Source of the DNA: Harmothoe impar
Lineage: Eukaryota; Annelida; Polychaeta; Phyllodocida; Polynoidae
DNA: 64,000 nucleotides
Direction of reading: 5' to 3'
Assembly: GCA_947462335.1 (NCBI GenBank)
Contig: OX381721.1
Coordinates: 2,418,001-2,482,000 of the forward strand
Shown: piece by piece, positions 1 through 64,000 of the stretch
How positions within the stretch are numbered: the first letter of the stretch is position 1
Layout: every line of letters starts with the position of its first letter
The notes under the pieces: model-generated
The model's input: only the letters and a program-made list of their open reading frames with translations
Told to the model about the DNA's origin: nothing
Databases searched by the model: none
Program-made: the position numbers and the translations under genes

Positions 1-525
1 TCTACCGTATTTTCATGATTGACTAAATTGGGGTGATAAGGGGGGATTCTGAGGCAGGTTGTAGTGGTAGGATTATAAGGGGGTATTCTGAGGCAGGTAG
101 CAGTGGTAGGGTAATTAGGGGGTATTTTTAGGCAGGTCGTTGTGGTAGGGTTATTAGGGGGTATTCTGAGGCAGGTAGTAGTGGTAGGGTAATTAGGGGG
201 TATTTTGAGGCAGGCAGTAGTGGTGGGGTAATTAGGGGGTATTTTCCGGCAGGTTGTTGCACTGGAGTAATTAGGGGGTATTCTGTGGCAGCTAGTAGTT
301 GTAGGGTGATTAGGGGGTATTCTGAGGCAGGTAGTAGTGGTAGGGTAATAAGGGGGTATTTTTAAGCAGGTAGTAGTGGTAGGGTAATAAGGGGGTATTT
401 TTAGGCAGGTAGTAGTGGTAGGGTAATTAGGGGGTATTCTGAGGCAGGTAGTAGTGGTAGGGTAATAAGGGGTATTCTGAGGCAGGTGGTAGTGGTGGCG
501 TAATAAGGGGGTATTTTTAGGCAGG
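1..525. repeat. 39-bp minisatellite, block 1
   Basis: Tandem unit of about 39 bases with the core GGTAATTAGGGGGTATTCTG and GCAGGTAGTAGTGGTA. Because 39 is a multiple of three, long frames stay open and read as 13-residue repeats; this is not a gene. The array runs off the left edge and is broken by a hairpin element at 526. Confidence 0.95.
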
Positions 526-1100
526 TACAGTAAAATCTCATTATAAGGAGCACTTTTTGGCAAGGCAAATTTACTCCTTGTAACCAACCTTCCTTGTAAC
601 CGATTTTGGTCATATTATATATACCTGCCCCCCCCTAACAGGTCCGTCCCTACACCCATGTAGGCTGCCCACATCACAGGAGAAGTCCTGACAAAGCCCC
701 CCTCCTCCCCCTGCCCTCACAGGTCCACACCTACACCCATGTAGGCAGCCCACATCACAGGAGAAGTCCTGACAAAGCGCCCCCTCCCCCTGCCTTCCCC
801 CCTCACAGGATGCACCTACACCCTTGTAGGCTGCCCATATCACATGGGAAGCTCTGACAAAGGTTAGTCCACACAGCATTACAGGGGCTGTAGGATATAA
901 TTATGAGATTTTTTCAATGAAAATTGACATATTATCTTAAAATAAATTGCTCCTTATATAAGATTTTTGGCTAGAAATGCTCGTTCTAAGAGTGTTTTTT
1001 TACTAAAGAAATGTATAGAAAAGGTTTTGGCACTGCAAATGTGCTCCTTATAACCGTCTGCTCCTTATAACCGTCCTCCTTATAACGAGATTTCACTGTA
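526..1100. mobile_element. pogo/Tc1-like hairpin element (MITE) inserted in the 39-bp array
   Basis: Ends are TACAGTAAAATCTCATTATA and, inverted, TACAGTGAAATCTCGTTATA. The flanks read GCAGG-TA-element-TA-GTAGTGG, and the uninterrupted array reads GCAGGTAGTAGTGG, so insertion duplicated a TA dinucleotide. The middle holds about three copies of a subrepeat of roughly 75 bases (core ACACCCATGTAGGCTGCCCA). No transposase, so non-autonomous. Confidence 0.85.
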
Positions 1101-2032
1101 GTAGTGGTAGGGTAATTAGGGGGGATTCTGAGGCAGGCAGTAGTGGTAGGGTAGTAAGGGGGTATTTTGAGGCAGGTAGTAGTGGTGGGGTGATTAGGGG
1201 GTATTTTTAGGCAGGTAGTAGTGGTAGGATAATTAAGGGGTACTTTTAGGCAGGTAGTAGTGGTCAGGTAATTAGGGGGTATTTTTAGGTAGGTAGTAGT
1301 GGTGGGGTAATTAGGGGTATTCTGAGGCAGGTAGTAGTAGTGAGATAATTAGGGGGTATTCTGAGGCAGGCAGTAGTGGTAGGGTAATTAGGGGATATTT
1401 TTAGGCAGGTAGTAGTGGTAGGGTAATTAGGGGGTATTCTGAGGCAGGTAGTAGTGATAGGGTGATAAGGGGGTATTCTGAGGCAGGTAGTAGTGGTAGG
1501 GTAATTATGGGGTATTCTGAGGCAGGTAGTAGTGGTAGGGTTATTAGGGGGTATTCTGAAGCAGGTAGTAGTGGTAGGGTAATTAGGGGGTATTTTGAGG
1601 CAGGCAGTAGTGGTGGGGTAATTAGGGGGTATTTTCAGGCAGGTTGTTGCACTGGGGTAATTAGGGGGTATTCTGTGGCAGCTAGTAGTTGTAGGGTGAT
1701 TAGGGGGTATTCTGAGGCAGGTAGTAGTGGTAGGGTAATAAGGGGGTATTTTTAAGCAGGTAGTAGTGGTAGGGTAATTAGGTTTTTTTTTTAGGCAGGT
1801 AGTAGTTGTAGGGTAATTAGGGGCTATTTTTAGGCAGGTAGTAGTGGTAGGGTAAGGAGGGTTTTTTTTTAGGCAGGTAGTAGTGGTAGGGTAATTAGGG
1901 GGTATTTTTAGGCAGGTAGTAGTGGTAGGGTAATTAGGGGGTATTTTTAGGCAGGTAGTAGTGGTAGGGTAATAAGGGGTATTCTGAGGCAGGTGGTAGT
2001 GGTGGCGTAATTAGGGGGTATTCTGAGGCAGG
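1101..2032. repeat. 39-bp minisatellite, block 2
   Basis: Same 39-base unit as block 1, with variants (some units have a run of T replacing GGGGGTATT). With the adjoining element it forms a composite unit repeating at about 1505 bases (compare 526 and 2033). Confidence 0.93.
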
Positions 2033-2524
2033 TACAGTAAAATCTCATTATAAGGAGCACTTTTTGGCAAGGCAAATTTACTCCTTGTAACCAACCTTCC
2101 TTGTAACCGATTTTGGTCATATTATATATACCTGCCCCCCCCCCTCACAGGTCCATCCCTACACCCATGTAGGCTGCCCACATCACAGGAGAAGTCCTGA
2201 CAAAGCCCCCCTCCTCCCCCTGCCCTCACAGGTCCACACCTACACCCATGTAGGCCGCCCATATCACATGGGAAGCTCTGACAAAGGTTAGTCCACACAG
2301 CATTACAGGGGCTGTAGGATATAATTATGAGATTTTTTCAATGAAAATTGACATATTATCTTAAAATAAATTGCTCCTTATAAACGATTTTTGGCTAGAA
2401 ATGCTCGTTCTAAGAGTGTATTTTTACTAAAGAAATGTATAGAAAAGGTTTTGGCACTGCAAATGTGCTCCTTATAACCGTCTGCTCCTTATAACCGTCC
2501 TCCTTATAACGAGATTTCACTGTA
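2033..2524. mobile_element. second copy of the pogo-like MITE
   Basis: Same termini and flanking TA as the copy at 526-1100 and the same junction with the 39-bp array, but shorter (492 against 575 bases), mainly because it has about two of the internal 75-base subrepeats instead of three. It was probably carried along when the array was duplicated rather than inserted a second time. Confidence 0.83.
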
Positions 2525-3425
2525 GTAGTGGTAGGGTAATTAGGGGGGATTCTGAGGCAGGCAGTAGTGGTAGGGTAGTAAGGGGGTATTTTCAGGCAGG
2601 TAGTAGTGGTAGGGTAATTAAGGGGTATTTTTAGGCAGGTAGTAGTGGTAGGGTAATTAGGGGGTATTTTGAGGCAGGTAGTAGTGGTGGGGTGATTAGG
2701 GGGTATTTTTAGGCAGGTAGTAGTGGTAGGATAATTAAGGGGTATTTTTAGGCAGGTAGTAGTGGTGGGGTAATAAGGGGGTATTCTGAGGCAGGTAGTA
2801 GTGGTAGGGTAATTAGGGGGTATTTTTAGGTAGGTAGTAGTGGTAGGGTAATAAGGGGGTATTTTTAGGCAGGTAGTAGTGGTCAGGTAATAAGGTGTTT
2901 TTTTTAGGTAGGTAGTAGTGGTGGGGTAATTAAGGGTTATTCTGAGGCAGGTAGTAGTGGTGAGATAATTAGGCGGTATTCTGAGGCAGGTAGTAGTGGT
3001 AGGGTAATTAGGGGGTATTCTGAGGCAGGTAGTAGTGGTAGGGTAATTAGGGGGTATTCTGAGGCAGGTAGTAGTGGTAGGGTAATTAAGGGGTATTTTG
3101 AGGCAGGTAGTAGTGGTAGGGTAATTAGGGGGTATTTTTAGGCAGGTAGTAGTGGTAGGGTAATAAGGGGGTATTTTTAGGCAGGTAGTAGTGGTAGGGT
3201 AATTAGGGGGTATTCTGAGGCAGGCAGTAGTGGTAGGGTAATAAGGGGGTATTTTCAGGCAGGTTGTTGCACTGGGGTAATTAGGGGGTATTCTAGTGGT
3301 AGTGGTAATTAGGGGGTATTCTGAGAGAGGTAGTAGTGGTAGGGTAATTAGGGGGTATTCTGAGGCAGGCAGTACTGGTAGGGTAATTATAGGGGGTATT
3401 TTTAGGCAGGAATTACTGGTGAGGT
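2525..3425. repeat. 39-bp minisatellite, block 3
   Basis: Continuation of the 39-base array to about 3425. The minus strand holds a 339-codon open frame made entirely of 13-residue repeats, a consequence of unit length, not of selection that I can see. 3426-3883 is unique-looking DNA with a few weak GCATCATG-type repeat traces and no gene. Confidence 0.92.
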
Positions 3426-3883
3426 GCATGTCAGCATGTCTAGTGTGCGACCCTCAGAGGATTAAAGCAGGTGACGAGCACCATATGCTGCTGAGATGTG
3501 ACCGTGCATGAACCCAGTCCTAGCCAGTAACCACCATCATATAGGCATCATAGTATAGTGTAACCTTTACCAAAGGATAGACATGGTGGGGGGTTCCTCT
3601 TTTCCCTATTGAATTTAAGAAATGGCCATGTCACCCTGTCAAATTTAGGAAATACCCATGTCCCATATCACCATCTCCTATATTCCTCATATCCCATGTC
3701 ACTAAGTTGGGAGAGCTAAAATGTCCCCTTTAGGGCTGCACACTGCTTTAATGCACTGTTTTTTTTTGGTTGACATGCTGCATATATGCTGCTGCAGTAT
3801 GATGAGTAACTCGGCAGGGATGTATGCATCCATAGCTCCCGGAATCTGCTCAATGTTCATGTTCATTTCTAAGTGGTCCCGGG

Positions 3884-5566
3884 ACCTCCATAGAATAGGG
3901 TTGTCACACTTCTAAGTGCCCCCAGGCCCTCCATAGAATAGGGTTGTCACACTTCTAAGTGGCCTGGGACCTCCATAGAATAGGGTTGTCACACTTCTAA
4001 GTGGCCTGGGACCTCCATAGAATAGGGTTGTCACACTTCTAAGTGGCCCCGGGACCTCCATAGAATAGGGTTGTCACACTTCTAAGTGGCCCCGAGACCT
4101 CCATAGAATAGGGTTGTCACACTTCTAAGTGGTCCCGGGACCTCCATAGAATAGGGTTGTCACACTTCTAAGTGGCCCCGGGCCCTCCATAGAATAGGGT
4201 TGTCACACTTCTAAGTGGCCCCGGGCCCTCCATAGAATAGGGTTGTCACACTTCTAAGTGGCCCAGGACCTCCATAGAATAGGGTTGTCACACTTCTAAG
4301 TGGGCCCTGTAACCACCATAGAATAGGGTTGTCACACTTCTAAGTGGTCCCGGGACCTCCATAGAATAGGGTTGTCACACTTCTAAGTGGCCTGGGACCT
4401 CCATAGAATAGGGTTGTCACACTTCTAAGTGGCCTGGGACCTCCATAGAATAGGGTTGTCACACTTCTAAGTGGCCTGGGACCTCCATAGAATAGGGTTG
4501 TCACACTTCTTAGTGGCCCCGGGACCTCCATAGAATAGGGTTGTCACACTTCTAAGTGCCCCCAGGCCCTCCATAGAATAGGGTTGTCACACTTCTAAGT
4601 GGCCCCGGGCCCTCCATAGAATAGGGTTGTCACACTTCTAAGTGGCCCCAGGACCTCCATAGAATAGGGTTGTCACACTTCTAAGTGGCCCCAGGACCTC
4701 CATAGAATAGGCTGGTCACACTTCTAAGTGGCCCTGGGACCTCCACAGAATAGGGTTGTCACACTTCTAAGTGGCCCCGGGACCTCCATAGAATAGGGTT
4801 GTCACACTTCTAAGTGGCCCTGGGAATTCCATAGAATAGGCTGGTCACACTTCTAAGTGGCCCCAGGACCTCCATAGAATAGGGTTGTCACACTTCTAAG
4901 TGGCCCAGGACCTCCATAGAATAGGGTTGTCACACTTCTAAGTGGCCCTGGGACCTCCATAAAATACGGTTGTCACACTTCTAAGTGGCCCCGGGACCTC
5001 CATAGAATAGGGTTGTCACACTTCTAAGTGGCCCTGGGAATTCCATAGAATAGGCTGGTCACACTTCTAAGTGGCCCCAGGACCTCCATAGAATAGGGTT
5101 GTCACACTTCTAAGTGGCCCAGGACCTCCATAGAATAGGGTTGTCACACTTCTAAGTGGCCCTGGGACCTCCACAGAATAGGGTTGTCACACTTCTAAGT
5201 GGCCCCGGGACCTCCATAGAATAGGGTTGTCACACTTCTAAGTGGCCCTGGGAATTCCATAGAATAGGCTGGTCACACTTCTAAGTGGCCCTGGGACCTC
5301 CATAGAATAGGGTTGTCACACTTCTAAGTGGCCCCAGGACCTCCATAGAATAGGGTTGTCACACTTCTAAGTGGCCCCGGGACCTCCACAGAATAGGGTT
5401 GTCACACTTCTAAGTGGCCCTGGGAATTCCATAGAATAGGGTTCTCACACTTCTAAGTGGCCCTGGGAATTCCATAGAATAGGGTTGTCACACTTCTAAG
5501 TGGCCCCGGGACCTCCATAGAATAGGGTTGTCACACTTCTAAGTGGCCCCGGGACCTCCATAGGGA
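3884..5566. repeat. 43-bp minisatellite, about 39 copies
   Basis: Unit about 43 bases, core AGAATAGGGTTGTCACACTT then CTAAGTGGCCCCGGGACCTC. Copies differ mostly in the CCCCGGGACC part and in variants such as GGCTGGTC for GGGTTGTC. Unrelated to the 39-bp array. Confidence 0.96.
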
Positions 5567-5773
5567 CCTAATACATGGTAGAGTGCCCCCCCCCCTGGCT
5601 GCCATGCTGCAGTGGTTATCCAATACATGGTGGAGTGCCCCTAGACAGCCCCAGCCTCATCTGAGAGTTACAGCTGTACCTAGGGTTGTTATGATAAGGA
5701 TCTCAGTGGATGGGATATCAAAAAGATATGGTTCAAGATGCCCCTTTAAGAGCCCCATAGTGCCTTAATGTAG

Positions 5774-5945
5774 TTGCCCTTTGTTGGTATGATGCATGGC
5801 TGCAGCGCTGGCAAGCAACTCGCCAGGGCTACATTCATGCATCATGCTGACCGTGCAGGGTTAATGCACTTGGAAAGGGTAGGCATGATGACTGAGTACA
5901 GCAATGCTGCATATGAAGACCAGGGTTCTGAAACCAGTATGCAAC
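5774..5945. repeat. GCATCATG nested-palindrome element, partial
   Basis: Contains CAAGCAACTCGCCAGGGCT and CATTCATGCATCATGCTGACC, core words of the palindromic family seen complete at 27141-27391. Only part of the element is recognisable. 5946-6315 has no feature that I recognise. Confidence 0.6.
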
Positions 5946-6315
5946 CCCTCAAGCGTTAGTTAGGGTTAGGTAAATAGCTTTAGTTGGACCACCCCCCCCC
6001 CCCAGCCACTATAAGGCATAGAGAGCCCTGGTGCTGCATTCATGCATGGTAATGAAAAAGGGCACATTCCATCACTATGAGACACCAAACATTGAGTGAT
6101 ATCAGAGGCATCGTCCAAAGTTGCCTCTTTATCATGCACATTGTCACTTCCTTTCTATTGCTACTGTTGATTTGAGAATCTGTGCAGAGGTCCAGGCTAC
6201 ATCTTGAATCTCCATCCCTGTGACATTCTACACTGCTGTACTCACACACCCAACAAGGACCCAGTGGTAGCTGCAGAGAACACACCAACCAGATGGAGCT
6301 GTGAGTATGTGTATA

Positions 6316-6470
6316 TATCTGTATGTATTAAAGCAGCACATAGTGTTTCAGGGCAGCCTGCCTGCCTACTTACCTACCTATCTACCTACTTATCTGTATG
6401 TATTAAAGCAGGCCAGAGTGTTTCAGGCTATCCTGCCTGCCTACTTACCTACCTATCTACCTACTTACTG
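6316..6470. repeat. two copies of a roughly 75-bp repeat
   Basis: TCTGTATGTATTAAAGCAG and CCTGCCTGCCTACTTACCTA occur twice in the same order about 75 bases apart; the inner part is a CTAC/CTTA microsatellite. Confidence 0.85.
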
Positions 6471-6475
6471 GGGCA

Positions 6476-8338
6476 GTGCTAAAACCATAAGCAACCAGAA
6501 AAGGCCCCTAAATTCACTTAGACATTCTAAACTAGAAAAGGGCCCCCAAAATTCACTTAGACCTTCACAACCAGAAAAGGCCCCTAAATTCACTTAGACT
6601 GTCACAACTAGAAAAGGGCTCCTAAATTCACTTAGACCTTCATAACCAGAAAAGGCCCCTAAATTCACTTAGACTGTCACAACTAGAAAAGGGCTCCTAA
6701 ATTCACTTAGACCTTCACAACCAGAAAAGGCCCCTAAATTCACTTAGACTGTCACAACTAGAAAAGGGCCCCTAAATTCCTGCAGATTGTCTCAACAAAT
6801 AACTGGAATATGGGCACCTAATATCACCTCAACTGACACAAGCACAAAAAGGGCCCACAACTAGAAAAGGGCCCCTAAATTCACTTAGACCTTCACAACC
6901 AGAAAAGGCCCCTAAATTCACTTGACTGTCTCAACAATAAAAGGTGCCCCTATATTCATTTAGACTGTCAAAACTAGAAAAAGGGCCACTAAATTCATCA
7001 GAAAAGGCCCCTAAATTTGACTTAGACTGTCACAACTAGAAAAGGGCCCCTGAATTCGCATGATTTCACTGGATTTGCATTTAATTCACTAAGCCTATTA
7101 CAACCAGAAAAAGGCCCCTAAATGTATAATGGATGTCACAGCTGGAATAGGGGCCCCTAAATTTATTTATACCATTATAACAATAAAATGAACAATGGTT
7201 CTCACCACAAGAAAAGTTGACCCTGAATTCACATGGACTGTCATCACCAGAAAAGGGCCCCTAAATTCACTTAGACCTTCATAACCAGAAAAGACCCCTT
7301 AATGGACTTAGATGGTCATGACTGAAAAAGAGCCCCTAAATTCACTTAAACCTTCACAACCAGAAAAGGCCCCTAAATTCACTTAGACTGTCACAACTAG
7401 AAAAGGGCTCCTAAATTCACATAGACCTTCATAACCAGAAAATGCCCCTGAATTCACTTAGACTGTCACAAGTAGAAAAGGGCCCCTAAATTCACTAAGA
7501 CCTTCACAACCAGAAAAGGCCCCTAAATTCACTTAGACTGTCACAACTAGAAAAGGGCCCCAAATTCACTTAGACCTTCACAACCAGAAAAGGCCCCTAA
7601 TTTTACTTAGACTGTCACAACTGGAAAAGGGCCCCTAATTTTACTTAGACTGTCACAACTGGAAAAGGGCCCCTAAATTTACTTAGACTGTCACAACTAG
7701 AAAAGGGCCCCTAAATATACTTAGACCTTCACAACCAGAAAAGGCCCCTAAATTCACTTAGACTGTCACAACTGGAAAAGGGCCCCTAAATTCATTTATA
7801 CCATTATAACAATAAAATGAACAATGGTTCTCATCACAAGAAAAGGGGACTCTAAATTCACATGGACTGTCACCACAAGAAAAGGGCCCCTAAATTCACT
7901 TAGACCTTCATAACCAGAAAAGGCCCCTAAATTCAATTAGACTGTCACAACTAGAAAAGGGCCACTAAATTCATTTAGGCCTTCACAACCAGAAAAGGCC
8001 CCTAAATTCACTTAGACTGTCACAACCAAAAAAGGCTCCTTAATTCACTTAGACTGTCACAACTAGAAAAGGGCCCCTAAATTCAATTAGACCTTTACAA
8101 CCAGAAAAGGCCCCTAAATTCGCTTAGACATTCACAACCAGAAAAGGCTCCTAAATTCACTTAGACTGTCACAACTAGAAAAGGGCCCCTTAATTCAATT
8201 AGACCTTCGCAACTAGAAAAGGCCCCTAAATTCACTTAGACTGTCACAACTAGAAAAGGGCCCTTAAATTCACTTAGACCTTCATAACCAGAAAGGGCCC
8301 CTTAATTCACTTAGACCTTCACAATTATAGAAAAAGTT
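6476..8338. repeat. 37-bp satellite, array 1
   Basis: Unit about 37-38 bases, alternating two types: CTTAGACTGTCACAACTAG with AAAAGGGCCCCTAAATTCA, and CCTTCACAACCAG with AAAAGGCCCCTAAATTCA, giving a dimer of about 75 bases. The same repeat, including an irregular insert (TGATTTCACTGGATTTGCAT near 7061), returns at 56211-57312. Confidence 0.95.
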
Positions 8339-8384
8339 AGATTGTCTCAACAAGAAACTGGAATATGGGCCCCTAAAATAACCT

Positions 8385-11300
8385 ATATCTCTCAAAATTG
8401 ATTTTTCTTATGCCAGGCACCTCAAAGTGGATATGAGGATATTTTAAACAAAAATGGTTGAAAGCCATTAGAATGGTGACATTGTGCCAGAGCTTTCCAA
8501 TGTAAAATCTATGCTGCCCATCTTACAAGCCGTACTGACTCTCCCGAATGCCAGAGTCAAGCTATCTCTCTCAAAATTGATTTTTTCTGATGCCAGGCAC
8601 CTCAAAGTGGATATGTGGATCATTAAAACAAAAATGGTTAAAATCCTTTAGAATGGTGACATTGTGCCAGAGATTTCCCATGTAAAAGCAATGTTGACAC
8701 TGCTAAAAGCCATACTGACTCTCCTCCATGCCAGCGTCAAGCTATCTCTCTCCAAATTGATTTTTCTAATGCCAGGCACCTCAACGTGGATATGTGGATC
8801 ATTAAAACAAAAATGGTTGAAACCCTTTAGAATGGTGACATTGTGCCACAGCTTTCCAATGTAAAATCCATGCTGCCCATCTTACAAGCCATGCTGACTC
8901 TCCCCAATGCCAGAGTCAAGCTATATCTTTCTAAATACTTTTTTCTGATGCCAGGCACCTCAAAGTGGATATGTGGATCAATAAAACAAAGATGGTTGAA
9001 ATCCTTAAGAATGGTGACATCGTGCCAGAGATTTCCCATATAAATGCCACGTTGACCCTGCTATAGACCATACTGACTCTCCTCAATGCCAGAGTCAAGC
9101 AATCTCTCTCCAAATACTAGAGTCAAGCTTTCTCTATCTAAAAAGCTTTTCCTAATGCCAGGCACCTCAAAGTGGATGTGTTCATCATTAAAACGAAAAT
9201 GATTGAAACACTTTAGAATGGTGACATTGTGCCAGAGCTTTCCCATGTAAATGCCATGTTGACACAACTACAAGCCATGCTGACTCTCCCAAATGCCAGA
9301 GTCAAGCTATCTCTCTCCAAATAGATTTTTCTAATGCCAGGCACATCAAAGTTGATATGTGGATCATTAAAACAAAAATGGTTGAAACCCTTTAGAATGG
9401 TGACATTGTGCCAGAGCTTTTCCGTGTAAAATCTATGCTGCCCATCTTAAAAGCCATGCTGACTCTCCCCAATTCCAGAGTCAAGGTATCTCTTTCTAAA
9501 TACTTTTTTCTGATGCTAGGCACCTCAAACTGGATATGTGGATCATTAAAACAAAAATGGTTGAAACCCTTTAGAATGGTGACATTGTGCCAGAGATTTC
9601 CCACTTAAAAGCCAGGTTGACACTGCTACAAGCCATGCTGACTCTCCCCAATGCCAGAGTCAAGCTATCTCTCTTTAAATAGATTTTTCTAATGCCAGGC
9701 ACCTCAAAGTGGATATGTGGATCATTAAAACAAAAATGGTTGAAACCCTTTAGAATGGTGACATTGTGCCAGAGATTTTCCATGTAAAATCCATGCTGCC
9801 CATCCTACGAGCCATACTGACTCTCCCGTATGCCAGAGTCAACCTATCTCTTTCTAAATATCTTTTTCCGATGCCAGGTACCTCAAAGTGGATAAGTGGA
9901 TCATTAAACAAAAAATGGTTGAAACCCTTTAGAATGTTGACATTGTGCCAGAGATTTCCCATATAAATGCCACGTTGACCCTGCTATAGACCATACTGAC
10001 TCTCCCCAATGCCAGAGTCAAGCTATCTCTCTCCAAATAGATTTTTCTAATGCCAGGCACATCAAAGTGGATATGTGGATCATTAAAACAAAAATGGTTG
10101 AAACCCTTTAGAATGGTGACATTGTGCCAGAGCTTTCCCATGTAAAATCTATGCTGCCCATCTTACAAGCCATGCTGACTCTCCCCAATTCCAGAGTCAA
10201 GGTATCTCTTTCTAAATACTTTTTTCTGATTCTAGGCACCTCAAACTGGATATGTGGATCATTAAAACAAAAATGGTTGAAACCCTTTAGAATGGTGACA
10301 TTGTGCCAGAGATTTTCCATGTAAAAGCCATGTTGACCCTGCTACAAGCCATGCTGACTTTCCCCAATGCCAGAGTCAAGCCATCTTTTTCTAAATATCT
10401 TTTTCTGATGCCAGGCACCTCAAAGTCGATATATAGATCATTAAAACAAAAATGGATGAAACCCTTTAGAATGGTGACATTGTGCCAGAGCTTTCCCATA
10501 TAAAAGCTATGTTGACACTGCTACAAGCCATACTGACTCTCCCGAATGCCAGCGTCAAGCTATCTCTCTTTAAATTGATATTTCTGATGCCAGGCACTTC
10601 AAAGTTGATACGTGGATCATTAAAACAAAAATGGTTGAAACCCTTTAGCATGGTGACATTCTGCCAGAGCTTTCCCATGTAAAATCTATGCTGCCCATCT
10701 TACAAGCCATGCTGACTCTCCCCAATTCCAGAGTCAAGGTATCTCTTTCTAAATACTTTTTTCTGATTCTAGGCACATCAAACTGGATATGTGGATCATT
10801 AAAACAAAAATGGTTGAAACCCTTTAGAATGGTGACATTATGCCAGAGATTTTCCATGTAAAAGCCATGTTGACACTGCTACAAGCTATACTGACTCTCC
10901 CGAATGCCAGTGTCAAGCTATCTCTCTCCAAATAGATTTTTCTAATGCCAGGCACCTCAAAGTTGATATGTGGATCATTAAAACCAAAATGGTTGAAACC
11001 TTTTAGAATGGTGACATTGTGCCAGAGCTTTCCCATGTAAAAGCCATGTTGAAACTGCTACAAGCCATACTGACTCTCCCCAATGCCAGAGTCAAGCTAT
11101 CTCTCTCCAAATAGATTTTTCTAATGCCAGGCACATCAAAGTGGATATGTGGATCATTAAAACAAAAATGGTTGAAACCCTTTAGAATGGTGACATTGTG
11201 CCAGAGCTTTCCCGTGTAAAATCTATGCTGCCCATCTTACAAGCCATGCTTACTCTCCCCAATTCCAGAGTCAAGGTATCTCTTTCTAAATACTTTTTTC

Positions 11301-14300
11301 TGATGCCAGGCACCTCAAACTGGATATGTGGATCATTAAAACAAAAATGGTTGAAACCCTTTAGAATGGTGACATTGTCCCAGAGATTTTCCATGTAAAA
11401 GCCATGTTGACACTGCTACAAGCCATGCTGACTTTCCCCAATGCCAGAGTCAAGCCATCTTTTTCTAAATACCTTTTTCTGATGCCAGGCACCTCAAAGT
11501 CGATATATAGATCATTAAAAATGGATGAAACCCTTTAGAATGGTGACATTGTGCCAGAGCTTTCCCATATAAAAGCTATGTTGACACTGCTACAAGCCAT
11601 ACTGACTCTCCCGAATGCCAGAGTCAAGCTATCTCTCTTTAAATTGATATTTCTGATGCCAGGCACCTGAAAGTTGATACGTGGATCATTAAAACAAAAA
11701 TGGTTGAAACCCTTTAGCATGGTGACATTCTGCCAGAGCTTTCCCATGTAAAATCTATGCTGCCCGTCTTACAAGCCATACTGACTCTCTCCAATGCCAG
11801 AGTCAAGCTATTTCTTTCCAGATTGATTTTCCTAATGCCAGGCACCTGAAAGTGGCTAAATGGATCATTAAAACAAAAATGGTTGAAACCCTTTAGAATG
11901 GTGACATTGTGCCAGAGATTTCCCATGTAAATGTTATGTTGACCCTGCTATAGACCATACTGACCCTCCCCATTGCCAGAGTCAAGCTATCTCTTTCTAA
12001 ATACCTTTTTCTGATGCCAGGCACCTCAAAGTGGATATGTGGATCATTGAAACAAAACTGGTTGAAATCCTTTAGAATGTTGACATTGTGCCAGAGCTTT
12101 CCCATGTAAAATCTATGCTGCCCGTCTTACAAGCTATACTGACTCTCCCCAATGCCAAAGTCAAACTATCTCTTTTCAGATTGATTTTTCTAATGCCAGG
12201 CACCTCAAAGTGGATATGAGGATCATTAGAACAAAAATGGTTGAAACCCTTCAGAATGGTGACATTGTGCCTGAGATTTCCCATGTAAAATCTATGCTGC
12301 CCATATTACAAGCTATACTGACTCTCCCCAATGCCAAAGTCAAACTATCTCTTTTCAGATTGATTTTTCTAATGCCAGGCACCTCAAAGTGGATAAATGG
12401 ATCATTAAAACAAAATTGGTAGAAAGCCTTTAGAATGGTGACATTGTGCAAGAGCTTTCCCATGTAAAGTCTATGCTGCCTGTCCTACAAGCCAATCTGA
12501 CTCTCCCCAATGCCAGAGTCAAGCTATATCTTTCTAAATACCTTTTTCTGATGCCAGGCACCTCAAAGTGAATAAGTGGTTCATTAAAACAAAAATGGTT
12601 GAAACCCTTTAGAATGGTGACATTGTGCCGGAGATTTCCGGTGTTAAAACCATGTTGACACTGCTACAAGCCATACTGACTCTCCCCAATGCCAGAGTCA
12701 AGCTATCTCTTTCTAAATACTTTTTTCTGATGCCAGGCACCTCAAAGTCGATATATAGATCATTAAAAATGGATGAAACCCTTTAGAATGGTGACATTGT
12801 GCCAGAGCTTTCCCATATAAAAGCTATGTTGACACTGCTACAAGCCATACTGACTCTCCCGAATGCCAGAGTCAAGCTATCTCTCTTTAAATTGATATTT
12901 CTGATGCCAGGCACCTGAAAGTTGATACGTGGATCATTAAAACAAAAATGGTTGAAACCCTTTAGCATGGTGACATTCTGCCAGAGCTTTCCCATGTAAA
13001 ATCTATGCTGCCCGTCTTACAAGCCATACTGACTCTCTCCAATGCCAGAGTCAAGCTATTTCTTTCCAGATTGATTTTCCTAATGCCAGGCACCTGAAAG
13101 TGGCTAAATGGATCATTAAAACAAAAATGGTTGAAACCCTTTAGAATGGTGACATTGTGCCAGAGATTTCCCATGTAAATGTTATGTTGACCCTGCTATA
13201 GACCATACTGACCCTCCCCATTGCCAGAGTCAAGCTATCTCTTTCTAAATACCTTTTTCTGATGCCAGGCACCTCAAAGTGGATATGTGGATCATTGAAA
13301 CAAAACTGGTTGAAATCCTTTAGAATGTTGACATTGTGCCAGAGCTTTCCCATGTAAAATCTATGCTGCCCGTCTTACAAGCTATACTGACTCTCCCCAA
13401 TGCCAAAGTCAAACTATCTCTTTTCAGATTGATTTTTCTAATGCCAGGCACCTCAAAGTGGATATGAGGATCATTAGAACAAAAATGGTTGAAACCCTTC
13501 AGAATGGTGACATTGTGCCTGAGATTTCCCATGTAAAATCTATGCTGCCCATATTACAAGCTATACTGACTCTCCCCAATGCCAAAGTCAAACTATCTCT
13601 TTTCAGATTGATTTTTCTAATGCCAGGCACCTCAAAGTGGATAAATGGATCATTAAAACAAAATTGGTAGAAAGCCTTTAGAATGGTGACATTGTGCAAG
13701 AGCTTTCCCATGTAAAGTCTATGCTGCCTGTCCTACAAGCCAATCTGACTCTCCCCAATGCCAGAGTCAAGCTATATCTTTCTAAATACCTTTTTCTGAT
13801 GCCAGGCACCTCAAAGTGAATAAGTGGTTCATTAAAACAAAAATGGTTGAAACCCTTTAGAATGGTGACATTGTGCCGGAGATTTCCGGTGTTAAAACCA
13901 TGTTGACACTGCTACAAGCCATACTGACTCTCCCCAATGCCAGAGTCAAGCTATCTCTTTCTAAATACTTTTTTCTGATGCCAGGTACCTTAAAATGGAT
14001 ACCTGGATCGTTGAAATAAAAATGGTTCAAACAATTGAAAATGGCGACATTGTACCAGAGCTTTCCCATGTTAAAGCCATGTTGACACTGCTACAAGCCA
14101 TACTGACTCTCCCGAATGCCAGAGTCAAGCTATCTTTTTCTAAATACCTTTTCCTGATGCCAGGCACCTCATAGTCGATATATAGATCATTTTGACAAAA
14201 ATGGATGAAACCCTTTAGAATGGTGACATTGTGCCAGAGCTTTCCCATGTAAAATCTATGCTGCCGGTCTTACAAGCCATACTGACTCTCCCGAATGCCA

Positions 14301-14930
14301 GAGTCAAGCTATCACTTTCTAAATACCTTTTTCTGATGCCAGGCACCCCAAAGTGGATATGTGGATCATTAAACCAAAATTGGTTGAAACCCTTTAGAAT
14401 AGTGACATTGTGCCAGAGATTTTCCATGTAAATGCCATGTTGACCCTGCTATAGACCATACTGACTCTCCTCAATGCCAGAGTCAAGCTATCTCTCTCCA
14501 AATTAATTTTTCTAATGCCAGGCACCTCAAAATGGATAGATGGGTCGTTAAAATAAGAATGGTTGAAACCCTTTAGAATGGTGACATTGTGCCATAGATT
14601 TCCCACGTCAATGCCATGTTGACCCTGCTATAGACCATACTGACTCTCCTCAATGCAAGAGTCAAGCTATATCTTTCTAAATACTTTTTTCTGATGCCAG
14701 GCACCTCAAAGTGGATATGTGGAGCCTTTAGAGTGGTGACATTGTGCCAGAGCTTTCCCATGTGAAAGCTATGTTGCCAGTGTTACAGGCCACATTGACT
14801 TCACTCTATGCCAGAGTCAAGATTTCTATCTACAGATACTTTCATCTGGCACCTCAAAGTTGATGTGTAGATCGTTAAGGTTAAAAGGGTTGACACCATT
14901 TAGAATGGTGACATTGTGCCGGAAATGGAG
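8385..14930. repeat. 179-bp satellite, about 36 copies
   Basis: Unit near 179 bases, core words TGCCAGGCACCTCAAAGTGG, TGGATCATTAAAACAAAAAT, TTTAGAATGGTGACATTGTG and GACTCTCCCCAATGCCAGAG. Most units leave a 70-codon frame open on the minus strand and a 66-codon frame on the plus strand, but 179 is not a multiple of three so each frame ends after about one unit. I take it to be a satellite, not genes. Units 11474-12721 and 12722 to about 13985 are a block duplication. Confidence 0.97.
11474..13985. repeat. 1248-bp higher-order duplication inside the 179-bp satellite
   Basis: Seven units (1248 bases) repeat directly: five consecutive minus-strand frames starting at 11747, 11926, 12105, 12284 and 12463 have the same translation as those 1248 bases later. 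Neighbouring units of the satellite differ much more, so the block copied recently, or the assembly duplicated it. Confidence 0.9.
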
Positions 14931-15730
14931 GCCATCATAAACATTGGTACCCAATGGGTTATCAGGTCCGGTAAAATGAAGGGAAACCCTCCTCAGAGCC
15001 ATTATTTACACCAGTGTTAATTTTCACAACGCAGGTAGGTGTGATATTATGATATTAGAGGTACATGATCCCCACCACCTTACCCACCCCTGGCAGTCAT
15101 AAATATTGGTATCCAATGGGTTACCCATGAGTACCAGGGCTCACAATAGCCCCTTCTCTTAGATATGTCAGGCACATCATCCCTACCAGCTTTCCGACCC
15201 TTGGCTATCATAGATATGGGTACCCAATGGGTTACCCACTAGTACCAGAGCCCCCAGTAGCCCCATCTCTTAGATATTAGAGTTACATCATCCCTACCAC
15301 CTTATCCAACCTCAGCTATCATAGATATTAGTACCCAATGGGTTACCCACTATTACCAGGGCCCCAAATAGCCCCTTCTCTTAAATATGTCAAGTACATC
15401 ATCCCTACCACCTTACCCACCCGTGGCTATCATAGATATTGGTACCAAATGGGTTACCCATAAGTACCAGGGCCCCCTATAGCCCCCTCTCTTAGATATT
15501 ACTTTCATCATCCCTACCACCTTACCCACCCAAGGCTATCATAGATATTGGTACCAAATGGGTTACCCATAAGTACCAGGGCCCCCTATAGCCCCCTCTC
15601 TCAGATATTACTTTCATCATCCCTTCCACCTTACCCACCCAAGGCTATCATAAATATTCGGTTACCCACTAGTACCAGGGCTCACAATAGCCCCATCGCT
15701 TAGATATGTCAGGTACATCATCTCTACCAC
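14931..15730. repeat. 110-bp tandem repeat, about 7 copies
   Basis: Words TACCCAATGGGTTACCCACT, AGTACCAGGGCCCC, ATCATCCCTACCACCTTACC and GGCTATCATAGATATTGGTA recur at spacings of 109-111 bases. It follows the 179-bp satellite directly. 15731-15840 is a short degenerate run of CAGTG and GACATCA words; 15841-16459 shows nothing I recognise. Confidence 0.92.
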
Positions 15731-16459
15731 CTGTGACACCAGCTACAGTGGTGTGATGTCACCTACAGTACGGTACAGTGACATCATTTTCAGTGCTTTG
15801 ACATCATTTACAGTGCTGTCACATTATATACAGTAGATACAGGGAGTGTTCACTGGCCTGACAAGGAGCTTTGTTGCTAGGATCAGAATACAAGCAGAGG
15901 TAGGTGGCCAGCCAAATCTTAGGGACTGGCTAATAGTTGTTAAGATAACACAAGCTCTGTTCACATAAGGTTGTGTTTTTAATCTTTGTCCCACTAAAGT
16001 AGTTTTAGTGGCCGAGCATTATTTCCCAAAAAACATAATACATTTAAACAAATGAATATCTGTTGAATAAACAATGGACTCATTCCTCTGAATAACATTT
16101 TTCATTTATTTGTATAAAGATTTCATATTGTAACGATGGTTACCAATGGAAATAACATGTCATCGTACTCCCATTACAAAACCCCAACGTTGACGCTGCA
16201 ACAGTGTGAGAGCCATGATCCATGTAGAATGCTAGCAGGTATAAAACAATAATTCTTCATATCCATGATAACTTTGTACATTGCAAAGGATACCCAAGCC
16301 TCCACCGATATCATAATAATAACATGTACGTGGCGTAACAGAATCTCTGTACATATGATGTTTGACATGTGGATTGCCCAGCGCCTGTGACTGGAGAGTG
16401 GATCAGGACGCAGGTATGAAAGTGGGCTGCTCTACCCGCAGGTCAGCCGTCCCTGCCCA

Positions 16460-16760
16460 TGTCTCACCAAATAGGGTCAAGTCGATAGTCTATGACCGGG
16501 TGCAATCTATGACCGGGTGCAATCTATGACTGGCTTTATTTAGGGCAGATGAAGATATAAATGATGGAAAATGGGTGTTTTAAGACTATATATCCGTCAT
16601 TTTAATTCAATTTCTATCTACATCTGCCCTAAATAAACTGTTTTCTTTCAAGCTGGTCATAGACTGCATCTGGTCATAGCTTGCACCCGGTCATAGCTTG
16701 CACCCGGTCATAGATTGCACCCGGTCATAGACTTTCAACTTGGCCCTATTTGGTGAGACA
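16460..16760. mobile_element. hairpin element with internal short repeats
   Basis: Arms of about 100 bases are inverted copies: TGTCTCACCAAATAGGG at the left matches the right end in reverse, and CATCTGCCCTAAATAAA mirrors TTTATTTAGGGCAGATG. Each arm carries 3-5 copies of CTATGACCGGGTGCAAT or its complement. No coding capacity. 16761-18296 holds open frames up to 140 codons with no recognisable product. Confidence 0.85.
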
Positions 16761-18296
16761 CAGCCCCCTAGTGATCAGCCTGCCAGACAAACAGCTACAC
16801 ACCCACAACAACACCAGCTAACAGGAACACAAGCATGCTCCTCCTGGCACCCCAGACTCAGAGTAATGGACGAGGATAATATCCCCTGGATCATGATATG
16901 CAGGAATCATAAGGTTAATTCTTCATCGGCCGATCTCTACTGCGAAACGGCCGTGAAGGAAGAGTGTCTTACCAGCTTACATTATAGTGCCAGACTTGGA
17001 ATTTGCACCGTAAAAGCACACATTGCCAACACCAATTCTTCTATATTTCATGTTTTACAGTCAAGGTATAATCATGTTGCTCCTTTTACAATTGTTTTAC
17101 AATGGAGCAGGGGCCTGTGGCTAATGCTGCATTGGACTTAGAGCCATGGGTTTATGGACATATCCTGGCAGTCTTGTTCAACAAACAAATTAAACAACCT
17201 TTCAGTCACCTTGTACACAGCCTTCACAGAGATAACAGACCGTTCTACCTCCGTCCTCAAACACACAGCATAGGCAGTACCTGATATGTTAAGTCAACCA
17301 TTAGAATAACCAGCAGGATGCACCCCCACTGGGGGGGGGGGACCCGGCCTGGTGCAGCACTACAATGTCACTGACCCTATACAGACATCATCTACACTAC
17401 CTCAGGTCTATAACAAACCATCAAAAACAGCAAAACATCCAACACATGATGTACAGCCAACCTAGGGTTGCCATCAGCAAATCAAGGTCCTCATTGTTAG
17501 TTTAATACCAAAGACAGCATCTTTTTTACAACAGTTTTTTTCATGTCCCATTTTGTATATCTTTTTTCTCGGTTTCTGTTTCTCAAAACATTCAAGTGCT
17601 GCCTTATTTGGCAGCAGTGGCTGCATATAAACTAAGAGACATGTGAAAAGTGGAAGGAGGGTGAGCCCCGACTTTATACATAGCACATATGTTTGCTACA
17701 TTTAAAACAGATGTTTCATTATTAGGTCAACTAGTGCCCAAGTTGTGTGGACTTGTCAGCTTTAGGTTTAACCGAACTCTACAGAGGTACTTTACCAAGC
17801 AGTCAGGTACTAGGGTAACAGAATCTAGTTGGGGAAACCTAATCCATGCTTAGTTGGCTAAGGTGATTCAACACTTTTTGATTCTTGCTCTAAAATCTTG
17901 TAACTAGGATTCTCAATAGATTGTTTGGACGGGCGTCAGTTAATGATAGAGCTATACTTCGACACACATCAAACTGAAAAAGGCCCAATGACAATGGAAC
18001 CAGCAGACTGGAGAGGGGAGAGCATCTTATTGCAGCTAATACTTTCATAAGGAGCCTTCCTGGAGGATTTTGTAGAAGAGAGGGAGTAATATCTATCAGT
18101 GTATAGTTATTGGAGGTTAGCCCTTCAGGTCGTCCCAGCGGGTCATGATGGGTTAGGGGTGCAAGATCATTACTGAGTGGTATGGCTGGAATGTAGAGCG
18201 TTGTCCCATATAAAAGAAGCAGAATGAAGAGAACTGCAGCTGCATGAGGTGCATGTAAAGATGTGTACTTCATTAAAACACAGATCTGGATATTAC

Positions 18297-18394
18297 AGGT
18301 ATAACCCAACAACTACTCAGCGCTAGGCCGTGTTAACGTAATTACAGGTATAACCCAACAACTACTCAGCACTAGGCCGTGTTAACGTATTGCA
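18297..18394. repeat. 49-bp tandem duplication
   Basis: Two nearly identical copies of a unit containing TATAACCCAACAACTACTCA and AGGCCGTGTTAACGTA. 18395-18864 shows nothing else recognised. Confidence 0.9.
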
Positions 18395-18864
18395 GTCATC
18401 AAAGACATGGACACTGCTGCCTCGTAAGACCCATTCTGTTACAAAGCTACACATTTAACAATGTACAAAAAGTTGTCATAAATTAGTATTTTTCCTATAC
18501 TAAGTTATTATTTTGAGGTAAATTAAGAATCAAACCCACAAAATGCAATCTGCAAATAAGATGTACAAGCAAACATACAGATGCTCCGAACCCACGTCAA
18601 AATCACACACAATGTTTTACCTGGTTCTTTGATTAATGCAGTTTAAGAACTCTAGCCGCGTTAACTGTGAAAGACCAATGCCCTACAGATTATATGGAAC
18701 ACAACAACAAAACAGGTATTCCAACATAAACTGTTTAACCTGGCAGCAAGCTTAATCTAAGTCAGTCAGCAGATAGTCATCATCAAATACCAATCTATGA
18801 AGATACCAGAGAATGCCTCCTACTAGCATCACATTGTAACATGCTCATGGCAATTGGCACCACA

Positions 18865-19059
18865 TACTGTAAATGTAGATATTTTTGTGAATTTCGCGGA
18901 ATTGTAAATGCGGCAAAAATATTTACAAAGGAATATTTTATCAAGAGTAGTTAAAGAACTACAATATTCCAAAATTGGTGAATTTTAATACCAGCAGAAT
19001 TGTACTTTTAAGCAAATTCGCGAAAATGTATACACCCGAAATTATCAACGTTTACAGTA
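18865..19059. mobile_element. TACTGTAAA hairpin MITE
   Basis: Left end TACTGTAAATGTAGATATTT and right end, inverted, TACTGTAAACGTTGATAATT, with CGCG-containing inner arms. TA at both edges. Diverged relatives are recognisable near 24950-25101, 60195-60345 and 62525-62680. Confidence 0.8.
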
Positions 19060-19096
19060 TAGCCTTTTTGACCGATCCTAGTTGATTGTAAATTAG

Positions 19097-19313
19097 TGAG
19101 TTACTCGCCTGCACTATCATAGGGCATGCAGTAGTGGTGAGTTACTCGCTCACTATCATAGGGCATGCAGTAGTGGTGAGTTACTCGCCTGCACTATCAT
19201 AGGGCATGCAGTAGTGGTGAGTTACTCGCCTGAACCATTATAGGACATGCAGTAGTGGTGAGTTACTCGCCTGCACTATTATAGGAAATGCAGTAGTGGT
19301 GAGTGACTCACCC
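19097..19313. repeat. 41-bp tandem repeat, five copies
   Basis: GTGAGTTACTCGCCTGCACT and ATCATAGGGCATGCAGTAGT repeat five times. The ACTCGCC and GCATGCA words link it to the GCATCATG palindrome family, suggesting the array grew from part of such an element. Confidence 0.88.
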
Positions 19314-19935
19314 GAGCTGCATTCATGCATAGCACCCACTAAAGGGCACTATGCAGTGCCTAAAGAAATAAGATATAAACAGACTCAGAGCCTTGCACTG
19401 TGATTACACCTGTGTCGATTGTCACATCAGGAACAAAAAGCTCCCGGGTGAAAAACAAAATACAATGTGACCATGATTATTGAGTTTTGTGCATCTTCAT
19501 TCATTGCTAGTTAGACAGTCATTCCCCATATAATTACTACATATTATATCGAAATAGCTTGACATTTGATGTCATTCAGCCTTGCAAAATAAGCAGCAAA
19601 GCACTAGGATATTTGCAGGACTACACAAATTTCAAGGAAAGCCATGCCTTCTGTGTTTCAATGAATGGACCATGTATATTCTAATCAACATTGTACATTG
19701 TCCATGCTATCTTAACCTTCAACATGTACTCTCTCTTTTTCCTCTTGACTAAATCATGACAGGAGAGAACTGATTCAAATCCCTCTTTGGAGTAACGTCC
19801 AGATGTAGGGTGAGTATTTTGCTCATTGGTGATAGAGAAGAGGATGAGGTGGTGGGAGGAATCAGCTCCAAGTGTGCCGTATGGAGGCGGCATGTAGGGT
19901 ACCATGACTGGATGAAAGGGGATGACACTACTACA

Positions 19936-20092
19936 AGGTGTACATGATAAGGATAGGGCCTTCATGTGCTGTGCCCTTTGTTGTCTGAATGCATCATGAC
20001 AACCCTGATACTCTCCTGAAGGGTCAGCATGATGCACCAAAGCAGTTGCAGCGAGTTACTCGCCGGCACTGCTTTGGTGCATCAATACAACA
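19936..20092. repeat. GCATCATG nested-palindrome element, reverse orientation, partial
   Basis: GGGTCAGCATGATGCACCAA and GCGAGTTACTCGCCGGCACT followed by GCTTTGGTGCATCA: the first palindrome of the family, with GCAAAG-type variants. 19314-19935 and 20093-20744 have no supported gene. Confidence 0.7.
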
Positions 20093-20744
20093 ATTGTTAC
20101 CTTATCGCAACATGCAAACCGTTACTGGTTAGTTGATACATTGTCTTACATTGTCCACTGCCTTCAATAGGGATTAAGATACTATGTACATAGGTGTCTA
20201 TTCACATGTGCCAGATCAGCATGGTCATCTCTGAGGAACAATTGATAAATCAATGCCCACCCTCGGCAATATATTTAAATAACATGCATAACATTGAATT
20301 GGCATGGGGGGAGAATTCACCCATACGAGTCCTCACTCATTATTACGTTAAGTACAGCGCTGGAAGATCAGTTGAGAAATACCTTAGGGTATCATCGCCC
20401 GGTAAAGTCTAGGTAACCATGTACATGTACTGATGACCACAGGTACACACACACCCTCAGTGGTTACCCATTGTTACACCCAGGGGCCTATAGTTCATTA
20501 TGGTGTCCTACTCTCAGTGTGCCACAATGACCTCTTCCACTAACTGGAACTGCAGGCCACTTATTTACATCTCACCCAGTATCAAAGTCAGGCAGCAAAT
20601 TGACAATCCATGTCTTCATTGATAATCATTAAAAAAGAAACAAAAATAGTATCACAAGTTTGAGTATGATATCACAACATCTCAACAGCATGTGCTGGGT
20701 GTCCCCCCTGGGGTAGCTAGTGGTAGTTGTGTGGGGCCAGCTCT

Positions 20745-21184
20745 GGCCACCTGAGGCTGCTTTAAACAAATTATCAGCTTTACGGATACTTTTCTAAAAA
20801 AAAAAGTGGTGCGGGCGGGGGGCTTTTTGTCAATTTTTTGTTAGTTTTTGGGTTACGAGGGAGGTCCTTTTTTCAAATTTTCAATAATGTTTCTAAAATA
20901 TACTATTTCTGGATATTACCATACAGATATCCAATTATTAACAATGCAATTGATTTGCCCAAGTTAGAGACATAGAAATAAGGAATAACATGCTACTTTA
21001 ATTATGTTTCTTCACCAAATAATAGCTGAGATATGAAATTCTTTTTTTAGAGGGGACATTTCTTCAGTTGATGTGGATTCTTTTCCTCTTTTTTTTGAGG
21101 AGAAATGAAATAAAAAGCAGTTGCGCGCCCCCTTCTAGGTAATGCGAGCGGTGTCTGTAAAGCTGATAATTTTTTCAAGTGGCC
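20745..21184. mobile_element. non-autonomous inverted-repeat element, about 440 bp
   Basis: Left end GGCCACCTGAGGCTGCTTTA leads into AAATTATCAGCTTTACGG; the right end in reverse reads GGCCACTTGAAAAAATTATC then AGCTTTACAGAC. Inner sequence includes GTGGTGCGGGCG, also seen at 22420-22435. No open frame of note. Confidence 0.75.
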
Positions 21185-21273
21185 TTACTGACCATTGTCT
21201 ATGCCACCACCATGAACACATCTGTGTGTAGTATGATATGGAAACCTGCTGCACCCCGACTCACGCACATGCA

Positions 21274-21557
21274 GTAGAGCTCTCCTGGGTGCGTGGACAA
21301 ACATTCTGAGGATAATCTCAATCTTAAGTCAATAATCTTAAAAATGCATAATTTTAACAGCACTCACCAAATATTTAAGATTATTCAAAGCTTATTTTTT
21401 GAGTACTCCCTTCAAAATCTAATATAACTTACAATAAACAGCAACCTTAGTGCTACTGCCCTTAGCTGTAGAGATTTGGTGAATTTATAAGATTATAAAC
21501 CTGAGATTAAGACTTCAATGCCCAGAACGCTTGTCCACGCACCCAGGAGAACTATAC
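21274..21557. mobile_element. hairpin MITE just below the myosin stop
   Basis: Left end CTCCTGGGTGCGTGGACAA; the right end in reverse is CTCCTGGGTGCGTGGACAAG. Further inside, AATCTCAATCTTAAG pairs with an inverted CTTAATCTCAGG. It lies 290 bases past the myosin stop, so it may be part of the 3' UTR. Confidence 0.82.
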
Positions 21558-21843
21558 CACATTTGCCTGATGCACACAGGACACCTTTCAACAATATTAA
21601 CAACCACAACAAGCCTCTGAGGAAATCACACAGCGTCTGAATCACCTCGGTTCATTATTCACATCACATCCATCGCTCGACTCACGCTCTGACACATCCT
21701 CAAGTCAGTGCTATATACAGGTATGGAGTTCTGATGTCGTGGATGATTGGCAGAATATGATCAGGTCTAGGGCCCTGTCGCCTTGTCTCAGCGGCCTCTA
21801 TGAAAGTCTTAGTGGGTTGGGGAGTGTTTAGAGAACACTTGAA

Positions 21844-21967
21844 TCATGCTTGAAGGACTTCTATCTTGTTGGCTTTGCGGAGGATTTTCACGGCCCCTGG
21901 TGGCACTTCGGGCACCCCCGTCTTGAAGCTCACCTCGACTCCCACTCCATTCATCTCCGTGTCCATG
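21844..21967 (-). CDS. myo1b: myosin exon 28: C-terminus and stop
   Basis: Residues 996-1036 and [11 protein letters not shown], then [14 protein letters not shown], aligns with the family end (KRKNNRLLEVAVP). Acceptor CTTGCAG/C. The 3' UTR runs below 21844. By eye I found no AATAAA on the minus strand between 21843 and about 20500; ATTAAA occurs near 20995. Confidence 0.93.
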
Positions 21968-24900
21968 CTGCAAGAGGAAAGGAAATGTTACCTGTGTGAA
22001 TCTAGAGGTGCCTAGAAGGCAGGGCCAGATAAACCACAGCCTTTGGTATCTCAGATGTGGTTCACTGAAGAGGGATCCCATGCCAGACCACCAGCATGAA
22101 GGCCCCAACCTGAGCATATGGGCAGCGGCTGCCAAAACAACTTGATTAAGTGACTGATCACAGCAGTGAGACAAGAGATCCCTCAAGTTTTGTCACATTT
22201 TACGAATCTGGTATGCCCAGAAGTAATATTTAGACTTTTCGCAATCAATTTTCACATCTTAGTAGTTCAGAGTGTATTGATCAGTATTTGTTTGAGTGCA
22301 AGTTATTTTTATCTGACAGCATTACTGGCAACATAAACTTTAATTTGATACCAACTTTGTCAATATTTCTCCAATTTTAACATATTTTTCATCAAAAATG
22401 TAAAAAAAAGAAATTTATGGTGCGGGCGTTGATGAGAAACAAATTTCTTTTTTGAGTGGCTCCCGATAAAGTTAATCTACTCCTTCATACCCACATCATG
22501 AAGGTCCCCACTCACACAGGGGTTGTTTGCTGCCTAGTTCATCCCAGCTGCCTGTTGTTGAGATCTCCCAAAAAGGCCATTTGGAGCCAGCAGTATATGG
22601 GCACCACATTTTATTACAGGAGGCAGCCTGATAACTCCAGAATGAATATTAAAAAAAATAAAAATAAAAATAAAAAACAACAAAAAAACATGAAAAAAAC
22701 AACAACAAAAACAACATGGGGAACACAAATGACAGGTTGAGTACTCACTGAGTGGCAATGTGAACTGCTGGGTGTAGATTGGTGGCATTCTGTATGAGGA
22801 GGAACATCTTGGACGCTACCTCGATGATATGGTCACTACTCAAGAGGAAGTCACCCTTCTTTGTCAGCAGATCACCGTTCTCATGCTGCAACAACAGCCA
22901 CATTGACACACCATTAGCCACATCTTGAATTGATATACTGCTGCCATAAAACCTCTCTGATAAGCCGACCAGATTTTGGGATTTCAAGCCTAATTCTCTT
23001 ATAAATAGCATTCTCTCAAATTGGGTGGTGGGGTTATAAGGGAGGCTATTCATCAAGTAAATCTAGTTTAAGCATGTTTAAATGGCCCCAAATTCAGCTT
23101 ATAAGGGAGATCGGCCTATCAGAGAGGTTTTACAGTACCATACAACCTTGGGTATAAGCCGCCCCCTAACTTTGGGCTTTAGTACTGTAGTAGGTACATC
23201 TAAAAACTCACACGGTGAGGTAGTAGCCGCAGCCTATATGCAAGGTTTTACTGTATATCGTATTGCAATCTGCCCTCTAGACACAACTCAAGAAGAGTTA
23301 GAAACGTGTGCATTTCCCACGGAAAGCACAAGCTGTTTGTACACCAGATAGACACGGGAGATTCTTGAGAATAGTGAACCTTTCTAGTCAAATGTTCAAT
23401 GGTGATGTGTATTTCCCGAGTTTAACTCATGCAAATAACCAGAAGAAATAACCAGTAGTATGAGAATGTGTATTTCTCAAGTTTCACTACAGGAAATGAG
23501 AGGGAATATGACGCAAGACAATGTCCAAAAAACGTAAATGTGCACTTCTTCTTCTCTTGCTAAAAACAGTGTTAAAATAACTTTACAATGGAAAGTCGCT
23601 TATTTTTGTCACATGGGTCTATGATTATGGCACTATCTAGTATTGATGATAACGCTATGGCTCCTACTGACTTTATATGACAAATAAGTAAATAATTGTA
23701 TGAAAAATGTCTAGAAGGCAGGATATAATTACGGTGGTTCTCACCTTTTGGAGATGGAAGATGCAGATTTTGTCGTTGTAGGGACTGAGGGACATGCCCT
23801 GGAACTCGGTGACAGGAATGCGGTACTTGATGACCATGGTGCGCTGGTCCAGCACCAGCAGGGCGTTGGTGCTCATTACCAGCAGCTGGGGCACCATCTA
23901 TACACCAAGGCAGCAAGAAAGGGCACATTTCAGTCAAAACTGTTGGTGCAGTTTTTGAACATTTCTGAATTGTGACTGACAAATACATAAAGACAATCTC
24001 AAAATCCTGCATTCTAATTTACTCTATCTAGATGAGTCAAATGTTGAACTCATATTGCAAACATAATTCTAAGAAATCACGCCTTATGAGACATTTAAAC
24101 AGAAACCAGTATTAAGGCCACTTGCCATCGTTAAAAGTCGGAGGTTATTGGAGGCCAGAGGCCCCTGGCCCATGTTCTTGAACTAAGTTCTATCCTTCAG
24201 TTCAAGAGGATGACACCAGAGGTCCTACCAGGGAAATATTGAATCCCCTCAGAGTTTCCACGCTGTAATGTCTTTTCAGTTACCACTGGGGTATTATTTA
24301 CTTTCTGAGATTTAAATCAGCAGCTATATCTTTCATTGTAATCTTTTAGAAGCTGAGCTTTTCCTCACCTTTCCGTTTTTCCGGTTGACTTTCATGACAA
24401 TATCAGCGAAGACAAGGTGAAGGTCGTTGGTCTCGTGTGCGATTCGTTGCCACTTTGTGTTGTGCCGTAGTCTTACGTAGTCCCCTTTGAACGGATGGGA
24501 AACACTGCGATGGCCAAGAAAGAAAAGGAAAGTTAAAATGCTGTTTTAACATGTAAATTTAAGGTTTGGTTATGAAAACACTTGAATGAAAACGAAAACA
24601 TTGTTTTTACAGTAGTACCCTATTTACTTTTTTATATTTGCACAGCAATAGGCTTGGTGTTACCATCCCCCAGTTATTTCAAGGAAAATGTGAACAGTTC
24701 CAAAGTATCAACAATCAATGAGTGCTTACCTGCGAGGGTATGCAGTTTTCCGCTCCCTGAAGAGATCACTTGCGATGACCTTTTCCCTCATCTTGTTGCG
24801 GAACTGTTGGTCACATTCTTGGCGGTACATCTCACACTGAAAACCAGGACCAAAACTTGATAAAAATATCATTTGTTGTCCTTAGTATTACCTGAACACA

Positions 24901-27900
24901 ACCTCTTTTTATCTTAGCCTAGCTTAAGACCTCACATAAAGACATTTTCACTGATACTAAAATTCTTGAATTTCTGAGATTTGGCTATTTAATTCAATAG
25001 TGTACATACATCTTCGCTCTGCACACATTTTCTCAGATATCTAAAGGTGGCAAAAATCGCGAAAATATGTACAGCAGGACAATATCTACGTTTACAGTAG
25101 TGAAAGTGTCACCTACCCGCCACTGGTGGTGCAGGATACAGAGGTGCTCGTTGGCTGCGTAGAAGAGCGGGGAGCAGGAGGGCCAGGAGCCGTCGATGGG
25201 GGACGGGGAGGGCAGCTGCAGCACCAGGTTCACCAGGAACCGGCGCCGCTACAAACAACAAACAACGAGTTGAAGGCCATATTGTACATCGTATGTGTCT
25301 CTGTCTCAGCAGATCCATACAAGTTCAAATGCTGACAAACCGTATTTCCTGTTAATAAGCCCGGGCTTCAAAAGGTATATTGACCCGGCTCACAAACAGG
25401 GCTAGCTTATAAAAGGGGCCAGCTAATAATATCTTGCAAGGACTGTTTTAAAATGGTTGGTATTTCCTGCTAGATTATACTTATAGAGATAGTAGTTCAC
25501 AAAAAGTAGGAAATTTTAATAAATTGATCAATTATCTGTAGGAAAAGAACATAATTTAATACAGAAATTCCTGTGAATATGCTGGAATTCCTGTAAGAGT
25601 AGCATTTCTGTACTTACCAGGCAGTTGTAGATGAAGCGCACGATCTTGGGGCCGGCGATGGCCCTGAACTTGCGCCTGTACTCCTTGCGGACCTTCCAGC
25701 CGTAGAAGTACTTACGGATCACGCTGACGGCCCACAGACACAGCTGGTGGTACCGCATCTCAGCCAGCACCCGCCGCGCCTACAACACACAGCCACATTA
25801 AGGGGGGGAAGAAGGCGGACTAAGCAGAAGAAAAGTTGTGTTTAAAAATGCCTCCAAAAAGTTTAAAGAGGAATAAAATTAGGGTAGATACCTGAACACA
25901 ACTTTCTTTTTATTGGCCTAAGTTCTTCTATGGATTTGAGATTCTGAATACTAAAATTGTTTAAATATATATTGACCTGTTCAAGGCTGCATAGTCCTTT
26001 ATGTTCTATGCCCTTGGTTGTCATGATACATGAATGCAGCCCTGGTGAGCTAAGTATTCACGTATCCTGATGACAAAGGGTATAAGGGATTGAAGCACTT
26101 TGCAGCTGTTACAGCTTTATTAAAGAAGTGACAGATCCTTATGAGGATTGGTTGTAACTAATAGCTTGAGGCTTTTTTATCCAAGGTAAATAAACAATCG
26201 AGTAATGTCTGATCCATGAAGTTGGAATTCAGCCTTATAATAATAATCATCTCAGAAGGAGAAATGCAGTGGATAATTTTTCTTGTTGAATCGTTTATTT
26301 GATTCCTGCATACCAGGTAAGTTTTTTGTTTAATAAATTAACCAATAATGATTCAGAATATATGAGCAAAAACCTTCTTTTAAAGTCTAGCTGTTCAGAA
26401 TCATGGACAAACTGCAAAATTAACTTGAAAAGTTCAAATGAAGCCCCTGAAGAGAGCACCTCTTTGTGTAAAAATGGGGCTTTTGAACTTCCATCTCTGC
26501 AGAATGATTCCAGAGTTTGAACATGAATTATTTAAATATAGTGCAGAGTGTCGACTAAACATGTGAACCCATCCGTCAATGTTGCGGAGGGTCACTTTGG
26601 GGACAGATTATAAGGGATCTACCTTTAATGAATTATTACAGTATAGACTAGGCACAGGCGTAAACTAGTCAGTAGCTTGGTTATACTGGGGGTGGATTCT
26701 CCCAGTGTAACCAGGATGACCAGTTTAAGCTTGTGAGGCTAGGTGACAGGCACATATTGGATGCCTTCAGAGGATGAAGGGATGGCTAAATTATCAAATA
26801 ACAGTGGGGTGGGGGGAGGTGGATCCTCCTATCCTCTCTGATCTACATTAACACACTGGCTTTATTCACACAACTGGGGGTTTTAAAACATTATATTTCA
26901 ATACTTTTATATGATGATTATAATCGCAGTTGCACAGGTTTTCACACAGTGATTCACACCAAGACCCGGTGTATCATTTTCGTGTTCTGAGTGTTAACCC
27001 TTTACGGACAGCATGGTGCCTCACGGTTCATCTTCAATTGTCGTGATGCATTCATGCATCACCGCCTTATTATTCAATGGTGATGCACTCATACATCATG
27101 CCAACATAAGGGTATAGTATATGAGAGCACTTTGCTGGCCTTAACCCTTTAAGGACGGATGTCACTTAAAGATGACATTTGTCGTCATGATGCACCAATG
27201 CAGCCCCAGCAAGTAACTCACTGGTGCTGCATTGGTGCATCATGCCGACCCTGTGGGAGTGTCTCATCCCTGTATAGTCGGCATGATGCTTGAATGAAGC
27301 CCTGGCAAGTAACCTGCCAGGGCTGCATTCATGCATCATGACAAACAAGGGCATGATGCATTAATGCATGATGCTGCTCTTAAAGGGTTAAATGGTTAAG
27401 CAGTTACAGTGTTGACAGTCGTTACTTGGTTCAACCGTGTAGTTTGCTTGGTGGTGCACCACATCCCAAGCTGGTGCATCGTCCTGCAGTGGTGGTTCAG
27501 TTAGAGGTTGGCACACCAGCAAGTGTTCTACAGCATGTACCTAGACTTTACGCAATCCCAATTTGATGACAGTTCTGTCCCAATTAATATTGAATGAAAA
27601 AAGTGTATTCTAAAAATGTGAAATTTTTTGTGAAATTGAACAAATTCTTTGGAGGCCAAATCACAACCTGAAATGATACTTTTAAGCCCATTCTTCTTTC
27701 CCTTCTTTTGAATAACAATCTTTCCATGTGTTTAGTGGTATTCCCATACTATAACTTTAATAGTTGAGAATATTAAGTGTTAAGTGAGCAAAGAATGTTC
27801 AGAACCATTTATCACAGTTCCTAGGGTAGATTCACCTGGAGTGGGACACTTACTATCAGACGGATGCTTAATTTTGTCGTTATTAAAGTATTTTAAGCTC

Positions 27901-30900
27901 TTAATTTGCAAATAATGGTAAAGTGTAAGCGCTATCCTTTCCAAAAAAACAACGACTAGAAGTTGTTAATTGTACATGAATAACCTGAAATTTGACTGTC
28001 TGTCTCAGGGTATGTGTCCAATTCATGGTGAATCTACCCTATTTTTATGGTGAGAAGATTCACAAAGCTGTACACTTGCTGGTCACCTCCCCCAAGGCTA
28101 TATAGTGTTAGTGAGCAAACAACACAACACGACACATGGAACCCGGGAAACAGTTTACCTTCAGTATCACTGCAAAACGGCCAACGGTGAAACATTAATT
28201 TCTAACCACCAAATCACTACTATTTACTATTTCTAAAATGATTAGAGGCAATGTATTATTCTTTGTTTTTGTAATTTATATCTTTTAATTACTGGTACTT
28301 TTATGTGTATTGCTATTATGGGGGTATATGCTATTCCTTCAAACAGCCACTACCCTGTTGCCAAGAAGCAGGAAATCTCAGAATTTTTGGACAATTTTCT
28401 GTTTGAAATTAATATAACCACTCATGGAAAAATACAGCAATACCATAACCATTGCTACAAAAGTAGCAATAGTGGTACTCCTCTTTAGCTATTGTTTAAA
28501 TAATTTAAAGAATGGCAATTTATCCTATAACTCAGTATGGTACAAATGCTTAGAAATCGTAATATGGGTGTAATAGGGTTCAAAAATCTTAATATTATGA
28601 AAAAAAATGTAACACTTAGCATCCCTGGGGAGTGAAACAATGTTAATGAGAGCGCCGTTTCCGGGATGACAGTGAGTATCTCTACACCCTGCCCAGTTTG
28701 GATGAGTACCGTAAAACCCCGCCTAAAAGAAAAATATTAGGCCTAATAGAAAAGGATTTAAAAATCATTTTCTCTTCAGTATAATGTCTTTAAGCAGAAC
28801 CTCCACTTGATGAAGCACAATTCTGCTTCTTTGGAAAAGAGAACACCGAAAATTCCCGCGCACTAACCCCATGTCACGTATAACCTGCACCCCCAATTCA
28901 GAGGTATCCAATAACCTGTTTTTCGATCTATCATAGTACCATTTTATAGCAATAAAAACCCTTGTATAACCCGCACCCTATATGTTTGGTATAAAAACAA
29001 AGCTGAGTTTGATATATGTACCACTCAAGGGTGGTACGCTGGAATTTACGGTTATACGGCTCATAGGCAGGGATTTACAGTAGTTCACATCACTACATCA
29101 TTACAATACATGTCTGCGATACCCAGCCCCATATATATATAGACAGAGGTCCATGATAATCTGAATGACAGGTTTCTCCATGAGTGTTGCATCGTATCGT
29201 ATCACACGAGGTGGAGTAGAGTGTGATACGATCAGAAGCACTACAAGTGGAGAAACCAGGAGTTCAGACCGATTAGAGTGGATCTCTATATTTATTTTAT
29301 GTGATTCTTGATTAATTTTATCAAAATATACATTTAAAGATTGGTTTCATAGCTATTTTGGTGATGTTATCATGGAGGAACAGGCCATGGAGAATGAGCA
29401 TAAGTTTCTCCACAGGGGTGTGGAGAAGAGCCATTCTAGTATTCAAGTAACTTTGTTTCTCCACATGAAATAAAGTGAGTACCTTCCAGCCTCGTACGTA
29501 GGAGTTGATGACAATTGCAGCACGCCGCATATCCAGGAACCTTTTTCTAGCCTACAACAAACCAAACATAAACCAAACCTAAAAGGAAACTACAAAAACG
29601 TAATAAACCCAAGGTCTAATAATACAGGTGAGAATTTCTGATTGTTCAGGAGAATGTGTAGCAAAGGGTGGACATTAAAGAGGTTGGTCTAGGGAGGGAA
29701 GGAGAGGTGTTAGGAGGCAGAGATGGTAGGAAAGCAGAGAGGAAGGAAAGTAGGTTTAGGGCAGGAAATCAAAGAGAGCAGGAGGGAGGTAGGGAGGTAC
29801 AAGAGGAAAGAGGGAGGAAGGAGGGAGGAAAGAGGGTGTTAAAGAGGGAGTCAAAGAGGGAGTCAAAGAGGGAGTCAAAGAGGGAGTCAAAGAGGGAGTC
29901 AAAGAGGGAGTCAAAGAGGGAGGCAGGTGTAATGGTCACAGAAAAGTCATCTGGAGGAAGTGGGATTCGAACCCACGACCTCTAGACCCATGGGCCTATG
30001 CTTTACCACTGAGCTACATCCCCATCCAACAACTTAACCGCACTGTACGTTACTGGATTGGTATAAATAGGGGTATAGAATTACCCAAGTGATACCCCCT
30101 TACGAGTTTATCACCAAGGTGCGAGTAATCCAAGCCCGTACACAGGCAAAGAAGGAGAGAGGGAGAGAGGGAAGGAGGGAAGCAAAAGAGGGAAGGGGGA
30201 TGGAGGGGAGAGGAAAGGAGGGAAAGAGAAGGGATGGGCAGGCACTGTAGGAAAGGGGGGAAGGAGAAGGGAAGGAAGTAAGGGAAGGTGGGGGGGGGGG
30301 GGGGTTGGGGGAGTACAGCACCCTGCTACCACCAGTCCTGAACAATCAGAACCATGTAAAGTAACTGTTGATGCATACAACACACACACAGTCAAATTAA
30401 AGGTGAATGCTACAACATGACTCCATGATAATCAATGTACTAGGCACCTCTGTATCTAAGGTGCATGAGGGTTTCAGAATGTTGGTCAGGCAAAATGTAA
30501 AGGGCTACATGCAGAATGTGCTGCATCATCCAAATTTGTATTTCAGGGTCTTCAAAAGTTTCAACAGTCTCATCGTCCATGCACAAGAAAGTACATGTGA
30601 GGGAAACCCTAGTTTTATCAGACTATAATTGAGTAAAAAGGACCTAATGCAAATGGCATAGTCTTTGTGAAAACCTTTTTGGCGTGCAGGACAGTCGGTC
30701 CTGCAGCTAGCTAATTTTGCAGGACCAAATAGATTGCTGCAGGATTGGATATCAAAATCAAAGTTTTGCATAATATTTAGAATAGAAAATAGAATAGCAT
30801 TTATCCGAGAAAATAACAACAATAAAACAAAGAACTTGCTCTAATTTGCCTAGAATATTCGAGTGCACTCTAGAACTTGCAACTTCAGTTCTAGTTAGAA

Positions 30901-33900
30901 TACACAAAAAATTCTTTCAGTTTTGGAAAGCCCAGGCTGTGAAGGACATCAGGTCTTGCAACACCGTGTGATGCTAATTAACACATTAGGTGTATAAAGG
31001 TCTCCCTATGTACATTGAACATCATAGAGTTTCTGTCAGCAGCTCAGTCAGTGCCTGGTACAAGACGCTGCATGAAGGTCTGTATTTAAGCAGCTCTGAG
31101 ATGCCTTAAAGGGACACTTTAAGCAGCTTTAAGTTCAGTAATGCTGTGATTGACCAATATACTGTTATGACCTCTGACAGAACATAGCGACATGTAAGTG
31201 GCTTTAAGCGGCATTTCCTCAAATTAAATCTGCTTTTTGTGTTCTTTGCTCACATATTATTTACTTAAATGCAAATATCCATGCAGTGAGATTGAGGAGT
31301 GCCGCACAGGAACTCGGAACTCTTCTGTGGCGGGAGGTAGCAAATTGAACACCTACACTAGCCCTGTTAAGGATGGTACCTCAAAACCTCATGTTCTTTG
31401 GTCGTCCTTAAAGGGTTATATCGGTGTCCGCAAACCATGGTGCCCGCTATAAGGAAGGGGCCATTACATATTCAAACCATGTCTATTTTCCAGTTAAAGT
31501 TTTGAGAGGCGATAAAAGTTTTGATTGTCAAAAATAATACAAAAATAATACAGCTACTGGGCGTTGAAAGATATATTTGAAATTTTGATGATTTTTTTCT
31601 TGTCAGCAAAGGAAAATTGTCAATGGAATGGCCACCTCATATTTGTCTGTGTCATTTTACCTTGATGAGCCCCACAAGTTACTCACTCAGAGCTGCAAGA
31701 CAAGCCAGACCTGCACAGAAGACACATGCTGACAAAATGAGTAGGCTCATGAGGACAAAGAGGGAATAGGGGGATACATATATCAGTCCATATTACAGCC
31801 AAGCTAGAATAGACCATAATATACAGATGCCACCAAGTCATCATCACATAGGAGGAAATCTTAGAATTTTGGTAAAATTTCTGTAGCAAATTAACATAAC
31901 TCAACAGAGAAATTCCAGCCCTAAAGTAGGATTCCTACAAAAGTAGGATTCCTACAAAAGTAGGAAAGGATGGCATCTCTGATGATACCGGATGATATTT
32001 TCAATATGCATAGCAACACTTTCTAAAATTATAAATTTTTATTGTCATCAAAATGTTGATTTAATGTCAGCTTATTATTAGAAATACAATTATTAAGCTG
32101 TATATAGCGTTTTGGTCTTGGATAGGCATTTCAATTTGGGATGAGAGGATGATGTAATATGGACTAATTGTGTCTATATCAGAACCTACACATTTTCAGA
32201 TACAAGTAGAGAAATCTATAAAATGGACATGAAAAATACAAATTACACTTTGAACCTATGCAATAGAAATAATCTTTACCAAAACACATACACCTACATC
32301 TGACAAAAAGCGAGGAGTAAAAGAGTAAAACAAATTAAAGGCATGCCTTAAAATGTGCTACCTTTGGTTTACTGCCATCGTCTGACTGAAGTTATCAAAT
32401 GGGAAAAACAATTCCTTTGTTGTACTTTGGCCTTTGCTGACTATTATCTTCTCCTCCCTTACACTTTAAGGACAGCATGATGCCCTAAGGCTTCATACTC
32501 ATCTGTCTGCATGATACACCAATGCAGCATTGGTGAGTAGCTCACTTACTCTACATTGGTGCATAATGTCAACAACCGGGTATAATGCATTGAAGCAGTA
32601 TCCTGTCCTCAAAGGGTTAACTAGCACATTTCATATCAGGTAGTCTAGTGGCTGGACCCGTCAATTGCCACATGTGTACAGTCTTTTAACCCTTTCAGTT
32701 TTCTGGGCCACATAGTGCATAAACATTGGCATTTGAGCAAACTTTATATTGCTTAAAGTCACTGTTTAAGCAGCTTTAAGTTCAGAAAATGCCATGGGAA
32801 TTCCATGGAGAGGTAATTATAACATTTAAGCGGCTTTAAGTGGCATTTACTGGAAATAAAAATGCTTAAATTGTGACAACTTTAAGCAGACAAATGTATG
32901 CTTAAATGCCAATATTCCTGCGATGTATTTGACGTACCGCGAAGCCCCTGTAGAAGCAGGAGATGATGACCTGGGCGGTGCGTAGCTGCTGGTAGTGCTG
33001 CCGGGCCCGCCACCCCCGGTACACCTTCTGTAGTAACGTGGCCAGGTCGTGCAGACGCTCCCTCCGCAACGTCTCCAGGCTGAACAACTACAGCAGCAAG
33101 GGGAACAAGGAAGGGCGTTATGTCATGGTGAATACAACGTCTCCAGGCTGAACAACTACAGCAGGAACGGGAACAAGGAAGGGCGTTATGTCATGGTGAA
33201 TACAACGTCTCCAGGCTGAACAACTACAGCAGGAAGGGGAACAAGGCATTATGTCATGGTGAATACAACGTCTCCAGGCTGAACAACTACACCAGGAAGG
33301 GGAACAAGGAAGGGCGTTATGTCATGGTGAATACAACGTCTCCAGGCTGAACAACTACACCAGGAAGGGGAACAAGGAAGGGCGTTATGTCATGGTGAAT
33401 ACAACGTCTGCAGGCTGAACAACTACAGCAGGAAGGGGAACAAGGCATTATGTCATGGTGAATACAACGTCTCCAGGCTGAACAACTACAGCAGCAAGGG
33501 GAACAAGGAAGGGCGTTATGTCATGGTGAATACAACGTCTCCAGGCTGAACAACTACACCAGGAAGGGGAACAAGGAAGGGCGTTATGTCATGGTGAATA
33601 CAACGTCTCCAGGCTGAACAACTACAGCAGGAAGGGGAACAAGGAAGGGCGTTATGTCATGGTGAATACAACGTCTCCAGGCTGAACAACTACACCAGGA
33701 AGGGGAACAAGGAAGGGCGTTATGTCATGGTGAATACAACGTCTCCAGGCTGAACAACTACAGCAGGAAGGGGAACAAGGAAGGGCGTTATGTCATGGTG
33801 AATACAACGTCTCCAGGCTGAACAACTACACCAGGAAGGGGAACAAGGAAGGGCGTTATGTCATGGTGAATACAACGTCTCCAGGCTGAACAACTACAGC

Positions 33901-36900
33901 AGGAAGGGGAACAAGGAAGGGCGTTATGTCATGGTGAATACAACGTCTCCAGGCTGAACAACTACAGCAGGAAGGGGAACAAGGAAGGGCGTTATGTCAT
34001 GGTGAATGCAACGTCTCCAGGCTGAACAACTACAGCAGGAAGGGGAACAAGGCGTTATGTCATGGTGAATACAACGTCTCCAGGCTGAACAACTACACCA
34101 GGAAGGGGAACAAGGAAGGGCGTTATGTCATGGTGAATACAACGTCTCCAGGCTGAACAACTACACCAGGAAGGGGAACAAGGAAGGGCGTTATGTCAGG
34201 GTGAATACAACGTCTCCAGGCTGAACAACTACAGCAGGAAGGGGAACAAGGAAGGGCGTTATGTCATGGTGAATACAACGTCTCCAGGCTGAACAACTAC
34301 AGCAGGAAGGGGAACAAGGAAGGGCGTTATGTCATGGTGAATACAACGTCTCCAGGCTGAACAACTACAGCAGCAAGGGGAACAAGGCGTTATGTCATGG
34401 TGAATACAACGTCTCCAGGCTGAACAACTACACCAGGAAGGGGAACAAGGAGGGGCGTTATGTCATGGTGAATACAACGTCTCCAGGCTGAACAACTACA
34501 GCAGCAAGGGGAACAAGGCGTTATGTCATGGTGAATACAACGTCTCCAGGCTGAACAACTACAGCAGGAAGGGGAACAAGGAAGGGCGTTATGTCACGGT
34601 GAATACAACGTCTCCAGGCTGAACAACTACAGCAGCAAGGGGAACAAGGCGTTATGTCATGGTGAATACAACGTCTCCAGGCTGAACAACTACAGCAGGA
34701 AGGGGAACAAGGAAGGGCGTTATGTCATGGTGAATACAACGTCTGCAGGCTGAACAACTACACCAGGAAGGGGAACAAGGCGTTATGTCAGGGTGAATAC
34801 AACGTCTCCAGGCTGAACAACTACACCAGGAAGGGGAACAAGGAAGGGCGTTATGTCATGGTGAATACAACGTCTCCAGGCTGAACAACTACAGCAGCAA
34901 CGGGAACAAGGAAGGGCGTTATGTCATGGTGAATACAACGTCTCCAGGCTGAACAACTACAGCAGGAAGGGGAACAAGGAAGGGCGTTATGTCATGGTGA
35001 ATACAACGTCTCCAGGCTGAACAACTACAGCAGGAAGGGGAACAGGGAAGGGCGTTATGTCATGGTGAATACAACGTCTCCAGGCTGAACAACTACACCA
35101 GGAAGGGGAACAAGGCATTATGTCATGGTGAATACAACGTCTCCAGGCTGAACAACTACAGCAGGAAGGGGAACAAGGCATTATGTCATGGTGAATACAA
35201 CGTCTCCAGGCTGAACAACTACACCAGGAAGGGGAACAAGGAAGGGAGTTATGTCATGGTGAATACAACGTCTCCAGGCTGAACAACTACAGCAGGAAGG
35301 GGAACAAGGCGTTATGTCATGGTGAATACAACGTCTCCAGGCTGAACAACTACAGCAGCAAGGGGAACAAGGAAGGGCGTTATGTCACGGTGAATACAAC
35401 GTCTCCAGGCTGAACAACTACAGCAGGAAGGGGAACAAGGAAGGGCGTTATGTCATGGTGAATACAACGTCTCCAGGCTGAACAACTACAGCAGGAAGGG
35501 GAACAGGGAAGGGCGTTATGTCAAGGTGAATACTGCCTATTAAGGTTGAAGCAATGTGAGGGCTGTTCCCCAGCGTGCAGTATCCCTGGGCCGTTCTGCA
35601 TTGCAGTGTTTCCAGCCTCGATACCTACACACTGGGTCAATATATACTACAGGGTAGGCTTGTAATTAAAGTGTTCAAATTAGTTTTCTCTATACTTCTA
35701 TATATGAAGTCCATGCTTATAGTTATAAGCCAAATGGGAATTTGGTGGTAAAATTTTGGCTTGTAGCAAACAAAAAAGGCAAATAACATTGGGCTTACAA
35801 CAAAAGTTTTACAATATAAAGAAATTCATTCTAAGGCGGCTCAAAAAAAAAGCTTCTCATCACCAATGTCTGAAAAGGGAGGCTTTTAAAAAAAAATCTG
35901 CGTGCTAAAATGTAAAGGATGATACACATTTTTGGTGACTGAAATTCACAGTTTAGTAGTTGAGAATTTATTGATTTATTGAAACTACTGCATTGCTGTC
36001 AGCATTAGCTTTAATTTGATACCAAATATGCCAATACTTGTCCATTTTTATCATGCTTTTCATAACACGAATTGCGGTTGTTGCCTCATAAAAAAATGCC
36101 TCAGGCATTTTTATACGCCGCAACAACCGCAATTCTTGCATTTGAAGGAACATGATGTCTACATGGTTGGTATATTTGTAGGGGACCCATTCAAGACACC
36201 ATATAAACAGGGCGGGAGGATGATATAACTGACAGATGTGACACAACAGGGGAAAACGTGCCATTACAGGGATTAAGTGTAATATACAGCCACTAGGTGG
36301 CAACCAGTGCAGCAGCACTAATAGAGCCATTGAATTCCTTTGGTCCATGTTAGGGAGGGTAGGTAGGATTATAATCAACCTCAGGAGCATGGAAATGGGT
36401 GTTGCTAGGCAGATAAACCATTAGAATAGCTGTTGCTAGGCAACCAGCTGTCTTAGCAACAAACCAATAGAATCATTGAATTCCTAGGGTCCATGTTAGG
36501 GAGTATAGGTATGCTTATGATCAACCTCAGGATTGAAGGTGGATTAATATAAATTTTTTCATTATATATGCATAAATTTGTGTTGTGACACCTTAAAACA
36601 AAATGGCGGCACTCCTTAAAACAAAATGGCGGCACCCGTACTGACTTCCTGTCAAATGAAAACAATATAATGCCTCAACCTGGTAGTTCGCAAGCTCACC
36701 ACCAGGGCCCCTCCGGGGCCTTTCGGCCTTAAAAAAATTAGCAAAAAAATAGTTTTCCTCAAAACCTGATTTTTATGATGCATGTGGTGATGAGAAACCT
36801 TTTTTTAAAGTGGCCTAATGATTAAGATGATTATGTCCCAGTGGGCACAGAACATTGAATCAACATTGATAAGTGGTTGTCAATGTTGAAACAATGTTGA

Positions 36901-39900
36901 TTCAACGTTGATTCAATGCTAAACTGTATTTTGTGCCCACTGGGGTTGACCCTGTACATACAGTGCGTGGGTTCCGGATGAAGATCTTGGTGCGTCCGTA
37001 GGTGTACTCCTGCTCATCCACCAGCTGGTGGTCGAAGATCTCAGCCACCCCGTCACTCGGCATGCCGCGCCACTGAGGCCACGTCATGGGAGACAGCATC
37101 TTGTAGCGGTACAGGAACTGTTCATACTGCTGTCTGAAGGCATAGCCTGCCCGCCGAACACGCAGGTTCTCCAGGAGGCTACAATACATAGGTACTGTGT
37201 GAGACATGGGTGTATATAGGTATAGGTATATAGGGGTATGTAGGTACAGGAACTGTTCATACTGCTGTCTGAAGGCATAGCCTGCCCGCCGAACACGCAG
37301 GTTCTCCAGGAGGCTACAATATATAGGTACTGTGTGAGACATGGGGTATATAGGTATAGGTATATAGGGGTATGTAGGTACAGGAACTGTTCATACTGCT
37401 GTCTGAAGGCATAGCCTGCCCGCCGAACACGCAGGTTCTCCAGGAGGCTACAATACATAGGTACTGTGTGAGACATGGGGTATATAGGTATAGGTATATA
37501 GGGGTATGTAGGTACAGGAACTGTTCATACTGCTGTCTGAAGGCATAGCCTGCCCGCCGAACACGCAGGTTCTCCAGGAGGCTACAATACATAGGTACTG
37601 TGTGAGACATGGGGTATAAAGGTATAGGTATATAGGGGTATGTAGGTACAGGAACTGTTCATACTGCCTTCTGAAGGCGTAGCCTGCCTGCCGAACCCGC
37701 AGGTTCTCCAGGAGGCTACAATACATAGGTGCTGTGTGAGATTTGATAAATGTACAGGAACAGCCTATCAGGACTTACTACAATGTACCTGTTCACAGTA
37801 GATTCACCTGTAGTCGGACAGATACTTTGAGACGGACACCTGATTTTGTGGTTATTCAAGCATTTTTAGCCAATAAAGTGTTATTCTTTCCAGCAAACAC
37901 TAGAAGTATGTAGTAGTTGTACATAAATAGCCTCGAATTTCACTGTCCGTCTCAGGGTATGTGTCCGAACATAGCCTGCTCTCTCCACACCAAGGTGCTC
38001 TAAGAGGCTATGGGACACTGATTTTCCAACAGGCTGAATGACATTTTTGCTTGAGAATCTAAAATATCTGCATGTCAACCAATATATACTACCAGGAAGG
38101 CTTAATTCTAATTTTAATTTGCAAATTAAAAAACAGAGTACCAAAAAAACAAAACAAGTAGAGAACAGTGACTACTACAGTGTCCCTCTCCCCATAGTAC
38201 AATGGTACAAGTAACTGCTTCCCTAAAAGATATGAATTAAAATCTTGTATAAATGATTAGGTAGGCCTTGGGACCAGCCACATTTTCTCCTTGTAAGCAA
38301 AGTTCCTTATAGCAAATGTTAAATATAAAGGGATTAGACAATTGGGCCCATGGGAATGTGCTCATTATGACAGGAAGTTCCATATAACAGTCCTCCTTAT
38401 AACGAGATGTCATTGTAATTAGACGGCGTGTTGACTCACCCGAGGTAGCGTACTTGGTGCATGACCCGCTGGTGGTCGAACACGCCCGCCCGCTGGAAGT
38501 CGTTGGGTTTGATGCAGCGGATGTAGTTGGGGCACTTAGTCTGCAGGTTCTTCATCAACTCGTTCACAGACGACTACAAGATAACCAACAATATGGTAAC
38601 CATGCAGTCTTTGCAAAAACATGCAGGACAGTGCCAATGTCCTCCTAAAATGGCACCGGTCCAGCAGATCAACAAGTGTAGCAGGACCGACTGTCCAGTG
38701 ACATGGTTATTCTGAACTAAAATAATTTAGTTGGTCTCTAGACCTGAAATATGTTTGTTAATACATCATGTAAATATATGTATTTATCCCGATTTTGCCA
38801 TAGATGATCACAAATAAAATGTATTTTCAAATGGACAAAAATATCTTATACTTAAATTAAAGTACATAAATTGTCAGATATGTGGCTATCCGGACCTTCA
38901 AATATGTAGCTGGTCCTGCAGCATTGAAAATTTGCAGGACCGAATGTCCTGTGCGATGAAAATGTTCTCACAGAGACTGATCATGGTGACTGGAGCCACA
39001 AATGGAGCAGAACTTATGTTAATGAAGAACTTTTCTATTGTATTGGTTAAGAAAGTTGATCAGTTTTACATAATGCCACTCTAATGTTACCCCCAACATT
39101 TACCGACTACCTATGGGTATGTACTCTTGTCTTTCCTTTTCCTTTTCTTTAGTCCCCATAAAGTATTTGTACGATTCTCCAGATCTAAATACGTCTGTTC
39201 AATATGGCAGACATTAGAAATTGTCTATGTATCAAACTGATTAGCTCCAAAGTTATGCCTGGGGCCTCACAGTTTCACTTAGGCCTGGTTGTTTTTGTTA
39301 CATTGTAAAAGGCAGGATGTAGTTGTACAATTAGATGTACCAGTATTTAGAGTTCTCACCTTGAACTGGGAACCAGCAGTCGGCGGCCGTCGTAATGACG
39401 ACCTCTCAGGGTTACCTAAAGATGACCAATAGAAAGGTAAACAAGTGTAGAACCTAGTGCAGAAACCAGTAAGGAGTTAGCCTCATATTCAATAGTTACC
39501 ATCAGGCACAAACCAGCACTGTACAGGTGAGTTACCTGCCAGCGCTGATTTGGCAATGCTGACCCTGTGTTTCAGCGAGGTATTATTCGCTTGACACATG
39601 TAAACAACTTGCCAATGCTGTATTCCCACGTCATACAGACAAAAGGGCATAATGATCTTTTCGATAAGCATTTACATCATTTATATCCTTTGGGGGAGGG
39701 GATGTAATACTACCACAAGTTGCTATTTCCAACAGAGTATAGATTTGGGAACTTGACCTTGAAGCTGCCCTGTATATGACCTTGAGACTGACCTTCAGGG
39801 AAGATGACCTTGAGGAGGGGGTGCTGACAGAGGTACATGGCCCGTGACAGGTCGCGGTACAGGAGGTCGTTGTTCTTCTCTATGAAGCCTTCCACGTCAT

Positions 39901-42900
39901 ATGTCACCTGCAGACACACAAAACACTTGTAAATACCGTAAATTCTCTTATAGAAGCCACCAGTACGCAATTCAGATCCCTACTGCGGTTTATAGAATCA
40001 GCCCAAAAGACAAGGTGCGGCTTATATGCACATTTATAGATGTAAACTACAGTACTAAAGTAGCCATAAGCAGAACCTGTGTGCAACTTACATAATTGCC
40101 AAAATTAAGAGTACGGCCTATATGCTAATTTACATTTATATCCGAGAATTTGGAGTGATACCTAAGTAGTCAGCAAAATTTTGATGGGAAATTCTACTTG
40201 GTAACTGGTTATATTATTTTGATGAATTACTTGTAATTCTCCAAAACAATGGCAATTGCCAAGTCAATGTGCTAGTACAGGCAAATACCTGATAATTATA
40301 TTCATTATAAAAATGACATGTATTTTCTATGATTTGAAGAGCAGGGTTATTTTCCACAATGGTTTTATAACTCTATGGCAGCGGGAGGGAGGGAAGCCAC
40401 GGTGAAAAATGACTACAGATTCACTGGCATGGCCATTTCAAGGAGCTTCCAGGACCTGACTAGGAGACTTTGGTTCTATGCTACATATACATTACTCACC
40501 ATGCCAGTATAGTGCACCAAGCGGAAGGCTCCGTGGTGGAGCGTCTTGTCTAACAGGTTCTATGCTACTACTTATAGCACAGCGGGCACGGAGAACAAAG
40601 CATTTCACACCTCTTGGTACACGTACTATAACTACTACATCTACAGTACTCACCATGCCAGCATAGTGCACCAAGCGGAAGGCTCCGTGGTGGGGCGTCT
40701 TGTCTAACAGGTTCTATGCTACAACTTATACCACAGCGGGCACGGAGAACAAAGCATTTCACGCCTCTTGGTACAGGTACTATAACTACTACATATACAG
40801 TACTCACCATGCCAGCATAGTGCACCAAGCGGAAGGCTCCGTGGTGGAGCGTCTTGTCTGACCGGTTCTTCTTGCAGCCTCGACTCTCGTAGTGGGGGTG
40901 ACCACAGCACATCTGGGTCAGTTTGTTGAGAAACGTCTCGTCTGAAACCGTCCCCGGCCGTAGACACTCCTCATCCAGCATAGCAAGGATCCCTACGTTA
41001 TTCTGCAAAGTGAACAAAACTGACCGTTTACTTAGAAATAAAAAGTTACGAATCATTCAGAATGGTTCAGCAACCATCTCATGATGATCAATATCTCAAC
41101 AGCATTTAAAAGGCATTTTAGTCCTTATTTCCTGATGCAGACCATTCATGACAAGGAAAAAGCCCTCCTGCACCTCCAATAAAAAGTATAACAAGGAATA
41201 TTGCTAAAAGTATCTGCAAAGCAGATAATCAATTTTAAGCAGCCTATTAAAGTATTGTTTCTTTGATGCCAAAAAGTATATCAACCATGAGCAGAAAACT
41301 CTTGACAACTCTTGTCCTCACAAGTGGCACCCTCAGTCCTTAAATATAGAGAGTAACTATTCATCATTCATAAGATTATCAGGTTATGTTTTTTTTGAAG
41401 ATTTATATGAGGGATAGTCCAGGCTGTAGGAATGTCCATAATAATCCTCACAACACAGATACAAATTGACTGGAGGTATTGAGGCAAATTGATTTACTTT
41501 TTTCTTAAAGTGAAAAAAATACCAAGGCCACAAAAATAATAAAGGGTTCAGAAATGTTTATGTGAGGGCATAGGTCTACATATAATTTTACAACTGATTT
41601 AAAATTACCAGTTAATCTGACATTATCATTTAACTTATATTCAACCTGACAATATCACAGAGCTACCTAGAGCTATATATATACTGGTCAATATTAACAT
41701 AATATCCTACATGTAATGGTTAATAATAAAACATAATTCATTACATTTATTGGTTAATATTAAAAATTATAGAAGAGAATAATGTATATCTTAACAATAA
41801 ATAATCTGTGTGAAAAGAATGATAATTATATTCAAAACAAATAAAATGCCCCCTGTCAAATTAGCTAGCACATTGGCTGCAGCTGTGGCTTATACTGGGC
41901 ATACTATTATGTCATACTGATTTACAACAAACTTAACATCTGACCGCTATTTATCATCTGTTAACTATTTGCAACTAATTGTTAACTATTTCCTGTGAAG
42001 GGGATATCCTGCACCTGTTTACGTGAGTTCTACCAGATATTACATAAATAGAAATAAAGTTGCAAACACTAAGTTAAGAAAGCAAAGAAAATGAATTCAA
42101 AAAAGAACAAAATCTGCCAATACTAAAACTGGCGCCTTTCAAAAAAAACATATTTAGTAGTATAAGCATAGATCTAAGCAGGTACTCTTGTTCATAGTGT
42201 CTTCCATGGGAAGGTTCTAGGAACTGCGACCCTGACCCCACCTTGACCTTGTACTGGGTTTGGATTGTGCTTCCTGTCCTGTAGAAACCAGCGAGCAGGA
42301 ACCGGAACTAAATACAGGAGAAGTTCCCAGAACTCCCACAGTACTTTCCGGTTCCCGCTCTCTGGTTTATACGGGGTAAGAAACACTGTCCAAACCCCAG
42401 TAAAAGGTCAAGGTCGGGACACAGCGGCCATTGTTTGAGGTGAGTACAGGTTATGTTAGCTGGGCTGTGATTGGTCAGTTTACTCACCAGTTCTTGCTGC
42501 GTGTACATTAGGAACACACTCAGGCTAGTTACATTAAGCTACATCTCAGTTAATTTACGATATCAGTCTTTGCGAAAACTTTTTCACCATGCAGGACATT
42601 TGGTCCTGCAGCTAGCCAATTTTGCAGGACCAGATAGATTTCTGCAGGATCGGATACCAATTCGAAGTTTTGCATAATATTTAGAACAAAATAGCATTCA
42701 TAAAAGAAAATAATAAAAACTTGCTTTAATTTGCCTAGAATATTAGAGTGCACTTTAGAACTAATTGCAATTCTAGTTGGAATATTTGAAAGATTCCCTT
42801 AGTTTTGGAAAGCCCAGAATGTGAAGGACATCAGTTTCTCCTACACCAGCTATTCTGCCGGACCAGAGCCCTTTTAGGCAGACATTGCCACTGTCCAGCA

Positions 42901-45900
42901 GGATTTGGCAAAGACTGGGTTGTACCAGATGCTTGTGGTCAAGTACTTAGATGACTGGATTACACCAGTAAAATGGTCAGATTGAAATTCCATGACTTTC
43001 CATGACAAAAAGGTTAACCATACTGTCTTAATATAGCAACATGTCAAAAGCAAAAAGCATACATTCAAATACATTTTGTTATTTCTTTTTCTCCCACTTC
43101 CCATAAGTTTCAGTAACTTGCATCAAAATTTCGCAAAGTTCGATGACTTTCCTGACAACTTGATTTTCCATAACTTTCCATGATGCATAGGAATTACTGT
43201 AAAACCCTTCGTCTAAGACAACACCTTGCTTTAAATTTGTCTTATATGAAAGATAAATGGCAAAATAACTCTTTCTTAAAGGTGGGGTTTTGCGATACAC
43301 AATGAGCCTGGCATGCTGTGCGTTGAAGCCTGGTACTTCTACTTTACCAGAGATGTAAGCAGTCCCTGTCCCAGCTATAGGAGGGGCTTAGGCCACACTT
43401 TTTTATCCTTAGTGTTATGGACACCATAAAGTATGGAGGACAAAATAAAGTAAAGTTTTGTCTTTCACATTTTACCACCTAAAATCTTTAATAATGGCCC
43501 GATTTACACACCGTAAAAAACAGACATATGGCAATTTAAAATTGTATTTTTATTGCAGGGGTTTTCATAGTAGTGTGGCGGGCCCGTAACCCAAAGAATA
43601 AAAAATGTGTGGCCTTACCTATTCACTCCCAGAATTACCAATCCACATTAAAGTTAGATACAATGTTATAAAGTATTAGATTCCATCACTTAGGTTAGTT
43701 CATTATATTAGACCTGTGCACAGTGTTAGTGGTCACCTGGAGTCCCAGTATTGTGAGCGGAGTATCAATCCACATTAAAATTAATATCAGAGACCTCAGC
43801 AAGTCTACAGAAGTGTGTCAATAAGATTCTTGTTTTATAAGACGAGTGCACAGTGTGTTAGTGCTCACCACGAGCCCCGGTTATTGAGGATGTAAAATGG
43901 GTTTTTGGTGAGCCCCAATTATTGAGTGTAACGCCGGGGTTTAATGGAACCTACTGGTTTATGGTGGAACCTCAAAGAGTCGGCACGGCTGAATCCCTAA
44001 TGTAAAAATCATACGTGGATGTTTCTCATTCAAAGCATTTTAAATTATATTGTACCCCCAAATTGTTATTTTTGACCCCCAAATTAATATTTTTGATTAT
44101 GTACCTCATCTGGCATATAGCCTAATAAGCGCATTCCTTCTTTGACAATGTGCATGAATTACAGCAAATATGGTAAATGTAAACGGGTAATTATGAATAA
44201 ACCTTTTCTTAAATTTACCGCACCCAATTTGATTCTTCTTGAGAAACCCTCAAAGAACTGCCTTAAAGACTAACACAGGCCACAACATTATTTATTCAAA
44301 AACAGTTAGCCTTAACTTTTAAGAACAGTATAGTGCTTAAATGTGCAATGCCCTTGTCAACATAATGACGCATGAATGCAGCCCTGGAGACTTACTAGCC
44401 AGAGCTGCATTCATGCATCATGACAATAGACGACTTCATGCATTAAAGCATTATGCAACACTGCATGAATGATTGTATTTAATTAAATCAAATCTGATTA
44501 AAGGAAAACTTTAAGCATATTTAATTCAAGTAAATGCCACTCAAAGTCACGTAAATGCTGTTAAGGCCTTTTGGGGACATTTCCATGGCATTTCTGAACT
44601 TAAAGCCACTTAAAATGTTCCTTAAAGGCATCTTATATTTGCCTAAATGCAGACATGCATGCAGCTAGCCCTCACAGTGTTGGGGCAGGCAGACTTACCT
44701 TCTCTATAAGATCACAGATGACGGCGTTGTTGAAGTAATCTACATGGATCCACTCAATGCCCTGAAACAATCACATGTACATGTTTAAGATAAATGATTT
44801 ACTATGCTTAAGTGTAGGAAGCACTGTATTCAATGCCCCTCCATTTAATACAATGTGGATGAATTAAAGGGATATCCAAGTGTCTATGCCAGTGATTATA
44901 GTGTTTCTTTTCTGAACTAATATTTGACTGATGCTGCCACCTAGGACTATGTGGGTACTTATGGTTGATGGGTAGTTATGCAGTACGGTATATAAACTTT
45001 GGTTACCAGAACTATAATCTTTTGCTTTTTGGTTACCACCTAAAGGACTCTTGGAATGGGTGGGATTTGATCCGGCGATCTTTGGATCTAAAGTCCAGTG
45101 CCCTAGGACCAGGGCTATCTTTGCAGGTGATGATTGAACCTCATAGTAGGTTAGTGTTATTCAGATAGAGATTAGCCAAAAAACTAGAACTTTCTTTTAA
45201 ATTTCTTTTTCCAACTCTGCTGTGAATCTTATGTTTTCCTATGACTACTTGTTATTATTGTTTAGACATATTACATATTATCTCATGTATACATCAGAGA
45301 AGATTGGTTAAGATATTGTTGGTCAATTTCTCACAAAGTAGGAAGATGTTGTGCCATTTGCTAATCGGACCACTGACCTCCTTGATGTACTCGTCCTGCT
45401 CCTCCTTCAGGGTGAGCTCTATGAAGATTTGTTGCAGTTTCTCGTTGCAGTAATTTATGATGAACTGCTCAAAGCTGTTGTGCTGCAGAGTGTGAGAAAT
45501 GATGGATATCATTCCAATACATCAAAATTGATTAGGTATTTAGAGGGACACAGTTTCTCAGAAAATGGAGATTTTGGAGACCATCGGACTCGAACCCGGG
45601 GCCTCTGGCCTGCCAAGTGATTGCTCTACCACTGAGCTATATTCCCTTTCACATCAGACAGACTGAGTCTAACGTTCCTGGATTGTTATGGTACAGAGGG
45701 GACCGGGATTATCTGAATGAAACCCCCATGCAGGTTTATCACCATAGCGCGAGTAATCAGAGGCCCTACAATATCTTAAAATATAAATTCAAATGAAACT
45801 CAAACTCTCTCTCTGAGTGTCATCAACACTTACCTCAAAAATCTCAAAGCCGTAGATGTCGAGGACGCCCATACACTTTTTTCTTCCTCTCGATCTTACC

Positions 45901-48900
45901 TGAAATATGAATTTTAAAAGATGAATATTCCAATTATAACAGCACAGTTCTTGTCTGTATATAAACTGCAATATACCTTACCTAATCCTTTTCAAGGAAA
46001 CTTTATGTTAGAATTTTGAGAAGTCTAATGATCATTTAGACCAAAAGAAGGTTTAGTTTACATTGAAATACAATAATTTCTTAGTTAGACACTTACCCGT
46101 ATGCTGTCGTTGATTTTGTGCACCAGCCACGTGAACATCCTTGTGTACATAGCTTTGCATAGCGCATCCCTTGCATAGGTGGCCTGTTCAAAGATATGGT
46201 GAGATATACATTATTTGACACTGTGTCCCTTGGATAGGTGGCCTGTTCAAATATATAAGACATATTGTTTAATGCACCAATTGATATTGATTTTTTTCCC
46301 CACAAAATCAGTACAGGCATAACAATGATTTTTCAAACTTTCAATATGTGGAGTTTATCAAAATTACATAAAATATACAATGTGCTTTTTCATTATGCTG
46401 AGAACTTGTGAGTATATTGAAGGGTACGTACCTCTACAGAGCCGAGGTCTGTCTTGACGCGTTCTCCCGACGTCTCGACTGTTCGCTGCGTCAAGGCATT
46501 TATTAGCGTGCCTACGTCGCAGTCCAGCAGTTCACACACTTCATACACCTCTGTAAGCAGAGGTAGTGAGGCATAAAGTCATGGTTTACTGAGGCCAAAT
46601 GTGATAAGGCATAAAGTCATGGTTTACTAGGACCAAATGTAATAAGGCATGAAGTCATGGTTTACTAAGGACAAATGTAATAAGGCATAAAGTCATGGTT
46701 TACTAAGGCCAATTTTTAAAAAAAGATGTGGTTTAGGTTACCCGACCCTACCTAGCAAAACAAGGCCGACCCTAGAAAGTTTTATCCAATTTTCAGAAAA
46801 TATTCATGTTTCAAGTAACTTTGGGGCTATTTCAGAGTCAATTTAATAGTCCACGAGTCGACACTGTGGACTGCGAGTCGGTGCTGAAGTTTGCAAGTCA
46901 ATCTTTTGGGTACCATTCTTGGCCCCTGTGGGGATCCCTTTTATTTACCCCTTTTTTAGCAAAAAATATAACGCATTACTATAGCGAAAATGAATTTTTT
47001 GGGTACTTTTCAGGCCAAAGTAAAAAAAATATAACAAAGATATTAAGAAATCTGACCTACCCTACATAGATATTCACATCATGTAACCTGAAACACACCT
47101 TTTTTTTTTGGTCTAAGTTAATTCCCAGTGATATTAGGCCTCTAGAAAAAGCCTTAAGGTATCATATTCAAAAGTTCCCATTTTTCCTGACCTTATTTAA
47201 TTGGATGCCAAGATATAGCACTGACTGGACGTTCTTCAATTTGTCAGAGCTACTTGTGAAATTTTCCTTTTTATTATTTTCTCATTTTCAACTTTCTTGA
47301 CTTTTGCCAACTTGACTTGCGGTAAAATTTCAAAAGAGTCTTTTAGATGACTTTCCCTTACTAAATCCCCCCCCCCCCCCCCGACAACAAATGTCGTCTT
47401 TAGCGACATGCCGTCCACTGACCAAAAATGCAATTTCTTGTGAAGTTCTATTTAAGATCTGGCACTTTAGTTCAATATGGCATTCGATATTGATTTCCAT
47501 GAAATCCTCGGAAATATGTACGGTGTGAAATAAATTACGATTTCAGTAAGACTTACCATCTTCATTGATGAGTTTACAGCCGTCGGTCCCGTCTATATTA
47601 CTTTGGTGCTGGAAGTGGATGTTGCCCAACTTGAGGACTGAGGCGACCAATCGGAACACAGCTACTATCTCATCACGGCTAAAACCTATCACCGACATCG
47701 CTGTCTGAAACGAGAAATGTCATTGGTAGAATCAAACTGGAAACAATACTAAGAGGAAGCAGTCACCCAGCTTTTGGCAATGGTGGAACTTTGTTATTTC
47801 AATGGAGTTTGGGGCATCTTATCAATCGTTCATGCATTTCTTGCCAGAATCGTTAATGCTTGTCCAATTCACAAGGCGACATTTACAATATCTATATCTA
47901 CATCTTTATATATCTATATCTAAATGATTAATAAAAAGGGTGAAAAAAGATCTTTAATGACACATTATGTTATTATTGCGTCAAATTGCATCGATAATGT
48001 TGACGATGGACTTCCATCATTCATATACTAAATATGAAAAAGTATTACATAATATATATGAGAAGATATACCCCTCATCATTTCCCGATGTGTTCCTAAG
48101 AACTATCACTGACTCAATAGATGGGAAGGGGCCCAATCTCTTGCATAAAACTTGATGAGCAGACTTGAGAACTGACCTTGGTTTTGAGGAATGTCTCTTT
48201 GTCGTATTGCGACTCTATGTGGGCGGAGGCGCCGCCTAGCTTCAGGAAGGAATACTGCTCAGGGTTTCGTTGAAGTTTTAAAGATTCTGTAAATGTAATG
48301 GGAGGAAGTTGTTTTAATCAAATGTGACCTCAAAATATAATATACATGTGCATTATTAAAATCATTTCTACAATGATGTTCTCAGGATACCCTTCATGTA
48401 ACTGTGAATCTACAAAATGCCAAATAAAGTTAAATTGTTCTAAAAAAGAAAATTGCAACTTTCTGTAATATTCTGCAGCAACTTAGTTATACCAGTGTGC
48501 ATTAGTGTACTTTTACTTACAGGAAACTCCTTAAGCAATAAGATGTTCATTAAATCACAAAATTACTTCTACAGTTTGGATCTAAACCAAAATGGCTACC
48601 TTTATACATGATGGAGATAAGGGATATTAAAGCACTATGCAGCCACTAAAGGGTTAAAGTGTCTATACCGATTTTCTTCAGATCCTAGATTTTACTTCTG
48701 AACACTGGAATAGTATGATATCTAGGGGATGGGGACAGTCAAATAGTCTCCAGGGCTGGTGAGAGGTCAGAGAGTGTATTTTCAATGAGTGGAATACATT
48801 TGTTTCAAACTGACCATATATTGGACAATAAGATCGAAATTAAACAAAATGATGTGGAATGAGAAGAAATGTAATAGTTAGAAGCAAAAGTATAGTACGG

Positions 48901-51900
48901 TAATTGTGAACGTCCTGGCTCATTTTTAGGAGATTTTTGATCCCCAATAATCGGATTGACAAACTTTAATATGAATCATAGTGAGCGTCAACTTACTTAG
49001 AAATGTTGTATCTGCGCCGGCTAACAATTGGTAGAATATGTGGAAGCTCCGTTCTCCTTTACTTTGTACAGCTACCCGCGACTGCAACACAAACACGTTT
49101 TGCTTTTAGATACGGCCCAAACACAGAGGTTTGTTTCAGGTAACATGGGTGAATTAAAAAAAAAAAGTTAATCCAAAAACAAACAACTGAATGTACTAGC
49201 CAGCCTCTCTGATTACCCTAAAATTGAACAGGAATGGGTAAAAATGCGAGAGTTTCTTCAAAATTGCATAAAAAATATTGCATGAAAAGATTTAGGGTCG
49301 GCCCTTTTTGGATAGGCTCTATTGGGTGACCTGAAACAAAGCTTTTTTTGGACCTAGGTTTATTGACCCTAATTATGTAAGTTACAATCCCCTCCGAGGA
49401 TGTCATTAGATGAAATGAAATATATGAATTAATATACACATGTATGAAAGAGATGTCAATTTCATAATACCTATTGAGGCCTTAAACATTTGAGCCTAGT
49501 TTCCATGGCTATTTCATGGTTAGTGGCATGGTGTACAGAATGCAACATTACACTACAGGGATTATACCAAAAGAAACTAATTTCCTTTTTAAATCATTAA
49601 AAGAAAATTCAAAATTATAGGTCTTGAAAATATTAGATGCTGGAAAGCATTGAAGACTTTATTCTTGCCATTAGAGGTCGCAAGACCATTTTTAACTTAA
49701 GACACCAAATGCACATGGCTCCCTTTTCGACAATTTTCAATGTACTTTTTTGAAGACAGCCCCCTATTTTAAAAATTTTTCTACGATTAAATTTGTCAGG
49801 GATAATATAGGATGCAACTTACCTTTTCAAGTAAATCTAGACATGGAGAAAAAGATTAGCAAAATATTAGTTTAATTGTCATCAGTTATAGAGAATTATA
49901 AAAAGCATTTTCCAAGTTCTGGTATAAACAATGTTACCATTTATCTTTATATTTTACAAGACTGTGCCACTCATAGGCTATCAGATACATGTATACATCA
50001 TGATACTGCTAAGGTATTAAAGTAAGAGCCCACTCATACAAATACCCATCTGGAAAACAGTGCATATCATTCACATTCACAGATCTAAAAGTGATCAAGG
50101 ATATCTACTTACAATTTGTGATAACTCCTCCGATTGGGTCCCCCTTGAAGTCGAATTCTATGTCCATATACTTCCCCTGCAAATATCAATTTTCGAATTA
50201 TAAAAGTATCACTGTATATTTTTCACTAGACCTGTAAAGCATAAAAACATAGATTGCATAGATTGCCATGTCTTAAAATCGACATGTGACATGGCCATTT
50301 ATGTGACAACTTTTTCTTCAGATTTTGGCCCTGTAGGTTGTCAATTTTTCTAAATTTGTCTGACCCAAGACCTCTATGTATGAGTCCCTTAGTGACACTA
50401 GTGACATGACTTTTTCTTTAGTGACATATGACATGGTCATTTCTTAAAATCGACATGGGACATGGGGATCCCCCCCCCCATCTACCCCCCTATTAAGTGG
50501 GTTTGAACAAAAACAACATCTACCCCTTGAATGGAGGGCACGGACAGAATGACTCCATGGCCACCAACCTACCCCTACCCCAGTATCACAGATACTGTAT
50601 ATGAACGAAGGGGGGGGGGGGGAGGTCAATTTTCTGAAAAACTTTGTGTACATAGACCTAGGAGAGCTAATTCCTGGAGAAAATGTGTGTACATACTTTA
50701 TGGAAGCCCCCATGTTCTCAAATAGATGAATCAGTTTTTGAGCGGGGTCTGCCTATGACTGGGGTTTTACGGTTTTCGTGTTTTCTCCAAGTAATATTAA
50801 ACCTGGTTTTGTCCCGGGTTCCCCATCGTCTCGTTATGTTGAGTGATCACTCAGCTGTTACGGCCAGAGTATTCAAAGAGAGGAAAGCGCCTTAATTCAT
50901 TTGTCGGTGAAATCAGACTTCTTGGCCATTTGAATTTTATTTCATTTTAATGAAATGTTTCCATTTTTAGATAAGATAAGCAGCAGAGCAGTAATCTGTC
51001 ACACGTTAGCCCTTTAAGGACGGATGTTACTCAAAGGCAACAGTTGTCATCATGATGCACCAATACAGCCCCTGCGGGTAACTCGCTGGGGCTGTATTGG
51101 TGCATCATGTGCCCCTTTGGGAGGACATCAATCCCATTGGGTTGGCATACAGCGCTGGGGAGTTACTCACCCTGACTGCATTGATGCATCATGATGACCA
51201 AGGGCATGATGCATTAATGTCAATGGCCCATTTTCATTGCCAGTGGTGCAGCAGGACAGATGGTGAATGTGGCGATTTATAGAAAACTACCCCTTTGTTA
51301 ACCTGGCCTAGGGCTGCTTATACAAATGTTTCATTGTCATTTTTGTGGTGAATGCTTGGGTGTTTTCTAGTCTAAAAAAGCGGTTGCTTACATAGGGTCT
51401 GCTTTATAGTCCGAATATATGCTCAATGTGCTTATTAAGTAGAATAAGGTGGATGGGAAAGGTCCTTGATTCTACAGATACTGTTATGTACATTTTGAAA
51501 CACAAAGTAACTTACAAATCGAGAGGAGTTGTCGTTTCTGTGCGTTTTTGCGTTTCCAAAGGCTGCAAAAGAAAAGTTATAGTTAATATTAAGTATTGTG
51601 TAATTCTATATTAAAATATAACATTAACATTAACATCAAGCCCTTAATGACGGCATAATGTATCAATACATCATACTTTTCATCATCATGATGCACCAAT
51701 GCAGCCCTAGTGAATAACTCGCCGGTGCTGCATTGGTGCATCATGCTGACCCTTCACGAGTGTATCAACCCTGGGGTTCGGAATGATACAGTTATACATG
51801 TGCCAATATCTGGATATTTTCTAATCCTTTAAAATCATTTGAATCACAAAAACTGCTATTCCCATGTAATTGTGCAGCCTTTATGGACAGATGTCGCTAA

Positions 51901-54900
51901 AAGATGACATTTGTCGTCATGATGCACCAATGCATCCCTGGCGAGTAACTTGCCAGTGCTGTATTGGTGCTGCATCATATCCACCCTTTGGGAGTGTCTC
52001 AATCCGATAGGGTCAGCATGATGCATGAATATAGACTGGCGAGTTAGTCGCCAGGGCTGCATTCATGCATGATAATGACCGAGGGCATGATGCATTAATG
52101 CATTATGCTGTCCTCACAGGGTTGATGTGGTTGATGAGAGTAATGACTAAATGAGTGTACACCCTGCCCACAGGACGCCACCTGGTGTCCCCACAACACA
52201 CCCAGGTCACCCAGTGACCTTGTAGTGGTGCCACCTGGTGTGGTGTATCAGCACTAATCAAGTTGTAACTTCTCTACTCAGGACAAACTAACATCATCCG
52301 TGCTCTACGTCACATGGTCTTGATTTAAGGGGAGCAAAATCCATTGACAATCTTTTTGGAAAAATAAATTTTAAAATCCATATCCAAAAAAAGGTGCCCG
52401 AAATCTATTGACAGACTTTTCTCTTTGGTCTACCCTTGAATTATAGGTTCTATAGATCTTTAGGGGAAAAAACACACTTGAAATCCGGGAGGACCTTTAC
52501 ACATTATGAAAAACTGGCAAAGTTTCATTGAGGATATTTGGTGTATTGCAGAGGCGCTAAAATAGCAGAAAATCATCTAGTATGATTAATACCAAAAGAT
52601 TAGGCCCTGATGCAATAGGCTAGGCTACCTCAAACACACCTTTCTACTTCCTGTGGCCTCAGGTGAAGGTCAGGTAAAGGTCAGGTGAAGGTCAGGTGAA
52701 GGTTAGTACAAGGTCAGTACAAGGTCAGTACAGGCTGTGTTACACCAAGGTGCGGCCCCACTTACACACAGTGTTTACACGGCACATCTGTCAGAGCACT
52801 CACATGGAGGAATCAACCCACGGGCCAGGCCAGACAGGGCCCACCCTATTGGATGTACCATAATATGATACTTAGTTATGAACCCATTTCTAGTAGTTGA
52901 GGGTTTAATTAGACTCCAAATTTGAGAAATATGGTATTCATAGTTTCGAATCAGCCCAAAAAGAGAGGCGTTTGCACATAGGGAATATGTGCTAATTACA
53001 ATGTGTGGGGGTCGCATATAGGTGAAAAGTGATTTTCATCTAGATCCACCGGGAATCGAACACGGATCTCTGCACCAATTTCCAGTATGCTAACCTTTAC
53101 ACCACGTACCTCTCTGTCCACCTACATACCATGTTACTGGATTGATAAAGGAGGGGTGCAGTGATTACCCTAGCCCCTACAAATGTATTTTTAATTATCA
53201 CGTATAACCCTTATATCGCGTATAACCTGCACCTAGACTTTTAAGAATATTATAGAACCCGCACTGGGGGTACTTCTAGTAATACTGTTTAAAATACATA
53301 GGGTCTTGGCAAATTTTTGGGTTGCTCATATTCAGCCCCCCCCTCCTCTTGGATTTGGGGGGGGGGGGGCTGGGAATGGATATTTCAAGCCAAAGTCAAG
53401 GCTTACCACACCATTGCACTTATTATGGGTCTTTTCAGGGTGTACTCCAGGAATCAAACAAATTAGAATACTTCTAGCAGAGACGGGTGTTACACTCACC
53501 TTCTAAGACGGGGTAGGACTGTACGCACCTTCTAAGACGGGGTAGGACTGTACGCACCTTCTAAGACGGGGTAGGACTGTACTCACCTTCTAAGACGGGG
53601 TAGGACTATAGCAGCTTCTAAGACGGGGTAGGACTGTACGCACCTTCTAAGACGGGGTTGGACTGTACTCACCTTCTAAGACGGGGTTGGACTGTACTCA
53701 CCTTCTAAGACGGGGTTGGACTGTACTCACCTTCTAAGACGGGGTAGGACTGTACTCACCTTCTAAGACGGGGTTGGACTGTACTCACCTTCTAAGATGG
53801 GGTAGGACTCACCTTCTAAGACGGGGTTGGACTGTACGCACCTTCTAAGACGGGGTACGACTGTACTCACCTTCTAAGACGGGGTAGGACTGTACGCACC
53901 TTCTAAGACGGGGTAGGACTGTACTCACCTTCTAAGACGGGGTTGGACTCACCTTCTAAGACGGGGTTGGACTGTACGCACCTTCTAAGATGGGGTTGGA
54001 CTGTACTCACCTTCTAAGACGGGGTTGGACTGGACTCACCTTCTAAGACGGGGTAGGACTGTACTCACCTTCTAAGACGGGGTAGGACTGTACTCACCTT
54101 CTAAGACGGGGTTGGACTGTACTCACCTTCTAAGACGGGGTTGGACTGTACGCACCTTCTAAGACGGGGTTGGAGTGTACTCACCTTCTAAGACAGGGTT
54201 GGACTGTACTCACCTTCTAAGACGGGGTTGGACTGTACTCACCTTCTAAGATGGGGTTGGACTGTACTCACCTTCTAAGACGGGGTTGGAGTGTACTCAC
54301 CTTCTAAGACGGGGTTGGACTGTACTCACCTTCTAAGACGGGTTTTACACTCACCTTCTAAGACGGGGTAGGACTGTACTCACCTTCTAAGACGGGGTTG
54401 GACTGTACTCACCTTCTAAGACGGGGTTGGACTGTACTCACCTTCTAAGACGGGGTTGGACTGTACGCACCTTCTAAGACAGGGTTGGACTGTACTCACC
54501 TTCTAAGACGGGGTAGGACTGTACTCACCTTCTAAGACGGGGTAGGACTGTACGCACCTTCTAAGACGGGGTAGGACTATAGCAGCTTCTAAGACGGGGT
54601 AGGACTGTACGCACCTTCTAAGACGGGGTTGGACTGTACTCACCTTCTAAGACGGGGTTGGACTGTACGCACCTTCTAAGACGGGGTAGGACTGTACTCA
54701 CCTTCTAAGACGGGGTTGGACTGGACTCACCTTCTAAGACGGGGTAGGACGCACCTTCTAAGACGGGGTTGGACTGTACTCACCTTCTAAGACAGGGTTG
54801 GACTGTACTTCTAAGACGGGGTTGGACTGTACTCACCTTCTAAGACAGGGTAGGACTGTACTCACCTTCTAAGACAGGGTTGGACTGTACGCACCTTCTA

Positions 54901-57900
54901 AGACGGGGTAGGACTGCACTCACCTTCTAAGACAGGGTTGGACTGTACTTCTAAGACGGGGTTGGACTGTACTCACCTTCTAAGACAGGGTAGGACTGTA
55001 CTCACCTTCTAAGACAGGGTTGGACTGTACGCACCTTCTAAGACGGGGTAGGACTGTACTCACCTTCTAAGACGGGGTAGGACTGTACGCACCTTCTAAG
55101 ACAGGGTTGGACTGTACTTCTAAGACGGGGTTGGACTGTACTCACCTTCTAAGACGGGGTTGGATTGTACGCACCTTCTAAGACAGGGTAGGACTGTACT
55201 CACCTTCTAAGACAGGGTTGGACTGTACGCACCTTCTAAGACGGGGTAGGACTGTACGCACCTTCTAAGACGGGGTAGGACTGCACTCACCTTCTAAGAC
55301 AGGGTTGGACTGTACTTCTAAGACGGGGTTGGACTGTACTCACCTTCTAAGACAGGGTAGGACTGTACTCACCTTCTAAGACAGGGTTGGACTGTACGCA
55401 CCTTCTAAGACGGGGTAGGACTGTACTCACCTTCTAAGACGGGGTAGGACTGTACGCACCTTCTAAGACAGGGTTGGACTGTACTTCTAAGACGGGGTTG
55501 GACTGTACTCACCTTCTAAGACGGGGTTGGATTGTACGCACCTTCTAAGACGGGGTTGGACTGTACGCACCTTCTAAGACGGGGTAGGACTGTACTCACC
55601 TTCTAAGACGGGGTTGGACTGTACTCACCTTCTAAGACGGGGTTGGACTGTACTCACCTTCTAAGACGGGGTAGGACTGTACTTCTAAGACGGGGTAGGA
55701 CGCACCTTCTAAGACGGGGTTGGACTGTACTCACCTTCTAAGACGGGGTTGGACTGTAGCAGCTGCTCCTTGACGCGGTCTATCTCGTGCCCCTTCCCGG
55801 ACACGGCCGCCACGTACTGCATGATGGCTTTACTCGCCTCTGGAAGCACCAAGACAAATGTGGAGTCAACCTACTGTCGTCTGAATAATATCTATCTAAT
55901 GATATACACAATGAAAGAACAAGGTCGACTACAGTGTAGCAACAGAATAGCAGCTTGCTATTCGCAGTCTCCTTCAGCTCGTGCGATAGCAGCTGCTATA
56001 CTGAACGCGTGCCCAAATAACAACCCATTAGTGCATCAGTAAACAATCAGTGAATCAACCCCCCCTTGTTTATAAAAGGAGCAGTTCCTTAATCAGAGAC
56101 CCACATGGAGTGCTCCACTATTTACCCTAGGTCTGGGACTTAGATCTTAACCCTTTATTGACGCATGTTGCTAAAAGACATTTGTCATCATGATGCACCA
56201 ATGCAGCCCCGGACAACCAGAAAAGGCCCCTAAATTCACTTAGACTGTCACAACTACAAAAGAGCCCCCTAAATTCACTTCGACCTTCACAACCAGAAAA
56301 GGCCCCTAAATTCACTTAGACTGTCACAACTAGAAAAGGGCCCCTAAATTCACTTAGACCTTCACAACCAGAAAAAGCCCCTAAATTCACTTAGACTGTC
56401 ACAATTGGAAAAAGGCCCCTAAATTCATGTAGATTGTCTCAACAAAAAACTGGAATATAGGCCCCTAAAAGCACCTCAACTGACACCAGCACAAAAAGGG
56501 CCCACAACTAGAAAAGGGCCCCTAAATTCACTTGAACCTTCATAATCAGAAAAGGCCCCTAAATTCACTCAGACTGTCACAACTAAAAAAGGGCCCCTAA
56601 ATTCACTTAGACCTTCACAACCAGAAAAGGCCCCTAAATTCACTTAGACTGTCACATCTAGAAAAGGGCCCCTAAATTCACTTAGACTGTCACAAGCAGA
56701 AAAGGCCCCTAAATTCACTGAGACTGTCACAACTAGAAAAGGGCCCCTAAATTCACTTAGACCTTCACAACCAGAAAAGGCCCATAAATGCACTTAGACT
56801 GTCTTAACTGGAAAAGGGCCCCTAAATTCACTTAGAATTTCACAACCAGAAAAGGCCCCTAAATTCACTTAGACTGTCTCAACAATAAAAGGTGCCCCTA
56901 TATTCATTTAGACTGTTAAAACTATAAAAGGGTAGCTAAATTTACCAGAAAAGGCCCCTAAATTCACTTGGACTGTCACAACTAGAAAAGGGCCTCTGAA
57001 TTTGCATGATTTCACTGGATTTGCATTTAATTCACTGAGCCTATTACAACCAGAAAAAGGCCCCTAAATGTATTATGGATGTCACAGCTGGGATAGGGGC
57101 CCCTAAATTCATTTATACCATTATAACAATAAAATGAACAATGGTTCTCAACACAAGAAAGGGGACTCTAAATTCACATGGACTGTCATCATCAGAAAAG
57201 GGTCCCTAAATTCACTTAGACCTTCATAACCAGAAAAGGCCCCTAAATTCACTTAGACTGTCACAACTAGAAAAGGGCCACTTAATTCAATTGGGCCTTC
57301 ACAACCAGAAATGTGATTATGAGATTTCGTTGCCAATATAATGACAGACCACACAAGGCCTCCACTCAGGCACTGCTAGTCCGCCCTCACTGACCGACAC
57401 ACATCTTCTAATGTCAGAGATCCTGTATGGACAGAATCCTTAAAAAGGTATACTTGATTACAAGGATAGACCATTTGAAAATCCAAATTTTCAGGGAAAT
57501 TCCTGAACATTTACATCTCTGTAATTCAGTACCTCCATTGCATGAGCTACTTTACCATGATCTACCTATTTTGAAGTTCTGTTGTATTCGATGATCATTT
57601 AGGAATATTGATACATACATATCGCAAAAATCTGAAAATCAACAAAAAATATCCTGTTTTCCAGAACTTTAGGCTTCACACTTGTATTAGGTTAGACTGA
57701 GTTCAAGGTGTTATTCAAGGCCTACTTCACGTCAAGTCTATGCATCATGGTATAGACTGCATTCTACCTGCTCACCCCGTACCACCCCCGGGTCCTGATA
57801 ACCCCCGCCCTCCCCTGCCTCCCCCTCCTACACACGTTCTGCCCCATGCCCTCCCCATGCTGATTACAACATGACTAATCCCTTTCTGCTCTCATGGATT

Positions 57901-60900
57901 TTCTGTAAATAGTTTCCACCCAGGGCATCAAACAATAACCTAACCATAAAGATGGCAGGAGTTGGTCCCAGGGTACACCGGTTGGTGATGGGGCAATTAT
58001 TTCGAGCTAAAATTTGGTAACCTGTTTAAATCTAGCTTAATAAAATTGCTGATTTAGAACTTTGCTGTTGCCAAATTTACAAGCCTTCCGATCAGAAAGG
58101 CTGCCAAAATAGCAGAGATCCATCTTGCATAGCATGAATATTGGTCCTGAAATGAATTTCATCATCTCTACCCTAAGCCTAAAGTGAACCTGAGAAATTC
58201 AGCGGTCTGATTCCTTTGTTGCTAGGATAAACGGTCCCTTAGCAACAGCAGATTTGCTTAGTAATCTCCCCGAGCAGGCAGATAAATGGACAACCCCTAT
58301 ACACCCCCCTAACCCTGACACCCGTGACTTACCAGATATGACTAGAATAAGTGTGAATGGCCAGCTATAAGCGGTGATGCTTTGCCATGACAACGGTGTG
58401 AGGCTGGCCCTGACCAGCTGTTTCCTTGGTAACCTGTCATCACACCGGGTCAGTTAGGAGGCACACCTCGTTCTGATCTGATGCTCCGTCCATCCCGGTC
58501 CCAGCCATCCCGCCTCCCACCCATCCTTCCCCGACCCACCTCCACCTCCCTCCCTGCCCCACCTCCCCTCTGTCTGCTAACCATCCCCTACTGTCCTCCC
58601 TCCCCTCCCTCCCTGCCCCAGCCACCTCTGTCTGCTCACCCTCCCCTACTGTCCCCCCTCCCCTCCCTCCCTGCCCCAGCCACCTCTGTCTGCTTACCAT
58701 CCCCTACTGTCCCCCCTCCCCTCCCTCCCTGCCCCAGCCACCTCTGTCTGCTCACCCTCCCCTACTGTCCCCCCTCCCCTCCCTCCCTGCCCCAGCCACC
58801 TCTGTCTGCTCACCCTCCCCTACTGTCCCCCCTCCCCTCCCTCCCTGCCCCAGCCACCTCTGTCTGCTTACCATCCCCTACTGTCCTCTCACCCACCTCG
58901 TCCCTCCCTGTCCTTCTGCTGGCTCGTCCACCAATATAATACCCAGAATGGATTCTCTGCAGCAGCCAAGGTGGGTGCACGCGGCCGGGCCCCATCAATC
59001 TCTGAGTAAATGGGTGGTGTGGGTAGAGGGGGGGCACTGAGCTATGATTTGGATATCCATGGCAGCACGATCTTCCGGAGCAAGAGAGGTCGATTGTCAG
59101 AAGGGCTAAAAGGAAGGGATGGTCACTTCACTCCAAGGTTACAAGACGAGGGCGGTCAGCTCATAATCACATTGAGAATTAGGGTATAAGGATTTATACA
59201 GCAATGACTGACCACAAAGCTATATATGATTGTTAGAAACGGTTAATTGGACCGGGTCCATGTACAGATCATCCACATACATAGGGCGCTCAAATGTCCC
59301 AATCTATGTAGGGCGGTAGGGCAATTGCTATCTACCCTCAATGACTGAGTACCCGACCCGGGGCATGGGGTTCCGGGGGCACTTAACCTTGGGTTGGGTA
59401 CCGACTACAAAACTGGCCCCGCAAGCTGTGGCTGTCGATATCCGTAAGATAAGGAAAAGAGGGGTGGTCACTGTGCAAAAGGCTGTGAAACAGGGGGCTG
59501 CTGGAAGAGGCATGGTAACAGGGCTGTTGTCACAGCCAGTTCGTACTCATATTTCATGCCCATTCTTTCTGTAGTAAGCCTCCCAAATTGTTTATATAAC
59601 AATATCAGGCCTAGCAGGAAGCTGTCAGCTGATATCTGAGGAAATTAGGCTGGCTGTTAACTGATAAAGGGAAGTTAGCCTGCTGTCTTATCATGAAACG
59701 GGTGGTCTGTAGTTCTGCCCTTGTTACCTACCCTCAAGGAGCTAGTGCCCTCCCCGGGTGGGGGCCGGCACCAGGAGCCTCTTCCAGCAGGACGGAGCCT
59801 GCCCTTAACCCTGTAAGCACCGCACAGTGCTTTAATGTGCACTACGTGTCACTCTGACAAGTTACTCACCAGGGCTGCATTCATGCATCATGCTGACCCT
59901 ACCGGGTTGATACACTCCTGAAGGGTCGGCATGATGCATGAATGCAGCAGTGGGAAGCAGTAGAGCTATACCTATGCATTATGGCACTAAAGGGCATTAG
60001 AGCACTATGAGGCCCTTAGAGGGTTAAGGGTTGGGGTGAGTTAAAGGGTCAGGGTTGGGCTCTCTATGACTACAGGGCCCACCTCCCCTCCCTGCCCTCG
60101 GTGCACCGTCATGGCTGCAGATAAAGGAGATCTAACCCGACACCTTTCCTCCATCTCTCTAACCAAATTATGTAGTCATACTTTATTCTGTGTGGTATAT
60201 TTTTGCTGAATTTGCGGGAAATCAAAAATACCTGTGAATTTTTTGTATGTTACAGCTTGCTATAAATATCGACATAAAATGCAGATTTTTCACTTTCCGG
60301 CGAAAAAGTATAGCAGTCAATATAAATACTTTTACAATAGCCATGTATGGCTATAACCCCCGTTCATATCCCAAAACCCTACACTGAAGTATCCACCTCA
60401 TCCCCCGTCCACACTCGTGCCTCACCCCACCACAATATGGCTGCTATTAACGCCCACCCACCAATCTCCAACTCCGTATTAAAGAAAAACGCCTCGTTAT
60501 GTGAGATGAAAGACCGTTAAAAGCTCTGCCACCCATTGTTAATGACAACAAAAGGTTAAGATATTAACCTCTGCATTTTTCACACTGAGCAGCCTATTTC
60601 AGGCTCTGCCGTGTTTAGCTCTTTAAGCAATATTTGGCTTCCTGATGCACCAAAGGAGTGCCTGTTAATAACTCACCGGCACTGCATTGGTGCATCATGC
60701 TGATACTTCTGGAGCGTATAAACATGTTGGGGTTACATGAATGCAGCACTGATACATGAATGCAGCACTGATACATGAATGCAGCACTGGCAAGTTAATT
60801 GGCAGGGCTTCATTGTATATCATAGACTAAGGCTTTAATGACAATAAGATGTCTGACCTGTTTTGCCGGAGCCGCTCTCCCCAGAGATGATGACACACTG

Positions 60901-61343
60901 GTCCTGGTTGACGTCACGCATGGACCGGTACGCCAGGTCAGACACGGCGTAGCTGAAGGTCAAACAGAGGTCAAAGTTAACATAGCACTGAAGTCAAGGA
61001 CAAACCGGAGGTTGAACCAAGGTTAACATAGTACTGGGGCAGGTCAAGGACAAACCAGAGGTCAAACCAAGGTCTGACAATGTCTTCAAGCCACTCACTG
61101 TCTTTATTTTTCTCATTCACTTTATGTCTTACTCATGATGCATTTTGTAACTTGAAATAACCGGCGGTGACAGAATTAGTCTTGTCATAGATTACGTTTA
61201 GTAATGATACCAACAAACTCTACTTACATGTGTGGTGGCAGTTCGTAGATGTTCCTACTCCGGTACTCAAAGATGACGTCATGTCTGTAGAGCGGCAGCA
61301 CCTTGTACGGGTTTACAGACACCACCACGTTACCGATATACGT
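21844..61343 (-). CDS. myo1b: Class I myosin (MYO1A/MYO1B type), 28 exons in window, 5' end missing
   Basis: Single-headed actin motor that links membranes to actin. Joining the 28 exons listed below gives one open frame of 1036 residues plus stop: motor about 1-645, four IQ motifs (light-chain or calmodulin sites) about 662-757, then a basic TH1 membrane-binding tail to 1036. Motor signatures present are P-loop GESGSGKT (63-70), switch I NDNSSRFG (115-122), switch [11 protein letters not shown] (344-352), and Glu291 at the TEDS position, 16 residues before the DALCK motif. All introns are GT..AG and phases match throughout. The family usually starts about 45 residues earlier, so one or more 5' exons are absent or unrecognised. 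The order and sequence match vertebrate MYO1B best from memory; MYO1A is the close alternative. Six exon borders carry tandem copies of themselves. Residue numbers in this annotation count from the first codon of exon 1. Confidence 0.95.
22749..22885 (-). CDS. myo1b: myosin exon 27: TH1 tail
   Basis: Residues 951-995 plus two bases. [20 protein letters not shown] closely matches the family SKGDFLFSSDHLIEMATKLY. Acceptor GTTGCAG/CAT, donor ACTCA/GTGAGT. Confidence 0.95.
22936..23137. mobile_element. TACTGTAAAACCTC hairpin MITE in intron 26
   Basis: Left end TACTG..ATAAAACCTCTCTGATAAGCC; the right end in reverse is TACTGTAAAACCTCTCTGAT. Termini resemble the pogo-like element at 526-1100 (TACAGTAAAATCTC). 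About 200 bases, non-coding. It lies between exons 27 and 26. Confidence 0.82.
23745..23897 (-). CDS. myo1b: myosin exon 26: TH1 tail
   Basis: Residues 900-950. [20 protein letters not shown], then [23 protein letters not shown], matching the family pattern of a strand, DQK, and VSMSSQNDGFFAVHL. Acceptor GTATAG/ATG, donor CAAAAG/GTGAGA. 153 bases. Confidence 0.94.
24369..24504 (-). CDS. myo1b: myosin exon 25: TH1 tail, PH-like fold
   Basis: Residues 854-899. [12 protein letters not shown] corresponds to the family VGQPFQGAYLEI, and [14 protein letters not shown] to VAEVVNKINRANGK, part of the putative PH-like lipid-binding fold of TH1. Acceptor ATCGCAG/T, donor GGAAAG/GTGAGG. Confidence 0.94.
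24730..24836 (-). CDS. myo1b: myosin exon 24: TH1 tail
   Basis: Residues 819-853 plus two bases. [20 protein letters not shown], then [13 protein letters not shown], matching the family KLEASELFKDKKALYP. Acceptor TTTCAG/TGT, donor TCGCAG/GTAAGC. Confidence 0.94.
25117..25248 (-). CDS. myo1b: myosin exon 23: TH1 tail
   Basis: Residues 775-818. [13 protein letters not shown] matches the family tail motif MPSLSPIDKNWPS, and ILHHQWR aligns with IFHLWRC. Acceptor TTTGTAG/CGG, donor TGGCGG/GTAGGT. 132 bases. Confidence 0.95.
25618..25779 (-). CDS. myo1b: myosin exon 22: IQ4 and start of tail
   Basis: Residues 721-774. [18 protein letters not shown] (737-754) is the fourth IQ motif; [12 protein letters not shown] then opens the TH1 tail (family: RKFFRANAGKKI). 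Acceptor GTTGTAG/GCG, donor TGCCTG/GTAAGT. 162 bases, phase 0. GC-rich compared with its introns. Confidence 0.96.
26994..27391. mobile_element. GCATCATG nested-palindrome element, complete copy plus truncated copy
   Basis: The complete copy is 27141-27391. Ends are TTAACCCTTTAAGGACGG and, inverted, TTAACCCTTTAAGAGCAGCA. Inside are two palindromes in a row: GATGCACCAATGCAGCCCC around AAGTAACTCACTGG, and GATGCTTGAATGAAGCCCTG around GCAAGTAACCTGCC. A truncated relative fills 26994-27140. Further partial or diverged copies: 5774, 19936, 26003, 32463, 44338, 51009, 51639, 51878, 56148, 59806, 60622, 63742. Confidence 0.85.
27822..28041. mobile_element. TAGGGTAGATTCACC inverted-repeat MITE
   Basis: Left end TAGGGTAGATTCACCTGG; the right end in reverse is TAGGGTAGATTCACCATG. 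A related, truncated copy is at 37797-37976 (shared AGATTCACCTG, CTGTCCGTCTCAGGGTATGT). Non-coding. Confidence 0.8.
29171..29257. repeat. 87-base hairpin
   Basis: GGTTTCTCCA at one end and TGGAGAAACC at the other; inner arms ATCGTATCACAC and GTGTGATACGAT. It reads as one long imperfect stem-loop inside intron 21. Either a tiny inverted-repeat element or a structured transcript part; nothing separates these. Confidence 0.7.
29483..29551 (-). CDS. myo1b: myosin exon 21: IQ3
   Basis: Residues 698-720. ARKRF completes IQ2 and [13 protein letters not shown] begins IQ3. Acceptor TTGTTGTAG/GCT, donor TGGAAG/GTACTC. 69 bases, in phase. A 3.7-kb intron follows, which in vertebrate MYO1B is where alternative IQ exons sit; I saw none here. 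Confidence 0.95.
29838..29928. repeat. 12-bp purine minisatellite (AAAGAGGGAGTC)
   Basis: Seven copies of a 12-base unit inside a polypurine stretch from about 29680. It keeps a frame open (Lys-Arg-Glu-Ser repeats), which I do not take as coding. Confidence 0.92.
29952..30023 (-). other. tRNA-like module of a SINE-type repeat
   Basis: Minus strand carries an A box (TAGCTCAGTGGTAAAGC) and B box (GGGTTCGAATCCCAC) at tRNA spacing. The acceptor stem (GGGGATG with TTCCTCC) is mispaired and the anticodon loop is one base short, so this is not a sound tRNA gene. Flanking words (GTTACTGGATTG, GAGTTTATCACCAAGGTGCG) recur beside the other copies at 45576 and 53043, marking a repeat family. Confidence 0.75.
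30130..30310. repeat. polypurine tract ending in a G18 run
   Basis: Plus strand is almost all A and G (GGAGAGAGGGAGAGAGGGAA style) and ends in about 18 consecutive G at 30287-30304. Strong strand asymmetry; open frames on the minus strand here are low-complexity. Confidence 0.9.
30660..30968. mobile_element. GTCTTTG/GCAGGAC repeat, copy 1
   Basis: Shares TCCTGCAGCTAGC, AATTTTGCAGGACCA, AAGTTTTGCATAATATTTAG and TTTGGAAAGCCCAG with 42564-42917, in the same order. Non-coding. Confidence 0.75.
32463..32622. repeat. GCATCATG nested-palindrome element, diverged
   Basis: Ends AAGGACAGCATGATGCC and, inverted, AACCCTTTGAGGACAGGATA; one central palindrome (CACCAATGCAGCATTGGTGA). Shorter than the complete copy because one of the two palindromes is missing. 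Confidence 0.72.
32938..33087 (-). CDS. myo1b: myosin exon 20: IQ1 and IQ2, border amplified
   Basis: Residues 648-697. Two IQ motifs: [15 protein letters not shown] (662-676) and [12 protein letters not shown] (685-696), which bind calmodulin-type light chains. Acceptor CTGCTGTAG/TTG, donor TTCGCG/GTACGT. 150 bases, phase 0. The acceptor with its pyrimidine tract and about 21 exon bases form part of the 68-bp unit repeated to 35533. Confidence 0.96.
33067..35533. repeat. 68-bp minisatellite copying the 3' splice site of exon 20, about 37 copies
   Basis: Unit 68 bases (62 in copies lacking AAGGGC). On the minus strand each reads CCCTTCCTTGTTCCCCTTCC, TGCTGTAG, then TTGTTCAGCCTGGAGACGTT: a pyrimidine tract, an AG acceptor and the first 21 or so bases of exon 20. 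The copy adjoining the rest of the exon ends at 33087. Entering from an upstream acceptor, the frame reads [10 protein letters not shown] and stops at TGA. 35534-36000 after the array is unrecognised. Confidence 0.97.
36069..36135. repeat. 67-base perfect-stem hairpin
   Basis: GAATTGCGGTTGTTGC and its exact reverse complement GCAACAACCGCAATTC enclose a second stem, AAAATGCC/GGCATTTT, with a 3-base loop. It lies in intron 19, in a context (CTTTAATTTGATACCAA) also found at 22340, so it is likely part of a dispersed element. Confidence 0.85.
36837..36944. mobile_element. CCCAGTGGGCAC inverted-repeat MITE
   Basis: CCCAGTGGGCACAGAA at the left and, inverted, CCCCAGTGGGCACAAAA at the right; the middle is built of CAACATTGAT/ATCAACGTTG words, themselves palindromic. 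It ends 17 bases from exon 19's donor side. Confidence 0.82.
36962..37178 (-). CDS. myo1b: myosin exon 19: converter, border in five copies
   Basis: Residues 575-647. [20 protein letters not shown], then [16 protein letters not shown], then [14 protein letters not shown]: the converter that swings the lever arm. Acceptor ATTGTAG/C, donor CGCACT/GTATGT. 217 bases. The acceptor and first 67 or so bases recur four more times upstream to 37740 in a 134-135 bp tandem unit, each with the same acceptor. Confidence 0.96.
37112..37740. repeat. 134-bp tandem repeat copying the 3' splice site of exon 19, five copies
   Basis: Acceptor edges (last base of each exon-like block) are at 37178 (true), 37313, 37447, 37581 and 37715. 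Each copy carries ATTGTAG plus about 67 exon bases encoding [20 protein letters not shown], then GTACCTACATACCCC-type intron sequence. The outermost copy has several substitutions ([10 protein letters not shown]), the inner ones almost none. Unit length is not a multiple of three. Confidence 0.96.
37797..37976. mobile_element. truncated copy of the TAGGGTAGATTCACC MITE
   Basis: Shares GTAGATTCACCTG, TTCCAGCAAACACTAGAAGT-like and CTGTCCGTCTCAGGGTATGT words with 27822-28041; the right terminus is missing. Lies in intron 18. Confidence 0.75.
38270..38418. repeat. remnant of the 526-type pogo-like MITE
   Basis: GTCCTCCTTATAACGAGATG then TCATTGTA matches the right end of the element at 526-1100, with CTCCTTGTAAGCAAAGTTCC inside. 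The left end is not recognised. Close to the donor of exon 18. Confidence 0.6.
38440..38573 (-). CDS. myo1b: myosin exon 18: SH1 helix region
   Basis: Residues 531-574 plus two bases. Contains [20 protein letters not shown], then [14 protein letters not shown], the helices before the converter. Acceptor CTTGTAG/TCG, donor CCTCGG/GTGAGT. Confidence 0.96.
38608..38979. mobile_element. GTCTTTG/GCAGGAC repeat, copy 2 (diverged)
   Basis: Starts GCAGTCTTTGCAAAAAC and ends with TCTCACAGAGACTG; holds several TGCAGGACCGAATGTCCTG-like blocks on both strands. Same family as 30660 and 42564, with different interior. A further fragment is at 63540-63615. Confidence 0.62.
39360..39415 (-). CDS. myo1b: myosin exon 17: loop 2 region
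   Basis: Residues 512-530, [19 protein letters not shown]: the basic surface loop (loop 2) that touches actin, then the PPTAGSQFK motif found in MYO1A/B. Acceptor TTTAG/GT, donor TTCAAG/GTGAGA. 56 bases. Confidence 0.95.
39793..39907 (-). CDS. myo1b: myosin exon 16
   Basis: Residues 474-511 plus one base. [20 protein letters not shown] matches the family [20 protein letters not shown]. Acceptor CTGCAG/GTG, donor CTGAAG/GTCAGT. Confidence 0.96.
39934..40153. mobile_element. TACCGTAAATTCTC hairpin element
   Basis: TACCGTAAATTCTCTTATAG at the left; TCCAAATTCTCGGATATAAA in reverse at the right. Contains GCGGCTTATATGC-type words, as do many small elements here. It overlaps no exon (intron 15). 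Confidence 0.6.
40498..40860. repeat. 154-bp tandem repeat copying the 5' splice site of exon 15, three copies
   Basis: Donor-side edges at 40808 (true), 40654 and 40500, exactly 154 apart. Each copy has about 50 exon bases (GACAAGACGCTCCACCACGG on the minus strand) with the GTGAGT donor, preceded by a CTGTTAG that could act as an acceptor. A 50-base copied exon would shift the frame. Confidence 0.95.
40808..41002 (-). CDS. myo1b: myosin exon 15: actin-binding lower domain, border triplicated
   Basis: Residues 409-473. Contains [21 protein letters not shown] and ends with FRLVHYAGM. Acceptor TTTGCAG/AAT, donor GGCATG/GTGAGT. 195 bases, phase 0. About 50 bases of the exon end with the donor recur twice further downstream (donors before 40654 and 40500) in a 154-bp tandem unit. 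Confidence 0.96.
42217..42430. repeat. long imperfect inverted repeat
   Basis: Arms of about 85 bases: CCTTGACCTTGTACTGGGTT and AAACCAGCGAGCAGGAACCG at the left match, in reverse, GACCTTGACCTTTTACTGGG and AAACCAGAGAGCGGGAACCG from the right arm. The loop is about 40 bases. No terminal motif typical of the other hairpin families was seen. Confidence 0.72.
42564..42917. mobile_element. GTCTTTG/GCAGGAC repeat, copy 3 with both ends
   Basis: Left end CAGTCTTTGCGAAAAC and right end, inverted, CAGTCTTTGCCAAATC, then TGCAGGAC/GTCCAGCA words. About 354 bases, no coding capacity. Best copy of this family in the window. Confidence 0.78.
44338..44465. repeat. GCATCATG element, partial
   Basis: CATGAATGCAGCCCTGGAGA and GCCAGAGCTGCATTCATGCA form the second palindrome of the family; the first palindrome is absent. 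Confidence 0.72.
44699..44761 (-). CDS. myo1b: myosin exon 14
   Basis: Residues 388-408, [21 protein letters not shown], matching the family segment after the relay helix. Acceptor TTTCAG/GGC, donor GAGAAG/GTAAGT. 63 bases, phase 0. Confidence 0.95.
45053..45110 (-). other. decayed tRNA-like sequence
   Basis: Minus strand has GGGCACTGGACTTTAGATCC and GATCGCCGGATCAAATCCCA, resembling the anticodon arm and T arm of a tRNA with a degenerate B box. The 5' half is poorly preserved. Confidence 0.4.
45378..45482 (-). CDS. myo1b: myosin exon 13: relay helix
   Basis: Residues 353-387. [20 protein letters not shown] is a near-exact match to the family relay helix [20 protein letters not shown], followed by [14 protein letters not shown]. 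Acceptor CTGCAG/CAC, donor AAGGAG/GTCAGT. 105 bases, phase 0. Confidence 0.97.
45576..45646 (-). other. tRNA-like module of a SINE-type repeat
   Basis: Minus strand: perfect A box TAGCTCAGTGGTAGAGC and B box GGGTTCGAGTCC. The T stem and acceptor stem are not properly paired, so it is a tRNA-derived repeat. Followed on the plus strand by GTTTATCACCATAGCGCGAG, the same flank as at 30100. Confidence 0.72.
45834..45899 (-). CDS. myo1b: myosin exon 12: switch II
   Basis: Residues 331-352. Ends in switch II and relay start, [12 protein letters not shown]. The exon begins with the bases GTAAG directly after CAG, so the acceptor region also looks like a donor; the in-frame use as acceptor restores family sequence ([14 protein letters not shown]). 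Donor TTTGAG/GTAAGT. Confidence 0.95.
46097..46183 (-). CDS. myo1b: myosin exon 11: DALCK helix
   Basis: Residues 302-330. [15 protein letters not shown] matches the family YARDALAKNLYSRLF. Acceptor TTGAACAG/GCC, donor ATACGG/GTAAGT, 87 bases in phase 0. The acceptor and first 15 or so exon bases recur once at 46228-46258, 59 bases upstream. Confidence 0.95.
46168..46258. repeat. 59-bp duplication of the 3' splice site of exon 11
   Basis: CCCTTGCATAGGTGGCCTGT (exon edge and acceptor) recurs as CCCTTGGATAGGTGGCCTGT 59 bases away. The extra acceptor edge is at 46242. 59 is not a multiple of three. Confidence 0.93.
46432..46550 (-). CDS. myo1b: myosin exon 10: TEDS-site segment
   Basis: Residues 262-301. 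Glu291 sits 16 residues before the DALCK motif of exon 11, the TEDS position, so an acidic residue replaces the phosphorylatable Ser/Thr of amoeboid class I myosins. Acceptor CTTACAG/AG, donor GTAGAG/GTACGT. A tandem repeat of about 38 bp begins some 17 bases upstream of the acceptor (46568-46700). Confidence 0.94.
46568..46700. repeat. 38-bp tandem repeat beside exon 10
   Basis: GGCATAAAGTCATGGTTTAC recurs four times at about 38-40 bases. It starts about 17 bases upstream of the exon 10 acceptor and does not include the splice site. Confidence 0.9.
46701..47556 (-). other. rest of intron 9
   Basis: No exon seen. A C run of about 18 at 47368-47383 and short T runs. GGTTTAGGTTACCCGACC near 46731 resembles other intron words (GGTCGGCC near 49290), possibly a dispersed repeat. 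Confidence 0.5.
47557..47704 (-). CDS. myo1b: myosin exon 9: motor core
   Basis: Residues 213-261 plus one base. Contains [12 protein letters not shown], matching the conserved AAVLKLGNIEF of class I myosins. Acceptor TTTCAG/ACA, donor GAAGATG/GTAAGT. A C14-18 homopolymer lies about 180 bases downstream in the following intron. Confidence 0.95.
48177..48286 (-). CDS. myo1b: myosin exon 8: motor core
   Basis: Residues 176-212, from [19 protein letters not shown] to KETFLKTK. It corresponds to the variable loop region of the upper motor domain. Acceptor TTTACAG/AA, donor ACCAAG/GTCAGT. Ends in phase 0. Confidence 0.94.
48997..49081 (-). CDS. myo1b: myosin exon 7: motor core
   Basis: Residues 148-175 plus one base. 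SRV, then a charged stretch, then [14 protein letters not shown], which matches the family motif ERNFHVFYQLLSGA. Acceptor TTGCAG/TCG, donor TTTCTAA/GTAAGT. Confidence 0.95.
49823..49836 (-). CDS. myo1b: myosin exon 6: 14-nt microexon (YLLEK)
   Basis: Fourteen bases that finish one Tyr codon and add LLEK (residues 143-147). The family sequence here is NYLLEKSRV; exon 5 ends at TN and exon 7 starts at SRV, so this microexon supplies exactly the missing residues. Acceptor TGTCTAG/AT, donor GAAAAG/GTAAGT. Skipping it would shift the frame. Confidence 0.93.
50113..50176 (-). CDS. myo1b: myosin exon 5: motor core
   Basis: Residues 122-142 plus one base, starting [17 protein letters not shown], the conserved stretch after switch I. 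Acceptor TTTGCAG/GGG, donor AAATT/GTAAGT. 64 bases. Confidence 0.94.
51009..51226. mobile_element. GCATCATG nested-palindrome element, nearly complete
   Basis: Starts CCCTTTAAGGACGGATGTTA, then GATGCACCAATACAGCCCCT mirrored across GGGTAACTCGCTGG, then a second, weaker palindrome ending at TGCATCATGATGACC. The end terminus is degraded. In intron 3, 290 bases from exon 4. Confidence 0.8.
51516..51562 (-). CDS. myo1b: myosin exon 4: switch I
   Basis: Residues 106-121, [16 protein letters not shown], which includes switch I (NxNSSRF), the loop that contacts nucleotide phosphate and magnesium. Only 47 bases. Acceptor TTTTGCAG/CC, donor CGATTT/GTAAGT. Ends in phase 0. Confidence 0.95.
51639..52125. 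mobile_element. two more GCATCATG elements in tandem
   Basis: 51639-51790 has only the first palindrome (GATGCACCAATGCAGCCCTA/CTCGCCGGTGCTGCATTGGT). 51878-52125 has both, with ATGACATTTGTCGTCATGAT at the start and AATGCATTATGCTGTCCTCA at the end. Confidence 0.8.
52661..52735. promoter_or_regulatory. six AGGTCA-type half-sites at 11-bp pitch (DR5 spacing)
   Basis: Half-sites start at 52667, 52678, 52689, 52700 (AGGTTA), 52711 and 52722, each separated by five bases (GGTAA, GGTGA, GTACA). Direct repeats of AGGTCA with five-base spacing are the classic retinoic acid receptor site. It may equally be a chance 11-bp microsatellite; sequence alone does not show binding. Confidence 0.5.
53043..53110 (-). 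other. tRNA-like module of a SINE-type repeat
   Basis: Minus strand: GTGGTGTAAAGGTTAGCATA as A box and GTGTTCGATTCCCGG as B box. Flank GTTACTGGATTGATAAAGGA matches the flank at 30051. Stems are imperfect; not a functional tRNA by eye. Confidence 0.65.
53494..55757. repeat. 29-bp minisatellite copying the 5' splice site of exon 3, about 75-80 copies
   Basis: On the minus strand the unit is CAGTCCAACCCCGTCTTAGA AG/GTGAGTA: 22 exon bases and 7 intron bases. Many copies keep GTGAGT; others have GTGCGT, and some units are shortened. The true exon border is the copy at 55735-55756. Reading past the first donor gives EGEYSPTPS and then TAG. Larger blocks such as 54870-55080 and 55270-55480 look alike, showing higher-order copying. 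Confidence 0.97.
55735..55839 (-). CDS. myo1b: myosin exon 3: ends in SNPVLE, border amplified
   Basis: Residues 71-105. Encodes the helix after the P-loop and ends with the near-invariant myosin motif LLQSNPVLE. Acceptor CTTCCAG/AG, donor TTAGAAG/GTGAGTA. The last 22 exon bases plus the first 7 intron bases form the 29-bp unit of the long minisatellite at 53494-55757, so this exon has a row of copied donor sites downstream of its own. Confidence 0.96.
56148..56210. repeat. half GCATCATG element cut by satellite
   Basis: TTAACCCTTTATTGACGCAT through GATGCACCAATGCAGCCCCGG matches the left part of the family exactly to the centre of the first palindrome, where sequence switches to the satellite word ACAACCAGAAAAGGCCCC. 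Confidence 0.8.
56211..57312. repeat. 37-bp satellite, array 2
   Basis: Same unit as 6476-8338, and the same irregular insert in the same place (TGATTTCACTGGATTTGCAT, then AATGAACAATGGTTCTCA). About 30 units. The shared irregularity means the arrays are copies of one parent, not independent expansions. Confidence 0.93.
58558..58890. repeat. 58-bp pyrimidine-rich minisatellite, about 6 copies
   Basis: CAGCCACCTCTGTCTGCTCA and CCCTACTGTCCCCCCTCCCC recur at 58-base spacing. It keeps a 152-codon low-complexity frame open, which I reject as coding. Confidence 0.93.
59806..60028. mobile_element. GCATCATG nested-palindrome element, diverged
   Basis: Starts TTAACCCTGTAAGCACCGCA and ends, inverted, TTAACCCTCTAAGGGCCTCA. 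The middle holds GCTGCATTCATGCATCATGC and GGCATGATGCATGAATGCAG facing each other. Together these make one large hairpin. Confidence 0.8.
60622..60838. repeat. GCATCATG element, degraded
   Basis: CTGATGCACCAAAGGAGTGC and ACTGCATTGGTGCATCATGC flank AACTCACCGG. A short triplicated ACATGAATGCAGCACTGAT follows. It ends about 20 bases from the donor of exon 2. Confidence 0.7.
60858..60952 (-). CDS. myo1b: myosin exon 2: P-loop
   Basis: Residues 39-70 plus one base. Contains the ATP-binding P-loop GESGSGKT at 63-70; most vertebrate class I myosins have Ala where this has Ser67, a conservative change. The intron after it splits the codon of the Glu that follows the P-loop. Acceptor CCTTCAG/C, donor ACAG/GTCAGA. 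Confidence 0.95.
60957..61075. promoter_or_regulatory. three AGGTCA-type direct repeats with 5-bp spacing
   Basis: Pairs at 60957/60968 (AGGTCA-AACAG-AGGTCA), 61009/61020 (AGGTTG-AACCA-AGGTTA) and 61059/61070 (AGGTCA-AACCA-AGGTCT), inside a degenerate repeat of about 50 bases in intron 1. Spacing suits a retinoid receptor dimer. Function is not shown. Confidence 0.42.
61228..61343 (-). CDS. myo1b: myosin exon 1 in window (motor N-terminal part)
   Basis: Encodes residues 1-38, beginning [14 protein letters not shown], the strand that opens the motor core in all class I myosins. The 3' splice site reads TTTACAG/ACG and the 5' site CAT/GTAAGTA. It starts in phase 0 and ends in phase 2. The missing family N-terminus (about 45 residues) must lie upstream. 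The first 17 or so bases and the splice acceptor recur four more times immediately upstream (61344-61499). Confidence 0.95.
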
Positions 61344-61499
61344 CTGTAAATAAACACACCACGTTACCGATATACGTCTGTAAATAAACACACCACGTTA
61401 CCGATATACGTCTGTAAATAAACACACCACGTTACCGATATACATCTGTAAATAAACACGTTACCGATATACGTCTGTAAAGTAAACAAACCATGTTAC
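61325..61499. repeat. 34-bp repeat copying the 3' splice site of exon 1, five copies
   Basis: ACGTTACCGATATACGTCTG recurs from 61327, 61361, 61395, 61429 (with one change) and 61458. On the minus strand each unit is TTTATTTACAG/ACGTATATCGGTAACGT. 34 is not a multiple of three, and a distal acceptor leads to TAA soon after. Confidence 0.95.
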
Positions 61500-62213
61500 T
61501 TAATGTCATCCCTAAAGACCGAAATGTTGACCAGTACCCCTACAGCAGCAGTCAGATTGGTACCAGGACAGGTACTCAGCCCTATATATAGGGTGGGTGG
61601 GAGAACATGACTTGACATCACAACCCAGCTATAAGATATATATCTGAGTGTATTAAGTCTAGTGGTGCTTCACCAGCAGCTCCTCAGCTTACAAGTGTCT
61701 CCTCACCCCCTCCTTACTGAGGGAGCAGCCCCCCCCCGCCGCCCCGCTGCCGCTGGTATACTAACATATATTTATGCACCATACATGATATGTGAAAAGT
61801 TGACCCAAGAGAGATGACTAATATGATGAATAATATTATCTTTAAAAGATGAATAATATTATCTTTAAAAGTTAATGCTAGAGAATCCCTCAAAGTTTGG
61901 AGAGTTCTGGCAGTCCCTTTAGTGACTTTAGCCTGGGACCAAATACACCATGTTAAACTCACTGGTATCAACAGCAGATCAAAAATAGATACATATCTGG
62001 ATATCACTTGAATCCCCCCGTCATTTTGAGGTATAATATGATAAATCCGACCATTTCTGAAAATTGCGTCCTCCCTACTAAAGGGAAGTCACGAAGATGA
62101 CTGTGGACATCTAGTATCACACCTTTCTATGGTACCCTACAGCCTAGTTACTCACCAAGCCGAGGTCTAGTTAGAACCTGTGCTTCACACACACTTTATA
62201 ATATATTATAATA

Positions 62214-62215
62214 TA

Positions 62216-62273
<58 letters not shown>

Positions 62274-62274
62274 G
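62214..62274. repeat. (TA)n microsatellite
   Basis: Almost uninterrupted TA dinucleotides with a few G or C breaks. Confidence 0.97.
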
Positions 62275-62867
62275 CTGCACCTCCCTCTCTCCTCCCACCT
62301 CCAACATAAGCTGGGGTGGAGTGAAGTGGTTACCCTTTACAGGAGGCATCTATAGCGTGCTGAGCCGCTCTGCCCCTCCTTTTCCACCTGCCCTATCTAT
62401 ATACATATATGGTCTGAGAGCCTATAAACATCCTAGCCACTATATATATTCTGTCCCTCTCTCTACTCACACCTCCTATAGTGTCTTGATCCACTCCACC
62501 CCTCCTCTCCCACCTGCCCTATCTACTGTGAAAGTACTTTATTTCGCTGAGTATATATTTTCGCGATTTGCGCGGAAAATGAAAATGTGGGAAATTTTTA
62601 TATGCTTAAGTATGGAATAAACACCTGCCAAATTGCCGATTTTCACTCTTCCGTGAAAATTTACACCCGTGAAAATAAGTCTGAGAGCCTCATACCCACT
62701 ATATATATTCTGTCCCTCTCTCTCCTCACACCTCCAGCATGGCCTGAGGGCAGTGTTGAGTGTTAGCCCTTTAGCGGCAGAATGGTGTTTTATTCCTCTC
62801 CGACCTACCCACCTCTCCATACACATATTGTCACAGTGCCTTAAAACATCTTACCCACCTAACCCAC

Positions 62868-63197
62868 TACCGTATTCGACCTAATAAGCGTCCTCCCGCT
62901 TATATGCCCCCCCCCCTTTTTTAACGATTAAAAAAATAAAATCTTTTAATTTGTACCTCTAATTTTGTTACATTTTTTTACAACTTTGTATGATATGGGG
63001 CACTTCACCCCTGTGCAGGTGTTAAGGCAAAGCCAGGTGTGAAGTCCTAGGGGCGTGTAGAAGGCCACTAAGGTGGGCCAGTATTCATAATTAGACAGCC
63101 ATTGGGGGGGCTTTATTAGAATGGATATTGGAGGCCGATTTCTGCACTCAAACTATTTTTCTAAGCGCCCAGGGCGCTTATTATGCCGGATACGGTA
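62868..63197. mobile_element. TACCGTATTCGACC hairpin MITE
   Basis: Left TACCGTATTCGACCTAATAA; the right end in reverse is TACCGTATCCGGCATAATAA, then GCGCCC/GGGCGC words. 330 bases, flanked by TA. Interior includes GCTTATATGCC, common to small elements in this genome. No coding frame. Confidence 0.82.
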
Positions 63198-63741
63198 TAT
63201 ATGTTCTGTACATCTCCTCTCCACTTGAGCACTGCTCAGGCCGGATTGAAGTGTTAACCCTTTAGGGGCAGCATACTGCTTTAATGCACTCTACAACTCA
63301 CTGAGAAAAATGGGAGCGTCCGCCAAAACCACTCACTTACAAGGTTCAGGCCAGCATTGTTAGACTCTGGTAAGAGGGTCCAGCAAGACTCTCCAGCAAT
63401 GTTGGGCGAGTCTAGCATTGCCTGACCCTCACCAAAACATGTTTATTTAAATGATTCAAACATACCATACCAGTAACCTCTATATAATTTCTTATTTAAT
63501 TAATATTACTTTTGTAGATTCAAACAATTAATTCCCCCAGGTATTTGGGCCTGCAGAATGAAAAATCTCCAGGATCGAATGTCCTGCAAGGCGAAAAACT
63601 ATTTGTATAGTCTGCTCACATTTTTCTCAGTGCCCCTTTGCCACCTGCCCAACTATACATGGTCACGCTGCTTTAAACTTTCTTACCGACCGAACACACT
63701 GTATACATTCTGTACATCTCCCCCCCACCACCCTCAGCATG

Positions 63742-64000
63742 GCCCGGAGTGGGGTTAAGTGTTTAGGGCAGCACAGCGCTATATTATACCATGTCATGGT
63801 GCATGAATGCAGCCCTGCCAACCAACCTGCCAGTGCTGCATGCATGCATGATACACTACCAAAGGGTTGGCATGATGCACACATGCAGTGCTTGCTCGTT
63901 GTTGACCGGTGCTGCCTTGGTGCATCATGGTGACAGGTGACAGGAGTCATGTGGTCCTTAACACCTTAATAACGGCATGATACTTTAATGCATCATGCCT
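63742..64000. mobile_element. GCATCATG element running off the window
   Basis: Two palindromes, CATGAATGCAGCCCTGCCAA/GCCAGTGCTGCATGCATGCA, and GATGCACACATGCAGTGCTT/GGTGCTGCCTTGGTGCATCA, then TTAACACCTTAATAACGGCA at the end, probably the start of a further copy cut by the window. Confidence 0.75.

Follow-up and report, generated by a model that had tools for sequence, protein, structure and literature searches.

Introduction

Minisatellites whose repeat unit spans an exon-intron junction are known from amphioxus, where they were named 'mirages' and are described for Adh3, TnC, the globin genes BflGb6 and BflGb9, and PGBD5 (PMC3087553, PMC3902484). Their units range from 10-72 bp in Adh3 to 150-160 bp in the globins, and amphioxus RT-PCR is said to suggest that mirages leave splicing undisturbed (PMC3087553). 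Related structures occur in human DNA. In IFI6 (6-16; Turri 1995, as cited in PMC4526556) minisatellite units supply 5' splice sites, and in segmental duplications internal tandem repeats at exon-intron boundaries are reported with 27 intron modifications (PMC2812944). Among annelids, the accessible part of a report on earthworm metallothionein genes describes large minisatellite arrays in the first intron, and does not describe them as splice-junction copies (PMC12783039). A search of open-access titles and abstracts returned no report of junction minisatellites in an annelid, which is weak evidence of absence.

Here we analyse a class-I myosin gene of Myo1a/b type (21844..61343, minus strand) in a 64,000-nucleotide stretch of DNA, referred to below as the window, in which six splice junctions are tandemly copied. 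The arrays resemble amphioxus mirages in being tandem repeats across an exon border at either a 3' or a 5' site, in keeping AG or GT in many copies and in overlapping unit sizes, so that the likeness to the amphioxus Adh mirages drawn in a preliminary description of this DNA holds, and extends to the minisatellites described for TnC, globin and PGBD5. They differ in their probable annelid host, in number, since a single gene carries six of them and two of the six reach 37 and 80 copies, and in being known here from the DNA of a single haplotype. With IFI6 they share units that carry 5' splice sites, but in IFI6, according to the citing paper, repeat units serve as alternative donors, unlike what is predicted for the myosin gene. 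With the human segmental duplications they share minisatellites at exon-intron boundaries; there, in young paralogues, repeat variation gives rise to new introns or alters coding repeats, whereas the exon structure of the myosin gene is kept. The earthworm genes have in common with it the phylum and the large intronic arrays. The myosin arrays are real and belong to a known kind of structure; they occur in a phylum new to it and are unusually dense, so that a phenomenon reported for lancelets now has six examples within one gene of a distant phylum.

Results and discussion

The myosin gene was rebuilt by hand on the minus strand, with exon borders placed from translations, as 28 exons with GT-AG borders running from 61343 to 21844. 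Verification of all exon borders of this model found AG upstream in 28/28 cases and GT downstream in 27/27, and the open frame of 1036 codons is intact to the stop at 21844. Exon numbers are those of the preliminary description, whose 28-exon gene agrees with ours in exon count, numbering and stop position. Upstream of exon 1, a simple motif search of the window gave no coding exon, and the start of the coding sequence either lies outside it or was missed. The 1036-aa protein contains Myosin_head (4e-243), IQ (2e-7) and Myosin_TH1 (1e-26) domains, all exceeding their cut-offs; this motor, IQ motif and TH1 tail make it a class-I myosin, and its top-scoring relatives among solved structures are myosin-Ib (PDB, E 1e-297). 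With the exon-proximal sites used, it aligns over its full length to its relatives, at 48-70% identity among the best 120 of 7978 listed. Exon 6 is a micro-exon of only 14 nt (49836-49823, minus strand) in the motor domain, encoding most of YLLEK.

Within those 120 rows Paralvinella palmiformis scores highest, with 70% identity, followed by further rows at 65-69%, by octopus, Solemya and Lingula at 63-64%, and by three Branchiostoma rows at 55-57%. A tree of 27 rows (the window protein and 26 hand-chosen from the best 120) groups the window protein with Paralvinella, Dimorphilus and three other rows with support 99/98, with the lancelets apart. Both named members of this group are annelids, and the gene is most likely annelid itself, a judgement that rests on this one gene. 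As the protein groups with annelids and not with amphioxus, the arrays would be mirages in another phylum, beyond the cephalochordates, which are the range of mirages in the papers and not a defining property.

We scanned the whole gene by comparing 60 bp around each of the 55 junctions with up to 1500 bp of adjoining intron, taking the best local match and scoring it against 40 shuffles. All six top-scoring matches cross their junction, with z values against shuffled introns of 52 (exon 19), 47 (exon 15), 34 (exon 20), 33 (exon 1), 28 (exon 3) and 17 (exon 11). Across the remaining 49 junctions the best crossing match reaches a z of only 2.6 (exon 15, 3' side), and matches that do not cross reach 8.2 (exon 2), 6.0 (exon 10) and 4.3 (exon 16), the first two being wholly intronic beside the 3' site and the third lying inside the exon end. 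Exons 10 and 2 have purely intronic repeats next to their 3' sites, at 46569-46712 and 61046-61066 respectively, which leave these junctions uncrossed.

Junction-spanning copies are thus present at 6/55 junctions, those of exons 1, 3, 11, 15, 19 and 20, and in each the tandem unit spans the exon-intron boundary. Both kinds of boundary are affected, with four 3' sites and two 5' sites, and all six arrays lie on the minus strand of the window. The four at 3' sites are those of exons 1, 11, 19 and 20. The exon 1 array (61323..61499) has five copies of a 34-bp unit with 21 exon bases, one copy carrying a 5-bp deletion, and the true site is at 61343. At exon 11 there are two copies (46256-46226 and 46197-46167, within 46167..46256; true site 46183), each of 31 bp made up of 14 intron and 17 exon bases, which are 93.5% identical (E 1.6e-9) at a spacing of 59 bp and are absent from the Tandem Repeats Finder (TRF) list. 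The exon 19 array (37108..37741; true site 37178) comprises five copies, four of them full, of a 134-bp unit with 71 exon bases, and the exon 20 array (33067..35533; true site 33087) comprises 37 full copies of a 68-bp unit, with 63-bp variants, that includes 20-21 exon bases. Of the arrays at 5' sites, that of exon 3 (53494..55758) is built from 80 copies of a 29-bp unit consisting of 23 exon bases and GTGAGT, with 16/80 copies shorter than 29 bp by length count and the last true exon base at 55735. That of exon 15 (40481..40869) has three copies, two of them full, of a 154-bp unit with 62 exon bases, and its last true exon base is at 40808. The intron part of the units ranges from 6 to 92 bases, and its extent is not constant among arrays.

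All six tandemly copied exon borders of the preliminary description are thus present, with copy numbers about as claimed and with the same split between 3' and 5' sites in the 28-exon model. Exon bases are indeed copied, over a range of 17-71 in place of the 15-67 given there. As had been claimed, the copies do accumulate towards the intron and one complete exon remains, but this is not a separate rule, because any tolerated tandem duplication across a junction gives that geometry. From the anatomy of the gene, such a duplication would leave one junction by the exon body and one deeper in the intron, and if the junction by the exon body were used the protein would be unchanged.

An origin in which short direct repeats slipped or exchanged unequally predicts a second occurrence of the exon-edge sequence at the distal end of the array. 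For five arrays (exons 1, 3, 15, 19 and 20) the 24 outermost exon bases were compared with the 40 bases at or beyond the far end, with 27,476 intron positions as background. Just past the far end of the exon 19 array lies GTTCCTGTAC (37752..37761, minus strand), identical over 10/10 bp to the exonic unit end that runs from 37118 down (p 4e-5). At the outer end of the exon 1 array, GTAACATGGT (61490..61499, minus strand) matches the exonic unit end GTAACGTGGT, from 61333 down, at 9/10 positions (p 0.007). At exon 3 the far end gives a core of 7 bp (p 0.025) that may be a decayed copy, and the matches at exon 15 (AGAACC, p 0.09) and exon 20 (7/8, p 0.16) both have p above 0.05. The combined p is 1.4e-6, most of it carried by exon 19. 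The sequence past the exon 19 and exon 1 repeats is, as judged by eye, unlike exon, so these repeats look native and not like remnants of further copies. At least two arrays, those of exons 19 and 1, are thus bounded by short direct repeats of which the exon holds one arm and the intron the other, as ordinary slippage predicts, and these repeats point to slippage or unequal exchange in preference to a process linked to splicing. The evidence does not support a special seeding process, and none linked to splicing is needed.

We consider it probable that the six are mirage-type junction minisatellites which began as local duplications by slippage or unequal exchange and were tolerated through exon-proximal splicing. 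Each array would start as a local tandem duplication whose segment happens to hold a splice site, produced when a short repeat at the exon edge pairs with one in the nearby intron during slippage or unequal exchange. This founding step is supported by flanking direct repeats for exons 19 and 1, and is presumed by extension for the other arrays. Later unequal exchange would have amplified some arrays, to 37 and 80 units. Duplications within exons would alter the protein and be purged, and those crossing a junction would survive, with splicing continuing at the copy beside the exon body. If so, the minisatellite seed, a short repeat common to the exon and the intron, is still readable, which bears on the origin of the arrays and of new introns. 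Counting against this explanation is a modest excess of seeds at junctions, which slippage at random places leaves unexplained.

This excess was estimated with a random-seed null in which the founding unit of each array is placed at random in the gene, excluding placements wholly within exons. For the 19 TRF arrays in the gene, with rows merged by hand, 0.75 junction-spanning arrays are expected and 5/19 are observed (P 4e-4). When exon 11 and five other duplications below the TRF list are included, the count is 6/25 (P 6e-4, or 3e-3 if these six sub-TRF duplications are given 150-bp units). A coverage test gives no such excess, as 6/55 junctions lie in repeats against 302/1405 intron points, a difference in the opposite direction (two-sided p 0.06), and with the junction arrays removed from the background the comparison is 6/55 against 78/1181 intron points (one-sided p 0.16). 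Coverage counts the growth of arrays, and the seed null is therefore preferred, but coverage is still evidence against an excess. Furthermore, the gene was picked for being striking, and 1000 genes at 6e-4 each would provide one such gene with probability 0.44. The preliminary description argued that six hits on junctions would seldom come about by chance. This argument is only partly supported, as the seed null favours it while the coverage test and the number of genes from which one could be picked both weaken it. An excess of junction arrays beyond chance in this gene is suggestive only, and not secure.

The excess might instead reflect survival. Junction arrays may not be seeded more often but may outlast intronic ones, the terminal unit, with its exon under purifying selection, acting as a permanent master for re-expansion and homogenisation while purely intronic arrays decay; we regard this as possible but doubtful. 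The excess of junction seeds agrees with it, and so does the uniformity of the junction arrays, which have TRF matches of 89-98% (mean 92.8, n=5, without exon 11) compared with means of 87.0 for other arrays in the gene (n=8) and 86.3 for those outside it (n=15), all with units of at least 25 bp. The difference has a one-sided p of 0.023 against all others and of 0.06 against the gene's others, and is to be read with an array list and a 25-bp cut that were both chosen by hand. A permanent master should, however, have made copies nearer the true one more like it, and this is not seen, similarity to the true copy having no trend with distance in exon 3 (rho -0.11, p 0.34) or exon 20 (rho 0.17, p 0.31). 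A polarity of growth was rejected in these two arrays on the same grounds, and adjacent copies in them are no more similar than remote ones, with no clean higher-order period, which counts against the explanation preferred above in its amplification step. Nor do the exon parts of the copies have a clear deficit of variable sites. In exon 20 the per-site divergence is 0.003 in the exon part and 0.048 in the remainder, but this was rejected as evidence of selection since the gap comes mostly from one 5-bp deletion and a few amplified variants; the count of sites with a substitution (1/20 in the exon part against 9/48) is unconvincing, and exon 3 has no such pattern. We also entertain, tentatively, the broader view that junction minisatellites are general in some invertebrate genomes and not peculiar to amphioxus, exon-pinned arrays persisting and growing where free intronic ones die.

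Seeding at junctions by splicing or transcription, for instance through R-loops, breaks at splice sites or RNA-templated repair, would account for the P of 4e-4 to 3e-3 under the random-seed null in this gene, for the involvement of both 5' and 3' sites and for the similar structures in amphioxus genes. We nevertheless consider it unlikely, as the coverage test lacks a junction excess, the bounding direct repeats account for at least exons 19 and 1, and the intron part of the units varies as widely as described above. The 14 other arrays are also not clearly near exons (median distance, P 0.13), and their apparent crowding was rejected, as 4/14 lie no more than 100 bp away where 2.2 would be expected (P 0.17). 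U1 pairing ends at +6, and the exon 3 unit was considered as a footprint with that end, an idea that was rejected because the other units do not share it.

The arrays would confront the splicing machinery with a large number of decoys. In full copies, the true one included, GT or AG is kept in 72/80 for exon 3, 2/2 for exon 15, 37/37 for exon 20, 5/5 for exon 1 and 4/4 for exon 19, so that, as in mirages, splice signals persist in many copies of five arrays. This retention gives no sign of selection against decoy splice dinucleotides, which are kept about as well as other positions. The true exon 3 site, AAG|GTGAGT, has 48 exact repeats among the decoys downstream, and one base, which other copies have too, separates the true exon 20 site from the consensus copy. 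For each of 118 decoys we translated the gene as it would read if that decoy replaced the true site, excluding decoys that had lost GT or AG (eight in exon 3). A premature stop results with 117/118, comprising 81/82 in exons 1, 3, 11, 15 and 19 and 36/36 in exon 20. The lone open decoy is the nearest exon 19 3' site, at 37313, which lies in frame 135 nt upstream of the true site. The same decoy breaks a rule, otherwise consistent with the TRF periods and the exon 11 spacing, that unit length is never a multiple of three, and the rule was rejected.

As all but one of the examined decoys break the frame, the exon-proximal site must be chosen from among near-identical ones, and since local sequence hardly differs between the copies, position and not local strength must decide. 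The cell would, on this evidence, use the exon-proximal sites. Exon definition, where splice sites are paired across the exon by factors (PMC3488318), would fit such a choice. The gene offers a direct test of exon definition, because among up to 80 locally near-identical sites, as far as examined, the frame survives with the exon-proximal one and with a single decoy. If junction minisatellites are indeed general in some invertebrate genomes, genes with them are natural assays in which the spliceosome picks one among dozens of near-identical sites by position alone, and are raw material for new introns.

That the arrays are instead functional, in regulating splicing or producing isoforms, seems improbable with premature stops in 117/118 decoys. 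The open exon 19 decoy is the best candidate for such a role, as its use is predicted to add 45 residues, and human IFI6 employs two minisatellite units as splice donors (PMC4526556), but this sole in-frame insertion would land in the motor domain. That the copies are false products of assembly is very improbable, although one amphioxus mirage seems to be aberrantly assembled in the genome draft (PMC3087553), since substitutions and deletions distinguish the copies in varied combinations and the six units are unrelated; exact copy numbers may still be wrong.

The window holds many other repeats besides the junction arrays. A 37/75-bp minisatellite (CCCTAAATTCACTTAGAC...) forms arrays both at 6492-8324, far from the gene, and at 56213-57311, in intron 2, and its presence at two distant places indicates a dispersed family that was not born in place. 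In a scan of 10 open reading frames, a part of those elsewhere in the window and in the introns, 0/10 matched Pfam, giving no sign of a second gene. Similar peptide strings (e.g. MMHQCST.ELL...ALVHHDD) recur in translations of several introns, at 51859-52062, 27169-27360, 32502-32630 and 59865-59978, a pattern suggestive of a dispersed repeat element. Beyond the gene, arrays of a 39-bp unit occupy much of 31-3410, and a satellite-like array of several dozen copies of a 179-bp unit extends over about 6 kb (8383-14723).
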